64,000 bases of DNA, from contig NC_060258.1 in the NCBI RefSeq assembly GCF_921293095.1, positions 10,182,607 through 10,246,606 on the forward strand. Direction: 5' to 3'. The position numbers and the translations under genes were made by a program. The notes under the pieces are model-generated. The model worked only from the letters and a program-made list of their open reading frames with translations, was not told the DNA's origin and searched no databases. Below, in pieces: positions 1-64,000 of the stretch; position 1 is the first letter of the stretch; the number at the start of each line of letters is the position of its first letter. Source of the DNA: Ischnura elegans. Lineage: Eukaryota; Arthropoda; Insecta; Odonata; Coenagrionidae.

Positions 1-924
1 AATCACTTACATCGTTCTCTTTGGGTAAATTTCCCGGTGTTCTACCAAGTCCTACGCGCATCAACTACTGCGCATACGGTGCTTTCCATTCGTGGCTGGC
101 TAGGAGTTGACTAGAGTTAACACAAGGTGACACGTGAGTCGCCTGAATGGAAAGCACCCCTTATGGGCTAGCCGCCAATGTGTAGAGTACTAACTGTTTC
201 ATCCTGATTTACCTGTTTGGGGTCATCCACATCATAGATCGTCAAAATTCTCGCTAAATCAACCATTTGTGATTTTCGTGGCGATCAAACGTCTTCATGA
301 ACACTTTGTTATTGAGCTCACCTTATTCCGATGAGACGTATTTGCGAAAATTCCTAGGAAATGAAATCAAACTGCTTCATTAGTCGATAGGATGACAGAC
401 ATTACCATCAACAATTGCTTGGAGATTTGTTTACATACACGGTAATCGATTGTCTACTCGAGATTGCCTTACAATGAGCTCGAATGAAATTCTTTAAATG
501 GGTTTTCAAAATTTGTAATATTTTTAACCATTAAAATGTAATATTGTTACGAGCTCAGTCTTTAAATTGAAAAAAAAAACAATTTAATTAGTAGTTTTTA
601 CCGACTCAACTGCTGTTGCAGTGTTATCAACTCCTAAAGTAATATTGGTAATATCCCTATGATGGAGATAATTTTTTCGTTTACTTTCACCATTTATTTA
701 ATGTTCATTCTGTTTTCCGAGGCAAGGACGATATATAGAAAAAAAAACAAATTCCATTAAAATCGGAATAGCAATTCCCGAGTTATTAATGTTCTAAATG
801 AAAACGATTCTCAACTTCCTTTTTAATATATGTGTATAGATTTTTTCCTTTAACGTATGTAAATGCAAGGAAAAGCATAGCAAAGTTATGAATTTAATAC
901 ATCTCATAATGATGCACATAAATG
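1..924. other. AT-rich intergenic DNA upstream of locus copy 1
   Basis: No coding region is supported here. The only structure seen is a short perfect inverted repeat, 14-bp arms at 78-91 and 145-158, around a GTGCTTTCCATTC motif. Similarity to copy 2 of the locus starts only near 925. Confidence 0.5.
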
Positions 925-989
925 TTGGTTGATTCCCGTAATTATACCATATTTCCCCGGAAACTAGGATTAATTTGTCCATCAGCGAC

Positions 990-1312
990 TCGAGTGGAGA
1001 CTTATGTAAACCCATTTAAATGCGCCGTGGGTGACGATACTTGCGGGAAATTTGCGGTTCCTCTTTCGTCATATTCGTGCTTCTGACCAGACAGCCAGAG
1101 TCCCCTCGAGTGCTGATACGGAACTACACAGTGGCGCGGCATTTTGGCGCTTGGAACACAACGGGCAACATCGTCATTCGAGAGGCGGACGTAGAGTGAG
1201 AACAGGGTCAACAGTTTTCGTGTGCGGAGTGGAGATAAAGTGTGCATGCGATTGCTTTCATTCCCTGAGGAGCTAGGATAAGAGCATCGGCATTGTTTTG
1301 GCGTGAATTTCG
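990..1312 (+). other. 5' noncoding exon 1 of locus copy 1 (5' limit uncertain)
   Basis: The segment is nearly repeated at 25432-25750 and partly at 56160-56359. In each copy it ends at a good splice donor (here TTTCG then GTGAGT). The GC content is higher than in the surroundings. An open frame runs through 1031-1276, but it starts at GTG rather than ATG, it ends at a different codon in copy 2 (TAG here, CAG there), and it is scrambled in copy 3. I therefore read it as 5' untranslated sequence spliced to the coding exon at 17378. The transcription start is not visible. Confidence 0.5.
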
Positions 1313-1416
1313 GTGAGTGTTTCATCGCTTCTATATTTTGTATTCGCATAAAAACATTGAGACAGTTCTGCCTCACCCCCCTCGTTTCTTTAATGTCTTT
1401 CTTTATTAATTCCCTA

Positions 1417-1797
1417 TAGTAGCACCGAAAGGATTATATCTAGATTTAATGCGTATCATATTATACACTGTAAACATATTATATCTGTAGAAAATACAGG
1501 CTCACGTCCTCTACCACGCAGATAATATCTAGATATTATACGTATTGCATCTGCGGTCATAACGTAGATATAGATTATATAACATATATATAGATTAAAT
1601 ACGAGTAACTCGCCGTAAATTTGTATATTATGCTTATCGAATGATCCCTGATTACACCATAAGGATATTATTTGTATATTTTAAATATTCTGGAATACGT
1701 CAAGGAGTATGGATCATCAGACTTGTATAAAATATGTATAGTGTAATGTATCTCGAAATCTTAGAAATATACAGATATAATTCTTTCGGTGCTACTA
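1417..1797. mobile_element. MITE with TIR TAGTAGCACCGAAAG, copy in intron 1 of locus copy 1
   Basis: The ends are inverted repeats: TAGTAGCACCGAAAG on the left and its reverse complement CTTTCGGTGCTACTA on the right, continuing as ATTATATC-like sequence. The interior is AT-rich and noncoding. The same insertion sits at the same place in copy 2 (25853-26238) but not in copy 3 (around 56450), so it predates the copy 1/copy 2 split only. Confidence 0.6.
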
Positions 1798-2870
1798 GTG
1801 TTACACTATCCCTGCCGGTTATCAGTGCGTGATTGACTGTTTTGCGTGTGTTGAATTAATTATTGTTCAGTGAAAATTGTGTAGTGAGTTGATAATTTGT
1901 GTTGAATTAATTTCGAAATGAACTGTATTCAGATCCCATCAGTGTGTTGTTCTTCAAAAAATGAAATCGTAAATGATAATGCAACTTTGGAGAGAAAGGG
2001 TTCGTCTAAAAACTTAGGGCGGAAATCTTTGAGAAGTTGAAAAAGTTCAGTAAAAGCATTGTGGCTGACGCGATATCCCTATTAACTTGCCTAATCGTAA
2101 ACATTGCGACGGCAATTCTGTGTTAATAACAGTCGAGTAAGGTGGCGTGGGTTATTACTTAGACTCCTAATTAAACCCACTGTAAGTGAACGATACCAAG
2201 AAAATGAAGCAATTCCATAAAATTGCTCAAATTTCCATATTCTTGGGAATTAAAAGGCGACCTCGTGAAAACTATTTTCAAATCAACTGTTGGAAGGAAG
2301 AGGATTAAATCACTCGATAGAGGACATATTTTTCGTTTTATAGTTTCCTTTTTTATTCAACGTTACATTTCGGAGGTGGGGAAAATACCCCTGTTGTCAA
2401 CGACGAGAGTTTGGGATATTTATTATGGAAACGACGGTTGCTAGGTATTTATGTATCCGGAATAATAAACAAGAGCATTTTATCATGGAAATTGGTTTTC
2501 TTGTTTTTCAAACTATTCTCCTAGATTAATTATGCATACTTGAGGACCAATTCTAATCATTGACAGCATTAACAGCTTCCTCTGGCGTCTAAAATCGTTG
2601 CCAAAGTCGATTATTCTTCACGGGCGGAAGAAATCAGTGACTGTTTTGGCGGATGTCGAATATCAATGCGATGTTTCGCCAAAGATTAAATATTCAGTTA
2701 TTATGGTTGATGCGTGATAGGTCCCATTGTCATGGTGAAGGATGATCCTACGTCGCTCTACGTTGTTTTTTCTTAATACTTGAAAGAATTGCGGGGGAAA
2801 ACATTGTACTGTACTATTCAGAATTGATCGTTCTTCAATTCTCTAGAGGTACTGAAGCCATATTCCAGTT
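1798..2870. other. Intronic sequence shared with locus copy 2 up to about 2330
   Basis: 1798-2330 matches 26239-26775 closely, with no open frame kept in both. 2330-2870 is not found in copy 2 and shows nothing recognisable. Confidence 0.5.
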
Positions 2871-3114
2871 CAGTGGCGTTACTATAGGAATATACTATGG
2901 TGGGGGGATGTTGGGCCCCCCAAGCAATGAGGGTCCAAGAAAAGTTTTGAAATAATACATGCGTGGATATGAATTCTACATCATTTTGGTACTTCAAATT
3001 TAACTTTACGTACATGCAGTTGTTAAATAAGGCAATAGTTTTATATTATTATTTTCCTCTGAGGCTTTGGGGGGGATCTAAACCCTTCGTCCCCCTCCCA
3101 TAGGTACGCCACTG
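2871..3114. mobile_element. MITE with CAGTGGCGT ends
   Basis: Left end CAGTGGCGTTACTATAGG and right end CCATAGGTACGCCACTG form imperfect terminal inverted repeats. Runs of G near the left and C near the right give it a foldback shape. It has no coding capacity and is absent from the equivalent part of copy 2. A clean target duplication is not visible. Confidence 0.6.
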
Positions 3115-3324
3115 TCAATTTATCTAAAAAAGCCATAAGGATAAAAGGAAAATTTTTTAAATACACTTTTAGCCGTATTTTAAGATTTCATTTACTACTA
3201 GTTTACTCGCGTAATATTTAATTCTCAGCTGACAGCTGGTTGTAGAACGTAACCGTGGTGATGTATAGTAATTTTTCACAGGGAAAAGATGTGTGAGTCA
3301 TGAAATCGCGAAGCTTACCATTGA

Positions 3325-3445
3325 CCCTTAGTGAGGAAACTGTTGAAATTTTCAACAGTTAATTGGGATCACTGTTGAAACTCGTTATTAACCGTAGAAA
3401 ATCCAAGAGTCGCTGTTGAAATCCAACAGTTTTTTCGCTAAGAGG
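3325..3445. mobile_element. Foldback element with internal CAACAGT minisatellite, copy 1
   Basis: The ends read CCCTTAGTGAGGAAACTGTT and AACAGTTTTTTCGCTAAGAGG (ends of an inverted repeat). The inside is built of degenerate units of about 20 bp with the core AATCCAACAGT. The same site in copy 2 (26877-27181) holds 305 bp against 121 bp here, so the internal array changes length. Confidence 0.6.
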
Positions 3446-3830
3446 AAGTAAAAAAAGTTTACATTGTGCATGAATAATTTTTATGAAAACTTTTTATGTA
3501 GAAAAATTTTTATGCAACCATTATCATCAGTATTTCGCCGGTGATTGTCATTTGATTTTTATCATCATATACGATACTTATTCTAATGTATAAACTCTGT
3601 TTCTGTTATCGGCTTCACTGGTGTGGATATCTTTGAAAACATACCTTATTGCCGTATTTTAAGATTTCCGTTGGCTATTATAAAATTAAATATCGTTTAA
3701 GTGCAGGTAAATGACTAGTTTAATTTTCAGCTTTTAGCTGGTTGTAGGACGTAATCGTGGTGATTATTAATAATTTTTCCCCGGGAAAAGAAGTTTGAGT
3801 CATAAAATCGCTACTTGAGTAATAAAACCA

Positions 3831-4135
3831 CTTATTTATTTTGCTGGGTACTCTTAATGAAAATGACATTCCCATCTCCAACCATGATCTTTCTTACACC
3901 ACTCCGAGAGATATTTCTTTCCGAAACCTTTGTTTACTGTTTCCTGCACCCCTATGCTTTCAGAGTCCCAAACTCCCCTCCACTTGCATCCCTCCCCTCC
4001 CACTAGCATTTCCCCCCCCCCACCCCCTCTGTTTCCATGACCTGGAGTGCGTCGTAAGAAAACACGGCCCACGAAACGCAGTCTCAGGCAAAGCAGGGGG
4101 GTGTTAGTCTCAGGAAAGGCAGGGGGGTGTTTCAG
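3831..4135. repeat. C-rich dispersed repeat, first copy
   Basis: A repeat beginning TTTGCTGGGTACTC and running into C-tracts, also at 4845-5255, 31441-31540 (partial) and 31722-32112. The minus strand stays open across several copies, but the frames break at the C-tracts, so it is not called as a gene. Confidence 0.6.
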
Positions 4136-4844
4136 AGTACATAACTCGAGCTAATAATGGACACTATTCTACCTAATGTAATCGCTGTATTTCCTTCCAG
4201 CGTACATCCACTTTCACGGAAAATTTGTAAGGCGTTTACGGCATATCATGAAGGCCATAACATCATTTATGATGATCAATATTCATATTTTATTGAGATA
4301 CTGAATGAAAATATGACAATTTGGTTAAACAATTGAGTAAGTAAACCATATGTTGTTGGAAAAAATGATGGATTTCGCGACTACCTGTTGTTTAGTTATT
4401 ACGAACAATCGACTATGCTCTCACAAGAATGAAAGAACAAACTCGTTCAAAATTTTCCTTCATTCCCGTCATTTGCTCAAAACGACAGGATATTACATTT
4501 TAAAAACAACAGACGAACAATTCTAAAATAATTTAATCCGGCAACAACGTCAATTAAGTGACAGTGTATCAATTAGCTCTTATTTATGCCCGTATATACC
4601 TTTCGCCTCCCTTGTCAAGTATCAAATCGTGCGGGAGGTTATTTTCGCTGCTTAATTGTCTCTTGAAAATAGTGACGTTTTCTCGTTTCCCGTTTAGGAT
4701 GACTGATGACAAAAGCGGAACAATTTACGGTGGTATGTGTGAAACGCACGGAAGACGAGCGTAGGATAGGTTCCCGATCGACTCGGAATGAATTCCGTTT
4801 CCGACGCCGCCAATTCTATGAGACTCTGAAACACCCCTATTTAA
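4136..4844. other. Intronic DNA, nothing recognised
   Basis: No conserved frame, no terminal repeats and no match elsewhere in the window were seen. Confidence 0.4.
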
Positions 4845-6480
4845 TTTGCTGGGTATTAGTAATGTAATGGAACTTACAACTCCAACCATGAACTTTCTTA
4901 CACAACTCCGAGAGATATTTCTTTCCGAAACCTTTGTTTACTGTTTCCTGCACCCCTATGCTTTGAGAGTGCCTAACTCCCCTCCACTTGCATCCCTCCC
5001 CTCCCACTAGCATTTCCCCCCCCCCCCTCTGTTTCCTAGTGCTTGAGTGCGTCGTAAGAAAACACGGCCCGCCAAACCAAGTCGCAGGCGAGGCACAACT
5101 CCCTTCACCCACCCCTAACCCCTCCGCACCCCTCTTCCTCCTTCACCCCCCACTTCGTCAACCAGGCAGCCCCCACCCCACTCTCAATCACCCCACCCTA
5201 GAAATGGGAGAAATTCCGCCGCAATCCATTAATCGTATCCAATGATCATCGCTTCCCAAATCATCGGTCCAGTTTAAAAACCGTTTTACACGGGGCACGG
5301 AATTGCGCAGGTTAGAGCTGCATTAATTTCTAAAACGGTGCGGAATTGCGCGAATGCATGAACGAAATTGGAACGGGGGCCATTTTTTTGCCGTCTCGCA
5401 TCCACGCATTCTCGCATGTGTTCTAGCAATTCACCGCTTTTCACGACGCAATTTTGAGAACGCCTTCGCTACTACCTACGTCATATTGCGCAATTCCGTG
5501 TACCGTGTAAAACGGCCTCTTAAATCGGGATGGCATAATCGATTATTTCGAAAGTCGGGAGAATTATATGATTTATTGCAGAAATCGAATGATAGGATTG
5601 TTTAGTTGACATAGGATCATGTGATTCTATCGATTATGTGCAGGCAACGAATTGATGCGATTGCACCGATTCTATAATAATCGCAAGGATATCGTACGAT
5701 TTTTCAATACGAATTTTAAACATCACTATCAATTCAAATGTACTGCGGTACAATTGCAATATAAAAATAAGCCACCGGTACTTGATTCTCACGCGAATGG
5801 AGATATATTAAAACAACGGCTATTGCAGCCCATTTTTTCAAGTTGAGATGGAGCTTAAGTAAGCGATTCAACGATTAAATCGACGTCTCATAAACGATTA
5901 CATAATCAAAACAATCGCAGTACAATGATCGATTTTAATCGAAAATCGATTATTTTTACCAATCACTACCCCACCCCCTTTGAACGTTTTTCGGCTGCGG
6001 AGGGCACAAACAAGGATCGAAAATTATGATATTCCTTATATGATATAAACAAGACTTTAGTTGATCACAGGAATACTAGTGCTTCATAGATACAATTAAG
6101 CCATGTTGTTGATTCGACTAATATCTCTTTTCAAAATCTAATGGAACACGCCACTTCGCTGAAAAATGTTTGCTCTCCAATCGGCATTTGCACTGCTGCA
6201 CTTGCTGTTCTGGATTTTCGTCTGATGTAAAAATTCTTATCCTTCAAACGCCATTTCCAGTACACGTATTCACGAGAGCAATGTGCATGTTTTGCATAAA
6301 ACAACCGCTTTCGCCGGCGCTGTGATTGGGCGTGAGATAGATCAAAAAGGCCAATAATAGGCTATCATTTGAAATATTCCAGCGTAATGAATATATTATT
6401 TTAATAATTGATGCAGTGTGTAAAGAGTGGACAATGTTGCGTTAATCGTCAGCGGCACGCCCAAATGAGTCAATAATTAT
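4845..6480. repeat. Segment duplicated at 31722-33235 (intron 1 of copies 1 and 2)
   Basis: About 1.6 kb aligns from end to end with intron 1 of locus copy 2. It includes the C-rich repeat (4845-5255), the MITE at 5281-5515 and AT-rich sequence up to the motif CGTCAGCGGCACGCCCAA, where the two copies diverge. It marks the segmental duplication that produced the copies. No coding frame is preserved in both. Confidence 0.7.
5281..5515. mobile_element. MITE with CCGTTTTACACGG ends
   Basis: Left CCGTTTTACACGGGGCACGG and right CCGTGTACCGTGTAAAACGG are inverted repeats about 35 bp long that continue as AATTGCGCA. In copy 2 (from 32165) a deletion has removed the right end. A diverged relative lies at about 50447-50600. 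Confidence 0.65.
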
Positions 6481-6834
6481 GCAAGCGAATTTGTAGGTGC
6501 AGTGTGTGTAGTTTAGTGCAGTGTGTGAAATATTAGTGCTGTGAATTAGTAGAGAGGTGAGTGACTTATGAGCCTCCTGAGGGACCGCAGAATTGACATC
6601 GACACCGAGGAGTTAATTCATTTGTTCGCTGCAAAAAAAGCTAGAAGGCTAACTTCAATTTTATAATATTTTTTATTTTCCTTTAAGGGTTTATAATAAA
6701 TATGTGTATTTTATGTTTGTCTACTATTCCATAAACCCCACCGAAAATATTTTCTGGCTACGGCCTTGGCCAGAAAAGCGATGGTAAGCGATCGCCGTGG
6801 TGGTAGAGCGAGTCCGAACCGAAGCGGAAGTATA
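6481..6834. other. Intronic DNA before the large TIR element
   Basis: Contains the motif AGTAGAGAG followed by GTGAGTGAC at about 6550-6566, which could act as a splice donor. This part has no counterpart in copies 2 or 3, so no exon is called. Confidence 0.35.
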
Positions 6835-7169
6835 CCCAGTCAGCACAAAAGATAATTTAGACGGAAAATTTTCTGGTAATTTGGGGCAAATTTACCCCAG
6901 TAAGCTTTACCCCATAGAGTTTACATTACTAAGGAGGCCCCACTAGGTGGCGTTAGCAGTCATAATTTGAACACGGGTCCCGCGCATTAATTCAAACTCC
7001 AACTTTTGCCACTTGTGGCGCGACCGACACTACCATCCCCTTCATTTGGCTTGTTGTCAGTGGCGGCTTATGAGTGATCGGCTGTTATCATCCTCTTTGA
7101 GCCGAGAATTTCACCGATTTTGGTGTTTTTTTTAGTATTTCTCCACCAGTAAGATATTTACGAAATATC

Positions 7170-7382
7170 ATGGGTAAATCTCGGTGTTTTGTGCCCGGAT
7201 GCAGCTCCGGCTACGATTGGGAGCTGAGGGAAAATAAGCGGTTGGGGATACAGGACCATAGCAAGAATTTTTATCATACAGACTGTCCCAAGGGTCGTGT
7301 GTCATTTTTGACATGTAATTTTAGTAGCTTTGCATGGAGCAATATTCATGAAAATTGTCACACTTATGGGGAAAGGTCCTAA
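7170..7382 (+). pseudogene. Truncated THAP-domain (transposase-like) N terminus
   Basis: An open frame from an ATG reads MGKSRCFVPGCSSGY, the usual opening of THAP zinc fingers (C-x3/4-C near the N terminus) in THAP9/P-element-like proteins of arthropods. After about 27 residues the frame runs into the arm of the palindrome that starts at 7252, and the rest of the domain (the His/Cys ligands and the AVPTIF-like end) is missing. It is a 70-residue remnant, not a working transposase. Naming the family relies on the N-terminal motif alone. Confidence 0.5.
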
Positions 7383-9203
7383 GTTTTGTTGAGTGTAAGC
7401 AAAATTTTACAATTTTGACCTTTTGACCTCACAAAGTGGGTCCAAACCAAAAATTTGAATTTGCCTGAGTTTCAATGTTAAAAAAATCGAGATAGACAAA
7501 AGTGTGAATTTCATTGACCAATATGTCAAATCTTAGGTTTTCGGACACGAGAAAACCGAAAATAACACTTTTATTTACGAATATTCAACCGTTGACCCAG
7601 TAAGGTCACCGTCAAGGTCATAACGGTGGCAAAAGGAATAGCATACCAACAAAGGTGTCGATCCATGGGTTTTGTAGGTTGCCCGAGTCATTGGTATTGT
7701 CCAAATACCCGTATTATTCACTAATTGACCTCCGAGGGTCACCACGGGGGTCAAAGGTCATAGAGTTAAAAGTCGGGCAATCATAAAAACCAAGGGGTCA
7801 AACCATAGGTTTTGAAGGGTGCCAAAGTCGGTTAGGCTGTTCGTAGATCCGTATTGTTGATTTTTTGACCTCCGAAGGTCACAATTGGGGTCAAAGGTCA
7901 TAGAGTCAAACGTCGAGCCATCATGACAACCAAGGTGTCAAACCATAGGTTTTGAAGGGTGCCAAAGTCGGTAAGGCTGTTCGTAGATCCGTATTATTGA
8001 TTTTTTGACCTCTGAAGGTCACAATTGGGGTCAAAGGTCATAGAGTCAAACGTCGAGCCATCATGACTACCAAGGTGTCAAACCATAGGTTTTGAAGGGT
8101 GCCAAAGTCGGTTAGGCTGTTCGTACATCCGTATTGTTGATATTTTGACCTTCGAAGGTCATAATGGGGGTCAAGGGTCGTAGAGTTAAATCGGCCCACC
8201 ATGACAGCAAAAGAGTGTAACAATGTGTTTTAAAGGGTGCCCAAGTCAGTTTTGCTGTTTTTAAATCCATATTGTCGACTTTTTATTACCAGCAAGGGTC
8301 ACAATGGGGTCAGAGGTCATAGAGGTATGTTTTGAAATAATAGGAAACAAACAACAAAACAACCTTTGGTTGGGGACATTAGTTTTCCTATTATTTCAAA
8401 ACATACCTCTATGACCTCTGACCCCATTGTGACCCTCGATGGTAATAAAAAGTCGACAATACGGATTTAAAAACAGCAAAACTGACTTGGGCACCCTTTA
8501 AAACACATTGTTACACTCTTTTGCTGTCATGGTGGGCCGATTTAACTCTATGACCCTTGACCCCCATTATGACCTTCGGAGGTCAAAATATCAACGATAC
8601 GGATCTACGAACAGACTAACCGACTTTGGCACCCTTCAAAACCTATGGTTTGACCCCTTGGTTTTTATGATTGCCCGACTTTTAACTCTATGACCTTTGA
8701 CCCCCGTGGTGACCCTCGGAGGTCAATTAGTGAATAATACGGGTATTTGGACAATACCAATGACTTGGGCACCCTACAAAACCCATGGATCGACACCTTT
8801 GTTGGTATGCTATTCCTTTTGCCACCCTTATGACCTTGACGGTGACCTTACTGGGTCAACGGTTGAATATTCGTAAATAAAAGTGTTATTTTCGGTTTTC
8901 TCGTGTCCGAAAACCTAAGATTTGACATATTGGTCAATGAAATTCACACTTTTGTCTATCTCGATTTTTTTAACATTGAAACCCCATAAGGCAAATTCAA
9001 ATTTTTGGTTTGGACCCACTTTGTGAGGTCAAAAGGTCAAAATTGTAAACTTTTGCTTACAGTCAACAAAACTTAGGACCTTTCCCCATAAGTGTGACAA
9101 TTTTCATGAATATTGCTCCATGCAAAGTTACTAAAATTACAGGTCAAAAATGACACACGACCCTTGGGACAGTCTGTATGATAAAAATTCTTGCTATGGT
9201 CCT
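7252..9203. repeat. 2 kb imperfect palindrome with internal 140-bp tandem repeats
   Basis: The left arm 7252-8347 (1096 bp) is the reverse complement of the right arm 8384-9203 (820 bp), around a loop of about 36 bp. The size difference is due to a 140-bp unit present three times in the left arm (anchor AACCATAGGTTTTGAAGG at 7801, 7941 and 8081) but once in the right. The units are rich in GGTCA half sites. Open frames inside (for example 8038-8223 minus and 8508-8693 plus) are mirror images of each other and are not genes. Confidence 0.8.
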
Positions 9204-9956
9204 AATACCGGATCTGACCCGTCCCCAAGTGTGCCTAGGTGGTCTGGTAATGATGTCAACGAGTGCTCTTCTTTATGAGCTGCGCAGGAATCATTCTTAA
9301 TTCTCTAAAACATAGGTGCCGGAAGTTTAAAGACATGGTTGATATCTATGGGCCCTCAAACTTAATTCAGGCTAGGGAAAGTTAACAGCGTTTCCTTACC
9401 CACTTATTCTTCCCTTCTCTCAACGTGAATTAGCGTACCGATTTTGTGATTACGTACATTTTCACCACCAGGAAACTACATAAACTCACGGTGATAGTTA
9501 TACTTTCGTGGGCAGTTAACACGAACTTTATTTTTTAGCAAGGAACGATTGAGACATGGATTCAAATTCGCCGCAAAGCGTGCCTCTCGCGGCCATATTA
9601 GGGTGCCTTCACAGCTCCGCGTTGCGTCGACGCCACGAGAGCTCCCGCTCCGCCAGCAAATTTTGCCCTTCACAGCTCTGCGTTGCGAAACGTGGATTCA
9701 AATTTGCCGCGTAGCGTGCCTCTTGTGGGCGTGTATTGCTTGGGAACAACCGGGGCTCGCTACATCAGCGCCGCTATTTGATGCGATCGGTGGGAATCAC
9801 AGGAACCAAGGGAGTGGAGAATCCTGTGTAGAGTATTTATGCTTTACCCCTTCTTTACCACGTTATTCGAGAATCCAGACAAGGGAGACGCCAACTATCG
9901 GCCGAATTCGAAAGTAGAGCTTCGAGGGAAGCATAGGTGGCTAGGCATTTACCGCA
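9204..9956. repeat. Region with 136-bp direct duplication
   Basis: A unit starting TGGATTCAAATTCGCCGC at about 9557 recurs at about 9693, and CTTCACAGCTCCGCGTTGCG recurs inside it. A frame of 122 codons (9549-9917) spans the duplication, but it matches nothing I know and is probably chance in GC-richer DNA. Confidence 0.5.
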
Positions 9957-10385
9957 GGAAGCCACGTTGATCAAGCCACGTATTGTTCGGTATTCTCTGA
10001 TTTCTGTAGTTATTTTGTTGACATGAAGCTATCATTACGTCGTAAGCAATAAATTTTATCCAATGATATTGTGTTCGAGGCTTTTAAGTTGGTTTTCATT
10101 GCTACAATTCGTCACTCAACTGTGACGTTGGTAATATAGAAACCACGTTGCGAAATCATAGGCATTGTAGGGTATATTCAGTTTTCTCTGGATAAATTGT
10201 TAGTTTTAAGCTTCGATAACTTCGTAAGTAATGTATTTTATGCATTTATATATATGTGTGGTCTTTTAATTGATTTTGATCACTGCAATTCATCATTCCC
10301 CTTGACGGTAAACCCCGACGGTGGGAAACCACGTTGAGAAATCTTTGGCATTGTTGGGTATATTGAGTTTTCTCTAATTACACTG
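9957..10385. repeat. Diverged tandem repeat, period about 188 bp
   Basis: The block AAACCACGTTG..GAAATC..GGCATTGT with GGGTATATT and AGTTTTCTCT occurs at about 10140 and 10328, with a weaker copy from 9957. Noncoding. Confidence 0.5.
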
Positions 10386-11034
10386 GACGGCAAAAACAAT
10401 TTTTTTGAGCCCTGATACCATTCCTGCTAATTATTATGCAAAATGACCTCCTGAATCCGAACATGATATCCGCTTCCCTCCATCACCCACCATTTTCAGG
10501 GGGAAGCCCCCACTCTAATTTTCATCACTTTGATATGTCTTGGTGGAATGAAAAGGATTATATTAGAATTTATATTTCTTATTGTATACTCGCGTGCAGA
10601 ATTGCCAACAGCGAAGTGTAAAATATAAAGTGAGTAATTTGTTTCATGTATTGTATGAGGTTGAGAAAAGTTTAAAGAAGAAAATTAAAGTTCAATATAA
10701 CCACAGCGACGCTGTAGTGATATTTTTCAAACTATTTTCGATTTATTTTCGCAAATAGTTTCACTTTACATACCTACACGCTATCGATGAAAGGCTATGG
10801 TCATTAATAAAAATTCAATTACTTAAAAATTGCCTGATTATTTTCGTAAATAAATAGAGGAGATTACTAATTTTCATCGGATAATTATTTTCGTTTAAAT
10901 TTTATGAGAGGTTGAGTTCAAATCTTGACAGTTGGCTATCTTGGATGCTCAACTGCGATTTGCGATTAGTGGACTGTAACGTACGAGTGAACAAGTAAAC
11001 AATGAAGAAGGAACATGAACGCGACTACAAGTGC
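10386..11034. other. AT-rich spacer inside the outer element
   Basis: No conserved frame and no repeat partner in the window. Confidence 0.4.
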
Positions 11035-11822
11035 CCACGTAAGACACTGCCTCCAAAAGGCGCCTTAAAGGTGCCTTTTTTAAGGCAAGGCACTGCCTTC
11101 AAAAGGCACACACAAGGCGCCTATAAGGTGCCTATCATCTTCTAGCTTAAATGCGCCTTTTAGGCGCCTTGAGAAGGCACCTCAAAAAGGCTACTTGAAG
11201 GCACATGTAAAAATTTTACTTCGACAGTGCCTTCAAAGGTTGTACAATGGAATCGCATTTATGAACCAATATCCAGTACAAATATCGGCTACACCAGTTA
11301 CAATTTTTCCAATTTATATAAATACAGGGTTCTGAAGCATAACTCAAAAAAATAATATTACTTGCTTTTACACACGAGATATTAATACAGCAAAATATAA
11401 AAAATGACGAACTCAATTTTCAGGACATATCACTGGAGCACTTACCCCTTCAATGACCCCTTGACTCTGACATGAAACAATTATGCAATCTATCACCATT
11501 ATATCTACTATAATATGGTTCTATATGCAGCCTAAGACATAAGCAAATTAAAAAATTATCCAAATAACAAATGTCATTTATTCAAGACAAGATTTCTATG
11601 GACATTAATTGCTCAGCCATTTCCCAATTGCATTTATATATAGCCTCTTTATCGATTGTACCAAAATGATAATCTTGAAAATATCTGCACCATGCACCTA
11701 GGGGATAAAGAATGAAATTTCCAAATAAGAACTTTGAATGTTTACTTCAAAATTAACAAGAAACTTCAATGGTAAATATGAAAATTAAAAAACTCGCCCA
11801 AGCAGTAAATAGAAAGACTTAC

Positions 11823-11984
11823 CTTGAATGAAATATAAAGTTTCTGTAGATTTCAAGCCCTTTTATTTGCCCTTTTGTTGACTGAATGTTAATTAACAGA
11901 AAGCCCTACTGTGAACACTTTCCTCACTAGGGGCCAACATATTTCTCTGCAGTTGTCACCCCCAACTCTGCTGAAATGATGCAC
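11823..11984 (-). pseudogene. Minus-strand terminal coding exon, weakly DUF4806-like
   Basis: On the minus strand an acceptor (TTTTCAATGCAG) precedes 31 codons with the motif RVGGDNCREICWPLVRKVF, followed by TAA at 11891-11889. The exon then continues to a good donor (CATTCAAG then GTAAGT) at 11823. The pattern of two Gly, Arg and a hydrophobic helix recalls the DUF4806 domain of transposon-like arthropod genes; this is a memory-based guess. A second open frame lies between the stop and the donor, which suggests a frameshift in a once longer exon. It lies downstream of the minus-strand exons at 13087-13777 in the same element. Confidence 0.35.
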
Positions 11985-12164
11985 CTGCATTGAAAATATA
12001 TTCCAGCATTAGACATTCATAAATAGGAATAGGGGGCACAGTTAAACACCATTAAAACTGTTTTTATTGATTATCCATCCATTTGAGATTTTATTTTGTA
12101 CTCGGGAGTTTTAAGGTCAATAAATAATTAAGGTCAGGTGAAAACATGCGATTATAATTGCCTT

Positions 12165-12401
12165 AAGGCCTGGTTACACAATACATTAACACATAGGGGT
12201 TAATGTCTAAATGTATGAATGCGTGAATGAACACGAAAATGTACCGTATAACCACCAAACTTTTGTGAATGTATGCACTGAAAATAGAGCCTGTTCTAAT
12301 TTGGTTCATGCATTCGTACATGTTCCATTTGGGTCCAACAAAATCATTCACGCAAACATACATTAACTTGTACGCATTAATGTACCGTGTAACGAGGCCT
12401 T
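12165..12401. mobile_element. MITE with AAGGCCT..GTTACAC ends, copy A
   Basis: 237 bp with terminal inverted repeats AAGGCCTGGTTACAC and its near complement GTGTAACGAGGCCTT, continuing to TACATTAA. Two relatives lie at 58781-58950 (cut) and 59390-59625. Noncoding. Confidence 0.7.
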
Positions 12402-13086
12402 TTAACAATCATAAAATGAGTGAAATTGAGCCATGGTATTGTTTGATATCCACTAAAATCTCTGGTTTAATTAAGTTTAAAGATTGACTGATTAAAAATA
12501 CCTCATTCATTGGTGATATGCTCCAATATTGAACTGAAAAATTTGCGTGCATAACATGCAAATACATCAATGAATCTCTATTTTAGTTAACACTCTTCCT
12601 AACTGTTTTAACAGACTATATTGCTACCTTTATTATGTATTTAAATTGACAATGGTGTCAATTGACACCATTTCAAGATTCTTTAGCCAAAAACATAAAA
12701 ATCATAATAGTGGAACAAGTTTGGCTGTGGGATGGGGTTACAAGGGTTTTCTGGTTCAGAAATCATTCTTGGGTCTTTAGGCATAGGAAAAATAGCCATG
12801 TTGCACCACATGCATAGGCCATTTAAGTTGTATTGTCCCTTGGTACACATGGAATGCAAAAGCAATGCTGAAAAGTCGATTTAGGGAAAGTATGGACAAG
12901 GCTACGCCTATGATAAGGGCTAATTTCTGAAAGCCAGTATCGTAAAAGAAAGACAGTACTTGCAACTTGGCATTAGGCGGTTAACATAAGTTCCCTATTA
13001 AAAGTATTGACTGACCGTAAAAGCATCAAAGCAGCATTCTAATTATGTATCCTTTTTCATGGTCCTTTTTCACCTCCTCGGGCTCT

Positions 13087-13777
13087 TCATGTCCAGGACC
13101 TCGATAAATGTTCTTTGATCCTCATTAGGGGTCGATCTGGAGAGGCTGCGATTTCATAATCCTGGCATTCTAGTATATGAGGCGTCACTATGTTTCCTTT
13201 ATTCTCAAAGGGCCACGCATCATATTCCAAGTTTATGTAGTTTTCTGCATCCTCTTCCAACTGTAAGGAATTTGTGAAAAAAGCACAAATCGATACCTAA
13301 AAGATAATGATCGGAGAGAGTTAAATTGATGGCTATGTCTTGAACATCTTATTAATTACTATGATTATTCGACATATTCCCAATGGTTATTCATTTTCAA
13401 TAAAAACCCTTCATGTACATTTGTTAATTGAGATTGAGACTAATGCTTTAATGTCATAAAGAACTGCTATCAAAGTGGGTTCTACTGCGAGAACCCTGAT
13501 ATTTCCACTTAATCCGTCTAAGTAATTGTATTTTTACTATGCCAGCGAAAGCATAGATCGTGCTAAATTGTAATTACACTGATAATATAATTATGAATAA
13601 CCTTATATAATTATTTGAATGTAATTAGAGGTTCATTAGGCATACATAGTACGTACTACACAATCGTAATAGAACACAAGGGTACATTCAAAGTTCGGTG
13701 ATTTACAAAAAAATATTCCATTTACTTACATTTACATGATCAGCACCGCAGAGATGGGTTGATGCTGACAGAAGCAT
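13087..13777 (-). CDS. Two-exon minus-strand gene remnant inside the 3.8 kb element
   Basis: Exon A (ATG at 13777 down to 13730) ends at donor AAAT then GTAAGT. Exon B starts at 13260 after acceptor TTCCTTACAG and runs to TGA at 13087. Both junctions are in phase 0, and together they give 73 residues with the segments HLCGADHVN, LEEDAENYINLEYDAW and CQDYEIAASPDRP. Matching splice signals and phase on both sides of a 469-bp intron argue for a real gene. A TATAAAAA motif lies upstream on the same strand near 13970, and the frame upstream of the ATG is also protein-like. Near the end of exon B another frame looks coding as well (EDQRTFIEVLDMK), so a frameshift may have truncated it. No family recognised; probably an element-encoded protein. 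Confidence 0.45.
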
Positions 13778-14862
13778 CTCCTTATATGTCTTCGTCCCAC
13801 TAAGAGCCACTGTTTCAGGGAAATCTGTACACAGAAACCTATTCCGACGTAGATTTTATTGTGCAGGAAACAATATTCTTCGTATCCCTTTTCGCCAGAC
13901 TTCACTGCGAAATACGGATTATTTTCCTCTTCCGCAGCGTACTTCAACGTAAATTTGCTAGCAAAACAAGTTTTTATAGCACAGCTAAACTCTCTAAGTC
14001 ACTAAATAGAGCAGCTACGGAAGTAAACACAAGTAAACAAAAGAGTAGCAATGGCTGTTGGGTACTCAAGATGGCCGCCGGTCGTTTTGGCGGAAGTTTC
14101 AAAGTACGATTTTTAATCCGAAATATTAAAATAAGTTCGTCATGGGCAAAAATTTGTAACTTGAGTTTTTTATATGGCAAATATATATTTTCTGTAAATA
14201 CAAAAAGTAGTGCAAATACTTGCTTGTCCCTGTTTGCACATTTTGTTGCTTAAAGTAATTTGTTGGATTTATTGTGGTGGATCACTTATGAAGAGAATTG
14301 CGTAAAACGCGATTATATTGATGTATTACTAAAATTCTGATTAAGTGTATATTATTAACATTTTATAACCAAGCTTCCAGTTTTATTGTAAAAATGAAAG
14401 TAACTGTTTTAGTGATTAAACGGGCCCTTTCCCATACATTTTTGCATATTGTATTCACTTGTGTAAATTGTATACCGTGTACACAATGTGTAAATTGCTA
14501 TGGCTCTAAAAATTTATATAAAATTTGTAAATTTATTGCACAATTTTTATACAGGTAATACAACTGTACACAGATTTGCACAAAATGTGTACGTTGCACG
14601 CATTCCGTATGGCAATTGTGTACTTTCTATAGAATTTACATATTTTATACGTCCTATACAACTATATACATATGTATATAAAAATTTTACATTGTTTATA
14701 CCATGTATAGAAATTATGTAAAAATTTTTCATTGGGGTGCCTGCTAAAGGCAACTGAAAGGCGCCTTTAAAGCGCCTTGAAAAAGGCACAAGGCACTAGC
14801 GCCTGCTCTAGGCACCTGAAAGGCGCCCTCAAGGCGTCTTTTGGAGGCAGTGTCTTACGTGG

Positions 14863-15619
14863 GTGCCGAAGTAACGTGCCTGGTAATTATAATTTCTATC
14901 TATTACTGGAGCATGAAGTAAACTAAACTAAGTTGCCTGATGCAATGCTGAAAATAGTTGAATATAATTCAGTTGAAAATTTAGCCAGAGAGTTGCATCA
15001 CTTTTTGTTATGACGACACTATACTTTTTAATAACCAATATAACTGAAATTTGGTTCTCTCAACCTCTGCTAAAGTATAGAGCTCTTTATTTACAGTGAT
15101 TTCATTGAAAATTTCAGTTGAAAAACTTTAGAGAAGCAGTTTTTAGGATTCTCGTTTGGGTGAATTGTTTCCTCGTAAGCGTGCCATTAGGAGTTCGGCG
15201 TGGAAGCTGTTGTCACCAAGTGCTTAGCGGAAGGAAATTAGTTACAAGTTTAACATTGTTTCAGTTTGAAAAGAAATCAAATTGGCAATTCCTCTTAAAA
15301 CATAACTGTTATTTATTTCAGTCATCTCTATTTCTTCGAGTACGTATGTCCTCGTGAATGTGGGTTTTATTTTTGTTGTTATTTCTCTTTCACCAAGTGG
15401 TTATTTCCTAATATATGTCGTGTTTGTATATTTAGTTACTTTTCTTCATTCAATAAACAGTTATTTTACAATATCAATGTCGATTTCGTTCATTTATCGT
15501 GCATATGAATGCCTATAACGCATTGAAATTAGGTACTGTTAGTTCACAATAGCACCAATAGAGGGAGTATCATCATGTTTACTTTGAAGCTCCACAGATG
15601 GCTCTGATGTCGCATCGGG
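14863..15619. other. AT-rich interior of the outer element
   Basis: No supported gene; a 79-codon frame at 15118-15357 starts at a non-ATG codon and matches nothing. Confidence 0.35.
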
Positions 15620-15780
15620 AAGTTTTACCCGGAAAAAGTACGAATTTTACCCGTGTTTTACCATGAAATTACCCGAATTTTACCTCTTAAATTTACAGAT
15701 ATTTTACCCGTCACCATGCAGGTTACCCATCTTTTACCACAATTTTACCCGTGTAAAATTTGGGTAATAATGGGGTAAAA
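15620..15780. repeat. Subterminal TTTTACCC repeats of the outer element
   Basis: The motif TTTTACC(C/T) with a following G occurs about eight times in 160 bp, spaced irregularly, directly inside the right terminal repeat. The left end has only a few related ACCCC motifs (6890-6915). Confidence 0.55.
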
Positions 15781-16073
15781 TATCTTTTGTGCTGACTGGG
15801 ATAGAACCCGAAACGTTGGTGATCTTTCATAATCTTAACCGTGCATTTAGTCTGACTATGTAAACACCCATTCGATTTTTTTAAACAACAGTTTTTGACA
15901 TCTTTATAATTTTTAATTGCAATTATCTTCATAATAGCGTATTAAGGTGATTGAAAAATCAGGTCCCTATCGTTTTTGTAATTTATTCTCAAGACAGATG
16001 TTGACGATTAACCAGGTATTGTCCTTCAAAACTACGCGTTTCTCTACGTTTGATATGCGTTTACTGTTTGCAG

Positions 16074-16363
16074 TATAAATTCCGCGGGATGCCCACTCGT
16101 GGGAGTAAATTTAGCGTGTACTCCGGAGCGAAAAACCCCGCGCGATATATTTCCGTGTTCACCTCTGAGTTACCGACTCGACGGCACGGTGTTAACGAGT
16201 GAGAAAAGCAAACAGGAACATTTTAAAAATACGCAACTGAGGGAGAAACTCCACTGCCTGCCTCTTGTTTTTGACCCAGAGTTTCAGATGACCGACTCAC
16301 ATTGACAACCAAGGCCACTCAGTTCCCCTTGGACTTGCGACGGGGGGAAGATGAGAAGTTCGT
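16074..16363 (+). promoter_or_regulatory. TATA-box promoter and candidate alternative 5' exon, locus copy 1
   Basis: GCAGTATAAAT at 16070-16080 is followed by GC-rich sequence that matches 37859-38151 in copy 2 at roughly 94% identity by eye, better than the neighbouring intron. It ends at a donor-like TTCGT then GTAAGAG (exon end about 16363). I read it as an alternative first exon driven by a TATA promoter just upstream of the coding exon. The open frame across it (16099-16305) begins with GTG and most differences between copies change the amino acid, so it is not coding. Confidence 0.4.
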
Positions 16364-16424
16364 GTAAGAGACGCACCCTAGTTTTCCGATTCCATTTCTG
16401 GAAAAAAAGGTGCGTCTCTTACAC
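16362..16424. repeat. Perfect 16-bp hairpin over the alternative-exon donor
   Basis: GTGTAAGAGACGCACC (16362-16377) and its exact reverse complement (16409-16424) around a 31-nt loop. The left arm contains the GTAAGA donor. In copy 2 only the left arm remains (38150-38165). Confidence 0.65.
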
Positions 16425-17377
16425 GCGCTCCTTCGGATAGATGCCGGAGATCCTGCAATCAACCGTTCTCGAATGATATGCCAATAGAGCTGAGTTTAAC
16501 ATGGCAATGAATACAACTGTACCACTCACTCGCGTTGCTCATGGCGACAGTGGAGCCGAAATATTGACCCTTCATTTTTTCTTGTTTTAAGAGTTGGTTT
16601 AAAATTTTGTTTAAATTTTTAATGTTGCTTTTAGTTTTGATCTTTGTAGGAACTATTATTAGTATTTTTCATGTATTGTGAACCATTTTCCAACGTCTAT
16701 ATTTCGCCGATGAAAGCTGAAATTGAAATAAGCAATACATCTGTATTTCGCTTGTATTCACAAATATATTTTAATGACATAAATATGGCCACCGTCTCCA
16801 CAACTCATACTCACTTTTACCCATATATGAATGATTTTTAAACTTTCTGGTTAAAAACTTGAATAAAAATAATTGATCGTATATCCAACAGTCATTTGGT
16901 GCGGCGTTCATTAAACATGATAAGAGAATGAAAAATACCAAGAGAGAGTCCTTTTGCAGTGTGTTGATGCAATTTCAGTAATTTACATAAAAAACTTGTG
17001 TCTGATAGTGTGATTATATTTGTTGCCAGTGGTGATTATGGTCGTGCATGTAATGTGTGCTTATTCTTTGTTAGTAAATCTGAGTCCCCTAGTAACCGTC
17101 AATGGAAATAAACGTTGCTCGTTTAATATTAAATGCGTTTCTGAGTTTGCATTTGTGAATCAATGTTTCCTTGTTCCTTCCAACATTTCGTTGATCGAAT
17201 TCAATCCGGTTATTTTCCAACATCCCTCCGCCCTGATATCCTGAAAATCCGACTCACTATACATCGGTAATTTTACTCATTGATACCATTGTTGTCAGCT
17301 GAGAAAACAATAGTGGTGCATTATTTCCTGAGCAGCCCTCATACTCGATGTATTTCTTTTTTTATTTCTCGGTGCAG
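16425..17377. other. Intron before the coding exon of copy 1
   Basis: AT-rich. From about 17275 on it resembles the sequence before copy 3 (60270-60364), including AGAAAACAATA.TGGTGCATTA and the pyrimidine tract before the acceptor. Confidence 0.5.
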
Positions 17378-17382
17378 TTGAA

Positions 17383-18426
17383 ATGGCAGACGGAAAGAGG
17401 AAAACCTTCAAGAGGAAATCGGAACCAGAGGAAGGGGCCAGAGATTCAACGGATGAATTGCGCAACTACCTATCCAGCAAATTTGCTTCTCTGCGAGACG
17501 AGATGCACAAAGAGATCACTTCAAGGGACGTTCTGCTCCGAAAACTGGAGGAGAGCGTCACTAGATTATCTGAAGATATCGCTCCTCTGAAGGATTATGT
17601 GACGGCAGAGATGGAAGAGGAGGACGACGACGCAAGTTCTTCATCTTCAGACTCGCCTGAAGGTGGTGCTACTCAGGACGGAGACCAGGAAACTGAAGAA
17701 GAGAGAAATAATAGAGCCCAGAATAGATGTGTTGACGTGATGATGAGTCTCACGGAAATACGGATGAATAACGAGGAGAAAACACAGAAAGTCAGAGGTT
17801 TTTACGAGAAAATATACAATGCCTCCCCCTTCACCTCTCTTATGCTGAAGTTCCTGGAGAGAAATCGTGGAGTGAAGGTACTTATCGATTGTGATTCCAC
17901 CAATATCTCCAACGTAGTGGGACGATTGTTTAACCTGGATGGTGAAAAATGTGATGGAGCAAAACTTCATACGTTCGCCGACATTTTTGTAGGCAGGATT
18001 TACTTGGCAGGTATGGGTTTGCAAGAATTGGTTAAGGATAAAATATATCGCGATACGTTTCGCAACACTGAAGTTCTTGGGTCTCAAGTTTCCCTGGCTC
18101 AAAGCTTGGCTCAGATGGTGATGTACTTGATCTTCAAAAATCGAGGCTGTCCTTATGAGTATGACGATTATCTGTTTGAGAAAGTGAACGAGAAAATTGT
18201 GGAGGAAGCATCAACGAAGAAAGACTCAGGGGCGTACATGGACGACTTGATAAGAAATGCCTTGCGTATGAAAACACCTTTAGGGAAAGAAGTATCGTTG
18301 ATTTCGGTCGTCCCGGGAATGCTCGTCAAGTACGGTTCGCAGATAGGAATGAGGACGCTGCAGGAGCAGGTGCCTTTTCTCACGCTCTTCTTCATGCAAC
18401 ATGTGATTCCGAAAATGAGGAGCTAG
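17383..18426 (+). CDS. Paralog 1: coiled-coil protein with degenerate zincin-like C-terminal domain
   Basis: A 347-residue protein encoded in one internal exon (17378-18434). The acceptor GGTGCAG precedes TTGAAATGG, a good start context. Residues 1-20 are basic (KRKTFKRK, possible nuclear signal); 20-75 form a likely coiled coil; 76-110 are acidic and Ser-rich; 115-347 form the conserved domain. In it, MVMYLIFKNRGCPY (245-258) and EVSLISVVPGMLVKY (303-317) match, from memory, the conserved blocks around the HExxH zinc site of uncharacterised arthropod zincin-like proteins. Here the HExxH position reads QSLAQ (240-244), so no zinc binding is expected. The stop (TAG) arises from a 2-bp deletion relative to paralogs 2 and 3 and removes the last three residues. 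The donor GTAAGT follows 8 nt later, so the 3' exon is noncoding. Function unknown; a binding or regulatory role is inference. Confidence 0.85.
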   Translation: MADGKRKTFKRKSEPEEGARDSTDELRNYLSSKFASLRDEMHKEITSRDVLLRKLEESVTRLSEDIAPLKDYVTAEMEEEDDDASSSSSDSPEGGATQDGDQETEEERNNRAQNRCVDVMMSLTEIRMNNEEKTQKVRGFYEKIYNASPFTSLMLKFLERNRGVKVLIDCDSTNISNVVGRLFNLDGEKCDGAKLHTFADIFVGRIYLAGMGLQELVKDKIYRDTFRNTEVLGSQVSLAQSLAQMVMYLIFKNRGCPYEYDDYLFEKVNEKIVEEASTKKDSGAYMDDLIRNALRMKTPLGKEVSLISVVPGMLVKYGSQIGMRTLQEQVPFLTLFFMQHVIPKMRS

Positions 18427-18434
18427 TGAATGAG

Positions 18435-20716
18435 GTAAGTGACTCACTTGGTAAACATTTTATTAAGGAATTTTTATGAAAAGTCCACCTAACTGATACT
18501 CTAATTGCAGTTAACTCTCGATTACAACATATATTGGTCACTCAATGTCATATGAAGCATGGATCCTATAAAGCTATAAAACTGATTTCCATCCAATTAC
18601 ATAATAATTAATAATAACAAAAGACTTTTTATTGTTCTGTATCTAATTCCTTGAAATCAGAAAAAAAATATTTTCTATGATCAAAAATAGTTTATATAGA
18701 TAGGTAGTCTCAATTTTTTAGTAATAAAATGGTAAAACTTATTGTACAGCCCACTGGTTAATTAATAATAACCATGTTTGTCGATGCTTAGCATCATCAT
18801 CAGGTGAAATATGAATAACAAGTGAGTAGCACCACAGAAGCAATGCTGCTTTATATCAATTGTTGAGAGGAGTGTGGGGAGCAGATGAAAGGGGTGGATG
18901 GGGTGAAAGTAGGTGGTCAGAGTAAGAAAGTTTAAATGGCTCAAATGGAATATATTGATGTATTATTGTCAATTTATTTTGCTGAATTCTATTTTGTACG
19001 TTATCCTTTCTCAAATACCCTAAGTTTTTAATATATTTCGCATTCTGAGGATAGATTTTCATGTCTACAATATAAAGACTAAGGTGTGCCTGAGGATCAT
19101 CCCATTTCTCGCGTGATATTTAGTTTCCTCTCCTGTGGCACTAATTGGAACCCAACTGTAAAATAATATTCTAAATTCAAAAGGGGATACTGCGACTTTT
19201 AGGTAAAATGCCTGCTATAATCCACATGTTGCCATCTATTAAGGAAAATTTGATGTATTACCTCTCCTTTTTGTGTTCGTGTACGCTGCAATTGTTTGTG
19301 CGAAAATGAATATTTCTAATAATGCAACCAATGATGATTATCATTGTTATTATAGTGCTATAAGCCTCCAACAAATATTCATAAGAATTAAAATCTGAAG
19401 TTATTCCCCATGGCAAATGGGCCTATTGTTATTTAATGAACTCCCTCTTAGTAAAAAATATGTCCCTCTTCAATTGCAACATTTGTGAGTTTTTTTTAAA
19501 CACTCATTTTATTCTGTCCACAAAAATCTTCATGTGTTGCATTTTTTTCCTTTCTTTAATTTTAATATTTTTGTAACTCACTCACTCCTTGACGTGTCCT
19601 ATATTTGTAAAAGCAAATTACCGGACAAATGAAAATATTAATACAATAATAGTTTTAACATCCTTAATGGTTTTAGAGACTTTAGAAAGCATCAAATTTA
19701 AAAATATCTCATTATATTGGAGAGAAACATAAGTAATCATTGCATAAAAACGCACGTAAAGTACGTACTTACCTAAAATTTACACTTCATAATTTTCTGC
19801 ACTGCTATAAATGGCAGTCTTAAGAAAGAAAGACTTAAATTGCCTTTTGAATTTTGCTTATTCATGGTTCATTCAAGTTTAGGAGATAGGTTTGGCACAG
19901 CGAGGGGGGGTTTGTTGGGGGATAAAACCCCCCCAGAGCTCAGAGAAATTTTTAGTTTAATCCATATGACTTAATTTGATTGATATTACCAAAGGAAATA
20001 TGTAAGGATTGATAAAATATCCCTCATAAAGACATAAAACTCACTTTGAACAATTTATATTGAAATTCCACCGCTTATCCTAATGGGTATTCCATATTCC
20101 CACACACCCCGATATTAGTTGCACCTAAACACTACCCCCGGCCCATAATTCCTAGCTGTGGGAGGCTGATGATTATGAGTTTGAGAACAGATGAAATGTG
20201 GCCCTTTTTTTTTTACTGAAACTGGATTCGAATCTCAACAGGCAGATATCCCTTTTGTCTTTGGTGTCATGAGAGGGGAAATGTCGAAATATATATGAGG
20301 ATTTTCCTTAACAAAGGAGGAACATTGCAGAATGAATAGATAGGGTAGGGTTAGAATACCCAAGGATTTGAAATATGGTCTGCCATGTTCTCTTATTGAG
20401 TTTCCTTCGATTGCTTAGTTACAGCTTCTTTTTGTGGAGAGAAAAATTTGCTAGCCTGGAAATAATTACACCAGACAATAATATTATATTTAAGGAAGGA
20501 CTGAATTTAAGCTGAATACAATAATTTCGAGTATTCCTGCAAGATAACTTGAGTTAGTCTCCTAATCATCCAGTTGCCACTCTAAATATTATTATTAAGG
20601 ACTGACGTCACAATTTGGTAATTAACCATAGCGATAAAATCAGACACTTCTTCTCTTCCCTCCCCCCCTCCATTTTCGCCATCACAACCTCAAGACAGCC
20701 CTCAACGTTGCCAGGG
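18435..20716. other. Intron 2 of copy 1
   Basis: 18435-19890 aligns with 39430-41720 and 61433-63000 with gaps, confirming three related loci. A G-rich repeat (19890-19960, CAGCGAGGGGGGGTTTG) has relatives at 27380, 24030, 46745 and 63010. No coding sequence. Confidence 0.55.
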
Positions 20717-20717
20717 A

Positions 20718-20976
20718 TGCCGACTTCCAAAAAAATATTTGGGGGTCCCAAACCGGGACCCCCTCCTGCCACGGAAAATTTTATAAGTAGTGATTTTTAA
20801 GTTTTTTAAGCATTTTAGATGAGCCATACGATCAACATTAGAACCATGATAACTTATAATCTCGATATCTGGACTCTTCGCGGAAAATCGACAAGCCCGA
20901 CACATTTTTTTCCTCACATCCATAACGAATTTCAGAGGGTGGGTTCGGTCCCCCTCAGGCCCCATGGAGTCGGAAC
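20718..20976. mobile_element. MITE-like repeat with TGCCGACT..AGTCGG ends, copy A
   Basis: Begins TGCCGACTTCC and ends CCATGGAGTCGGAACC, weak inverted repeats, with matched G/C tracts inside. Other copies at 36136-36389 and 63279-63532. The copy at 63279 is in the same intron position, so that insertion predates the copy 1/copy 3 split. Confidence 0.5.
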
Positions 20977-21302
20977 CAATGAATTTTGCTTACGATAGTT
21001 TAGGTCATGAGAGATTGCACTTTTTTTTCTGCGTTTACAATCACAGCATCTGTTGCATTTGTTAAATTTTTAGTTAACGTTCGGCCTATGATTTTTATGG
21101 GATATATATTTCTGCCTAAAATGGCAATTGTTAAGTTACGAATAAACCTGGAAAAAAACCGAGATTTTTATAATTTAATTAGTGGGAGAACCCTGACTGA
21201 TAACAATAATAATATTAATAATAATTACCGCATTTTATTTTATTAATTAATGAGGGCCAAACAATTTTGTTACATATCTGTTTTGTTTCCTTGCTTCAAC
21301 AG

Positions 21303-22245
21303 ACATGAAGGATGTGCCTTCAACAAAACGTCGGAGATGAGTGCCTTGAAGTTATTGTTCTTAAGTTCCTGAAATTCATAGTCTCGAAGAAGAGATTCGT
21401 ATTTTATTCCACGTCAGTCATTTTGGTGAACCGGGAGTTGAAAAGTGACTGGCCAACATGAATCATTGCCTTCACAATTGCTACCTATTCGGTGCTTGAG
21501 TTAAAGCCTATATATACAAATTTGGATATTTATGTTATAGTATCATTATTATTTTTATTATAACATGCCATTTTGAATTTTTAATGCCTTTATCACAAAT
21601 AGCTCAACTGCTCGAATGCAATGCTTGTGCGATAATATCTGCATTCTGAATTTATAATCATTATTTCATTACTACTGGTGTTACACTGATAAAAAGAAAC
21701 ATACATTCTCCTTGGTAACACCTGTATATTGTATTTATCCTAACCTACAATGGCACATAAAAAAGATTGAGACTTATTTTTTTTAATGGGTGAACTACAT
21801 TCAATAATTTTTTGTATTATTTGTTAATTCTCTTATTTTATTTATGTCTTGCATTCTCTGTCAATGAGATCCAATGTCTAGGTACTCAATCTTGACAATG
21901 ATGCATTGAAATCATAATTAGTTTGATGGCATTTATTCATTGTAATTTTTTACATGGTTTCACGTACAGTATGAACCTTAGAGCAATATTTTTTCAAATG
22001 AATACCTTGTACTATGGTTTAGTTTTCTTGTATTGCCATGATTTTTCAATATAGCCTTGAAGACATATTGTTTTTGCTATTTCTGTCTTTCATCCCTGAT
22101 AAGAAAGACAATATCAGTTGGTTGATAAGTGTATTTTTCATGTCCATTGCTGACCATAAAGGGAGGATCTAATACTATGAAAACCATTATATGTTTTTGA
22201 ATATGATTTTGTAATTTTATTCTAATAAAAGAAGAAATTAATTCA
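21303..22245 (+). other. 3' noncoding exon of locus copy 1
   Basis: The acceptor TTTGTTTCCTTGCTTCAACAG leads into ACATGAAG and CTTCAACAAAACGTCGG. The segment is strongly conserved at 43472-44383 and 63859 onward. No frame is kept across copies. AATAAA at 22224 (22224-22229) and its equivalent at 44362 are probable polyadenylation signals. The stop codons of all three coding exons lie within 10 nt of the upstream donor, so the spliced message would not look like a nonsense-mediated decay target. Confidence 0.5.
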
Positions 22246-22520
22246 TATATATTCTTGCATAAACACCGCATGAATTTTCTCCATGCAAAATCAGTTGTTT
22301 AGTGGCAGTGTTCGAAATTGTGCGAAATATATATATTGTGAGAAAAGATTTCTTCCTCTGTGGATTTTTAGCACTATTTTGCATTGCGCGTGACTCCGTA
22401 AACGTTATCCCCGTGGCTAGTCCAGGCATACTTGAATGAGGTAAGTGTTTATCAAGAATATTTTGGGGTGAAAAATGTGATCAGATATGATAAGGATGGC
22501 ATATTTGTGTGCAGTGACGT
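22246..22520. other. Possible relict exon with donor, shared with 42905-43010
   Basis: TCTGTGGATTTTTAGC..CTAGTCCAGGCATACTTGAATGAG then GTAAGTG (donor at about 22440) is similar to 42912-43000. In copy 1 one frame reads FFLCGFLALFCIARDSV, signal-peptide-like, to a TGA just before the donor; in the other the frame is broken. Uncertain. Confidence 0.25.
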
Positions 22521-23136
22521 CTATTCCTTCATCAAAAAAAACGAAATCCATTGGTTGCGATTTGAAACCCAGCATTAGTGTGTTCATAAAATACTAAGTA
22601 TTTAGTTTCAGAAATACCGGTTGAGACGAATGGCAACGGTCAATTTTATCCTCATTTGAAAAAGGCAAGATATGCGCCCATACGATGCCACTCTACATGA
22701 CGTCACAGGGACCTAGTTTCTATACGAGTAGATAGGAGTTTTACATCGCCTGAGATTACCAGTGCATGCATGAGGCACAGTGCTTACGGAAACATTTCTT
22801 AATAATCACCTATTAAAACTGCCTATGGTTGGAATGTTTCCTTCGTTTGATAGGGTATTCATAATCCTTATTTAAGCCAAGCACTACCTGTTAGCTGGGT
22901 ACTGTGCTACCTGTAAGCTGCCTGCATTGAAGCGTTGCTCAAAGCCTCGCATCAAGGTCGCCTCACACAGCGACAGCTGGAACAAGAATGATGTCACACG
23001 GGCTTTTCCCAGCATTCTAACTTAGCCATCGAATATTGGCGTGCTTGAAATTTTTCACTTTTCATTCATTCGCGTAAAATAAATATCTAGAAGTATCTTT
23101 CGATTTAGGCAATAAAAAATGGTAGGAAACCACCCT
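22521..23136 (+). mobile_element. AGGGTRGTTTCC MITE, copy A
   Basis: About 620 bp, similar along its length to the copy at 40401-41051, ending GGAAACCACCCT. The left terminal bases are diverged. It carries a TGACGTCA site near 22700. Noncoding. Confidence 0.65.
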
Positions 23137-24051
23137 ATTTACGGATTTTGTGAGAAAACACAGCAGGGAACATTGGGAAATAGTACAAGAGTCAGTGGCA
23201 GGTACATAGGGATGTTGGAGGGGGTGTAACCCCCCCTTGCGGGGCTGCCCTCGTTGCCGAAAATGCAGAACCTCAATTTTAACTTTTTCATTTCATAAGA
23301 TAGCTTTGTATTGTATATGCGTATAATCAGTAGAAATAAAACCATCTAAAATTTTACATGTAACGTGGTTATTCTTTCATTACGATAAAGGTGTGGGTAA
23401 CTCAAAATATCTTTTGCACCCCCTTCAGATTTTTTTTCTGTATCCACTTCTAGCGGGGTGGCAACTAAAAAATTAAAAAAAACGAAATTGATTTTTTTCA
23501 TATATCTTTCAAATTGTAGCAATCTGATCTTCATCACTAGTTTCACCAACGTACAATTTACGCTTACTTAAGAAATTTTATATACTGTGTAATGCAGTTA
23601 AATGATAAATTCAGAATTATACGAGCTCAGGTGTCGGGTATTTAAACGACGATTTAAATGATTAAACTCAATTGCTTTATTAACTGTAAAAAAATGTTTT
23701 TAGTTCTAAAGCTTGTTATAAAAGCTTGGCCCATTTACGGGGCAAGTTAACGCAACGCTAGACCGACGCTTGACTGACTCTAAAATCGTGAAGAGAAGCC
23801 AATATAGTAAGCAGCATTCGTGTGAAATGACTTTAGGCGCGCCAGTTATACTATCTCTGTTTGGATAAAATACACTGCGTAAACGTAATGCAAGCGTAAA
23901 CGCGCCACGGTGTGCCCTACATATACAGGTTTAATTTCTTGCTTATGAGCACCTTCTGATAAACAAGAGTTTTGTTATCAGGCGCAAGATAAAGCGGATG
24001 AAGCGAAATAAATACAGCGAAGCAGTGACGCTGCGAGGGGGGGTTTGGGGG
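23137..24051. other. Intergenic DNA between locus copies 1 and 2
   Basis: AT-rich with short G/C tracts; no gene or paired terminal repeats recognised. Confidence 0.4.
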
Positions 24052-24307
24052 CAGTGGTGTAGCCAGGGGGAATCGGGGGGGTGCCCCCCTGAAATATAAA
24101 AACACGATTATTGTCCTTCATAAAAGATAACGAAATATTAAAAACTCAGGAATTTACAAAAAGTTTTTTCAACGAATTAAATTTTTTCGATTATGGAAAG
24201 AGTTAAAATTAGTTTAAAACCCATTACTTGGTGTCCGGTTTATCAAAAATCCCCCCCCCCCTCTGGTTTTGGACACCCCCCGAACGAAATTCCAGGCTAC
24301 TCCACTG
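24052..24307. mobile_element. MITE with CAGTGGTGTAGCCAGG ends
   Basis: Left CAGTGGTGTAGCCAGG and right CCAGGCTACTCCACTG are inverted repeats of 16 bp with one or two mismatches; G-tract and C-tract interior. It is inserted inside a G-rich repeat of the CAGCGAGGGGG type (24030 and 24310 onward). Confidence 0.65.
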
Positions 24308-25369
24308 TTTTGGGGGGTGGGGGTAAATCCCCCTCCCCAGAGCTCTGAGATTTTTTTATTGATAGCTCTTTTTACTCACAAAACGCGTTCCGTTGCATAG
24401 TTTTGGTTGGTGAAGGTTACGAAGCATCATGAAAACGGAGTCAAACTTTCGCTGTAAATTTGCCATGGTCAGTAGGCCGACCCTTATTTTTCAGAATTGA
24501 GAAAAGCTGTTTTTCTGGTCTCAAAATGATCAAAATTAGATCTATATTCACGTGTTAAAATTTGGTTACTTTAAAATAACGGCAACCTGTGCCCCAAGGG
24601 CCCTAAGTACTAAGGACCCTCAATTGATTTTTTTGGGGTCAAAGAAGGGCTATTCCTATGTGAAACGTAAAAGTAAAGCCCTTTCGAGCCAATTTTCTGT
24701 TTCTTTTGACCTATTTCTAAGCGTTTAGGAGATATCGTCCGTCGTAATGCAAATCCCCCAGGGCACCACCCCGCACCGCGGCACCGCTGAGGCACGGCCC
24801 GCACCACTTACTACAGAGTTCTCCTCAACCCCCTCCCCTCCCTCGGCAAAGGCTTTACTCCTGGTGACAAGATTTACATGCCAGTGGTGCAGTATTGAAT
24901 AGGTAGTTCCTCTTTTGTCATGATTAATGTTGTTAAAGCCTATAATGTCAATTTTGACCCTTCAACGCCGAACTATGAACTGGGTACCGACCCCTTAAAC
25001 CTTGATTTTTGCCGCCATACGGCCGCGAACCATTAAAGCCCAATTTTTTTTCAAAACTAGCGTTTGAAATTTTCAAATCGACGCTATTTCTCCTTACGCC
25101 CCTGAAAAGTTGTGAAAAATTGGGCATATGCTTCATTAAGAAAGCCATAAAATGGCGCAAATTGCATTGAAAAACATACTTTCTATCTCGAGATATTTAA
25201 AAAAGAGTGGAAATCGAAATTTCGAGCTAGCCAGCCCTGGTGGGCCTCTAGCGGGCTGGAAGTGTGGAAAGGTTAGTCCTATTTGATCCCAAATCCTATG
25301 CCCCAAGTCTGGGAAAAATCCGTGAGGGGGGACTTTTCAATCTCTTAATCTGCTATGCCCTTTCGGTTG
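24308..25369. other. Intergenic DNA upstream of locus copy 2
   Basis: Open frames here (24610-24807, 24948-25160, both minus) are short, start at non-conserved codons and match nothing. No promoter element is clear before 25370. Confidence 0.4.
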
Positions 25370-25431
25370 GTTCCCATAATTATACCATATTTCCCCGGAA
25401 ACTAAGATCACCTTGTCCATCAGCGTCTCAA

Positions 25432-25750
25432 GTGGAGACTTTTGTAAACCCATTTAAATGCGCCGTGGGTGACGATACTTGCGGGAAATTTGCGGTTCCT
25501 CTTTCGTCATATTCGTGCTTCTGACCAGACAGCCAGAGTCCCCTCGAGTGCTGATACGGAACTACACAGTGGCGCGGCATTTAGTCGCTTGGAACACATC
25601 GGGCAACATCGTCATTCGAGAGACGGACGTAGGGAGAGAACGGTGTCAACAGTTTTCATGTGCGGAGTGGAGATAAAGTGCGCATGCGATTGCTTTCATT
25701 CCCTGAGGAGCCAGGATAAGAGGATCGGTATTGTTTTGGCGTGGATTTCG
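25432..25750 (+). other. 5' noncoding exon 1 of locus copy 2 (5' limit uncertain)
   Basis: Closely matches 990-1312 and ends at the same donor (TTTCG then GTGAGT). The stop that ends the long frame in copy 1 is lost here, evidence that the frame is not under coding constraint. Confidence 0.5.
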
Positions 25751-25852
25751 GTGAGTGTTTCATTGTCTCTATTTTTCGTATTCACTTAAAAACATTGCGA
25801 CAGTTCTGTATCACCCCCCTCGTTTCTTGAATGTCTTTCTTTATTAATTCCC

Positions 25853-26238
25853 TAATAGCACCAAAAAAGTAATATATATATTTAATAGGTATCATAGTAT
25901 AGACTGTAAAGATATTATTTCTGTAGAAAATACATTCAATTGTCCTCTATCACGCAGATAATATCTTGAAATTTTACGTATTGTATCACTGTCATAGTAT
26001 GGGTTTTACATATAGATTAAATACGTATAACTAGCCGTAAATCTGTATGTTATTCGTATCGAATGGTTACATCGTGAGGATATTATTTATTGCATATTTT
26101 AAAGGTTCTGGTATACATCTAGGAGCGAGGATCATCAGACCTGTATAAAATATGAATAATATACAGATTTGCAAATATATATACCGAAGCATATCGAAAT
26201 CTTAAAAATATACTGGTATAATCCTTTTCGTGCTACTA
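25853..26238. mobile_element. TAGTAGCACC MITE at the same site as in copy 1
   Basis: Ends TAATAGCACCA and TCGTGCTACTA; interior aligned with 1417-1797. A shared insertion between copies 1 and 2. Confidence 0.55.
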
Positions 26239-26876
26239 GTGTTACACTATCCCTGCCGGTTATCAGCGCGTGATGGATTGTATTGCGTGTGATGAATGAA
26301 TTATTGTTTAGTGAAAATTGTGTAGTGAGTTGATAATGTGTGTTGAATTAATTTCAAAATGAACTGTATTCAGATCCCTTTAGTGTTGTCCTTCAAAAGT
26401 GTGAAATCGTAAATGATAGTGCAACTTTGAAGGGAAAGTGTTCGCCTGTAAACTTAGGGCGGAAATCTATGAGAAGTTGAAAGAGTTCAGTAATAATATT
26501 GTGGCTGACGCGATATCCCTGTTAACTTGCCCAATCGTAAACATTGCGACGGCAATTCTGTGTTAATAACAGGCGAGGAAGGTGGCGTGGGTTATTACTT
26601 AGACTCCTAATTAAACCCACTGTAAGTGAACGATACCAAGAAAATGTAGCAATTCCATAAAATTGCTCAAATTTCAATATTCTTGGGAGATAACGGGCGA
26701 CCTCGTGACAACAATTTTCTTATCAAATGTTGGAGAATTGTGGAAGGAAGGGGATTATTTCACTGGATATAGGACGAGAGGTGATAGCTGGCTGTAGGAC
26801 GTAATCGTGGTGATTATTAATAATTTTTCCCCGGGAAAAGATGTTTGAGTCATGAAATCGCGAAGCTTACCATTGA
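26239..26876. other. Intron 1 of copy 2 matching 1798-2330 and 3226-3324
   Basis: The match to copy 1 continues to about 26775 and then jumps to the sequence equivalent to 3226, so the 900 bp at 2330-3225 (with its MITE) was added in copy 1 or lost in copy 2. Confidence 0.5.
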
Positions 26877-27181
26877 CCCTTGGTGAAAAACTGTTGAAAT
26901 TACCGTTGAAACTCAACAGTAACTGTTAAAACTCAACAGTAACCGTAGAAAATCCAACAGTAATTGTAGAAAACCCAACAGTAACTGTAGAAAATCTAGC
27001 AATTACTGTTAAAATCCAACAGTAACTATTAAAATCCAAACAGTAACTGTAGAAAATCCAAGAGTTACTGTTAAAATCCAACAGAAACTGTTAAAATCCA
27101 AGAGTAACTGTTAAAATCAAACAGAAACTGTAAAAAATCTAACAGTTACTGTTAAAATCCAACTGTTTTTTCGCTTAGGGG
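26877..27181. mobile_element. Foldback element with expanded CAACAGT minisatellite, copy 2
   Basis: Same flanks as 3325-3445. The ends read CCCTTGGTGAAAAACTGTTG and CAACTGTTTTTTCGCTTAGGGG. Inside, about a dozen units of the form AACTGT(T/A)RAAAATCCAACAG run head to tail at roughly 22-bp spacing. Confidence 0.65.
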
Positions 27182-27490
27182 AAGTAAAAAAAAGTTTACA
27201 TTGCGCATTGAAAATTTTTATTAAAAAGTATTTAAGAGTTGTGAACACGTACTTAGACAATAGTTTGCATTGACCCTCAGAGGATTATCAAATTTTCTGT
27301 GAATGTGGGCGTAGTTTATCCACCCAAGCACCCCCATTCCGACCTCGCTTACTAAGATCCACGTTCGAAAACAGTGATGCCACCCAGAGGCGCAATGGGG
27401 GGGGAGGGTTTGGGGGATACCCCCCCCCCCCCAAAAAGCTCAGAGAAATATTTAGATTTAATCAATTCTACTTAATTAAATATATATTAC
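27182..27490. other. G-rich dispersed repeat and flank
   Basis: Contains a run of Gs, then a run of Cs, then AAAGCTCAGAGAAATATTTAG (27380-27460), like 19899-19960. Confidence 0.45.
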
Positions 27491-27940
27491 TAATAGAATA
27501 GCGATAGGACAAATAAAATATCCCTCAGAAAGCCGTAAACCTCACCATTTTGAACTATTTATGTTTTAATTCCGCAATTTACTAATCTCGCACCCACGGA
27601 CTTAGATGTTAAAAGTTTCAGTTTTAAAGTTTCATCCATTTTACTCAATTGGATTGATATTACTAATAGAATAGCGATAGGATAAATAAAATATCCCTCA
27701 GAAAGCCGTAAACCTCACCATTTTGAACTATTTATGTTTTAATTCCGCAATTTACTAATCTCGCACCCACGGACTTAGATGTTAAAAGTTTCAGTTTTAA
27801 AGTTTCATCCATTTTACTCAATTGGATTGATATTACTAATAGAATAGCGATAGGATAAATAAAATATCCCTCGGAAAGCCGTAAAACTCACCATTTTCTT
27901 CCATTTCTCTTAGAATTCCGTAATTTATTAATGTCGCACC
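27491..27940. repeat. 173-bp tandem repeat, about 2.4 copies
   Basis: The anchor TAATAGAATAGCGATAGGA occurs at 27491, 27664 and 27837, exactly 173 bp apart; adjacent units are almost identical. The single-copy form of the unit resembles 19960-20080 in intron 2 of copy 1, so the array grew from a piece of that G-rich repeat. Confidence 0.8.
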
Positions 27941-28664
27941 TACCGCTTATCCTGGTGGGTATTCCATACCCCCCAAACACCCCGGTATTACCTGGTGCCC
28001 CCCCCAGATATATACTCCACTCCTTGGCTGAAGCGAGCCCCTTCGTAAATAGAGCCTTCTTTTTTCCTCTGGCCTGTGCCTTTCTTCTCTTTCCCAAGAA
28101 TGATCTTCCTTCGACTGCATTATGGAGTCCTTACACCCTACGGGACCCCACACAAACAAACTCCCCGTCCACTAGCCTTCACCCTCGATGGGCCTTCGCT
28201 CAACTTGTCGTGTTTATTTATTTTTTTATATTTTGGAGCTTGGCGCTGCGGTGTCAATACGGGACTTGTCTCCAAAGGATAGGATTTTTCTGATAGAGAA
28301 AGAATGTACTAATTTTCCCCGAATTACTTTTTAGCGTACTTTCATATTTACTCAATCGGAAGTGAAAATACTTCGGGTAACCATTCGAAGGATAAGTTTC
28401 CTTACGATCATGTTCTAGAGTGCACTATCTTGAAGCATTATAATGGTTGCACTGCAGCGTAAACAATTTATTACTTCGTGGCGGGATCTCAAAACTCACA
28501 ACAGCTGCGGTTTCTGAAAGTGGTTTCCCGCTATCCATTACGTACCGTTTTAATCCCTCTCATTACTCATTACGTCATTACCAACCGAAAGTATGAAAAA
28601 TACAAACTTATATTCGAGCGCACATATATGAACGAATCATTCCGTCGTCTGCGACTTACGAGAT
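27941..28664. other. Low-complexity C/T-rich and AT-rich DNA
   Basis: Frames of up to 120 codons exist on both strands (27931-28293) but are proline-rich products of base composition and contain no known motif. Confidence 0.4.
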
Positions 28665-29598
28665 AGTGATATGGGTCGATCATGAACGATTCGATCAGAA
28701 AGATTGAATCTCTAGGTGAATCAAATGACTCATCATTCATTTCGTTAAACAATTCGATCATCAATCACTCCGACTTCCGGTTTCATATCAATCATCCCGG
28801 TTTCCGTTTCATTTCAAAATTTGGAAATATTTTTTGGTTGATAAGTATTCCTTGTCGCCATGGACGACCACCCACATTTGTTCGAAAATTAATAGATATA
28901 TTTTATTAAATAAATTATAGCGTTCGCCATTTTGCCATTGCAAATCAATATTGCGTGACACTGCCCTCCCCCCCTCTTCCACACATGAAGTTGAATTCCT
29001 AAAGCTGTCCCCACTTTCAGTTTTACGATAGATGCCCTATTGAAAATGGTCTGTAATTCGACAGAGGGAAAGAATTCCCTGCAGGAAAATCTTTAATTTC
29101 CCATCGTCAAATTACCAAGGATTTGGGCATTTTCACTAGGTTATTTTGATTACTATACGTATAAATGCCTGACAGAAATCCTCAAAAAAAAACAACTGTG
29201 GTTCATCGTTAACCTTCTGCCACGATTTCTCCGGAGAAGCAATGAAGATAACAACGTCAACATGCGCTGACTATATTTTATAAATTTACTTATTCATTAT
29301 TTTTCTTTAAAATTATATGAATCAGAGTATGCTGACTATCTGTTACTTGGAAATCGCGATCAAAATAGTATATGAAATGATAATATGGATAGCAATAGCG
29401 TTAACAAAGCTCTTCGCAGATGTGGCAATATTTATTTGTTTATTCAAAGTGATTTATTACATCCATTGATTGAGTCTTTTCGATCTTGATTCCTTTGAGT
29501 CTTTTCGATCATAAAGATTGAATCAATTGATTGAATAAGTTATGTTTCTCAAGTCAAATTGATTGAATCACTAAAATGATCTACTCTGCCCATCACTA
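28665..29598. mobile_element. Possible hAT-like nonautonomous element
   Basis: The left AGTGATATGGGTCGATCAT and right ATGATCTACTCTGCCCATCACT are imperfect inverted repeats. AGTGATGGGC is a common hAT terminus. No matching 8-bp flanking duplication was found and no transposase is present. Confidence 0.35.
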
Positions 29599-30843
29599 TT
29601 ACAAAATAAAACGTGATACGGTCGGAAATATCGATAGAATCGACATCCATTATCGATAGTCGCACGAGTGCGCATCGTTTCTGCGCAGAAAACCCGCCGA
29701 AATCATTCACCTTGTAGAGCGGTCACGGCGAATGAATTTAATTCGAATGATCTTTCTCTGTGTTAAATTTCATGCACGGTATTGGATTGTATTTAATTCA
29801 CGAGAGAATATGCAAAGGACTTCAGTCGGTGATAGGCGATTGCCTTTTGTTATCAACAAAGAGTGGAGTAGAACCAGCGGCCGGGACTAGGGTCATGACA
29901 GCAGTGACGACGAAGATGAAAGCGAGGAAATAATTCCACCACGTCAATATGAAGTTTGCGAAGCCCTCTGGACGTTAAGGAATCTTGATCTCAACTCCCA
30001 ATTAACCCTTTCGAGACGGCGGAGTTTTCGTCTTACATTAGCATGACCGCTTCACTTCGCCCCAAGAGACTCTACTTTCTCGTGGTACGGAGCATTTTTG
30101 GAGGACATTCGTTGAGAAGGGTCTCGCTGAACCTTTTTCGACCCCTCCACGCAGGGACTTTGCATTATCTCGGACTCCGAGAGTAGTTGTGCTCCTCCTT
30201 TCCGGGTTTACGACCATACCTGCGGCATTGGTTCGCGGTCAACTTATGTATTTTTTATATGTATTTAGCTTATGGATAATATTGTTGGTTGTACGTAAAT
30301 CGCTACTTTGAACTGAATTCCTCATTGTTTTCAGAGCATTGTCAAATTTCAAACGAAGTTCTAAGTTCAATATCAACCCATTTAATGCAGCAACGATTTC
30401 CATGTTGATGTTTATGCAGAACTCAAGATATAAGTTAATATTTATCGTAGAATTTCGTTTAAAAATTGTAAACGCTATTCAAAAGACAAATAATTCAATT
30501 CTTAGTGTTAATTTCTTTTGAAAATAACAAATATTTATTTCGAAAACAGACTGTATAAAAAATTGCATGACCCTTACCGCTAAGAGGGGTGATATAAGGC
30601 GAGGGGTCAGGGTACCTGCTCCGAGATTCCGGGGGTACAGCCCGCAGTATTATTGGGTCCCGAAACAAAGACGTCGTACACCCGCCACTGTCATTAAAGG
30701 GGGAGAGCTACAGGAAACGTTAATTTTAATTGGAAGTTCTTGTACGAAAGTCTCTGTACACGAGAACGTATAGGAAATAATGTAAATGCTAGCATTCCTT
30801 CACTTGTGTAATAAAATCCCCGAAGAAAATATACGGCTTTCGT
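29599..30843. other. Intron 1 of copy 2, nothing recognised
   Basis: Mixed GC content around 29640-30240, with short open frames only. No counterpart in copies 1 or 3. Confidence 0.35.
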
Positions 30844-30970
30844 CTCTCGTGTCAAGAAACGTCCACACGTGTGTTTAAATCTTTATTTGGGAAAAGGTTA
30901 AGTTCCCTCTCGTGTCAAGAAACGTCCACACGTGTGTTTAAATCTTTATTTGGGAAAAGGTTAAGTTCCC
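30844..30970. repeat. Perfect 63-bp tandem duplication
   Basis: The block starting CTCTCGTGTCAAGAAACG occurs at 30844 and 30907 with no mismatches seen, so the duplication is recent. Confidence 0.85.
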
Positions 30971-31034
30971 ATCTATGAAAGTTGGACGCCAATGTGGAAG
31001 AGCAAAAAACAACAGATTTATTTAACTAATATAT

Positions 31035-31400
31035 TACATCTACGTCTACATAATACCCTGCAAGCCACCTCTAGGATGTTTGGCAGGGGGTGATGAATCA
31101 CCAGCATGCAGCATGCATTTGGACTCCCACATGCACACCACACCGTCCAAAAAACGTCACGCATACTATAAAATATACAATCATATGTTCTTAGGAATAA
31201 AAATGAAATTAGGAAATGCTAAGTTTTACATAGGTTAGTTGGCTACACTAAAAGTCATCTAATCTATTTATGAGTTCTGTCGCTGCCGTTATAATCTCTT
31301 ATTGATCGTGGAAAAAAGACATTCTGAATCTGTCTGTTCTACAATCTATCTCTCTTATTTTATTTATATGATCTTATCCGATCTTTACATATTTACCGTA
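31035..31400 (+). mobile_element. Fragment of a widespread arthropod retroelement
   Basis: TACATCTACGTCTACATAAT, then CCCTGCAAGCCACCT, GTTTGGCAGGGGGTG and, about 240 bp on, TCTCTCTTATTTTATTTATATGATC. I recognise this series of motifs from dispersed repeats in many insect genomes; the exact family is not certain. Noncoding here. Confidence 0.4.
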
Positions 31401-31721
31401 TAATTTCCTGATTAAACAAGTTAAATATTATGATCAATTTCCCACCAATTTATTTTGATGCGTACTCGTAAAGCAATGGCACTTCCAACTCTAATAATGA
31501 ACTTTCTTATAGCACTCCTAGACATAGCTGTCCATGAGGATAATGCAAACTGGTTCCCTGCGACTGTATACCCTCTATAGGAGCTGTACGGAAATGTATT
31601 TATTGAATTTTGAATTGTGAAATAATATCTCTTCATTGCTTTTTTTTAAGATGTACTGGTGAATAATATTGCATAAAATGAAGAATTTAAGTTACAATAT
31701 CGTTAGGCTCTATATACCACC

Positions 31722-33235
31722 AATTTATTTTGCTGGGTACTCGTAATGAAATGGCACTTCCAACTCCAACCATGAACTTTCTTACACAACTCCAAGAGAT
31801 ATTTCTTTCCGAAACATTTGTTTACTGTTTCCTGCACCCCTATGCTTTGAGAGTCCCAAACTCCCCTCCACTTGCATCCCTCCCCTCCCACTAGCATTTC
31901 CCACCCCACCCTCTGTTTCCTTGAGCTGGAGTGCGTCGTAAGAAAACACGGCCCACGAAACGCAGTCGCAGGCGAGGCACAAGTCCCTTCACCCACCCCT
32001 TACCCCTCCGCACCCCTCTTCCTCCTTCAGCCCCCACTTCGTCTACCAGGCTGAACCCATCCCACTCTCAATCACCCCGCCCTAGAAATGGGAGAAATTA
32101 CGCCGCAATCCATTAATCGTATCCAATGATCATCGCTTCCCAAATCATCGGTCAAGTTTAAAAACCGTTTTACACGGGGCACGGAATTGCGCAGGTTAGA
32201 ACTGCATTAATTTCTAAAACGGCGTGGAACTGCGCGAATGCATGAACGAAATTAAAACGGACTATTTTGCCGTCTCGCATCCACGCATTCTCGCATACGT
32301 TCTAGCAATTCACCGCTTTCACACGACGCGTTTTTTATTTCGCCTTCGCACGTACGTCAGACTGCGCAATTCCGTGTACCGATGATTCTACCGATTATGT
32401 GCAGGCAACGAATTGATGCGATTGCACCGATTCTATAATAATCGCGAGGATATCGTTCCAATTTTCAATACGAATTTTAATCATCACTATCAATTCAAAT
32501 GTACTGCGGTATAATTGCAATATAAAAATAAGCCACCGGTACTTGATTCTCACGCGAATGGAGATATATTAAAGCAACAGCTATTGCATACGATTTTTAA
32601 AAGTTGAGATGGAGCTTAAGTAATCGATTCAACGATTAAATCGACGCCTCATAAACGATTACATAATCAAAACAATCGCAGTACAATGATCGATTATTAT
32701 CGAAAATCTATTCTTTTTCAAATCACTACCCCACCCCCTTTGAACGTTTTTCGGCTGCGGAGGACACAAACAAGGATTGAAAATTATGATATTCCTTACA
32801 TGATATAAACAAGACTTTAGTTGATCACGGGAATACTAGTACTTCATAGATACAATTAGGTCATGTTGTTGATTCGACCAATATCTCTTTTAAAAATCTA
32901 ATGGAACACGCCACTTCGCTGAAAAATGTTTGCTCTCCAATCGGCATTTGCACTGCTGCACTTGCTTTTTTGGATTTTCGTCTGATGTAAAACTTCTTAT
33001 CCTTCAAACGCTATTTCCAGTACACGTATTCACGAGAGCAATGTGCAATGTTTTGCATAAAACAACCGCTTTCGCCGGCGCTGTAATTGGGTGTGAGATG
33101 CATCAAAAAGGCGAAAAATAGTCCATCATTTGAAATGTTCCTGTATAATAAATATATTTTTTAAATAATTGAGGCAGTGTGCTAAGTGTGAACAATGTTG
33201 CGTTAATCGTCAGCGGCACGCCCAACTCGAGGCGT
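31722..33235. repeat. Segment duplicated from 4845-6480 (intron 1 of copy 2)
   Basis: Aligned with copy 1 throughout: C-rich repeat, MITE from 32165 with its right end deleted, then AT-rich DNA up to CGTCAGCGGCACGCCCAA. A further partial copy of the C-rich repeat start lies just upstream at 31441-31540. Confidence 0.7.
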
Positions 33236-35544
33236 TCTGCAATACTCACGCCCTTCTACCCCGGATTCTTTCATTCATCTTCAATTGTTTTCAGTCCATC
33301 TTGTTCTCACTTGTTTCTTCGGAAGGGCCGTGGTCCGAAGACGGATAAAAATAAAACTTATAAAAATGAAACCTTTTTTCGGAAAAAAATGCCGCATCAA
33401 CTGCCGAAAAGCTCAGCTGCGAGGATATCGTGTATCTCCAGAAATCACTAATTTATTTTTCCAACTATTTCCTAGCTTAAAATGCTTAAATAACTTTAGA
33501 TATACGTCGTGTTTGGTCTTGTTCTCTTTTGCATTACGTGCACATTACAAATATTTTAATCTAATAAAAGTACAATACCTATTGCCGAAAATCATTTTTA
33601 AACACCATTTAGTCTAAGAGGTGATTCATGCAGCAGTTGACCTCAAGAAACTGGGAACTTTGAAGCTGGTAGGCTGAAATAGGCAGGTAGGCAGTGGGTG
33701 AGAAAAGGGAGGGGGGCGTGAAACACTTTTATATTGCTCTCGGGTAACTTGATAGTTTTTTCGAAGCTAAGGTCTTCGTAACAAGATCCCTGTGAGAGCT
33801 GGGACCATTTTTTATTTCGGAGAAGAGAAAAGGGTCAGAGGGGTTGGGGAGGCGAGTGCTGAATGGAGGGGGATAGCGAATCGTGGGAAATGCGCAAATG
33901 TTACTTTCCCACGGCACTGAGCTTCTCTCTACGGTAGTTCCATCTCCTGGCGAAGATTGAAACACTGTGCCTGTCCTTATTAGCCATAAATGACACATTG
34001 CATATATTTCTTCTAATTTTCGTCAAACAATGGATGCGGGAAAATTTTACGACGGGACCGCGATCTTCAAACGATCAATGCGGGAGAACGATTCTTAAGG
34101 GAACTAAAGATGCGGGAAAAATTACACTGCCTACATATGTGAAATATTAACGGTGAACGTGCATGAATTGCGGGAACGTGGAAATGAAAAAATGCGTGAA
34201 CGATAAATCGGCGTTCCACAGTACAAATCCCCTGGCGGCAACAATTTTAGGGTCACTAGCAACGGAAATGAGTGTTTTAAAGAGGTTTTGGACAATATTA
34301 CCTGAACTATTTGTTTTACAAAACGTGTGTACATTCAAAATGATGCCATGAAACGCTGATATAGAAAGCAGTTTTTTTTTTAATTTACCACTAACATTGA
34401 GAAACCACGTCGTGAAGTAGTGATAGCATATCTGTTCTATTTTTTGTTGTATTTATTGTGCACATTATATAAATGTATTTCAATATTTTTGTTTACCGTG
34501 GTACACACAGTCAGACATGCAATCCTGAATGGAAGAGGAAATGTCCCTTGCTGGAATGAATGGGTTTTGAGTTTAGATGGCCTTGCACTCACTTTCCAAA
34601 CAATGTGCTCCCTTCTTCCAAGCCCCCGAAGGAGTCCGTGATATTGTCCTTGGGTCGTAGTCTTTTGAGAATAGTTCGCCAACCTTTTTCCACGAGAAAA
34701 AGAGCTGTTTTCGACGGAATATATGCGCAGCCAAGTTATCAAGTGCGCGTCGGGAGACTTGTGTATTAGGTCCTCTTCTCGGAAGATATTGAATTGGTAG
34801 AAATGGGACACGTATTCATAACTAACTATATTTGTTTCCGTTCCCCAATAAATGTTTGCGTGTAAATACAACGATCAGCGGCACCATAAGTCAGAAACGG
34901 CTCATAACAGTCACCGCTGACTTGACGAGAACACATTGAGTTTCCTCCTTGTAGAATAATTAATGTATTTACAAACACCACTAAGGTGCACTGCATTTTT
35001 TTGGATAGGAAGAAAGGAGAAATTAAAGCTGATTGACCCTACCGGAGATTGGTAAAGTGTATCATCATATGCATTAATATTAAAATAAAAAGGCATGATA
35101 GAAGCATGAAGAATAAAAAAAATACCAAACTAAAAACGAATAAAATTCCGAAATATATCATAAATAAAAAAACGTGAAACAATTAAAAAATATGTACTAC
35201 TTAATGTTACCGTGGGTATTTATAATAATGATATACATGTATTCCACATTATGGTACATGAAATTATATTAGCCTACTCAATCATGAGTTTTTACAAGGT
35301 GGAATATGGATGCACCCCTGTGGTAAGAACCAGTGTTGGGCTTATTCACGAAAAAATACAGCGACCGCCTAAGTCTTTTCCCTTCGCCATATCCGAGCGT
35401 CATTTATAGATGACCTTAAAAAAATCTTAAATAGCATAAAAAAATTTGTGCGCACCGATTTATTTCGATCATTTTTTATAAAAATGTAACACTTCCAAGT
35501 TTAAGTGACGAAAAAAGTTGTTCGGATCACGGCAAAGTCCTTCT
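33236..35544. other. Unique intronic DNA of copy 2
   Basis: A 144-codon minus-strand frame at 34437-34871 and others of 60-110 codons were read. None has a recognisable domain, and codon starts are often non-ATG. Nothing is called. Confidence 0.35.
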
Positions 35545-35740
35545 GTCTTGTCCTTCAAAAGTGTGAAATCGTAAATGATAGTGCAACTTTGGAGGGAAAG
35601 GGTAGGCCTAAAAACCTAAGGCAGAAATCTATGAGAAGTTAAAGAGTTCGGTTATATACAGATTTGCAAATCTGTTTACCGATGTATTTCGAAATCTTTT
35701 AAAAATATACAGACACAATCAATTTGGTGTTACTAGGGAT
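35545..35740. repeat. Permuted fragment of the locus 5' intron
   Basis: 35545-35650 matches 26386-26490 and is followed by 35650-35740, which matches 26158-26240; the order is swapped relative to the source. A rearranged extra piece of the 5' region. Confidence 0.55.
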
Positions 35741-35950
35741 ACGTTGATCTCTCTAACGCTAAGCTGCTTCTAATCCGCTGTAGTTCTCGAGGCTTCCCGG
35801 GATTAAAATGGGTGGTCCGATAAGAAGTACCTAATTGCGAGGCCCCCTCCCATCTGTTGACCACCCGCGCCAGTGCTGATTCCTCGCATCTCCCCGCCTT
35901 ATCAGGTTGGAACGTGATCTTGGCCGTGGAAGAAGTCCTCCTGCTTCCAT

Positions 35951-37462
35951 GGCTTGGGCACGACCACCGAGAGAGAAGGCCTGAGCGCTCCGCCGTGATA
36001 CGTCACGAGTCGTAAGCGGACGGAGGCAGTGACGAACACTGCCGTTGATAGCGCCAATTTGCGGTAAGAAAACCAAACGATACGTAAACAGACATTTCTC
36101 CGGCTACGATTTCCATTATACAACGTATATACCAGGCACGTCGACTTGCAAAAAATATTGGGGGCGCCCAAACCGGGGGATCATGCCCCGGATAATTTTA
36201 TAAGTAGTGAGTTTTAAGTTTCATAAGCATTTTAAAAGAGTCGTGTGATCAACATTAGAACCCTGATAACTCGAATTCGATATCTGGACACTCCGGGGAA
36301 AATGGACAAGTCTGGCATATTTTTTTCTCACAGCCATAACGAATTTTAGATGGAGCTCGGGCCCCCTCAGGCCCCATGGAGTCGGCACCACTGTTATGTA
36401 CTTACATTTAAAAAATATTAACAGCATATCCCTACCTTTGGAAACATAATTGTTTCGAATGGACCAACGCCTTCGCCGAAAAATCTTCTTTGAAGAGAAA
36501 CAGCTTGCTTCCGAATGCATTCGAAACCTCGAGGATATCATAAAAAGCCTTATGATCAGTAAAACATTTTTTTATAATAAGTGGTACTTATAACAGAGAA
36601 GTCATAGGAATTTTATATCCTTCACGGGGCTTCTACTTTCAGTATCGCTGAAGATAACCTGCTTCTGATATGGGTGTAGTAAGCAAGACTTAAATAATTC
36701 GCTGTGCATATAATGGTTATTAGATTAAAAATATTTGATCTAAAATACCAACTTAGACATGAGCCATATGATTTATCTCGCTTGAAGGTAGCCCATTAAT
36801 TCATCCCCAGCGTTTCACATGCTTTCATAATTTACTACCTACCGAGGAATCATTAATTTAATACCCTCAAAGACTTTAAGATTTTTCTCTGTACACAATC
36901 GCACTTAGATTAACACGATTTGTTGGTACATAATACCTGTGAAAGAACTATACTTAATGCGAAAAAATCTACACGAGGATATGCGCAGCATTCTATATAA
37001 GCGTTAATATGCGAGAATTTCAAAGACATTTAAGTACTATGAAATAATTGAAACCATTAATTATTCAAGCGATAACGCAAATAATATTGAAATCAACCTG
37101 CTAGTACACTCGAGAGTAGAATTATTTCAAGAAACCAAAAAAAAATCGTCTACCTGTCAGTGTTAAGTTCAAATATCTTTTTAATTCACTTTCAAGGACG
37201 ATAAAAATTTTCTGAGGCACACAACATAAGTACACCATTTCTTGAACAGTTGTATTCAATACTGTTGCCCACAAAACCTCCGCAAAAGCTTTTAAACTCC
37301 AAAAAACTTAGCGTTCAACAACCTAATCACCATTTTCACCGCAATGGCTTATGAATATAAACTACTGCAAGCATTGTCGGAAGGCGTGGTTGTTAGCCTA
37401 CGGCTCGTGACGTCTGTGAAATGAAAGGCATCAGGCCTTCTCTCTCGGTGGTCGCGGCTTGG
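35951..37462. repeat. 1.5 kb segment bounded by about 65-bp inverted repeats
   Basis: GACCACCGAGAGAGAAGGCC (from 35962) and its reverse complement (to about 37452) lie within longer arms at 35951-36016 and 37398-37462 that also share a CGTCACGAG.CGTA motif. The right arm is the reverse complement of the left with some indels. The interior holds the MITE at 36136-36389 and AT-rich DNA. Confidence 0.55.
36136..36389. mobile_element. TGCCGACT-type MITE, copy B
   Basis: Same body as 20718-20976, ending CCATGGAGTCGGCACC; here it is in a different position of the locus (intron 1), so it is a separate insertion. Confidence 0.5.
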
Positions 37463-37858
37463 GTCTGTTTCAGCAAGGAGCCCAAATACGGAAGCTGGCC
37501 TGGTAGCGGAAACGGGCAGTTGAGATGGACGAAGTCGTTCCTTGCAAAGATCCGATCTCTATGATTCAAGTCAACAGTGTTGCTTGCCTCGTACCTTATT
37601 CCTAGTCTATATATTCGTCGAAATCCAATGGCCTAAAAAAATACTCGTCATGCGTCCAGACAGTCGATTAATCCACCAAAATAATAATTCTGGTCCCCTT
37701 AACTGAATAACATTTAGTTAATTTAGATCATTATTTAAGTTTTAAATAATAATAATGATGATTGGTGCATTTTAAAGTACATATGTTGACTATTAACTAC
37801 GTATTGTCCTTCAAAACTACATGTATTTCTACGTTTGATACGCGATTGCTATTTGCAG

Positions 37859-38151
37859 TATAAATGCCGCGGGATGCCCACTCGTGGAAGTAAATGTAGC
37901 GTGTACTCTGGAGCGAAAAACCCCGCGCGATATATTTCCGTGTTCACCTCTGAGTTATCGACTCGACGGCACGATGTTAACGAGTGAGAAAAGCAAACAG
38001 GAGCATTTTAAAAATACAACGTCACTGAGGGAGAAACTCCCCTGCCTGCCGCTTGTTTTTGACCCATGGTTTCAGATGACTGACTCACATTGAAAACCAA
38101 GGGCACTCAGTTCCCCTTGGACTTGCGACGGGGGGAAGATGAGAAGTTTGT
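37859..38151 (+). promoter_or_regulatory. TATA-box promoter and candidate alternative 5' exon, locus copy 2
   Basis: GCAGTATAAAT at 37855-37865 and the following 290 bp match 16070-16363, ending at donor TTTGT then GTAAGAG. It lies only 200 bp from the coding-exon acceptor at 38352, so the intron would be very short or the promoter could read straight through. See the copy 1 entry for why the open frame is rejected as coding. Confidence 0.4.
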
Positions 38152-38357
38152 GTAAGAGACGCACCCTCGTTTTCCGATTACATTTCTGGGGGCCTATGCC
38201 TGAGTCCGTTCGAAATATCTCGCATGCGAATGCACTCGCACGATCAATCTCGCACTACGAGCGTTCTATGCGGAATTCGGTATGCCCTCTGAAACAGCAC
38301 CTCTAGATATGTAAACCTCATATGAATCCACTCATTGCATTTCTAGGCGCAGTTAAA

Positions 38358-39428
38358 ATGGCTAGCACTGGCGACACAGTCCAAAACCTTCCTGTTGAAG
38401 AGGCTGTAGCACGAGGTGGGGTGACTGAGATTGAGAAAGGGGCCAGAGATTCAACGGATGAATTGCGCCACTACCAATCCAGCGATTTCGCTTCTTTGCG
38501 AGATGAGATTCACAAAGAGATCACTTCAAGGGACGTTCTGCTCCGAAAACTGGAGGAGAGCGTCACCAGATTATCTGAAGATATCGCTCCTGTGAAAGAT
38601 TACGTGATGGCAGAGATGGAAGAGGAGGATGACGACGCAAGTTCTTCATCTTCAGACACACCTGAAGATGGCGCTCCTCAGGACGGAGACCAGGAAACTG
38701 AAGAAGAGAGAAATATTAGAGCTTTAAATAGATGTGTGGACGTGATGATGAGTCTCACGGAAATACGTGAGAATAACGAAGAGAAAACAAAGAAAGTCAG
38801 AGGTTTTTACGAGAAAATATACAAAGCATCCCCCTTGACCTCTCTTATGCTGAAGTTCCTGGAGAGAAATGGTGGAGTGAAAGTAATAATCGATTGTGAT
38901 TCCAAGGATATCTCCAACTTAGTGAGGGGATTGGCTAACCTGGATGGTGAAAAATGTGCTGGAACAACATTACATAAGTTTGCCGACTTTTTTGAATGCA
39001 AGGTTTACTTGGGAGGTGAGGCTGGAAAATATCAAGTATGGGAAGGGTTGAAATGGGTGGACAAATATCATGACCCTGAAGCATCCCTGTCTCAGAGCTT
39101 GGCACAGATGGTGATGTACTTAATTTTCAAAAACCGAGGTTTTCCTTACAAGTGTGACGATGATCAGTGTGAGAAACTGTACGAGAAAATTGCGCAGGAA
39201 GCATTACAGAAGATGACCTCAGGGGCGTACATGGACTACTTGATTAACGATGCCTTGAGTATGAAAACACCTTTAGGGAGAGAAGTATCGTTGATTTCGG
39301 TCGTCCCGGGAATGCTCGTCAAGCACGGTTCGCAGGGAGGAATGAGGACATTGCAGGAGCAGGTACCTTTCCTCACGTACTTCTTCATGCAACACGTGAT
39401 TCCGAAAATGAGGAGCATAATCAATTGA
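38358..39428 (+). CDS. Paralog 2: coiled-coil protein with degenerate zincin-like C-terminal domain
   Basis: The coding exon runs 38353-39429 after acceptor TTCTAGGCGCAG. I start at the ATG at 38358 (TTAAAATGG), equivalent to the other copies, rather than at an in-frame ATG 36 nt upstream that lies in the intron. Product 356 residues: N terminus MASTGDTVQNLPVEEA, coiled coil about 30-85, acidic Ser-rich linker 86-120, conserved domain 125-356. The HExxH position reads QSLAQ (246-250), followed by MVMYLIFKNRGFPY. Variable segment 221-242. It ends IIN and TGA, one nucleotide before the donor GTAAGT. The full frame is intact, with no stop, and in-frame indels distinguish it from the others, which suggests the protein is kept by selection. 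Confidence 0.85.
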   Translation: MASTGDTVQNLPVEEAVARGGVTEIEKGARDSTDELRHYQSSDFASLRDEIHKEITSRDVLLRKLEESVTRLSEDIAPVKDYVMAEMEEEDDDASSSSSDTPEDGAPQDGDQETEEERNIRALNRCVDVMMSLTEIRENNEEKTKKVRGFYEKIYKASPLTSLMLKFLERNGGVKVIIDCDSKDISNLVRGLANLDGEKCAGTTLHKFADFFECKVYLGGEAGKYQVWEGLKWVDKYHDPEASLSQSLAQMVMYLIFKNRGFPYKCDDDQCEKLYEKIAQEALQKMTSGAYMDYLINDALSMKTPLGREVSLISVVPGMLVKHGSQGGMRTLQEQVPFLTYFFMQHVIPKMRSIIN

Positions 39429-39581
39429 GGTAAGTGACTCACATGGTAAACATTTTATCGGAATAAAGGAATCTTCATGAAAAATCCACAAAACAGATAT
39501 ACTAATTGCAGTCAACTCTTGATTGCAACAGATGCTGATCAGGCAATGTCATATGAAGCATGGATCCCATAAAGCTATAAA

Positions 39582-39827
39582 TCTGTAGAAGTTTCAACAG
39601 TTAATTGGGACAACTGCGGAATCCAACAGTAACTTCTGAATCGAACAGTGAGTGCTGAATCCAACAGTAACTTCTGAATTCATCAATAATTTTTGGATTT
39701 ATTAGATACTGTCAGAGTTTACAGTTATGGTTAGTTTTAACAGTTACTGTTACTTTTTAAATTTACTTTTAGTTTTAACAGTGGTCCCAATTAACAGTTG
39801 AAATTTCAACAGTTTTTTCGCTAAGGG
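39582..39827. mobile_element. Foldback CAACAGT element inserted in intron 2 of copy 2
   Basis: Flanked by a 17-bp direct repeat, TCCCATAAAGCTATAAA, at 39565-39581 and 39828-39844. Copies 1 (18568 onward) and 3 (61566 onward) have a single version of this sequence, so they are empty sites. The right end AACAGTTTTTTCGCTAAGGG matches the family; the left end lacks the terminal CCCTTAG and appears truncated. Confidence 0.7.
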
Positions 39828-39844
39828 TCCCATAAAGCTATAAA

Positions 39845-40400
39845 ACTAATTTCCATCAAATTAAATAATAATTAATAATAACAAAACACATTTTATTTTT
39901 CTGTATATAATTCCTTGAAATGAGAACAAAATATTTTCTATGCTCAAAAATAGTTTATGTACATAGTCTAAAGTTTTTAGTAATAAAATGATAAAACGTA
40001 TTGCACAGTCCACGGGTTAGATGATAATAACCACATGTTTCAATGCTTAGCATTATCATCAGGTGAAATATGAATAACAAGTGAGTTGCGCCACAGAACC
40101 TATGTTGCTATATATTAATTGTCGAGAGGGGAGCAGATGAAAGATTGGTTGGGGTGAAAGTAGGTGGTCATAGTACGAAAGGTTAAATGGATAAAACTGT
40201 AGATATTGATGTATTACCTACTATCAATTTATCTTGGTGAATTCTATTATGTAAGTTGTCCTTTCTCAAATACCCTAGGTTCTTAATAAATTTTGCATTC
40301 TTAGGTTAGGTTTTCATGTTTACAACATAAAGATTAAGGTGTGCCTGAGGGTTATCCCATTTCTCCCGTGATATTTATTATCCTCTCCTGGGGCACTAAT
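39845..40400. other. Intron 2 of copy 2, aligned to copies 1 and 3
   Basis: Matches 18580-19140 and 61580-62235; noncoding. Confidence 0.5.
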
Positions 40401-41051
40401 AGGGTAGTTTCCTTCATCAAAGAAAACGAAAGGCATTGATTGCGATTCGTTACCCACCATTAGTGTATTCATAATATACAAATTATTTGGTTTTAGAAAT
40501 ACCGGTTTAGACGAATGGCAAGGGTCAAATTTTATCCTCATTTGAAAAAGGCCAGATTGGCGCCCATGCGATTCCACTCCGCGTGATGTCACAGGGACCT
40601 AGTTTCTACACGAGAGGATAGGAGTTATACATCGTCTGAGGTTATCAATGCATGCATGAGCCACAGAGCTCAGGGAAACATGTCTTAATAATCACCTATT
40701 AAAACTGGCTAAGGTCGGAAAGTTTTCTTCGTTTGATAAGGTATTGATAAACCTTTTTTAAACCAAGCGCTACCATTCAGCAAGGTACTCAGCTATCCGC
40801 TAGCATCCTGCGTCCTATCAGCGCTCAGAGCCTCGATCAAGGTCACCTCACAAGGAGAGAGAGGGAACCAGAAATGCGTCGCACGGACTTTCCTACTTAC
40901 GCGTCGCGTTTTTGCGCGCTTGAATTTTTTCATTTTCATTTAATCGCGAAAAATAGATATCGTCATTTAAAAATCTAAAAGCGCAAAATACGTACTCCAG
41001 GAGTAATAATCTTTCGATTTGGGCAATAGAAAAATAATAGGAAACCACCCT
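40401..41051 (+). mobile_element. AGGGTRGTTTCC MITE, copy B, with defined AT target duplication
   Basis: Starts AGGGTAGTTTCC and ends GGAAACCACCCT, flanked by AT on both sides. Copy 3 at 62231-62240 has the uninterrupted site CACTAATTCATGGG, so insertion added 651 bp plus a 2-bp AT duplication. An AT duplication is known for the ISL2EU group; that assignment is inference. Noncoding. Confidence 0.8.
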
Positions 41052-42244
41052 ATTCATGGGACCCAATTGTAAGATTAATATTCAAAAGAGGTAACTGCTA
41101 CTTTTAGGTAAAATGCCTGCTATACTCCCCATGTTGCCATCTATTTTGGAAATTCAGTATGTTACCTCTCCCCAGATTATACATTAGGGCTGCAACTTTT
41201 TGTGCAAATAAGAATATTTCCTATCATGCAACCAATGACGATTATCGCTGTTATTGTACTAGGAGTGCTACAAGCCTCTACCAAACATTAATAAGAACTA
41301 AAAACCTGAGTTATGCCCCATGGCACATGGGCCTATTGTTAACACATTGATCTCCACGCAAGTCATACTGACCGGCTTCCGAGCGACCGTTTCAAAGTGG
41401 ATTTCTGAAGCCGCGAGTGACCGGAATCTCTTGCTAACGTATGGGCCATGACCGTTGTGGCGTCCGAATGTAAATATGTATTTTAAAGTAAAGTACAAAA
41501 ATAAATTTAATGTTTTATGATCCGGGAATACTTAATGGAATGAAAAACACCAATGGCGTCAAAGGACATATCTACTAAAAGCATAATGGCGGTAAATGCG
41601 TCCACCAGGAAATTAAGGGAATATAGACTATGTCCCTCTTTAAGTGCAACCTTTGTGAATTTCTTTCGAAACACTTATTTCTGTGGACAAGTTTCTTCAA
41701 ACGTAACCTTTTTTTTTCTTTGTTTCACTGTTGCCTTGGTTTCACGAATACGTATTCACAGCAAGTGTCAGCACGCAATTCACGTCTGAGATGGCGAATC
41801 GGTATGGAATGGGAATGAAAGTGTGGAAAAGCACAATAAAAGTTTTCCTAACGATCCTTCAAATGAATTTCAATTTTGAATTCTATTTTTACATAAATTA
41901 TATCTTGTCAATTACCAAATTAGCAACAGCGAACAGTTAAGGAACAAAGTATTCGACTAGGGAGAGAACAGGCATGAAACAGACAAGGTGTTCAAATTTT
42001 CATTCTGCCAACAGTCGCCTGCCATTTGTCACTGGGACAGCAAACAGGGATATCTAACAGCCTAATAAACGGGTAGCAAACTGACAGCGTACAGTCCCCC
42101 ACCTGATCACTGGCTGTGGTCCAACAAGTAACGAAGAGACAATGCCGCTTCCTTAGCAGGGAGAGAACTGACAAGTAACACTCTTCTCGCAGACAAGGAG
42201 AAGGCGTTCTAATTTGCAGTGTACAAACAGTCAGTCGCCTGACT
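41052..42244. other. Intron 2 of copy 2
   Basis: 41052-41345 matches 62230-62510. 41930-42244 has imprecise direct repeats (CAGACAAGG with TTCTAATTT). No gene. Confidence 0.4.
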
Positions 42245-42490
42245 CAAGGGCGTACCCAGGATCTAAACTGGGGGGGGGGGGGACAAGCCATGGTTGTTCA
42301 AGTTGTAGGTAAGATTAAAGCATGGAAAAGGCAAATGAAATCAAAATTTCAAGGAAACTGTAACAGTTCTTCAATAGTTTTCAAAATTATTTGCCAGGAA
42401 AATTATTATTTTCCTTAAAGACTTTTGTTATTTTTGCTTCAAGGGAGGGGGGCAGCTGCCCCCTCATGCTCCTCGCTGGCTACACTCATG
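42245..42490. mobile_element. G-tract MITE with CAAGGGCGTACCCAGGAT end, copy A
   Basis: Begins CAAGGGCGTACCCAGGAT followed by a G run and GACAAGCCATG. Reversed relatives lie at 58549-58785 and 59170-59395. The opposite end is CCCCCTCATGCTCCTCGCTGG. Confidence 0.5.
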
Positions 42491-42603
42491 GCCTGACTGT
42501 TGTCACTTTGACAAGGAACAGGGAACCAATAGCCTACTGAACAGACAAGGAACAGGCATTATTGTTACAGAAATTGACAGTGTAAGAAAGTATTGGTAGT
42601 ATA

Positions 42604-42790
42604 CATCGCATATACAGTAGATTCCGTTTACTGGGTCCACCGCTTAATTGGGGCAGCCGCTTAATTTGGGCAGATCTTGAAGAACAGAACCCAGTAGAGG
42701 AATATCCCAGAGTATTCTCCGCTTAATTGGGACAGCATGCTGCTTTATTGGGCCATGAGTCGGCCACATAGACTCTATACTCGCGACCAA
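42604..42790. mobile_element. Possible pogo/Tigger-like terminal fragment
   Basis: ACAGTAGATTCCGTTTACTGG followed by repeated CCGCTTAATTGGG..CAGC motifs is the style of pogo/Tigger ends. Only one end is visible. Confidence 0.3.
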
Positions 42791-43471
42791 ATTAAAATTT
42801 TTTGTTTTCAGAATACCATTTTTTTATATTTCACAGCCAGAGAGCAGGCCCGGACGTAAAACACAAAGAGGTGATCGCTCTTGACTAGTTTGCGGGTCAA
42901 GGCGGATGATTTTTTCTCTGTGGATCTTTTCCACGATTGTGCATTGCGATTGACTCCCGCTAAAAGTTATTACCGCTGCTAGTCCTGGTGTACTTCAAAC
43001 CATTCACAATGGTTGGATCTTACATGAAGGTTTGCACATTAGGCTGGTTAAATTTCTTTCATGATGTTTTTACGAAAACTTGTCATTTAAATTATTCGTT
43101 AAAATACGGATATTTCGGACTCAATTTTCCCACTCACAGCTATTAGTGGGCCCTGAATTTTGCTAACGATAGGTGATTTCATGAGAGAGAGCACCATCGT
43201 CGCTGCGTTGAGTATCACAGGGTCTGTCGCATCTTTTAAGTTTTCTGTTAACATTCGGCCTGTGATTTTTATGGTATATATATATATTTCTGCTTAAAAT
43301 GGCATGTGCGAATTTGACAAATGAACCTTGAAAAAACGGTGAATTTTATAATGAAATAGGAGGAAGAACCTTGACTGATAATATTAATACTAATTATTGC
43401 ATTTTATTTTATTAATTAATGAGGGCCAAACAATTTTGTTACATATCTGTTTTGTTTCCTTGCTTCAACAG
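42791..43471. other. Intron 2 of copy 2 before the 3' exon
   Basis: 42905-43010 carries the relict exon also seen at 22345-22437. 43150-43471 aligns with 20985-21302 and 63535-63858. Confidence 0.45.
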
Positions 43472-44383
43472 GTATGAAGAATGTGCCTTCAACAAAACGT
43501 CTGAGATGAGTGCCTTGAAGTTATTGTTCTTAAGTTCCTGAAATTCATTGTCTCGAAGATGAGATTCGTGTTTTATTCCGCGTCAGTCATTTTGGTGAAC
43601 CGGGAGTTGAACAGTGGCTGGCCACATGTATCAATGCTTTCGCAATTGTTACCTAATCGGTGCTTGAGTTAAAGCCTTTACATATATGCAAAGATGGATA
43701 TTATTGTTTTAGTTTCGTAATTATTTTTATTGTAACATGCCATTTTAATTTTTTAATGCCTTTATCATAAATCGCACAACTGCTTAGATGCAATGTTTGT
43801 GCAATAATATCTGCATTCTGAAATTATAATCATTTTTTCATTACTTCAGGTGTTACACTGATAAAAAGAACATTTATTCTCCTTAGTAACACCTGTATAT
43901 TGTATTTATCCTAACCTATAATGGCAGAAAAAAAAGATTGGGAATTTAATTTTTTTAAAGAACGTAGTACATTCAGAGTATATTTTATACTAATTGTTAA
44001 TTCTCCTATTTTATGAAAGTGTTTTACATTCTCTGGAAATGAGATCTAATGTCTAGGTACTTTATCTTGAAAATGACACACAGAAATTATAATTAGTTAG
44101 ATTGTGGAACACCTTAAAAAATACCATATTTTTGTAATTGAATACATTAACAATGCTTTGGTTTCCTTCTATAGCCTTGATTTACCTATTTTGTCTTATA
44201 GCCATATATTTTTCCTATTTCTGTCTTTCATACCTGAGAATAAAGACACGGTATCGGTTGGCTAATGGATGTATTTTGTATAACCATTGCTAGCCATAAA
44301 TGAATGTTCTAATATTATGTACACCATTATGTTTTTTCAAATGATTTTGTAATTTGATTCTAATAAAAGAAGAGATTTATTCT
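43472..44383 (+). other. 3' noncoding exon of locus copy 2
   Basis: Acceptor TTGTTTCCTTGCTTCAACAG, then GTATGAAGAATG and CTTCAACAAAACGTC. Conserved with 21303-22245. AATAAA at 44362. Confidence 0.5.
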
Positions 44384-44861
44384 TACTTATTTTTGCATAA
44401 ATACCCAAGATTTCACTCCAAGGAAAATCATAGTTGGTGAGTGGCAGATATATATAAGTGTGTCTTGGCGGAATCTACCATTGGACAACATTTTACATGC
44501 TGCAAGTAGCACGAGAATATATTTAAACCTCTCGCTACGAAGCTCTTTTTTGGGGTGGAGTGACCCTGGAATTTTCTTCCCTCAGATTTGGAACCCTGCT
44601 CAACACTTACCCTAGCCGCTACACTAGACCCCTTCTAACCCTATCATAGCACGAATCTACGGTCAATTTATTCTGTTACCAGTGTTTTTTTTAAAACTAA
44701 TATTGCTTTTGATTTTCAACAATTTACTCTTCTCAAAGAATTACGAACAATTCATTTCATAGTATAAAAAAATTGTAGCGTCCACAAATAATACCATCGA
44801 AAAAAACTATTGACAATATAACAACTTGGCAACGGATTCCTGCTGTGAGGTTGGTCATAAA

Positions 44862-45440
44862 TACGATATCTATTTTTCATGATTAAACTAAAAGTGAAAT
44901 ATTTCAAGCACCCGAAAATGCGACTGCTAAGGAGGAATGATGGGAAAAGCCCGTGTGACGTATTTCTGTTTCCAGCTGTCGGCGTGTGAGGTGACATTGG
45001 GTCGAGGCTTGAGCGCTGATACGACGCAGGTTGCTAGAAGGTAGCAGAGTACCCTGCTAGCAGGTAGCGCTTGGCTTAAATAAGGATTATTATTCCCCTA
45101 TCAAACGAAGGAAACTTTCTAACCTTAAGCGATTTTAATAGGTGATTAATGAGAGATGTTTCCCTGACTCTGTACGTCATGATATGCATTGCTAATCTCA
45201 GAGATTTGTAAGACTCCTATCTACTTGTATAGAAACTAGGTCCCTGTGACGTCACGTTGAGTGGCATCACATGGGCGCCAATCTGGCCTTTTTCAAATGA
45301 GGTTAAAATTGACCATTATTGCCATTCGTCTAAACCTGTATTTCTAAAACCAGGTAATTTGTATATTATGAATGTACTAATGGTGGGTAAGGAATTGCAA
45401 TAAATGCATTTCGTTTTCTTTTGATGAAGGAAACTACCCT
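44862..45440 (-). mobile_element. AGGGTRGTTTCC MITE, copy C (minus orientation)
   Basis: Ends GGAAACTACCCT at 45440; the other terminus is missing. Carries TGTGACGTCACG at about 45247. Inserted beyond the 3' exon of copy 2. Confidence 0.65.
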
Positions 45441-45520
45441 ATTGCTACCTCAGCAGTCATTTCCCTTCCTATAGCCAAAGTCTGGTGGTTAGCGTTCAAA
45501 AAATCAGCGACAGCTACACC

Positions 45521-45660
45521 TGACGTCAGTTGTTCTGCATATAAAAATGCCGGTCGGCACCCTGGTATTCAATGAAGCAGGGACGAAGACATAATCCGGG
45601 CTCATCGCGACAATCTGGGCAGAAAGGGGTGATGTTCTTCCTGTCTCCTTTAGTGTAACT
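45521..45660 (+). promoter_or_regulatory. Orphan core promoter: CRE, TATA box and initiator
   Basis: TGACGTCA at 45521-45528, TATAAAAA at 45540-45547 and an arthropod-style initiator TTCAATG with its A at 45571, 31 bp from the TATA start. This is the expected core-promoter geometry. A 29-codon frame starts at the ATG at 45572 and ends with TAA; it matches nothing. The downstream gene, if any, is not identified. Confidence 0.35.
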
Positions 45661-46675
45661 AACGAGGCAACGCTATTGTTTCCGCCTATTCCCCGCCATC
45701 GACGGGAAAATGAGATTTGGGGGGCTTTGGTTGTGGGTGGACGTGAGGAAGGGCATATTTGTGTAGGGAGTGTGGTTGAATTTTAGTTCACATCGAGAAC
45801 ATGCGTGGATAAAGGTTGAAAACATTTTAAAGAAACTGAAATAAGTGTTCTAGCTGATTGGATATTGACCGACATATTTGCTTCTAAAAATATTATTATT
45901 CATGGAGCAAGTATATTCTAAAACTTTCACTGATAAATTTCCTTCACAAAAAGGTTTTGCTCAATATAGGTTTACCTCTTATTCAATCTCTCCAGCACAC
46001 CAGAAAATTATGTTAGTTTACGCTCACATATTACAGATTACAGCACCAGCTTTATGAATGCGAATGTCAGATTTCAACATTTCCACACACACACACACAC
46101 ACACACAAAGGCACAATGGTGGAGATTTCATTGGTGAAGCATTGTATTACGCACTGATTACGAACGAAATACTTGACAAAGCTTCGATCTATTACTTGAG
46201 GTATTTAACACAAAATAGGTAATTTAATACAAAGAAACACTGTGGAGAGCTCGCACAGTGTGTCATTGTGTCCGCTGTACTTTTGATATTGTAAGTAACA
46301 ATTTACAATGATGAGCTGATGAAAAATGGTGCAGATATCATTGGTGAAACATAGTAATATGCATATCCAAAAAAACTAGGGGGGTAGTTTACTAAGGGTT
46401 GACTATATTCGAAGAAATACCGCACATCACGGAGGCACGCATGTCAGCTGAACTCTTGAGTTGAGTAGCAGAATCAGAATGCCTTGTGGTAAAACAGAGC
46501 ACGACCAACAATTGAGGAAAGCATGTGAGGGTGGCAATGAAACAATTCTTCAACCTCTGGATCAGAGAATTTTCTGGCAAATTGTGAAATGAACGCCTTA
46601 TACGAGTGGACGGTAGGGTTGAGGTAGGCAAGGTTTAAGAAATAATGTAAGACCTCCCACTGATGAAGCTCAAAT
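45661..46675. other. Intergenic DNA with a CA microsatellite
   Basis: (CA)n at 46084-46107. The minus frame at 46392-46631 has no recognisable domain. Confidence 0.45.
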
Positions 46676-47262
46676 AGGGTGGTTTTTTTACTATTATTTT
46701 TTTAAGTGCCTAAATGGAAGGATTATTACTCGTGGAGCAGTGGAACAGCGAGGGGGGTTTGCTGTGCCCATGTCCTGGAGTGAATGTACTTTACACTTTT
46801 AGATTTTTAAATGATGACATCTATTTTTTTGCGATTAATTGAAAAGTGAAAATTTTCAAGCTCACAAAAACGCAATGGCTAAGTATGAATGCTGGGAAAA
46901 GCCTGCGTGACGTCCCGCTGCCACCACGAGAGGCCACCATGGTGCGAGACTATGAGCGCCACTACGATGCAGGTTGCTGGCAGGTAGCAGAGTACCCCGC
47001 TAGTAGGCAGCGCTTGGCTTAAACAAGGATTATAAATACCTTATCAAATGAAGGAGACTCTCTGACTTAGGTATTTTTAATGTGTAATTATTAAGACATG
47101 TTTCCCTAAGCTCTGTGCCTCATGCGTGCATTGGTAATCTCTGTTTTGATTATTTTGTTAATTAATGATGTAAAACTCCTATCTACTCGTATAGAAACTA
47201 GGTCCTTGTGACGTCACGTGGAATGGCATCGCATAGCCGCCAATCTGGCCTATTTCAACTCA
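46676..47262 (-). mobile_element. AGGGTRGTTTCC MITE, copy D (minus orientation, truncated)
   Basis: Starts AGGGTGGTTT at 46676, interrupted near 46740-46780 by a piece of G-rich repeat, and fades out at about 47262. Carries TGTGACGTCACG at about 47207. Confidence 0.6.
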
Positions 47263-49474
47263 TGTAAAAATTTTTCCCTTGAAACAGAGCTGAAAATCCA
47301 CTGAATGTGAGAAAACTGCCTTAAAACAACCTTGTAACTGCACTGCCTTGTCCTCAACAAGAAAAAGAGCACTCAACTGAAACTCTGATGCCATTCTCCC
47401 TTGCAAGTCCATTGCTTTTGAACTGCTTCTCCCTGGCTGCATGTGTGCCCCACTGATACTGAACTGGACAATAGGCTCAGGCCAGGCCGAATTTATGGCT
47501 CCACTGCATCTCTCTTGCCGAATGTCTTTACTGCCCTGCCACAGACCTGCTGCATCATTTGGGTATCCCCTCTCCCTCATGAATTAGGACTGCTTCTCCC
47601 TTGCTGCATGTGTGCTACCCATCGTAAGTTTTGCCAACATACGGAACCCATCTACCAGACATATATGCGACCCCTCTTTTCAGCGGCAATGAATTTTTTT
47701 TATTTAGCTTTTTAGGCAACACGTATATCTTTTCCCGTGCGTCAAGCTGTCGGTTGCCATTATTTCTCTCTAGTTGCTAGGAGCAAAAGACGAGTGGTGA
47801 GCGTGGGTTTTGGCATGAAAAGATTGATGACATAAATATTTTCCCGGTACTTCGACAGTTGTTAACGGCAAGAATTATTTGAAATTAAGGTGAAGGGGAG
47901 AACGAGGTCGGTGGTGGTGACTGCACTCAAAATAGGAGGTAAGCGTTTTAACTTCTCTGATGTCATGTTTATTCCTTCCAAGATTAGCCACGAGAACGTT
48001 GACATTGAATTCGTGTTTTAATCCAGGCAGGTTTAAGGATTTCGAGCTCCTTTTTCGGGGGTCATGCAGCCAATAACTAATTCTTCTTTCAATGCCTTGG
48101 CGACTGCCGTCCACTTTTCCTGCCTCATGGATACCCCGGACGAGGAGGAGAATACACCGACCCAAGGTGCATATAATAGGCACGCACGCACCTTAACATC
48201 ATCCGTTAGCCATCCTGCGGAGGACTAACGGGCTCGGTGAGCTCGAGCGGGCTTAAGTTATTAGTTACTGCTAATAGTTTTAGAAGCTTGCGTGGTTTTT
48301 GTTTGGAGTTCACACATAGCCTAAGTAACGAGTCATCGCTTTGTTTTTCATTGATCTATGATGCAAAGCGCATGCTTACTCAGTGATAAATGAAGTTTTG
48401 ATTTCTATAATTTGAATGCTTCACATTATTGTCCCATATAACTAAAAAGCCAAGTAAAGGAGAGTTTTTTTTTAAGTGCAATTTTGCTAATTTGATTTTG
48501 AGTTAAGTCGTTTATGTGACTCTTATCAGTCATGTTTCTTCTCTATTGCAGGAGCATCTAACTTCCATGACTTCTTTCATTTAGAATATTTTTGTTTGTG
48601 CTTTAAACAGTTATTAATTTATTGAGGTATTTTCATATTCTAATAAATTGTGATCGTTGCAGTTATAACTATTGTTGATCGCAATCACCTGACCACCCTT
48701 TATTTTTTATCATGAATGCAAAATTGTGGGAGAAACCTGTTATGTGATCATCCACTGTTGGCTGGGTTGTGCAAGTTGTTAATTTACTGTGTTCTATATG
48801 ATTTGACATGGGAATTTTAATGGATTGGGTAGGGGAATTGTATTCAGCCAAACAATAAGGGAGTTTCAGCCTGGAATACAAAGGAGAGAAATTGATTAAG
48901 TACTGTCTTTGGGCCTCTGCACATTTTTTTCCAGCGACTGTGCTGTGACTGGTACATGCCCAAGGAGGTTTCTTCGGAGACTTCTTGCCAGGCCTTTTTC
49001 AGGGCTGCCTTAATCCTTACTTGCAAAAAAATGTCTGCTGGCGTGACTTGCGGACTACAGGTGAGGCAGCATACCAATCTGGTGTTTGGCCATGAACCAC
49101 GGTGTGGATTTGTAGCATGCTGTTGCAATGAGCCCTTCAATAGGTGGAAGAAGGGACTTCATAGTCTCAACCTCGCCCGAATAAAGGCATTTTATCATTA
49201 TTATAAAGGCTTTTAACTCCCTCAAAACTTGTGAGTAGGGCAGAACAGAGTCGCTATAAGCCTCACAACTTATTTAGTTTCCTAAAGATATTTAGCATAA
49301 AACTTAAACTTTGCTCGATTGTTGATTCCATTTTTTCCTTGACAAGGTCTGTCAAGGAGGGGGCTTATAATAACTTACGTCCTTCCATATCTTGGAGAGC
49401 ACTCAGATTGGTCTTCCGACAATGATTAGTGTCCGTTCCCCCAACTCCAAGTAGTTTGATCCCATTCCAAAAGT
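47263..49474. other. Intergenic DNA, no gene assigned
   Basis: Frames of 70-106 codons occur (47260-47580 minus, 47875-48183 minus, 48844-49140 minus). A 30-bp phrase, ACTGCTTCTCCCT.GCTGCATG, is repeated at 47418 and 47589. None of the frames shows a domain I recognise. Confidence 0.35.
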
Positions 49475-50131
49475 AGGGTGTTTCCTTCATCAAAGAAAAC
49501 GAAAGGTATTGATTGCATTTCGTTACCCACCATTAGTGTATTCATAATATACAAATTATTTGGTTTCAGAAATACGGGTTAAGATGAATGGCAATGGTCC
49601 ATTTTTATCCTCATTTGAAAAAGGCCAGATTGGTGCCCATGCGATTCCACTCCACGTGACGTCACAGGGACCTAGATTCTATACGAGTAGATAGTAGTTA
49701 TACATTGTCTGAGATTACCAATGCATGCATGAGGCGCAGAGCTCAGGGAAACATGTCTTAATAATCACTTATTAAAACTGGCTAATGTCGGAGAGTTTTC
49801 TTCGTTTGATAAGGTATTAATAATCCTTATTTATGGCAAGCGCTACCAGCCAGCAGGGTACTCAGCTACCCGCTAGCAGCCTGCATTGTGTCAGCGCTCA
49901 AGCCTGGCCTCAAGGTCACCTCACACGCCGAAAGCTGAAACCAGAAATACGTCACACGGTGAGATTTCCCGGCATTCTTACTTAGCCGTTGTGTTTTAGC
50001 GAGCTTGAAAATTTTCACTTTTCATTTAATCGTGAAAAATAGATATCGCCATTTAAAAATCTAAATGCGTGAAATACGTACTCCAGGAGTTATAATCTTT
50101 TGATTTAGACAATAAAAATATATTAGGAGGG
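49475..50131 (+). mobile_element. AGGGTRGTTTCC MITE, copy E
   Basis: Starts AGGGTGTTTCCTTCATC; the right end is degraded. Carries GTGACGTCACAGGG at about 49657. Full-length relative of 40401-41051. Confidence 0.65.
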
Positions 50132-51288
50132 TGGGGGTATAATTGGGGTGGCACGGGTAATGCGATTGCATTACTTTCAGAATTCACCCTGCACGTCATA
50201 TAACTGCTTGGATAACATAAACCTATTTAAGCATGCGTAAGGTGAACTGATCAATCATATCCTCACCATACGTTGGCATCTGGGAGACCAGACCCTAGGC
50301 GATGAGAGAGCGACTCTTTGTTGTGTTTTGTTATAATGACCATTGGAAGTGTTGCCATTTTAATATTGATGTTGACTCACTCAGTAAAGGAGACTGGTAA
50401 ATAAAGGAGTGGCCATCATAAGATCGTCTTCTATCTCCATCTGGCGTGCAATTGCACGGATATTTCAATGAAATTAAATTATGGGCTATTTCACCATCTT
50501 GCATGTATTCGTTCTAGCACTTCACCGCTTTGCACAATGTTATTTTGACTACGCCTTAGTAAATTGATATGCTTGCGCAATTGTGTGCGGCGTGAAAGTA
50601 CTTAAATACCTAAACGTCGTTATGATGATAAAAAAATAGTTTCATGACTATGCTTGCCGCTATTAAAATTAATGGAAAAGTTAACGCCGTATGGTCACAA
50701 TGAAGACAACAAAATATACAGTCATCGCGAGCCCTGAACCCTGGTCACCTGGGTGATAGCCGTAAACGCTAAACACAACCCCACCTGCGACGTGATGCGA
50801 TACCATGAAACTATACACTGCTTGTGAAAAGTACCGCATGAAAATTAATTAATTACAGCCAAACTAAGGCCCATTCAAAAGCACCACTACTAGTTCAGGG
50901 ATGTGTTCACCATTCCTAAGCCCATAAAACCTACGGCACTGAAAAAGGCGGAGCAAGTCTTGTGGTCTCCCCTAGTGAGTGTTATTATGACGCTATGCGT
51001 TCCGTCGTTACAAACAACGTTATCAAGTGTGATCAAACAACACCTGATAATGTTGTTTGCTATGACGAAATGTGTAGTGTCATGATAAAACTCTGTGGAA
51101 ATATTGCAATGGCTAGTTTGACTAATATTAGGAACTTCCACCATATCCTGAACAACGTCATACAAGATAATTGATACCAAATAAAAAGTTTTTGGTATTG
51201 TACTTGGTTCTTGTTTGAACATGAATTGTTTCATCATTCTACCAAGTAACGCCCAAATCAGTTGAGTTTAAATGAGAAGGTTTCACAA
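50132..51288. other. Intergenic DNA; 115-codon minus frame of unknown meaning
   Basis: The frame at 50890-51237 (minus) overlaps sequence built of short, imperfectly repeated ACAACGTTATCAAG / GATAATGTTGTTTG motifs, and both strands are open. I do not regard it as a gene. Confidence 0.3.
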
Positions 51289-51600
51289 ATAATGGCAAGG
51301 GTGGAAATCAAATTGGAAATGGGAAGAATTCACTCAGGCAGATGGTTCTCGGCCGCCTACTGAACCCGGTTGGGTACAGATGATGTTCGGTTGCCAACCG
51401 AATCAGGTTTGTTACTGTTGATTTTCGGTTGCCTACCAAACATGGTAGGATGTTTCAAAAAGCATGTAGCCTACTGTAACCGGTTGGAAAATTTTTCATC
51501 TGCAGTTATCCATTCATATCTCCACGTGCATTCGTATCAATGAAAAGTAACAAAGTTAATCTTTCCTATTTCCAATTTGGTTTCCACACACACTATTATG
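51289..51600. mobile_element. Probable MITE with GTGGAAATCAAATTGGAAAT ends
   Basis: About 42 bp at the left and right are imperfect inverted repeats (TGGAAATCAAATTGGAAATG versus TGGAAACCAAATTGGAAATA after reversal). The interior has CGGTTGCC / CCAACCGAA motifs. Confidence 0.45.
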
Positions 51601-51809
51601 GCTGAATCTCTCAAATGTACTTATCATACATCAAGCTTAGGAGATTATACTGCACTGAACAGTGTATAGTCCGGTGAACATAAAACCACTACCAATCCAT
51701 GGTATCTCATTCCAGTTTTTAGTGCACATAATTAGTAATCAAAATTTCGAAACATAGGAGAAATTGTTGGAAAAAGATATTAAAGTTAGACAGTTTTCAT
51801 ATGTGTTGT

Positions 51810-52048
51810 TGTGGTTGGCATGTGAATGTTTACATGGAGAAACAAAACTCCAGCTAGTGATTTGAATACGCAGGGGTCTGTCTTAAGCTGAATCATGTCA
51901 AGTTCTTTCAGGGTTGTAGTGAACTTCTTGTTCCATTGACAAGGTGCTTGTCTCAGTCCGTAAAGTGACTGGTGCAGGAGGCAGATTTTTCCTGGCTGAT
52001 CAAAACCTTCTGGTACTCAGCTCACATAAATTGGTTCTTCTATATAAA
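51810..52048 (-). pseudogene. Copia reverse transcriptase fragment
   Basis: The minus strand encodes the Copia-type blocks VPEGFDQPGKICLL, SLYGLRQAPCQWNKKF and LKTDPCVF, in order, with one internal stop (TGA) before the PEGF block. SLYGLKQAPRxWN is a signature of Ty1/copia polymerases. About 75 codons remain; the catalytic YVDD block is absent. It is a dead fragment, head to head with the gag fragment at 52230. Confidence 0.8.
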
Positions 52049-52068
52049 TGAAAGTGAAAAAACTCTGT

Positions 52069-52146
52069 GAATGTCCACAGTATTTATTCAAGTACTTGAT
52101 TTGATACTGTGTACTTATTGTACTTGAATAAATACTGTGGACATTC
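52069..52146. repeat. 27-bp perfect palindrome arms with 24-nt loop
   Basis: Arms 52069-52095 and 52120-52146 (core GAATGTCCACAGTATTTATT) are exact reverse complements. It sits between the two oppositely oriented Copia fragments. Confidence 0.9.
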
Positions 52147-52229
52147 TGCAATATAACTGCAATATGCTCCAAAACCTCTCACCAAACACCGTTGAATACA
52201 TTTGGTTCTTCTAATTCACCGTTGAGAAA

Positions 52230-52558
52230 TGCTTCTTGTGATACATGTCGTGTATGGAACCATGGATACGTGCATCTTGCGGTGACGATGAGAGGAAGCT
52301 AGCGAAGTGGACCATGACAGATGCTGCAGCTCAGCATGCGATACAGTGGACCAGACAGTGAAGTTACACCTTTTAACGTGTGAAACCGCAAAAGACATGT
52401 ATGATACACTCCTTCGTATTTATAAGAAGATTACTGACCACAAGATGTGCTTGTTGTTACAACAATTTTATAACTATAAATATGATAATAGTAAGGACAC
52501 TCATACTAATATTAGTCAACTTCAAAATGTTTTTCCGTTTAAAGATATATTGAAATAA
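52230..52558 (+). pseudogene. Copia gag (UBN2-type) fragment
   Basis: KWTMTDAAAQHAI in one frame is followed in the next frame by DQTVKLHLLTCETAKDMYD and LLRIYKK, the standard order of Copia gag (W..DA.A...I, then C.TA.EMW..L...Y). The change of frame at about 52340 marks a frameshift. The frame ends at TAA about 50 codons after the conserved core. Confidence 0.65.
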
Positions 52559-53767
52559 GGTGATTCTATGTTCTCTCAAATAATATAAACATAAATAACT
52601 AAGAATTCAACAGAAATTACTGTAGTGAAAGGGATCTTATTAAAAATCACTTGAATTGAGGTGACTTTTGTAGTTGAAGTAAGGCCAATGTACAAAACAT
52701 ATTATTATGCATAGATACTTATACACAATTGAGGACCTTAGAAACCAAGGAGGATAAGTGCAATTAATTGCCAACAATTATCAGCTATTATCTAAAAAAT
52801 GTTGCACTAGTCCCCCTAGGCTTCTATGGTCCTCATTTGTTATGTACAATGAATTAGTGCATGAATTAATCTAAAAATTCTTAAAACGTGAGAATACAAC
52901 TCAAAGCCAATTAGCAGTAGGAACACTCGTGTATTTAAAAATTTTTACTGCAGCGACTTTTCAACAGTCTGACTGAACTATTGAATAAAAGCAAACAAAC
53001 CAATGAGGTGAGAATGGGGAGGATTTTTCTGATTACAGAAAAATCTGACTCTCTGTCTTACTTTGAAATTTGATTAATTTAACCAGCCTTAAATATTTAT
53101 TAATTTATTTCAAAGGAAGGAAAAAATACGCTTTCAGATTCAAAAGAATCCTAAGTCAGGAATAATAATGAACAGTAGTCTCCATGCAAACTCACTCGGG
53201 ATTTCCAAATTAATCAATTTTAGGGGCGTACAATCCACATTGAAATCATGTAAAACTCAAGGCCTGAAAATGTCGGGAAATTCTAAATGGCCCACTACAT
53301 GCTTCAAAATTTCCATTTAAAGCTGTACAGATATGCCAAAGCAGTATCCACTACTTTGTTTGACAAATGATTTTGTGTGGGCGACCCTAAGTGTTTAGGG
53401 TAGTAAAATATTTATCCTTGTGCATTTCTGACGGAACAACCGTTTTGGTTACCAAAAATCGAAGGCAGCATTTTTTTACTACCTCCTTTAGACAAGTTTC
53501 ATTTGAGATTTGAAGTTATAGTTTTCACATTTATGTTGACAAATAGATGAGATTTGCTTGTCTAGCAATCCATTTCTTCCCACTATAATATCTCCCTTGA
53601 TAAATGCAGTTATACTGATAGAATAATTCATTTTCCCCCAGCATCAGTAAGGAAATAGTTATTTACTTCCTAACCATAAATACCAAGGGCAGGAAACAGT
53701 AATCTCATCTTCTGCAATCCATCACTAAGTAAACCATATTATGAATGCACTAGATAATACCTAAAAT
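52559..53767. other. Intergenic AT-rich DNA
   Basis: Nothing recognised on either strand. Confidence 0.4.
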
Positions 53768-53945
53768 GGAAGTTGCTGCAGTATTCTTCGATTTCTCAAA
53801 TCTTTTAATCTTGTGGACCGCCAACTGCTACTCTATAAACTTGACTTGATGGGTTTTTGTGTAATAGCTAATTTTGATTGAATCCTACTTGCCGGACCAA
53901 ATTCAATTTGTCGTTACCTCAGGAAATGGTGTAACTTTCATTTGT
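53768..53945 (+). pseudogene. Non-LTR retrotransposon (LINE) reverse transcriptase fragment
   Basis: Three successive frames give VAAVFFDFSN, then LVDRQLLLYKLDLMGF, then IESYLPDQIQFVV. These are the consecutive RT blocks (VFLDLSKAFDxVDHxLLL, then WxxSYLxxRxQFV) of Jockey/CR1/L2-type elements. Two frameshifts and a small deletion make it nonfunctional. Confidence 0.65.
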
Positions 53946-55983
53946 CTGGGTACAGGCATAAATGATCATATAAATAGTTTTCTACAATTAAATGGTTCCA
54001 ATCCATTCCCTATGCTGTTGGCACCAATATTGTTCTCACAGCAACAGTACTTTTGGAGAATTGATAGAAAAATGCAAAAATAAAGTCATAATTTCTCTAC
54101 CCATCTCATTGAATACATTGGAGTTCCTCGTCTAAGACATTAGCCATTTTTAGAGATCAAAAAAGAGGCATTTAGGCCATAAACTTTTTGAAAACATGAT
54201 GCCTTTTACTGTCCTCTGTTCAAAAAGTGGGTTCAATTACCACTGCCATGCAAAAATTAGAGGATTTGATACTCGTCTTTGTCTTTAAGTAATGGTTATT
54301 TTATTGAAGTTGGTAGCAAAAACTGTAACTACTGTTTTCGCTAATATTTCTCATATCTCGCTCACTAAGGGTGAGGCCTTGAGACAAAGTTTCATTACAC
54401 TTCCCTAAAAGACAGAGAAAAGAATGTCACATAAGACACAAAGAAATAATATCTCCTTCATCTTACACAGAAAACAGTATGTTTATACATGTCTTGAAAG
54501 GTATTCCCATCGTTGATTGTTAAAAGAAATCAGGCCGTTATATATACCAAATAATTTTGTAATGTGTGCTAAGAATGTTGGCTATGTTGTGTAATCTGAC
54601 TGATGTGTTCCATTGAATAATGGTGCATAAGTAATTAAACCGACTAAATGAGTAAAAGGGAAAGTTACTTTTCAAAAAACCATGCGATACAACTTTGTAA
54701 TAACATTAGGAGAGTTACAGGCTAATGTTTGGTCAGAGAAATGCAACTTGTTAAACAAAACGAAACACAGAACTATATAGACTGCAAAGTACTGGCGAAT
54801 CACAAATATATATATTAACTTTTTCAATACCTTCTTCCTAAAATGTCAGATGCTGACATTTATCATGCAAGGGGCCAAAAGATTTCCATTCGAGTTCTTC
54901 CGTTGGGCACTTCCATTAAAGCTGCAAAACTGCTTTATGAGTTGAACGAAGTCTGCAGTCACAATCACACCTTAATCAATCCACCCTGCATTGGACAGTA
55001 AAAATAACATTGATGTCTCCCTTACTACATTTATCTATTTAAAGTTTCTCAAATCTGCATGAAATTATACTCGCCTATAACCCAACAAAAGAGTCCAAAT
55101 GGAGAAGGCAGTGATCAAAAGAATACATGGGTTCCCTTTCATTTTCTCTCTTTACCTAGGATTAAGAGCAGAGGTGGATATCTTGGGGAAGAGAACGATA
55201 TTCCCAGTGAGTCTTCTACTCAGATTCACAGTCTCCTCATCGTGGGTCTATTTTCAAACCCTTGTAATAGGTAGCCACACCACCAACAGTCATATACAAC
55301 AAATTTATATTTAATGACGGTTACTTACATAATAATGACAATTTTAAAGTATTTGCTAATGTTTACACCTCTTCTTTACTGTCATATTCCATGAATTCAA
55401 CATGTTAACATGTTTCGTGGGCACTTCAGGAGATGTGGAGGGTCATCGATGGCGAACATTGTTTCACCTGCAAATCTGAAATAAAGATAGGATATCTTTG
55501 CCAAAGTTTTGGGGGAATAGGAAGGGCTATCTTCAAAGGGATTACTCATCACGCCAGCTTCCCTAATATAAGGGTACTCCCGTGGAAAAATATCATATAG
55601 TAAATGAATGTCCCTCGCATGGAAGAAAATAATGACCTAATAGTACTCAAGTCCCCACCCTGTGCACTTGCATTTACCCCGTCATAACACCATTTACAGC
55701 ACATATACAGTATGACACTAATAAAAAAAATCCACAGATTCTCCAAGAACATAAAAATATTATACGCTAAGTACGATATGTCACATCAAAACAGATTGCT
55801 TCATTAATTTTGAAATTGAATTGGAGGAACAGGCACATACAGCGAAACCACCGTACTCGCCTACCGCCTTTGAGTGCATTAATGGCCAACTTATACTACA
55901 AATACTTTCAATTGTTAATTCCGGGGAAATGAATGCAATTTGATAGGGCTATCAGGAGTATTTAGCGCGCCGTATCCGCTAGC
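53946..55983. other. Intergenic DNA upstream of locus copy 3
   Basis: No gene, TIR pair or tandem repeat identified; the LINE may continue in decayed form at the start. Confidence 0.35.
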
Positions 55984-56359
55984 ATGACAACGTTGAGACG
56001 AAGGCATGTTTACACGGATTAAACGATTCCAAACGGTTTGTTGTCGTCTGCCAGTAACCGCCGATTGGCTGTTATCCTGACGTCACGCGATTGCCACGCC
56101 ACAGAGGCCGGGGTAGACGCGGAAAGCTCAACACCTCTTCGCAGTGAATCGTGAATTTCTCTCCTTCTCGTGGCGCGGCATTTAGGCGTGTGGACGACAT
56201 TACAACGATTACAACTGATCACAACATCGCCACTCTAGTGGCGGTCAGAACGAGGACAGGGTCAACAGTTTTCGTGTACGGTGTGGAGATAAAGTGCGCA
56301 TGCTTTTTTCCCTGGAGAGCCAGGATAAAGAGATTGTTATTGTTTTGGCATTACTTTCG
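55984..56359 (+). promoter_or_regulatory. Promoter region and 5' noncoding exon 1 of locus copy 3
   Basis: A GC-richer island. An inverted CCAAT box (ATTGG at 56064-56068) and a CRE (TGACGTCA, 56078-56085) lie upstream. From about 56165 the sequence matches exon 1 of copies 1 and 2 (GGCGCGGCATTTAGGCG, AGGGTCAACAGTTTTCGTGT) and ends at donor TTTCG then GTAAGTG at 56359. The homologous upstream DNA of copies 1 and 2 is different, so the promoters are not equivalent. Confidence 0.45.
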
Positions 56360-58317
56360 GTAAGTGTTTCATTACTTCTATTCTTTGTTGTCACATAAAA
56401 ACATTCAGACAGTTCTGTATCACTCCTCTCGTTTCTTTAATGTATTCATTAATTCCGCGATCCCTGCCTAGATCTCAACAGTGGGATAATAAGTCCTGTT
56501 AAATACATATTGTTTAAAAGTTGGTGCTATAACAATGCATATTAAGGATGCAATGTTAGATTGCATGTTATGTAGGGTCGCATACCGGGTTATCCAACCT
56601 TCAGTGATGCGTAACATGGCGGATGCGACTCATAGACGACACTGAAATTGCTCACTTTACAAAGTCTCTCTTTACGGTCAAGTGAGACTTAGCTAAAGTT
56701 CGTTTAATAGTCATTGCAAAGATCTCACTTTTTAATGTGGCTCTTAAGCTGCCAAAATCTCGATCAGGCCTTGAAAATTTGATTGTTGGCGATGAACGCT
56801 GCGAAAAAAGTGAAAAAGAAGTTGACACACGATATTATATGCGTTCTTGTTTACATGGTTCTGGCGACTGGGTATTCCGTGTTGTATTTTGTTAAGCTTT
56901 TATTAAGCTGCATTTTTTCTTTCTCTCTTACTGTGTACTAATGTAGAGGAATACTGCGTTATTGGAAGCTTTTCCCCAATAGCTTTTTTGCACGTAAATG
57001 AACTGAGTTGTCTGAATAAAAGCTCACTTATAATTATCTTGATCGTGTATTGGTAATGCCCTTCGATGTTTCCAGGGAAGTAAAAGTTTAAATGCTGATA
57101 TTTTCACGTTATTTTATGATCATCTTCTATGATTAACGGCACACGGTTGTTTGGACTACATGTTAGGCGAAGTTTGATGGTATACGTTCAGTAATGGTGA
57201 ATGAAATTCTCTCGCGTTAACTTGAAACTGTACCAATTAATTAGAATATTTACCAATCAGTGGTTGTCTCTGGTGGATGCATATTTTGAAGGAGTTATGG
57301 GTTATGGGATAATTCCTTTATGCTTACCTATATTTTAATTCTTGGAATGTTGACTTAAGGGGTTATCTATACTAGAGAAATGGACACTCAAGTATACCTA
57401 CCTATGTCATCAAAACCAATGAATATATGATGAAACATGTTGAATGTGAGAATAGATTTATATCAATATAAACATCTCCATGTCTGCTTCAAATGATGCC
57501 TCGACATATGTGAATACATAACCCGAGTATCCATTCACGAATTTTGTAGTGAAAAATGTCAATGAAGTCTGTGATCCTTTGTAAATAAAATTTCATAACA
57601 ATCCTACGTCCTCGAGAAAATATTGTTTTTCTGCAAATAATGTTATTATGAAGGAAAGTATGTTTTACTTTTTATCTCTGCCTTTCATAAGGAAATCATC
57701 ATTGTAAACATTCAAATGCAGAGTTGAAAAAACGAAACAGAAACCGTCTAGTTTCAAAATGACAGAAACATGTTAAACGTGATATGGAGTCATACGGAAA
57801 GAGTACATTATGCAATAATGGAATGAAAACGCTTAAAATGCAATACAACGTATAGAAACTAGTATTTGGTTGGCCAAGCGACATGAAAATCAAATATTTC
57901 CTTACGAAGACCATTTATACGCCACTTTTGCTATCATATTCAAGTATCTTTGAGGGAAATTATAGAATATAAACTCATAAGTAACCGAAGAACTTAACAA
58001 TTACTAGCTTGTATTCAAAATCAACATAAATTATGCCAACCTGTTCAACCACTTACTCTGTTGTAATTATCACGTAATCATAAAATTTTCCTTGGTGGTA
58101 TAATGTTCGATAGAGTTCAACTTCAAAATTTAAGTAATGGGTCATCTCCATCAATACCGACTCGATGTATTTTCACGGAAAAGACGTATATTAAGTGTCT
58201 GGCTATTTCATGAAGCGCGCCAATCTGCTGCTGTGTCCTCCCCAAAAAATTAATTCCTATTAATTTCCGTAACCCAAATATCTTCTTATTTTAACTTATA
58301 ATACAGCCGGTGTAGTC
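56360..58317. other. Intron 1 of copy 3, nothing recognised
   Basis: AT-rich. Lacks the TAGTAGCACC MITE of copies 1 and 2 (the empty region is near 56450). Confidence 0.45.
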
Positions 58318-59560
58318 ATATTTATTCATCCGTGAAGGACACTTTCGCCCATAAGTCAACTCAGGTTGGGCACTTTAGATTAAAGTGACAATTCGGCCAT
58401 TTTCTTCTAAAGTGGCGTTTATGAAACGGAAAAAGCAGACTTTAGCTGAGCAAAAGTATACTTTAGCTTAAAATGCCGTCTATCAAACGCCTCCTTACAT
58501 TAGTAAAAATTGTTTAGTGAGTTAAAATGTGTGTTCTTAGGGGTACCCAGCGAGGGTTGGGGAAGGGGGGCAGCTACCCCCCGTAGAAGCTAAAATGCAG
58601 AAGAGTTAGAGCAAAATCAATACGGAATTGAAAGGAAAGTATTCAACAAATTTTCTTTAAGCCCACGAAAAATCATATATATTTGTAAGATATGTAACAA
58701 AGTAAAACTATTTTTTCAAGGAAATAATCTCACAAATCACATGGCTTGTCCCCCCCTAGTTATCATCCTGGATACGCCCTTGCCTGATTACATGATACAT
58801 TAAAACACATACGGGTTAATGTCAAAATGAATGAACGTGAGCATGATCGCCAAAATGCACCATGTAGCCGCCCAACTTGTGCGAATGCATGCACAGGAAA
58901 TAGAACCTGTTCTAATTTGGTTCATCCATTCGTATATGTTCCGTTCCGGTCATATTTATTCATCCGTGAAGGACACTTTAGCCCATAAGTCAACTCCAGT
59001 TGGGCGCTTTAGGTTAAAGTGACAATTCGGCCATTTTCTTCTAAAGTGGTGTTTATTAAACGGAAAAAGCAGACTTTAGCTCAGCAAAAGTATACTTTAG
59101 CTTAAAATGCCGTCTATCAAACGTTAGTAAAAATTGTTTGGTGAGTTAAAATGTGCGTTCTTCATCATATTCATAGGGGTTCCCAGTGAGGGTTGGGGGG
59201 GGGCAAGCTCCCCCCTTAGAAGCTAAAATTGCAGAAGTGTTTGAGCAAATTCAGTACTGAATTGAAACGATAGTATTCAACAAATTTTCTTTAAGCCCAC
59301 GAAAAATGATATATATTTGATATATATATATATATATGAATCACATGGCTTGCCCAACACCTCCCTAGTTATGATCCAGGGTACACCCTTGCCTGATTAC
59401 ATGATACATTAAAACACGAACGGGTTAATGTCAAAATGAATGAACGTGAGCATGATCGCCAAAATGCACCATGTAACCACCCAATTTGTGAGAATGCATG
59501 CACAGGAAATATTTCCTGTTCTAATTTGGTTCATCCATTCGTACATGTTCCGTTCCGGTC
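58318..59560. repeat. Tandem duplication of about 620 bp (58318-58950 and 58951-59560)
   Basis: CATATTTATTCATCCGTGAAGG starts both units, 633 bp apart. Each unit holds a TTTAGC-rich block, a reversed G-tract MITE (58549-58785, 59170-59395) and the left part of an AAGGCCT MITE. The first unit stops inside that MITE at CCGTTCCGGTC, where the second begins. Confidence 0.8.
58781..58950. mobile_element. AAGGCCT MITE, cut by the tandem duplication
   Basis: Left 170 bp of the element only; the break at GGTC is the duplication junction. Confidence 0.65.
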
Positions 59561-59625
59561 CACAAAAACCATTCACGCAAACGTATGTTAACTTGTACAT
59601 GTTAATGTACCATGTAACAAGGCCT
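59390..59625. mobile_element. AAGGCCT MITE, complete copy
   Basis: TGCCTGATTACATGATACAT on the left pairs with GTACCATGTAACAAGGCCTT on the right. About 80% similar to 12165-12401. Confidence 0.7.
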
Positions 59626-59631
59626 TAATAT

Positions 59632-59800
59632 CCCAGACAGCACAAAATATCTGGAATGTCTTTAGCTAATATCTGTTAAATATCTCGTAATAACCTTTGT
59701 TGAAATTTTTTAAATATCTGAATGTCTGCTTTTCTGGTATCTACATGATATCTTGAGAATATATTTTCTAGACATTCATATTAAAATTTGACCCGCTTGG
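59632..59800. mobile_element. Solo transposon end CCCAGACAGCACAAAATATC
   Basis: Similar to the TIR of the 9 kb element (CCCAGTCAGCACAAAAGATA), and likewise followed by a repeated subterminal motif, here AATATCTG/ATATCT, about six times. No matching right end is found before the coding exon. Confidence 0.45.
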
Positions 59801-60364
59801 CAATTGCAGGATAAGTGACTTGAATATAATATGTTCCGGTATAGCTAGAGTTTAGTATTCAACTGAATTGTTCTCAAGTATTGGCTCTGCTTCTTTGGTA
59901 TCACTGACATGGCAATGACAACATCACCTCGCTGCAACATGTCGGGTGTGACAGCCGTGAATGGTCTCCCTGACTACTTGAAGCACCAACAAACTGCCTT
60001 CTGACGCTCTCGTCCTCTGAACCCAGGGAACTGCAATCTTGTTGGCCATAGATGCTCCATAACCTTTGCACAAACGTCACCGAATAGTCTACACAATTTC
60101 TTTCCCAGCGTTGAGAAATACAGTGAAGGCACACTGCTTGTAATGTATCTCCCTGACTGATGCCATATTGAAATGGTCATACAGCTTAGCTATCAGTGGG
60201 AAAAACTAGAAATTTTGCGTGCAGATCCATGGAACTTCAGCTAACGCATAGGTATCTAACGTTTCACAACAATACCGTTGCTGTCGGATGAGAAAACAAT
60301 AATGGTGCATTACTTCATGGGCAACCCTCATACTCAATGCATTTCTTTTTATTTCTAGGTGTAG
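59801..60364. other. Intron before the coding exon of copy 3
   Basis: 59901-60180 is GC-richer and open on the minus strand in two overlapping frames; no family recognised. From 60270 it aligns with the pre-acceptor region of copy 1. Confidence 0.4.
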
Positions 60365-60369
60365 TTGAA

Positions 60370-61431
60370 ATGGAAGGTGTTGGTGACACAGTGGAAAAAC
60401 TTCCTGTTGAAGAGGCTGCAGCACTAGATGGGTTGGCCATGCCAGAGGAAGGGATCAGAGACATAATTACTGAAATACGCCACCAGCAGTCCAGCGGTTT
60501 CGCTTCTTTGCGAGATGAGATCACTTCAAGGGATATTCTGCTCCGAAAACTGGAGGAGAGCGCCACTAGATTATCTGAGGATATCGCTCCTGTGAAGGAT
60601 TATGTGACGGCAAAGATGCAAGAAGAGGCGCACAGTGCAATGTCTCAATCTTCAGACTCGCCTGAAGGAGGCGCTACTCAGGACGGAGACCAGGAAACTG
60701 AAGAAGAGAGAAATAATAGAGCCCAAAATAGATGTGTAGACGTGATGATGAGTCTCACAGAAATACGTGAGAATAACGAGGAGAAAACACAGAAAGTCAG
60801 AGGTTTTTACGAGAGAATATACAAAGCATCCCCCTTCACCTCTCTTATGCTGAAGTTTCTGGAGAGAAATCGTGGATTGAAAGTACTAATCGATTGTGAT
60901 TCCTCCAATATCTCTAACTTAGTGGGACGATTGGTTAACCTGGATGGTGTAAAACAGGATGGAAGGTTTTTGAATGTGTTTGTTGACTTTTTTCAATGCA
61001 AGGTTTACTTGGGAAAAGTTGCTGGGGAAGTTACAGTATATGAAGGTTACAAAATTTTTATCAAAAGTTTTGGCTCTGAAGTTCCCCTGGCTCGGAGCTT
61101 GGCACAGATGGTGATGTACTTGATCTTCAAAAACCGAGGGTGTCCTTACGAGTGTGATGATGAAATGCATGAGAAACTGTACGAGAAAATCGTGCAGGAA
61201 GCATTACAGAAGAAGAATACCACAGGAGTGTGCATGGACGACTTGATAAAAAATGCCTTAAGTATGCAATCACCTTTATCTAGAGAAGTATCATTGATTT
61301 CGGTCGTCCCGGCAATGCTCGTCAAGTACAGTTCGCAGGGAGGAATGTCGCAACTGCAGGAGCAGATGCCTTTTCTCACGTTCTTCTTCATGCAACATGT
61401 GATTCCGAAAATGAAGAGCATAGTCAATTAA
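60370..61431 (+). CDS. Paralog 3: coiled-coil protein with degenerate zincin-like C-terminal domain
   Basis: Coding exon 60365-61432 after acceptor GGTGTAG (an earlier TTTCTAG is also possible). I use the ATG at 60370 (TTGAAATGG), in line with the other copies. Product 353 residues: MEGVGDTVEKLPVEEAAA, coiled coil about 30-85 shortened by an in-frame 12-bp deletion (four residues after LRDE), acidic linker with fewer Ser and Asp than paralogs 1 and 2, conserved domain 121-353. The HExxH position reads RSLAQ (242-246), then MVMYLIFKNRGCPY; EVSLISVVPAMLVKY at 306-320. Variable segment 217-238. It ends IVN and TAA one nucleotide before donor GTAAGT. Intact frame. Closest in its N terminus to paralog 2. 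Confidence 0.85.
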   Translation: MEGVGDTVEKLPVEEAAALDGLAMPEEGIRDIITEIRHQQSSGFASLRDEITSRDILLRKLEESATRLSEDIAPVKDYVTAKMQEEAHSAMSQSSDSPEGGATQDGDQETEEERNNRAQNRCVDVMMSLTEIRENNEEKTQKVRGFYERIYKASPFTSLMLKFLERNRGLKVLIDCDSSNISNLVGRLVNLDGVKQDGRFLNVFVDFFQCKVYLGKVAGEVTVYEGYKIFIKSFGSEVPLARSLAQMVMYLIFKNRGCPYECDDEMHEKLYEKIVQEALQKKNTTGVCMDDLIKNALSMQSPLSREVSLISVVPAMLVKYSSQGGMSQLQEQMPFLTFFFMQHVIPKMKSIVN

Positions 61432-61432
61432 G

Positions 61433-63278
61433 GTAAGTGACTCACTTGGTAAAAATTTTATCAGAATACAGAAATATTCATGAAAAATACACTTAACAGA
61501 TATAGTAATTGAGGTTAACTATCCATTGCAACAGATATTGATCTGGCAATTACATATGAAGCATGGATCCCACAAAACTATAAAACTAATTTCCATCCAA
61601 TTAAATAATAATTAATAATAACAAAACACATTTTATTTTTCTGTATCTAATTCCTTGAAATGAGAACAAAATATTTTCTATGCTAAAAAATAGTTTATGT
61701 AGATAGTCTAAAGTTTTTAGTCACGAAATGATAACATTTATTGTACATTCCACTAGTTAATTTATAATAACCACGTGTTTCGATGCTTGGCATCATCATC
61801 AGGTGAAATATGAATAACAAGTGAGTTGCGCCAAAGAAGCAATGCTGCTTTCTATCAGTTGTTGAGAGGAGTGTGGGGAGCAGGTGAAAGGGGGTGGTTG
61901 GGGTGAAAGTAGGTGATCAGAGTAATAAAGGTTAAATTGCTGAAATGGTATATATTGATGTATTAATGTCAATTCATCTTGGTGAATTCTATTCTGTAAG
62001 TTATCCTTTCTCTAATACTCTATGTTCTTAATATATTTTGCATTCTTAGGTTAGGTTTTCATGTTTACATAAAGGTAAGGTATGCCTGAAAGTTGTCTTT
62101 TCTCCAATAACCAAAGTTCTTAATATATTTTGCATTCCAAGGATAGATTTTCATGTTTACATTACAGACTAAAGTGTGCCTGAGGGTTATCCCATTTCTA
62201 CCGTGGTATTTAGTATCCCCTCCTGTGGCACTAATTCATGGGACCCAATTGTAAATTAATATTCAAAAGAGGATACTGCGACTTTTAGGTAAAATGCCTG
62301 CTATACTCCCCATGGTGCCATCTATTTTGGAAATTTAATATTTTGCTTCTTGTTTTTGTGTATTTGTACTCTGCAATAGTTTTTGCAAATAAGAATATAT
62401 CTAAGCATACAACCAAAGATAATTATCATTGTTATTATACCAGGAGTGCTACAAGCCACCAACAAACATTTATTAGAAGTAAAAACTCGAGTTATTCCCC
62501 TTGGCAAATGGGAAAATATTGTTATGTAATGATCTTCCATTGTATGTTAAGAGAGTGAAGACTATTTCCCTCTTCAATTGCATGATTTGTGAGTTTTTTT
62601 TAATCAATCATTTTATTCTGTGCACAAATTTCTTAATGTGTGACATTTTTTCCTTTCTTTATTTTTAATGTTTGTATAACTCACTCAACCTTACGAATGC
62701 ATAATTAGCGGACGAATTAAAGCAAATTACCGTACGAATGAAAATATTAATTTAATGATAATTTTCATAACCTTAATGGTCTTAGAGACTTAGGAAAAAA
62801 TCAAATTTAAAAATATCTCATTGTATTGGAGAGAAACATAAGTAATCGTTGCATAAAAACACACATAATATCTATACATTCCTAAAATTTACTCTTCACA
62901 ATATTCCGAAGTGCCATTAAAGTCGTTCTTAAGAAGGAGAGACGTAACTAATGTTTTGAATTTTGCTATTTCATGGTTCATTCAAGTTTAGGAGGGAGCT
63001 TTGTTGCAGCGGTTGGGGGGTGTTATGGGGGGATAAAAAAAACCACAAACCTGACTGAATTTTAGCTGAATACAATAATTTAAAGTATTCTCGCTAGATA
63101 AATGGAGTGAGTTTCCTAATCACCCAGTTGCCACTCTAAATATTATCGTTGTTATTAAGGACTGACGTCACAATCTGTTCATTAACCCTGGCAATAAAAT
63201 CAGACACTTCTTCTCTTCCCTGCCCCCCCTCCATTTTCGCACTCACAACGTCAAGACAGCCCTGAACGTTGCCAGGGA
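61433..63278. other. Intron 2 of copy 3
   Basis: Aligns with intron 2 of copies 1 and 2. It lacks the foldback insertion and the AGGGTRGTTTCC insertion of copy 2, so it serves as the empty-site reference. G-rich repeat remnant near 63010. Confidence 0.55.
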
Positions 63279-63532
63279 TGCCGACTTACAATAAATATTT
63301 GGGGGGCCCAATCCGGGTGTCCTGCCACGGAAATTTTTATAAGTAGTGATTTTTAAGTTTTTAAGCATTTTAAAAGAGTCATACGATCAACATTAGAGCC
63401 ATGATAACTTATAATCTCGATATCTGGACTCTTCGCGGAAAATCGACAAGCCTGACACATTTTTTTCCTCACACCCATAATGAATTTCAGAGGGGGGGTT
63501 CGGGCCCCCTCAGGCCCCATGGAGTCGGCACC
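63279..63532. mobile_element. TGCCGACT-type MITE, copy C
   Basis: Same site as the copy at 20718-20976, ends TGCCGACTTAC and GGAGTCGGCACC. Confidence 0.5.
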
Positions 63533-63858
63533 AATGAATTTTACTTGCGATGGTTGATTTCATGAGAGGTAGCACTTTTGTTTCTGCATTTGCACTCACA
63601 GCATTTGTTGCATTTGTTAAATTTTTAGTTAACGTTCGGCCAGTGATTTTTATGGGATATTTATTTCTGCCTAAAATAGCATGTGTAAATTTGACAAATA
63701 AACCTGGAAAACACCGTGAATTTTATAATGTAATTAGTGGGAGAACCATGACTGATAACATTAATAATATTAATATTAATTATCGCATTTTATTTTCTTA
63801 ATTAATGAAATTCAAACAATTTTGTTACATCTGATTTTTTTGGTCCTTGCTTCAACAG

Positions 63859-64000
63859 GTATGAAGAATGTGCGTTCAACAAAACGTCGGAGATGAGTGC
63901 CTTGAAGTTATTGTTCTTGTTCCTGAAATTGATTGTCTCGAAGAAGAGATTCGTATTTTATTCCACGTCAGTCATTTTGGTGAACCGGGAGTTGAAAAGT
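63859..64000 (+). other. 3' noncoding exon of locus copy 3, cut by the window end
   Basis: Acceptor CTTGCTTCAACAG at 63846-63858, then GTATGAAGAATG as in copies 1 and 2; matches continue to the last base. Confidence 0.5.

What the first reader, a model, noticed from the sequence alone, without database searches (positions are those of the whole stretch)
17383..61431. Tandem family of three apparent pseudo-zincins: HExxH replaced by QSLAQ/RSLAQ
The three paralogs share a C-terminal domain whose blocks (FYEKIY, VLIDCDS, VYLG, MVMYLIFKNRGCPY, EVSLISVVPGMLVKY, PFLT.FFMQHVIPKM) fit the layout I remember for a zincin-like domain of uncharacterised arthropod proteins, where HELTHYAM precedes N..CKPY. 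At that point the copies read QSLAQMVM (18100-18123), QSLAQMVM (39093 onward) and RSLAQMVM (61093 onward). All three lost both His and the Glu while keeping the surrounding helix, and the frames stay open. A dead protease fold joined to a coiled coil and an acidic linker in a repeated locus suggests recruitment as a binding or decoy protein, possibly in defence. The sequence match is seen; the fold and role are inferred.
Basis: partly seen in the sequence, partly recalled or inferred. Interest (0 to 1): 0.85.

Follow-up and report, generated by a model that had tools for sequence, protein, structure and literature searches.

The report
Three tandem dead-protease-like genes
Three neighbouring gene copies encode a domain related to bacterial proteins that carry a zinc-protease-like motif, but the presumed active-site residues have been replaced, so the proteins have probably become binding proteins rather than enzymes.

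Summary
Three open coding exons (c1 17383-18426, c2 38358-39428, c3 60370-61431) read QSLAQ, QSLAQ, RSLAQ where stated. Pfam, NCBIfam, PHROGs and PDB give no credible match; both AlphaFold models are unusable.

Bacterial relatives settle the homology. A gammaproteobacterial frame (L032) matches c1 at E 4e-10, with HELTH exactly on QSLAQ. A profile of three such relatives finds the copies at E 4e-12 to 1e-14; the best of 3254 decoys is 0.31. All five relatives found keep HExxH. A downstream Glu, invariant in five of five and perhaps the third zinc ligand, is Ser in all copies.

The copies do not look like debris: neutral simulation predicts 10.5 stops where none occur; the core is constrained (dN/dS 0.27-0.49), while three patches chosen for variability are near 1.

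Best reading: inactivated relatives of an HExxH domain that some bacteria link to ankyrin repeats, kept as a binding module. Fold, zinc loss, splicing, partner, defence role, horizontal transfer and arthropod origin are inferred.

The parts
17378..18434 (+). Copy 1: probable single coding exon, ATG 17383, stop 18424-18426 (347 aa), between an acceptor-like AG (ends 17377) and a GTAAGT donor-like site (18435)
38353..39429 (+). Copy 2: probable single coding exon, likely ATG 38358, stop 39426-39428 (356 aa; the ORF list starts at 38322)
60365..61432 (+). Copy 3: probable single coding exon, likely ATG 60370, stop 61429-61431 (353 aa; the ORF list starts at 60337)
18100..18114 (+). QSLAQ at the aligned HExxH position, copy 1
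39093..39107 (+). QSLAQ at the aligned HExxH position, copy 2
61093..61107 (+). RSLAQ at the aligned HExxH position, copy 3
18295..18297 (+). Ser305 where five of five bacterial relatives have Glu (ELI), the candidate third zinc ligand, copy 1
39288..39290 (+). Ser at the same candidate ligand position, copy 2
61291..61293 (+). Ser at the same candidate ligand position, copy 3
17485..17601 (+). Coiled-coil-like stretch of copy 1 (c2 38490-38606, c3 60502-60606)
   Evidence: best heptad a/d hydrophobic count reached by 3, 2 and 0 of 5000 shuffles in c1, c2, c3; coordinates
17593..17721 (+). Acidic/serine linker of copy 1 (16, 17 and 11 D+E of 43 residues in c1, c2, c3)
17944..18096 (+). Variable patch (c1 residues 188-238) directly before the motif helix; 42 of 53 alignment columns vary among the copies
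   Evidence: 13 of 21 and 29 of 32 columns

Best explanation
The locus is a tandem family of three eukaryotic genes, probably spliced. Each encodes a coiled coil, an acidic linker and a C-terminal domain homologous to an HExxH (predicted zinc metallopeptidase) domain found in a few small-genome proteobacteria, where it can follow ankyrin repeats. In all three copies both histidines, the glutamate and the downstream candidate third ligand are replaced, so the domain should hold no catalytic zinc and cleave nothing. The coil probably oligomerises the protein. The conserved scaffold presents fast-changing loops around the former active-site region to a partner. The domain would work by binding or sequestering, for example as a decoy, adaptor or competitor for the target of an active relative. 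Shown: sequence homology, residue replacement, retained frames, constraint on the core, rapid change in patches. Inferred: splicing, zincin fold, lack of zinc, activity of the bacterial relatives, oligomerisation, binding role, host association of the bacteria, and horizontal transfer.
For: Homology: L032 against c1, BLASTP E 4e-10; the three copies against L032, hhalign probability 94.5, P 8e-8. Profile of L036+L037+L032 against c1, c2, c3: 4.3e-12, 2.6e-13, 1.3e-14, best decoy 0.31 among 3000 shuffles and 254 other window ORFs; with L002 and L023 added to the profile 4.1e-6, 4.4e-8, 6.7e-8, best decoy 0.026. A window-only profile against 1553 ORFs of 42 loci puts L032 first (7.8e-9) and L037 second (1.3e-4). 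Site change: of 10 columns identical in all 5 bacterial rows, H, E, H and E are replaced in all 3 copies, whereas V, N, P, L and I are kept in all 3 and one Tyr is lost (one-sided Fisher 0.024 for H/E/H/E against the other six, chosen after the fact; 0.083 if only H/E/H is named in advance). Selection: neutral simulation gave a mean of 10.5 stops, zero stops in 0 of 5000 runs, and more amino-acid change than observed in 5000 of 5000 runs; core dN/dS 0.27-0.49, patches 1.01-1.12. Architecture of L036: ankyrin repeats by Pfam (2.8e-31) before the HExxH domain. Precedents: pseudo-ADAMs, with ADAM23 reading the same QSLAQ (PMC11266112, passages); ankyrin-linked Tox-REase-8 reported from endosymbionts and arthropods (PMC3482391, passages).
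Against: No structural confirmation: mean pLDDT 36.6 and 38.9; Foldseek on the second model gave 14 matches, best E 2.8, none a zincin by its description. No Pfam match above a curated cutoff for the HExxH domain of the bacterial relatives either (the nearest is Scm3 to L032 at 0.0032, below cutoff) and no PDB profile match of note, so even their protease nature rests on the motif. Against a window-only profile L036 reaches only 0.065, behind a spurious Rhizobium place at 0.03, and the alphaproteobacterial L023 and L002 only 5.8 and 9.2. Overall dN/dS is 0.51-0.74 and flanking DNA is about as similar between copies as the exon, or more so. The variable patches were defined after seeing the variation, and dN does not clearly exceed dS there. 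No expression data, no partner, no arthropod relatives, no known direction of transfer.
Confidence: 0.6

Rival explanations
1. Same homology, but the copies are relaxed relics of a duplicated gene on the way to pseudogenes, with no function left.
For: Overall dN/dS is 0.51-0.74, and parts of the flank are as similar as or more similar between copies than the coding exon: c1/c3 coding 81.2%, 3' flank 87.1%; other flank stretches 81.5-88.3%.
Against: No stop or net frameshift in three copies although 10.5 stops are expected; amino-acid change below every one of 5000 neutral runs; core dN/dS 0.27-0.49; splice-like sites kept in all three.
Confidence: 0.15
2. The domain shares ancestry with the bacterial HExxH proteins, but HExxH there is not a zinc site; the fold is a non-zincin domain and nothing catalytic was lost.
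For: No profile or structural link to any zincin; the four PDB profile hits are designed helical proteins or filaments at E 0.011 or worse.
Against: H, E and H are invariant in five diverged relatives and are replaced together with a downstream Glu and one Tyr, while V, N, P, L and I are kept. That is the pattern expected of an active site.
Confidence: 0.13
3. The three genes form an animal defence or anti-symbiont system: decoys that capture the target or inhibitor of active HExxH effectors of intracellular bacteria.
For: Relatives with an apparently intact motif sit in bacteria, L036 clearly and L037 weakly ankyrin-linked; tandem expansion; patches with dN/dS near 1.
Against: No infection, expression or interaction data; dN does not clearly exceed dS in the patches; the same signs fit ordinary adaptor proteins.
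Confidence: 0.2

Closest known systems
Pseudo-ADAMs (ADAM11, ADAM22, ADAM23; M12), reviewed in PMC11266112 (passages read)
   Same: HExxH replaced inside a kept scaffold; ADAM23 has the identical QSLAQ and ADAM22 QSLAH; the dead domain of ADAM22 binds its partner LGI1 through its surface.
   Different: ADAMs are metzincins with other domains such as a disintegrin domain; no ADAM appears among the PDB profile matches of the copies or of the wider family; the identical five letters look convergent.
CLCA family and other zincin-like families with substituted HExxH (PMC3650047, passages read)
   Same: Conserved non-random substitution of HExxH (His to Arg is enriched there, as in c3); members in both animals and bacteria; patchy spread suggesting horizontal transfer.
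   Different: Different family; for CLCA that paper supports eukaryote-to-prokaryote transfer, whereas here the direction is unknown.
Ankyrin-linked effector domains reported from endosymbionts and arthropods, e.g. Tox-REase-8 (PMC3482391, passages read)
   Same: Ankyrin-associated bacterial domain that also occurs in animal genomes.
   Different: Tox-REase-8 is a restriction-endonuclease fold; the window copies have a coiled coil and acidic linker in place of ankyrin repeats and have lost the presumed active site.
Bacterial relatives L036 (G1050), L037 (G1051), L032 (G506), L002 and L023 (G001)
   Same: Colinear domain blocks around the motif helix, N..xP[YF], the ELI block and the C-terminal helix.
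   Different: HExxH and Glu are present; L036 carries ankyrin repeats and L037 a weak ankyrin match below cutoff; L032 holds only the C-terminal half of the domain.

Membership tests
The HExxH domain family of L036/L037/L032 (unnamed; no Pfam match above cutoff) | Significant colinear sequence similarity over the C-terminal domain | tested here: met
   (L032 and L037 directly; L036 only 0.065 against the window-only profile)
The HExxH domain family of L036/L037/L032 (unnamed; no Pfam match above cutoff) | HExxH plus downstream invariant Glu | tested here: not met
   H/E/H/E are Q or R/S/Q/S in three of three copies
Zincin superfamily, active peptidase | HExxH zinc motif | tested here: not met
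   QSLAQ, QSLAQ, RSLAQ
Zincin superfamily, by fold | Mixed beta sheet with active-site helix | tested here: inconclusive
   AlphaFold mean pLDDT 36.6 and 38.9; Foldseek best E 2.8
Zincin superfamily, by fold | Profile match to a curated zincin family | tested here: not met
   No Pfam, NCBIfam or PHROG match of note for the copies; none above cutoff in Pfam for the HExxH domain of five bacterial members
Pseudo-metallopeptidase (functional class) | Homologue lacking catalytic residues, retained under selection | tested here: met
   Residues; no stops, core dN/dS 0.27-0.49; loss of activity itself is inferred
   No arthropod sequence collection; the paper search for the motif words held 46 papers, 20 listed, none of the listed ones relevant

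The most novel reading that the evidence does not exclude
An animal took up an ankyrin-linked zinc-protease effector domain from intracellular bacteria, disarmed its whole active site, joined it to a coiled coil, and multiplied it into a small family whose loops next to the old site evolve fast: a domesticated 'dead effector' used against, or in control of, the same bacteria or the same target.
Probability: 0.18. Interest if true: 0.82.

Novelty: new variant of a known kind. Interest (0 to 1): 0.52.

Why it matters
It points to a domain, without a match above cutoff in the Pfam copy searched, that occurs with an apparently intact active-site motif in bacteria and without one in a eukaryote. 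Three copies let selection be read directly. If the dead version binds what the active version cuts, it gives a handle on the unknown target of the bacterial protein. It also adds what looks like a convergent QSLAQ replacement to the one known in ADAM23, which suggests that this substitution suits the helix.

Tried and rejected
Family and structure searches: Pfam, NCBIfam, PHROGs and PDB gave only weak matches, below cutoff where one exists (for example MCM_lid to c1 at 0.014 and an RpoD model to c3 at 0.0078). Two AlphaFold jobs and one Foldseek search gave no usable structure.

Spurious or unfollowed hits: a Rhizobium plasmid place (E 0.3) runs through a stop and beyond the annotated frame. 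A satellite phage hit to L036 (E 0.05) was not followed. Of 20 genome stretches with the HEL.H pattern, 13 showed an in-frame match to the HEL form of the motif; by eye only L002 looked like the family. Weak profile hits L025-L028, L031 and L034 show no HExxH in the frames scanned; L029, L033 and L041 were not examined further.

Null scans: eight viral-contig scans gave no relative. Plasmid and phage tblastn gave none apart from the two weak hits above. The first of two genome-contig scans gave none. Genome searches: the L002 protein found only its own genome in 385 Alphaproteobacteria; profile A4 gave 0 of 6 genomes, 2 of 286 genomes of another phylum, both weak, and, besides its own genome, five weak hits (E 0.0097-0.92) in 385 Alphaproteobacteria; profile A6 gave 2 of 369 Gammaproteobacteria, both known members, and 1 of 162 Alphaproteobacteria.

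Considered: artefact of the ORF list (rejected by selection tests), mobile-element ORF (three copies only, within duplicated blocks; not tested further), chance resemblance (rejected by decoys).
Full report
WHAT IS THERE. The window holds three long open frames on the + strand: c1 17383-18426, c2 38322-39428 and c3 60337-61431. No other copy was seen in the window. All three frames share the same surroundings: a pyrimidine tract and AG ending five bases before an in-frame ATG (AG ends 17377, 38352, 60364), and GTAAGT 8, 1 and 1 bases after the stop (18435, 39430, 61433). I therefore read each as one coding exon of a spliced gene, with c2 and c3 starting at 38358 and 60370; no transcript was seen. 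DNA similarity continues beyond the exon, for example 17283-19093 with 60272-62089 and 38313-39584 with 60323-61587: tandem segmental duplication with repeats scattered in between. I take the window as eukaryotic from its low gene density, splice-like sites and a copia-type gag fragment.

ANATOMY. Residues 35-73 of c1 have heptad spacing (best a/d hydrophobic count reached by 3 of 5000 shuffles; 2 for c2, 0 for c3), overlapping at its end with a 43-residue acidic linker (16, 17 and 11 D+E). The rest is the domain of interest.

HOMOLOGY. Curated libraries and the PDB gave nothing credible, nor did viral, phage or plasmid collections. One, L002 in an alphaproteobacterial MAG, reads HELTHYVMTAVFKNSANPF. 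The same genome encodes a second member, L023 (E 9.4e-10 with the L002 protein). A profile of these two (A4), run over 369 Gammaproteobacteria, gave two hits at E 0.02 or better, both at chance level on their own. Read for HExxH, one of them, L032, proved close to the window: GNLAHELTHLVIQILYNNACKPY...AELIVRVSHILAKYGRTEGMSLLQTQ; the other shows none. Its family and order in the collection (10 genomes) gave L036 and L037 (3 of 10 genomes with the L032 protein; 4 of 10 with profile A6, the fourth a 65-residue frame). Over 369 Gammaproteobacteria A6 found 2 genomes, both of this order. L036 has ankyrin repeats before the domain (Pfam Ank_2 2.8e-31) and L037 a weak ankyrin match below the cutoff (8.4e-5). 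The four genomes concerned are listed at 1.2-1.9 Mb, which suggests host association; that is inference.

STRENGTH OF THE LINK. c1 against L032: BLASTP E 4e-10, 27% over 117 columns; the three copies against L032: hhalign probability 94.5, P 8e-8. A profile of L036, L037 and L032 finds c3, c2 and c1 at 1.3e-14, 2.6e-13 and 4.3e-12; the best of 3000 shuffles and 254 other window ORFs scores 0.31. With L002 and L023 added the values are 6.7e-8, 4.4e-8 and 4.1e-6, best decoy 0.026. Reversed test, a window-only profile over 1553 ORFs from 42 loci: L032 first at 7.8e-9, L037 second at 1.3e-4, then the spurious Rhizobium frame at 0.03 (itself picked by a window search), L036 only 0.065, L023 5.8, L002 9.2. 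L002 and L023 are thus tied to the window through intermediates: profile A6, which does not contain them, finds L002's frame at 7.5e-5 in a search of 162 Alphaproteobacteria, but not L023's at 0.001. Direct comparisons are weak: the copies against L002 alone, hhalign P 0.13; against the L002/L023 pair, P 0.013, with 0 of 200 column shuffles reaching its score. L002 had been picked by a motif, so those figures are optimistic.

ACTIVE SITE. In the joint alignment HExxH of all five bacterial rows falls on xSLAQ of all three copies. Ten columns are identical in the five bacterial rows: H, E, H, V, N, P, Y, E, L, I. In the window V, N, P, L and I are unchanged in three of three copies, while H, E, H and the second E are changed in three of three (Q/Q/R, S, Q, S), and Y is K/K/Q. 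The second E, in E-L-I, is a natural candidate for the third zinc ligand; that role is inferred. The change is concentrated on the presumed chemistry and largely spares the scaffold (one-sided Fisher 0.024 for H/E/H/E against the other six, framed after seeing the columns; 0.083 if only the motif's H/E/H is named).

NOT DEBRIS. With the observed number and kind of changes, a neutral star-tree simulation gave a mean of 10.5 stop codons over the three copies, and 0 of 5000 runs had none; amino-acid change was lower in the real genes than in any of 5000 runs. A first run of this simulation had a stop in its start sequence and is superseded. dN/dS for core segments is 0.27-0.49; for three variable patches (c1 residues 14-24, 188-238, 259-299) it is 1.01-1.12; over the whole exon 0.51-0.74. 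The patches were chosen for their variability, which inflates dN, and dN does not clearly exceed dS. Flanking DNA is about as similar between copies as the exon or more so, so overall constraint is modest.

MECHANISM. The most likely reading is a pseudo-metallopeptidase: a multimer built by the coil that uses the scaffold, and perhaps the loops next to the old site, to bind a partner. Known dead metallopeptidases do this; ADAM22 binds LGI1 through the surface of its dead domain, and mutation of these residues in ADAM22 and ADAM23 disturbs the interaction (PMC11266112, passages). ADAM23 carries the very same QSLAQ; no ADAM appears among the PDB profile matches, so this looks like convergence. 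His-to-Arg, as in c3, is a replacement seen more often than expected in substituted HExxH sites (PMC3650047, passages). A domain shared by ankyrin-bearing bacterial proteins and a eukaryote recalls Tox-REase-8, reported from endosymbionts and arthropods (PMC3482391, passages). Horizontal transfer is likely but its direction is open. A recent survey of arthropod HGT chimeras (PMC13389597, passages) contains no occurrence of 'metallop' or 'protease' in its main text; its supplements were not read.

WHAT DID NOT WORK. Two structure predictions have mean pLDDT 36.6 and 38.9. The second shows strands before the motif helix, but at that confidence this means little, and Foldseek found nothing. The zincin fold therefore rests on the motif and the Glu. 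No arthropod sequence could be searched. Six paper searches, judged from their listings (capped) and the passages named above, showed no description of this domain; the open-access library is not the whole literature.

VERDICT. Observation confirmed. Interpretation partly supported and strengthened on homology and site change, open on fold and role. A new variant of a known kind, interest 0.52.

Noticed in passing
window 7252-9203: Inverted repeat with 800-bp arms 93% alike (7252-8045 and 8407-9203), containing 138-140-bp tandem subrepeats; a short frame at 7101-7379 looks THAP-like by eye (recalled motif, no Pfam hit). Possibly a foldback DNA transposon.
   Followed up: partly
window 22524-23087, 40409-40961, 44865-45432 (-), 46825-47272 (-), 49482-50047: An element of about 450-650 bp present in five copies in both orientations, 75-86% alike.
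   Followed up: no
window 927-2325 with 25365-26775; 4836-6464 with 31720-33225: Two further duplicated blocks (86% and 91-93%) that do not contain the gene.
   Followed up: no
window 52292-52555: Copia-type gag fragment (PF14223, 5.1e-7).
   Followed up: no
window 30844-30970 and 27484-27940: An exact head-to-tail 63-bp duplication and a 173-bp tandem array (95% matches), both apparently recent.
   Followed up: no
window 15985-16401 with 37769-38189: A 420-bp block upstream of copies 1 and 2, 91% alike, more than the coding exons; a possible promoter, 5' exon or repeat. One frame in it had no Pfam match.
   Followed up: partly
L032 1474-2025; L041: In one small gammaproteobacterial order the domain appears as a C-terminal half (L032) and a 65-residue frame (L041), while L036 and L037 hold the whole domain: patchy, perhaps decaying in some genomes.
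   Followed up: partly
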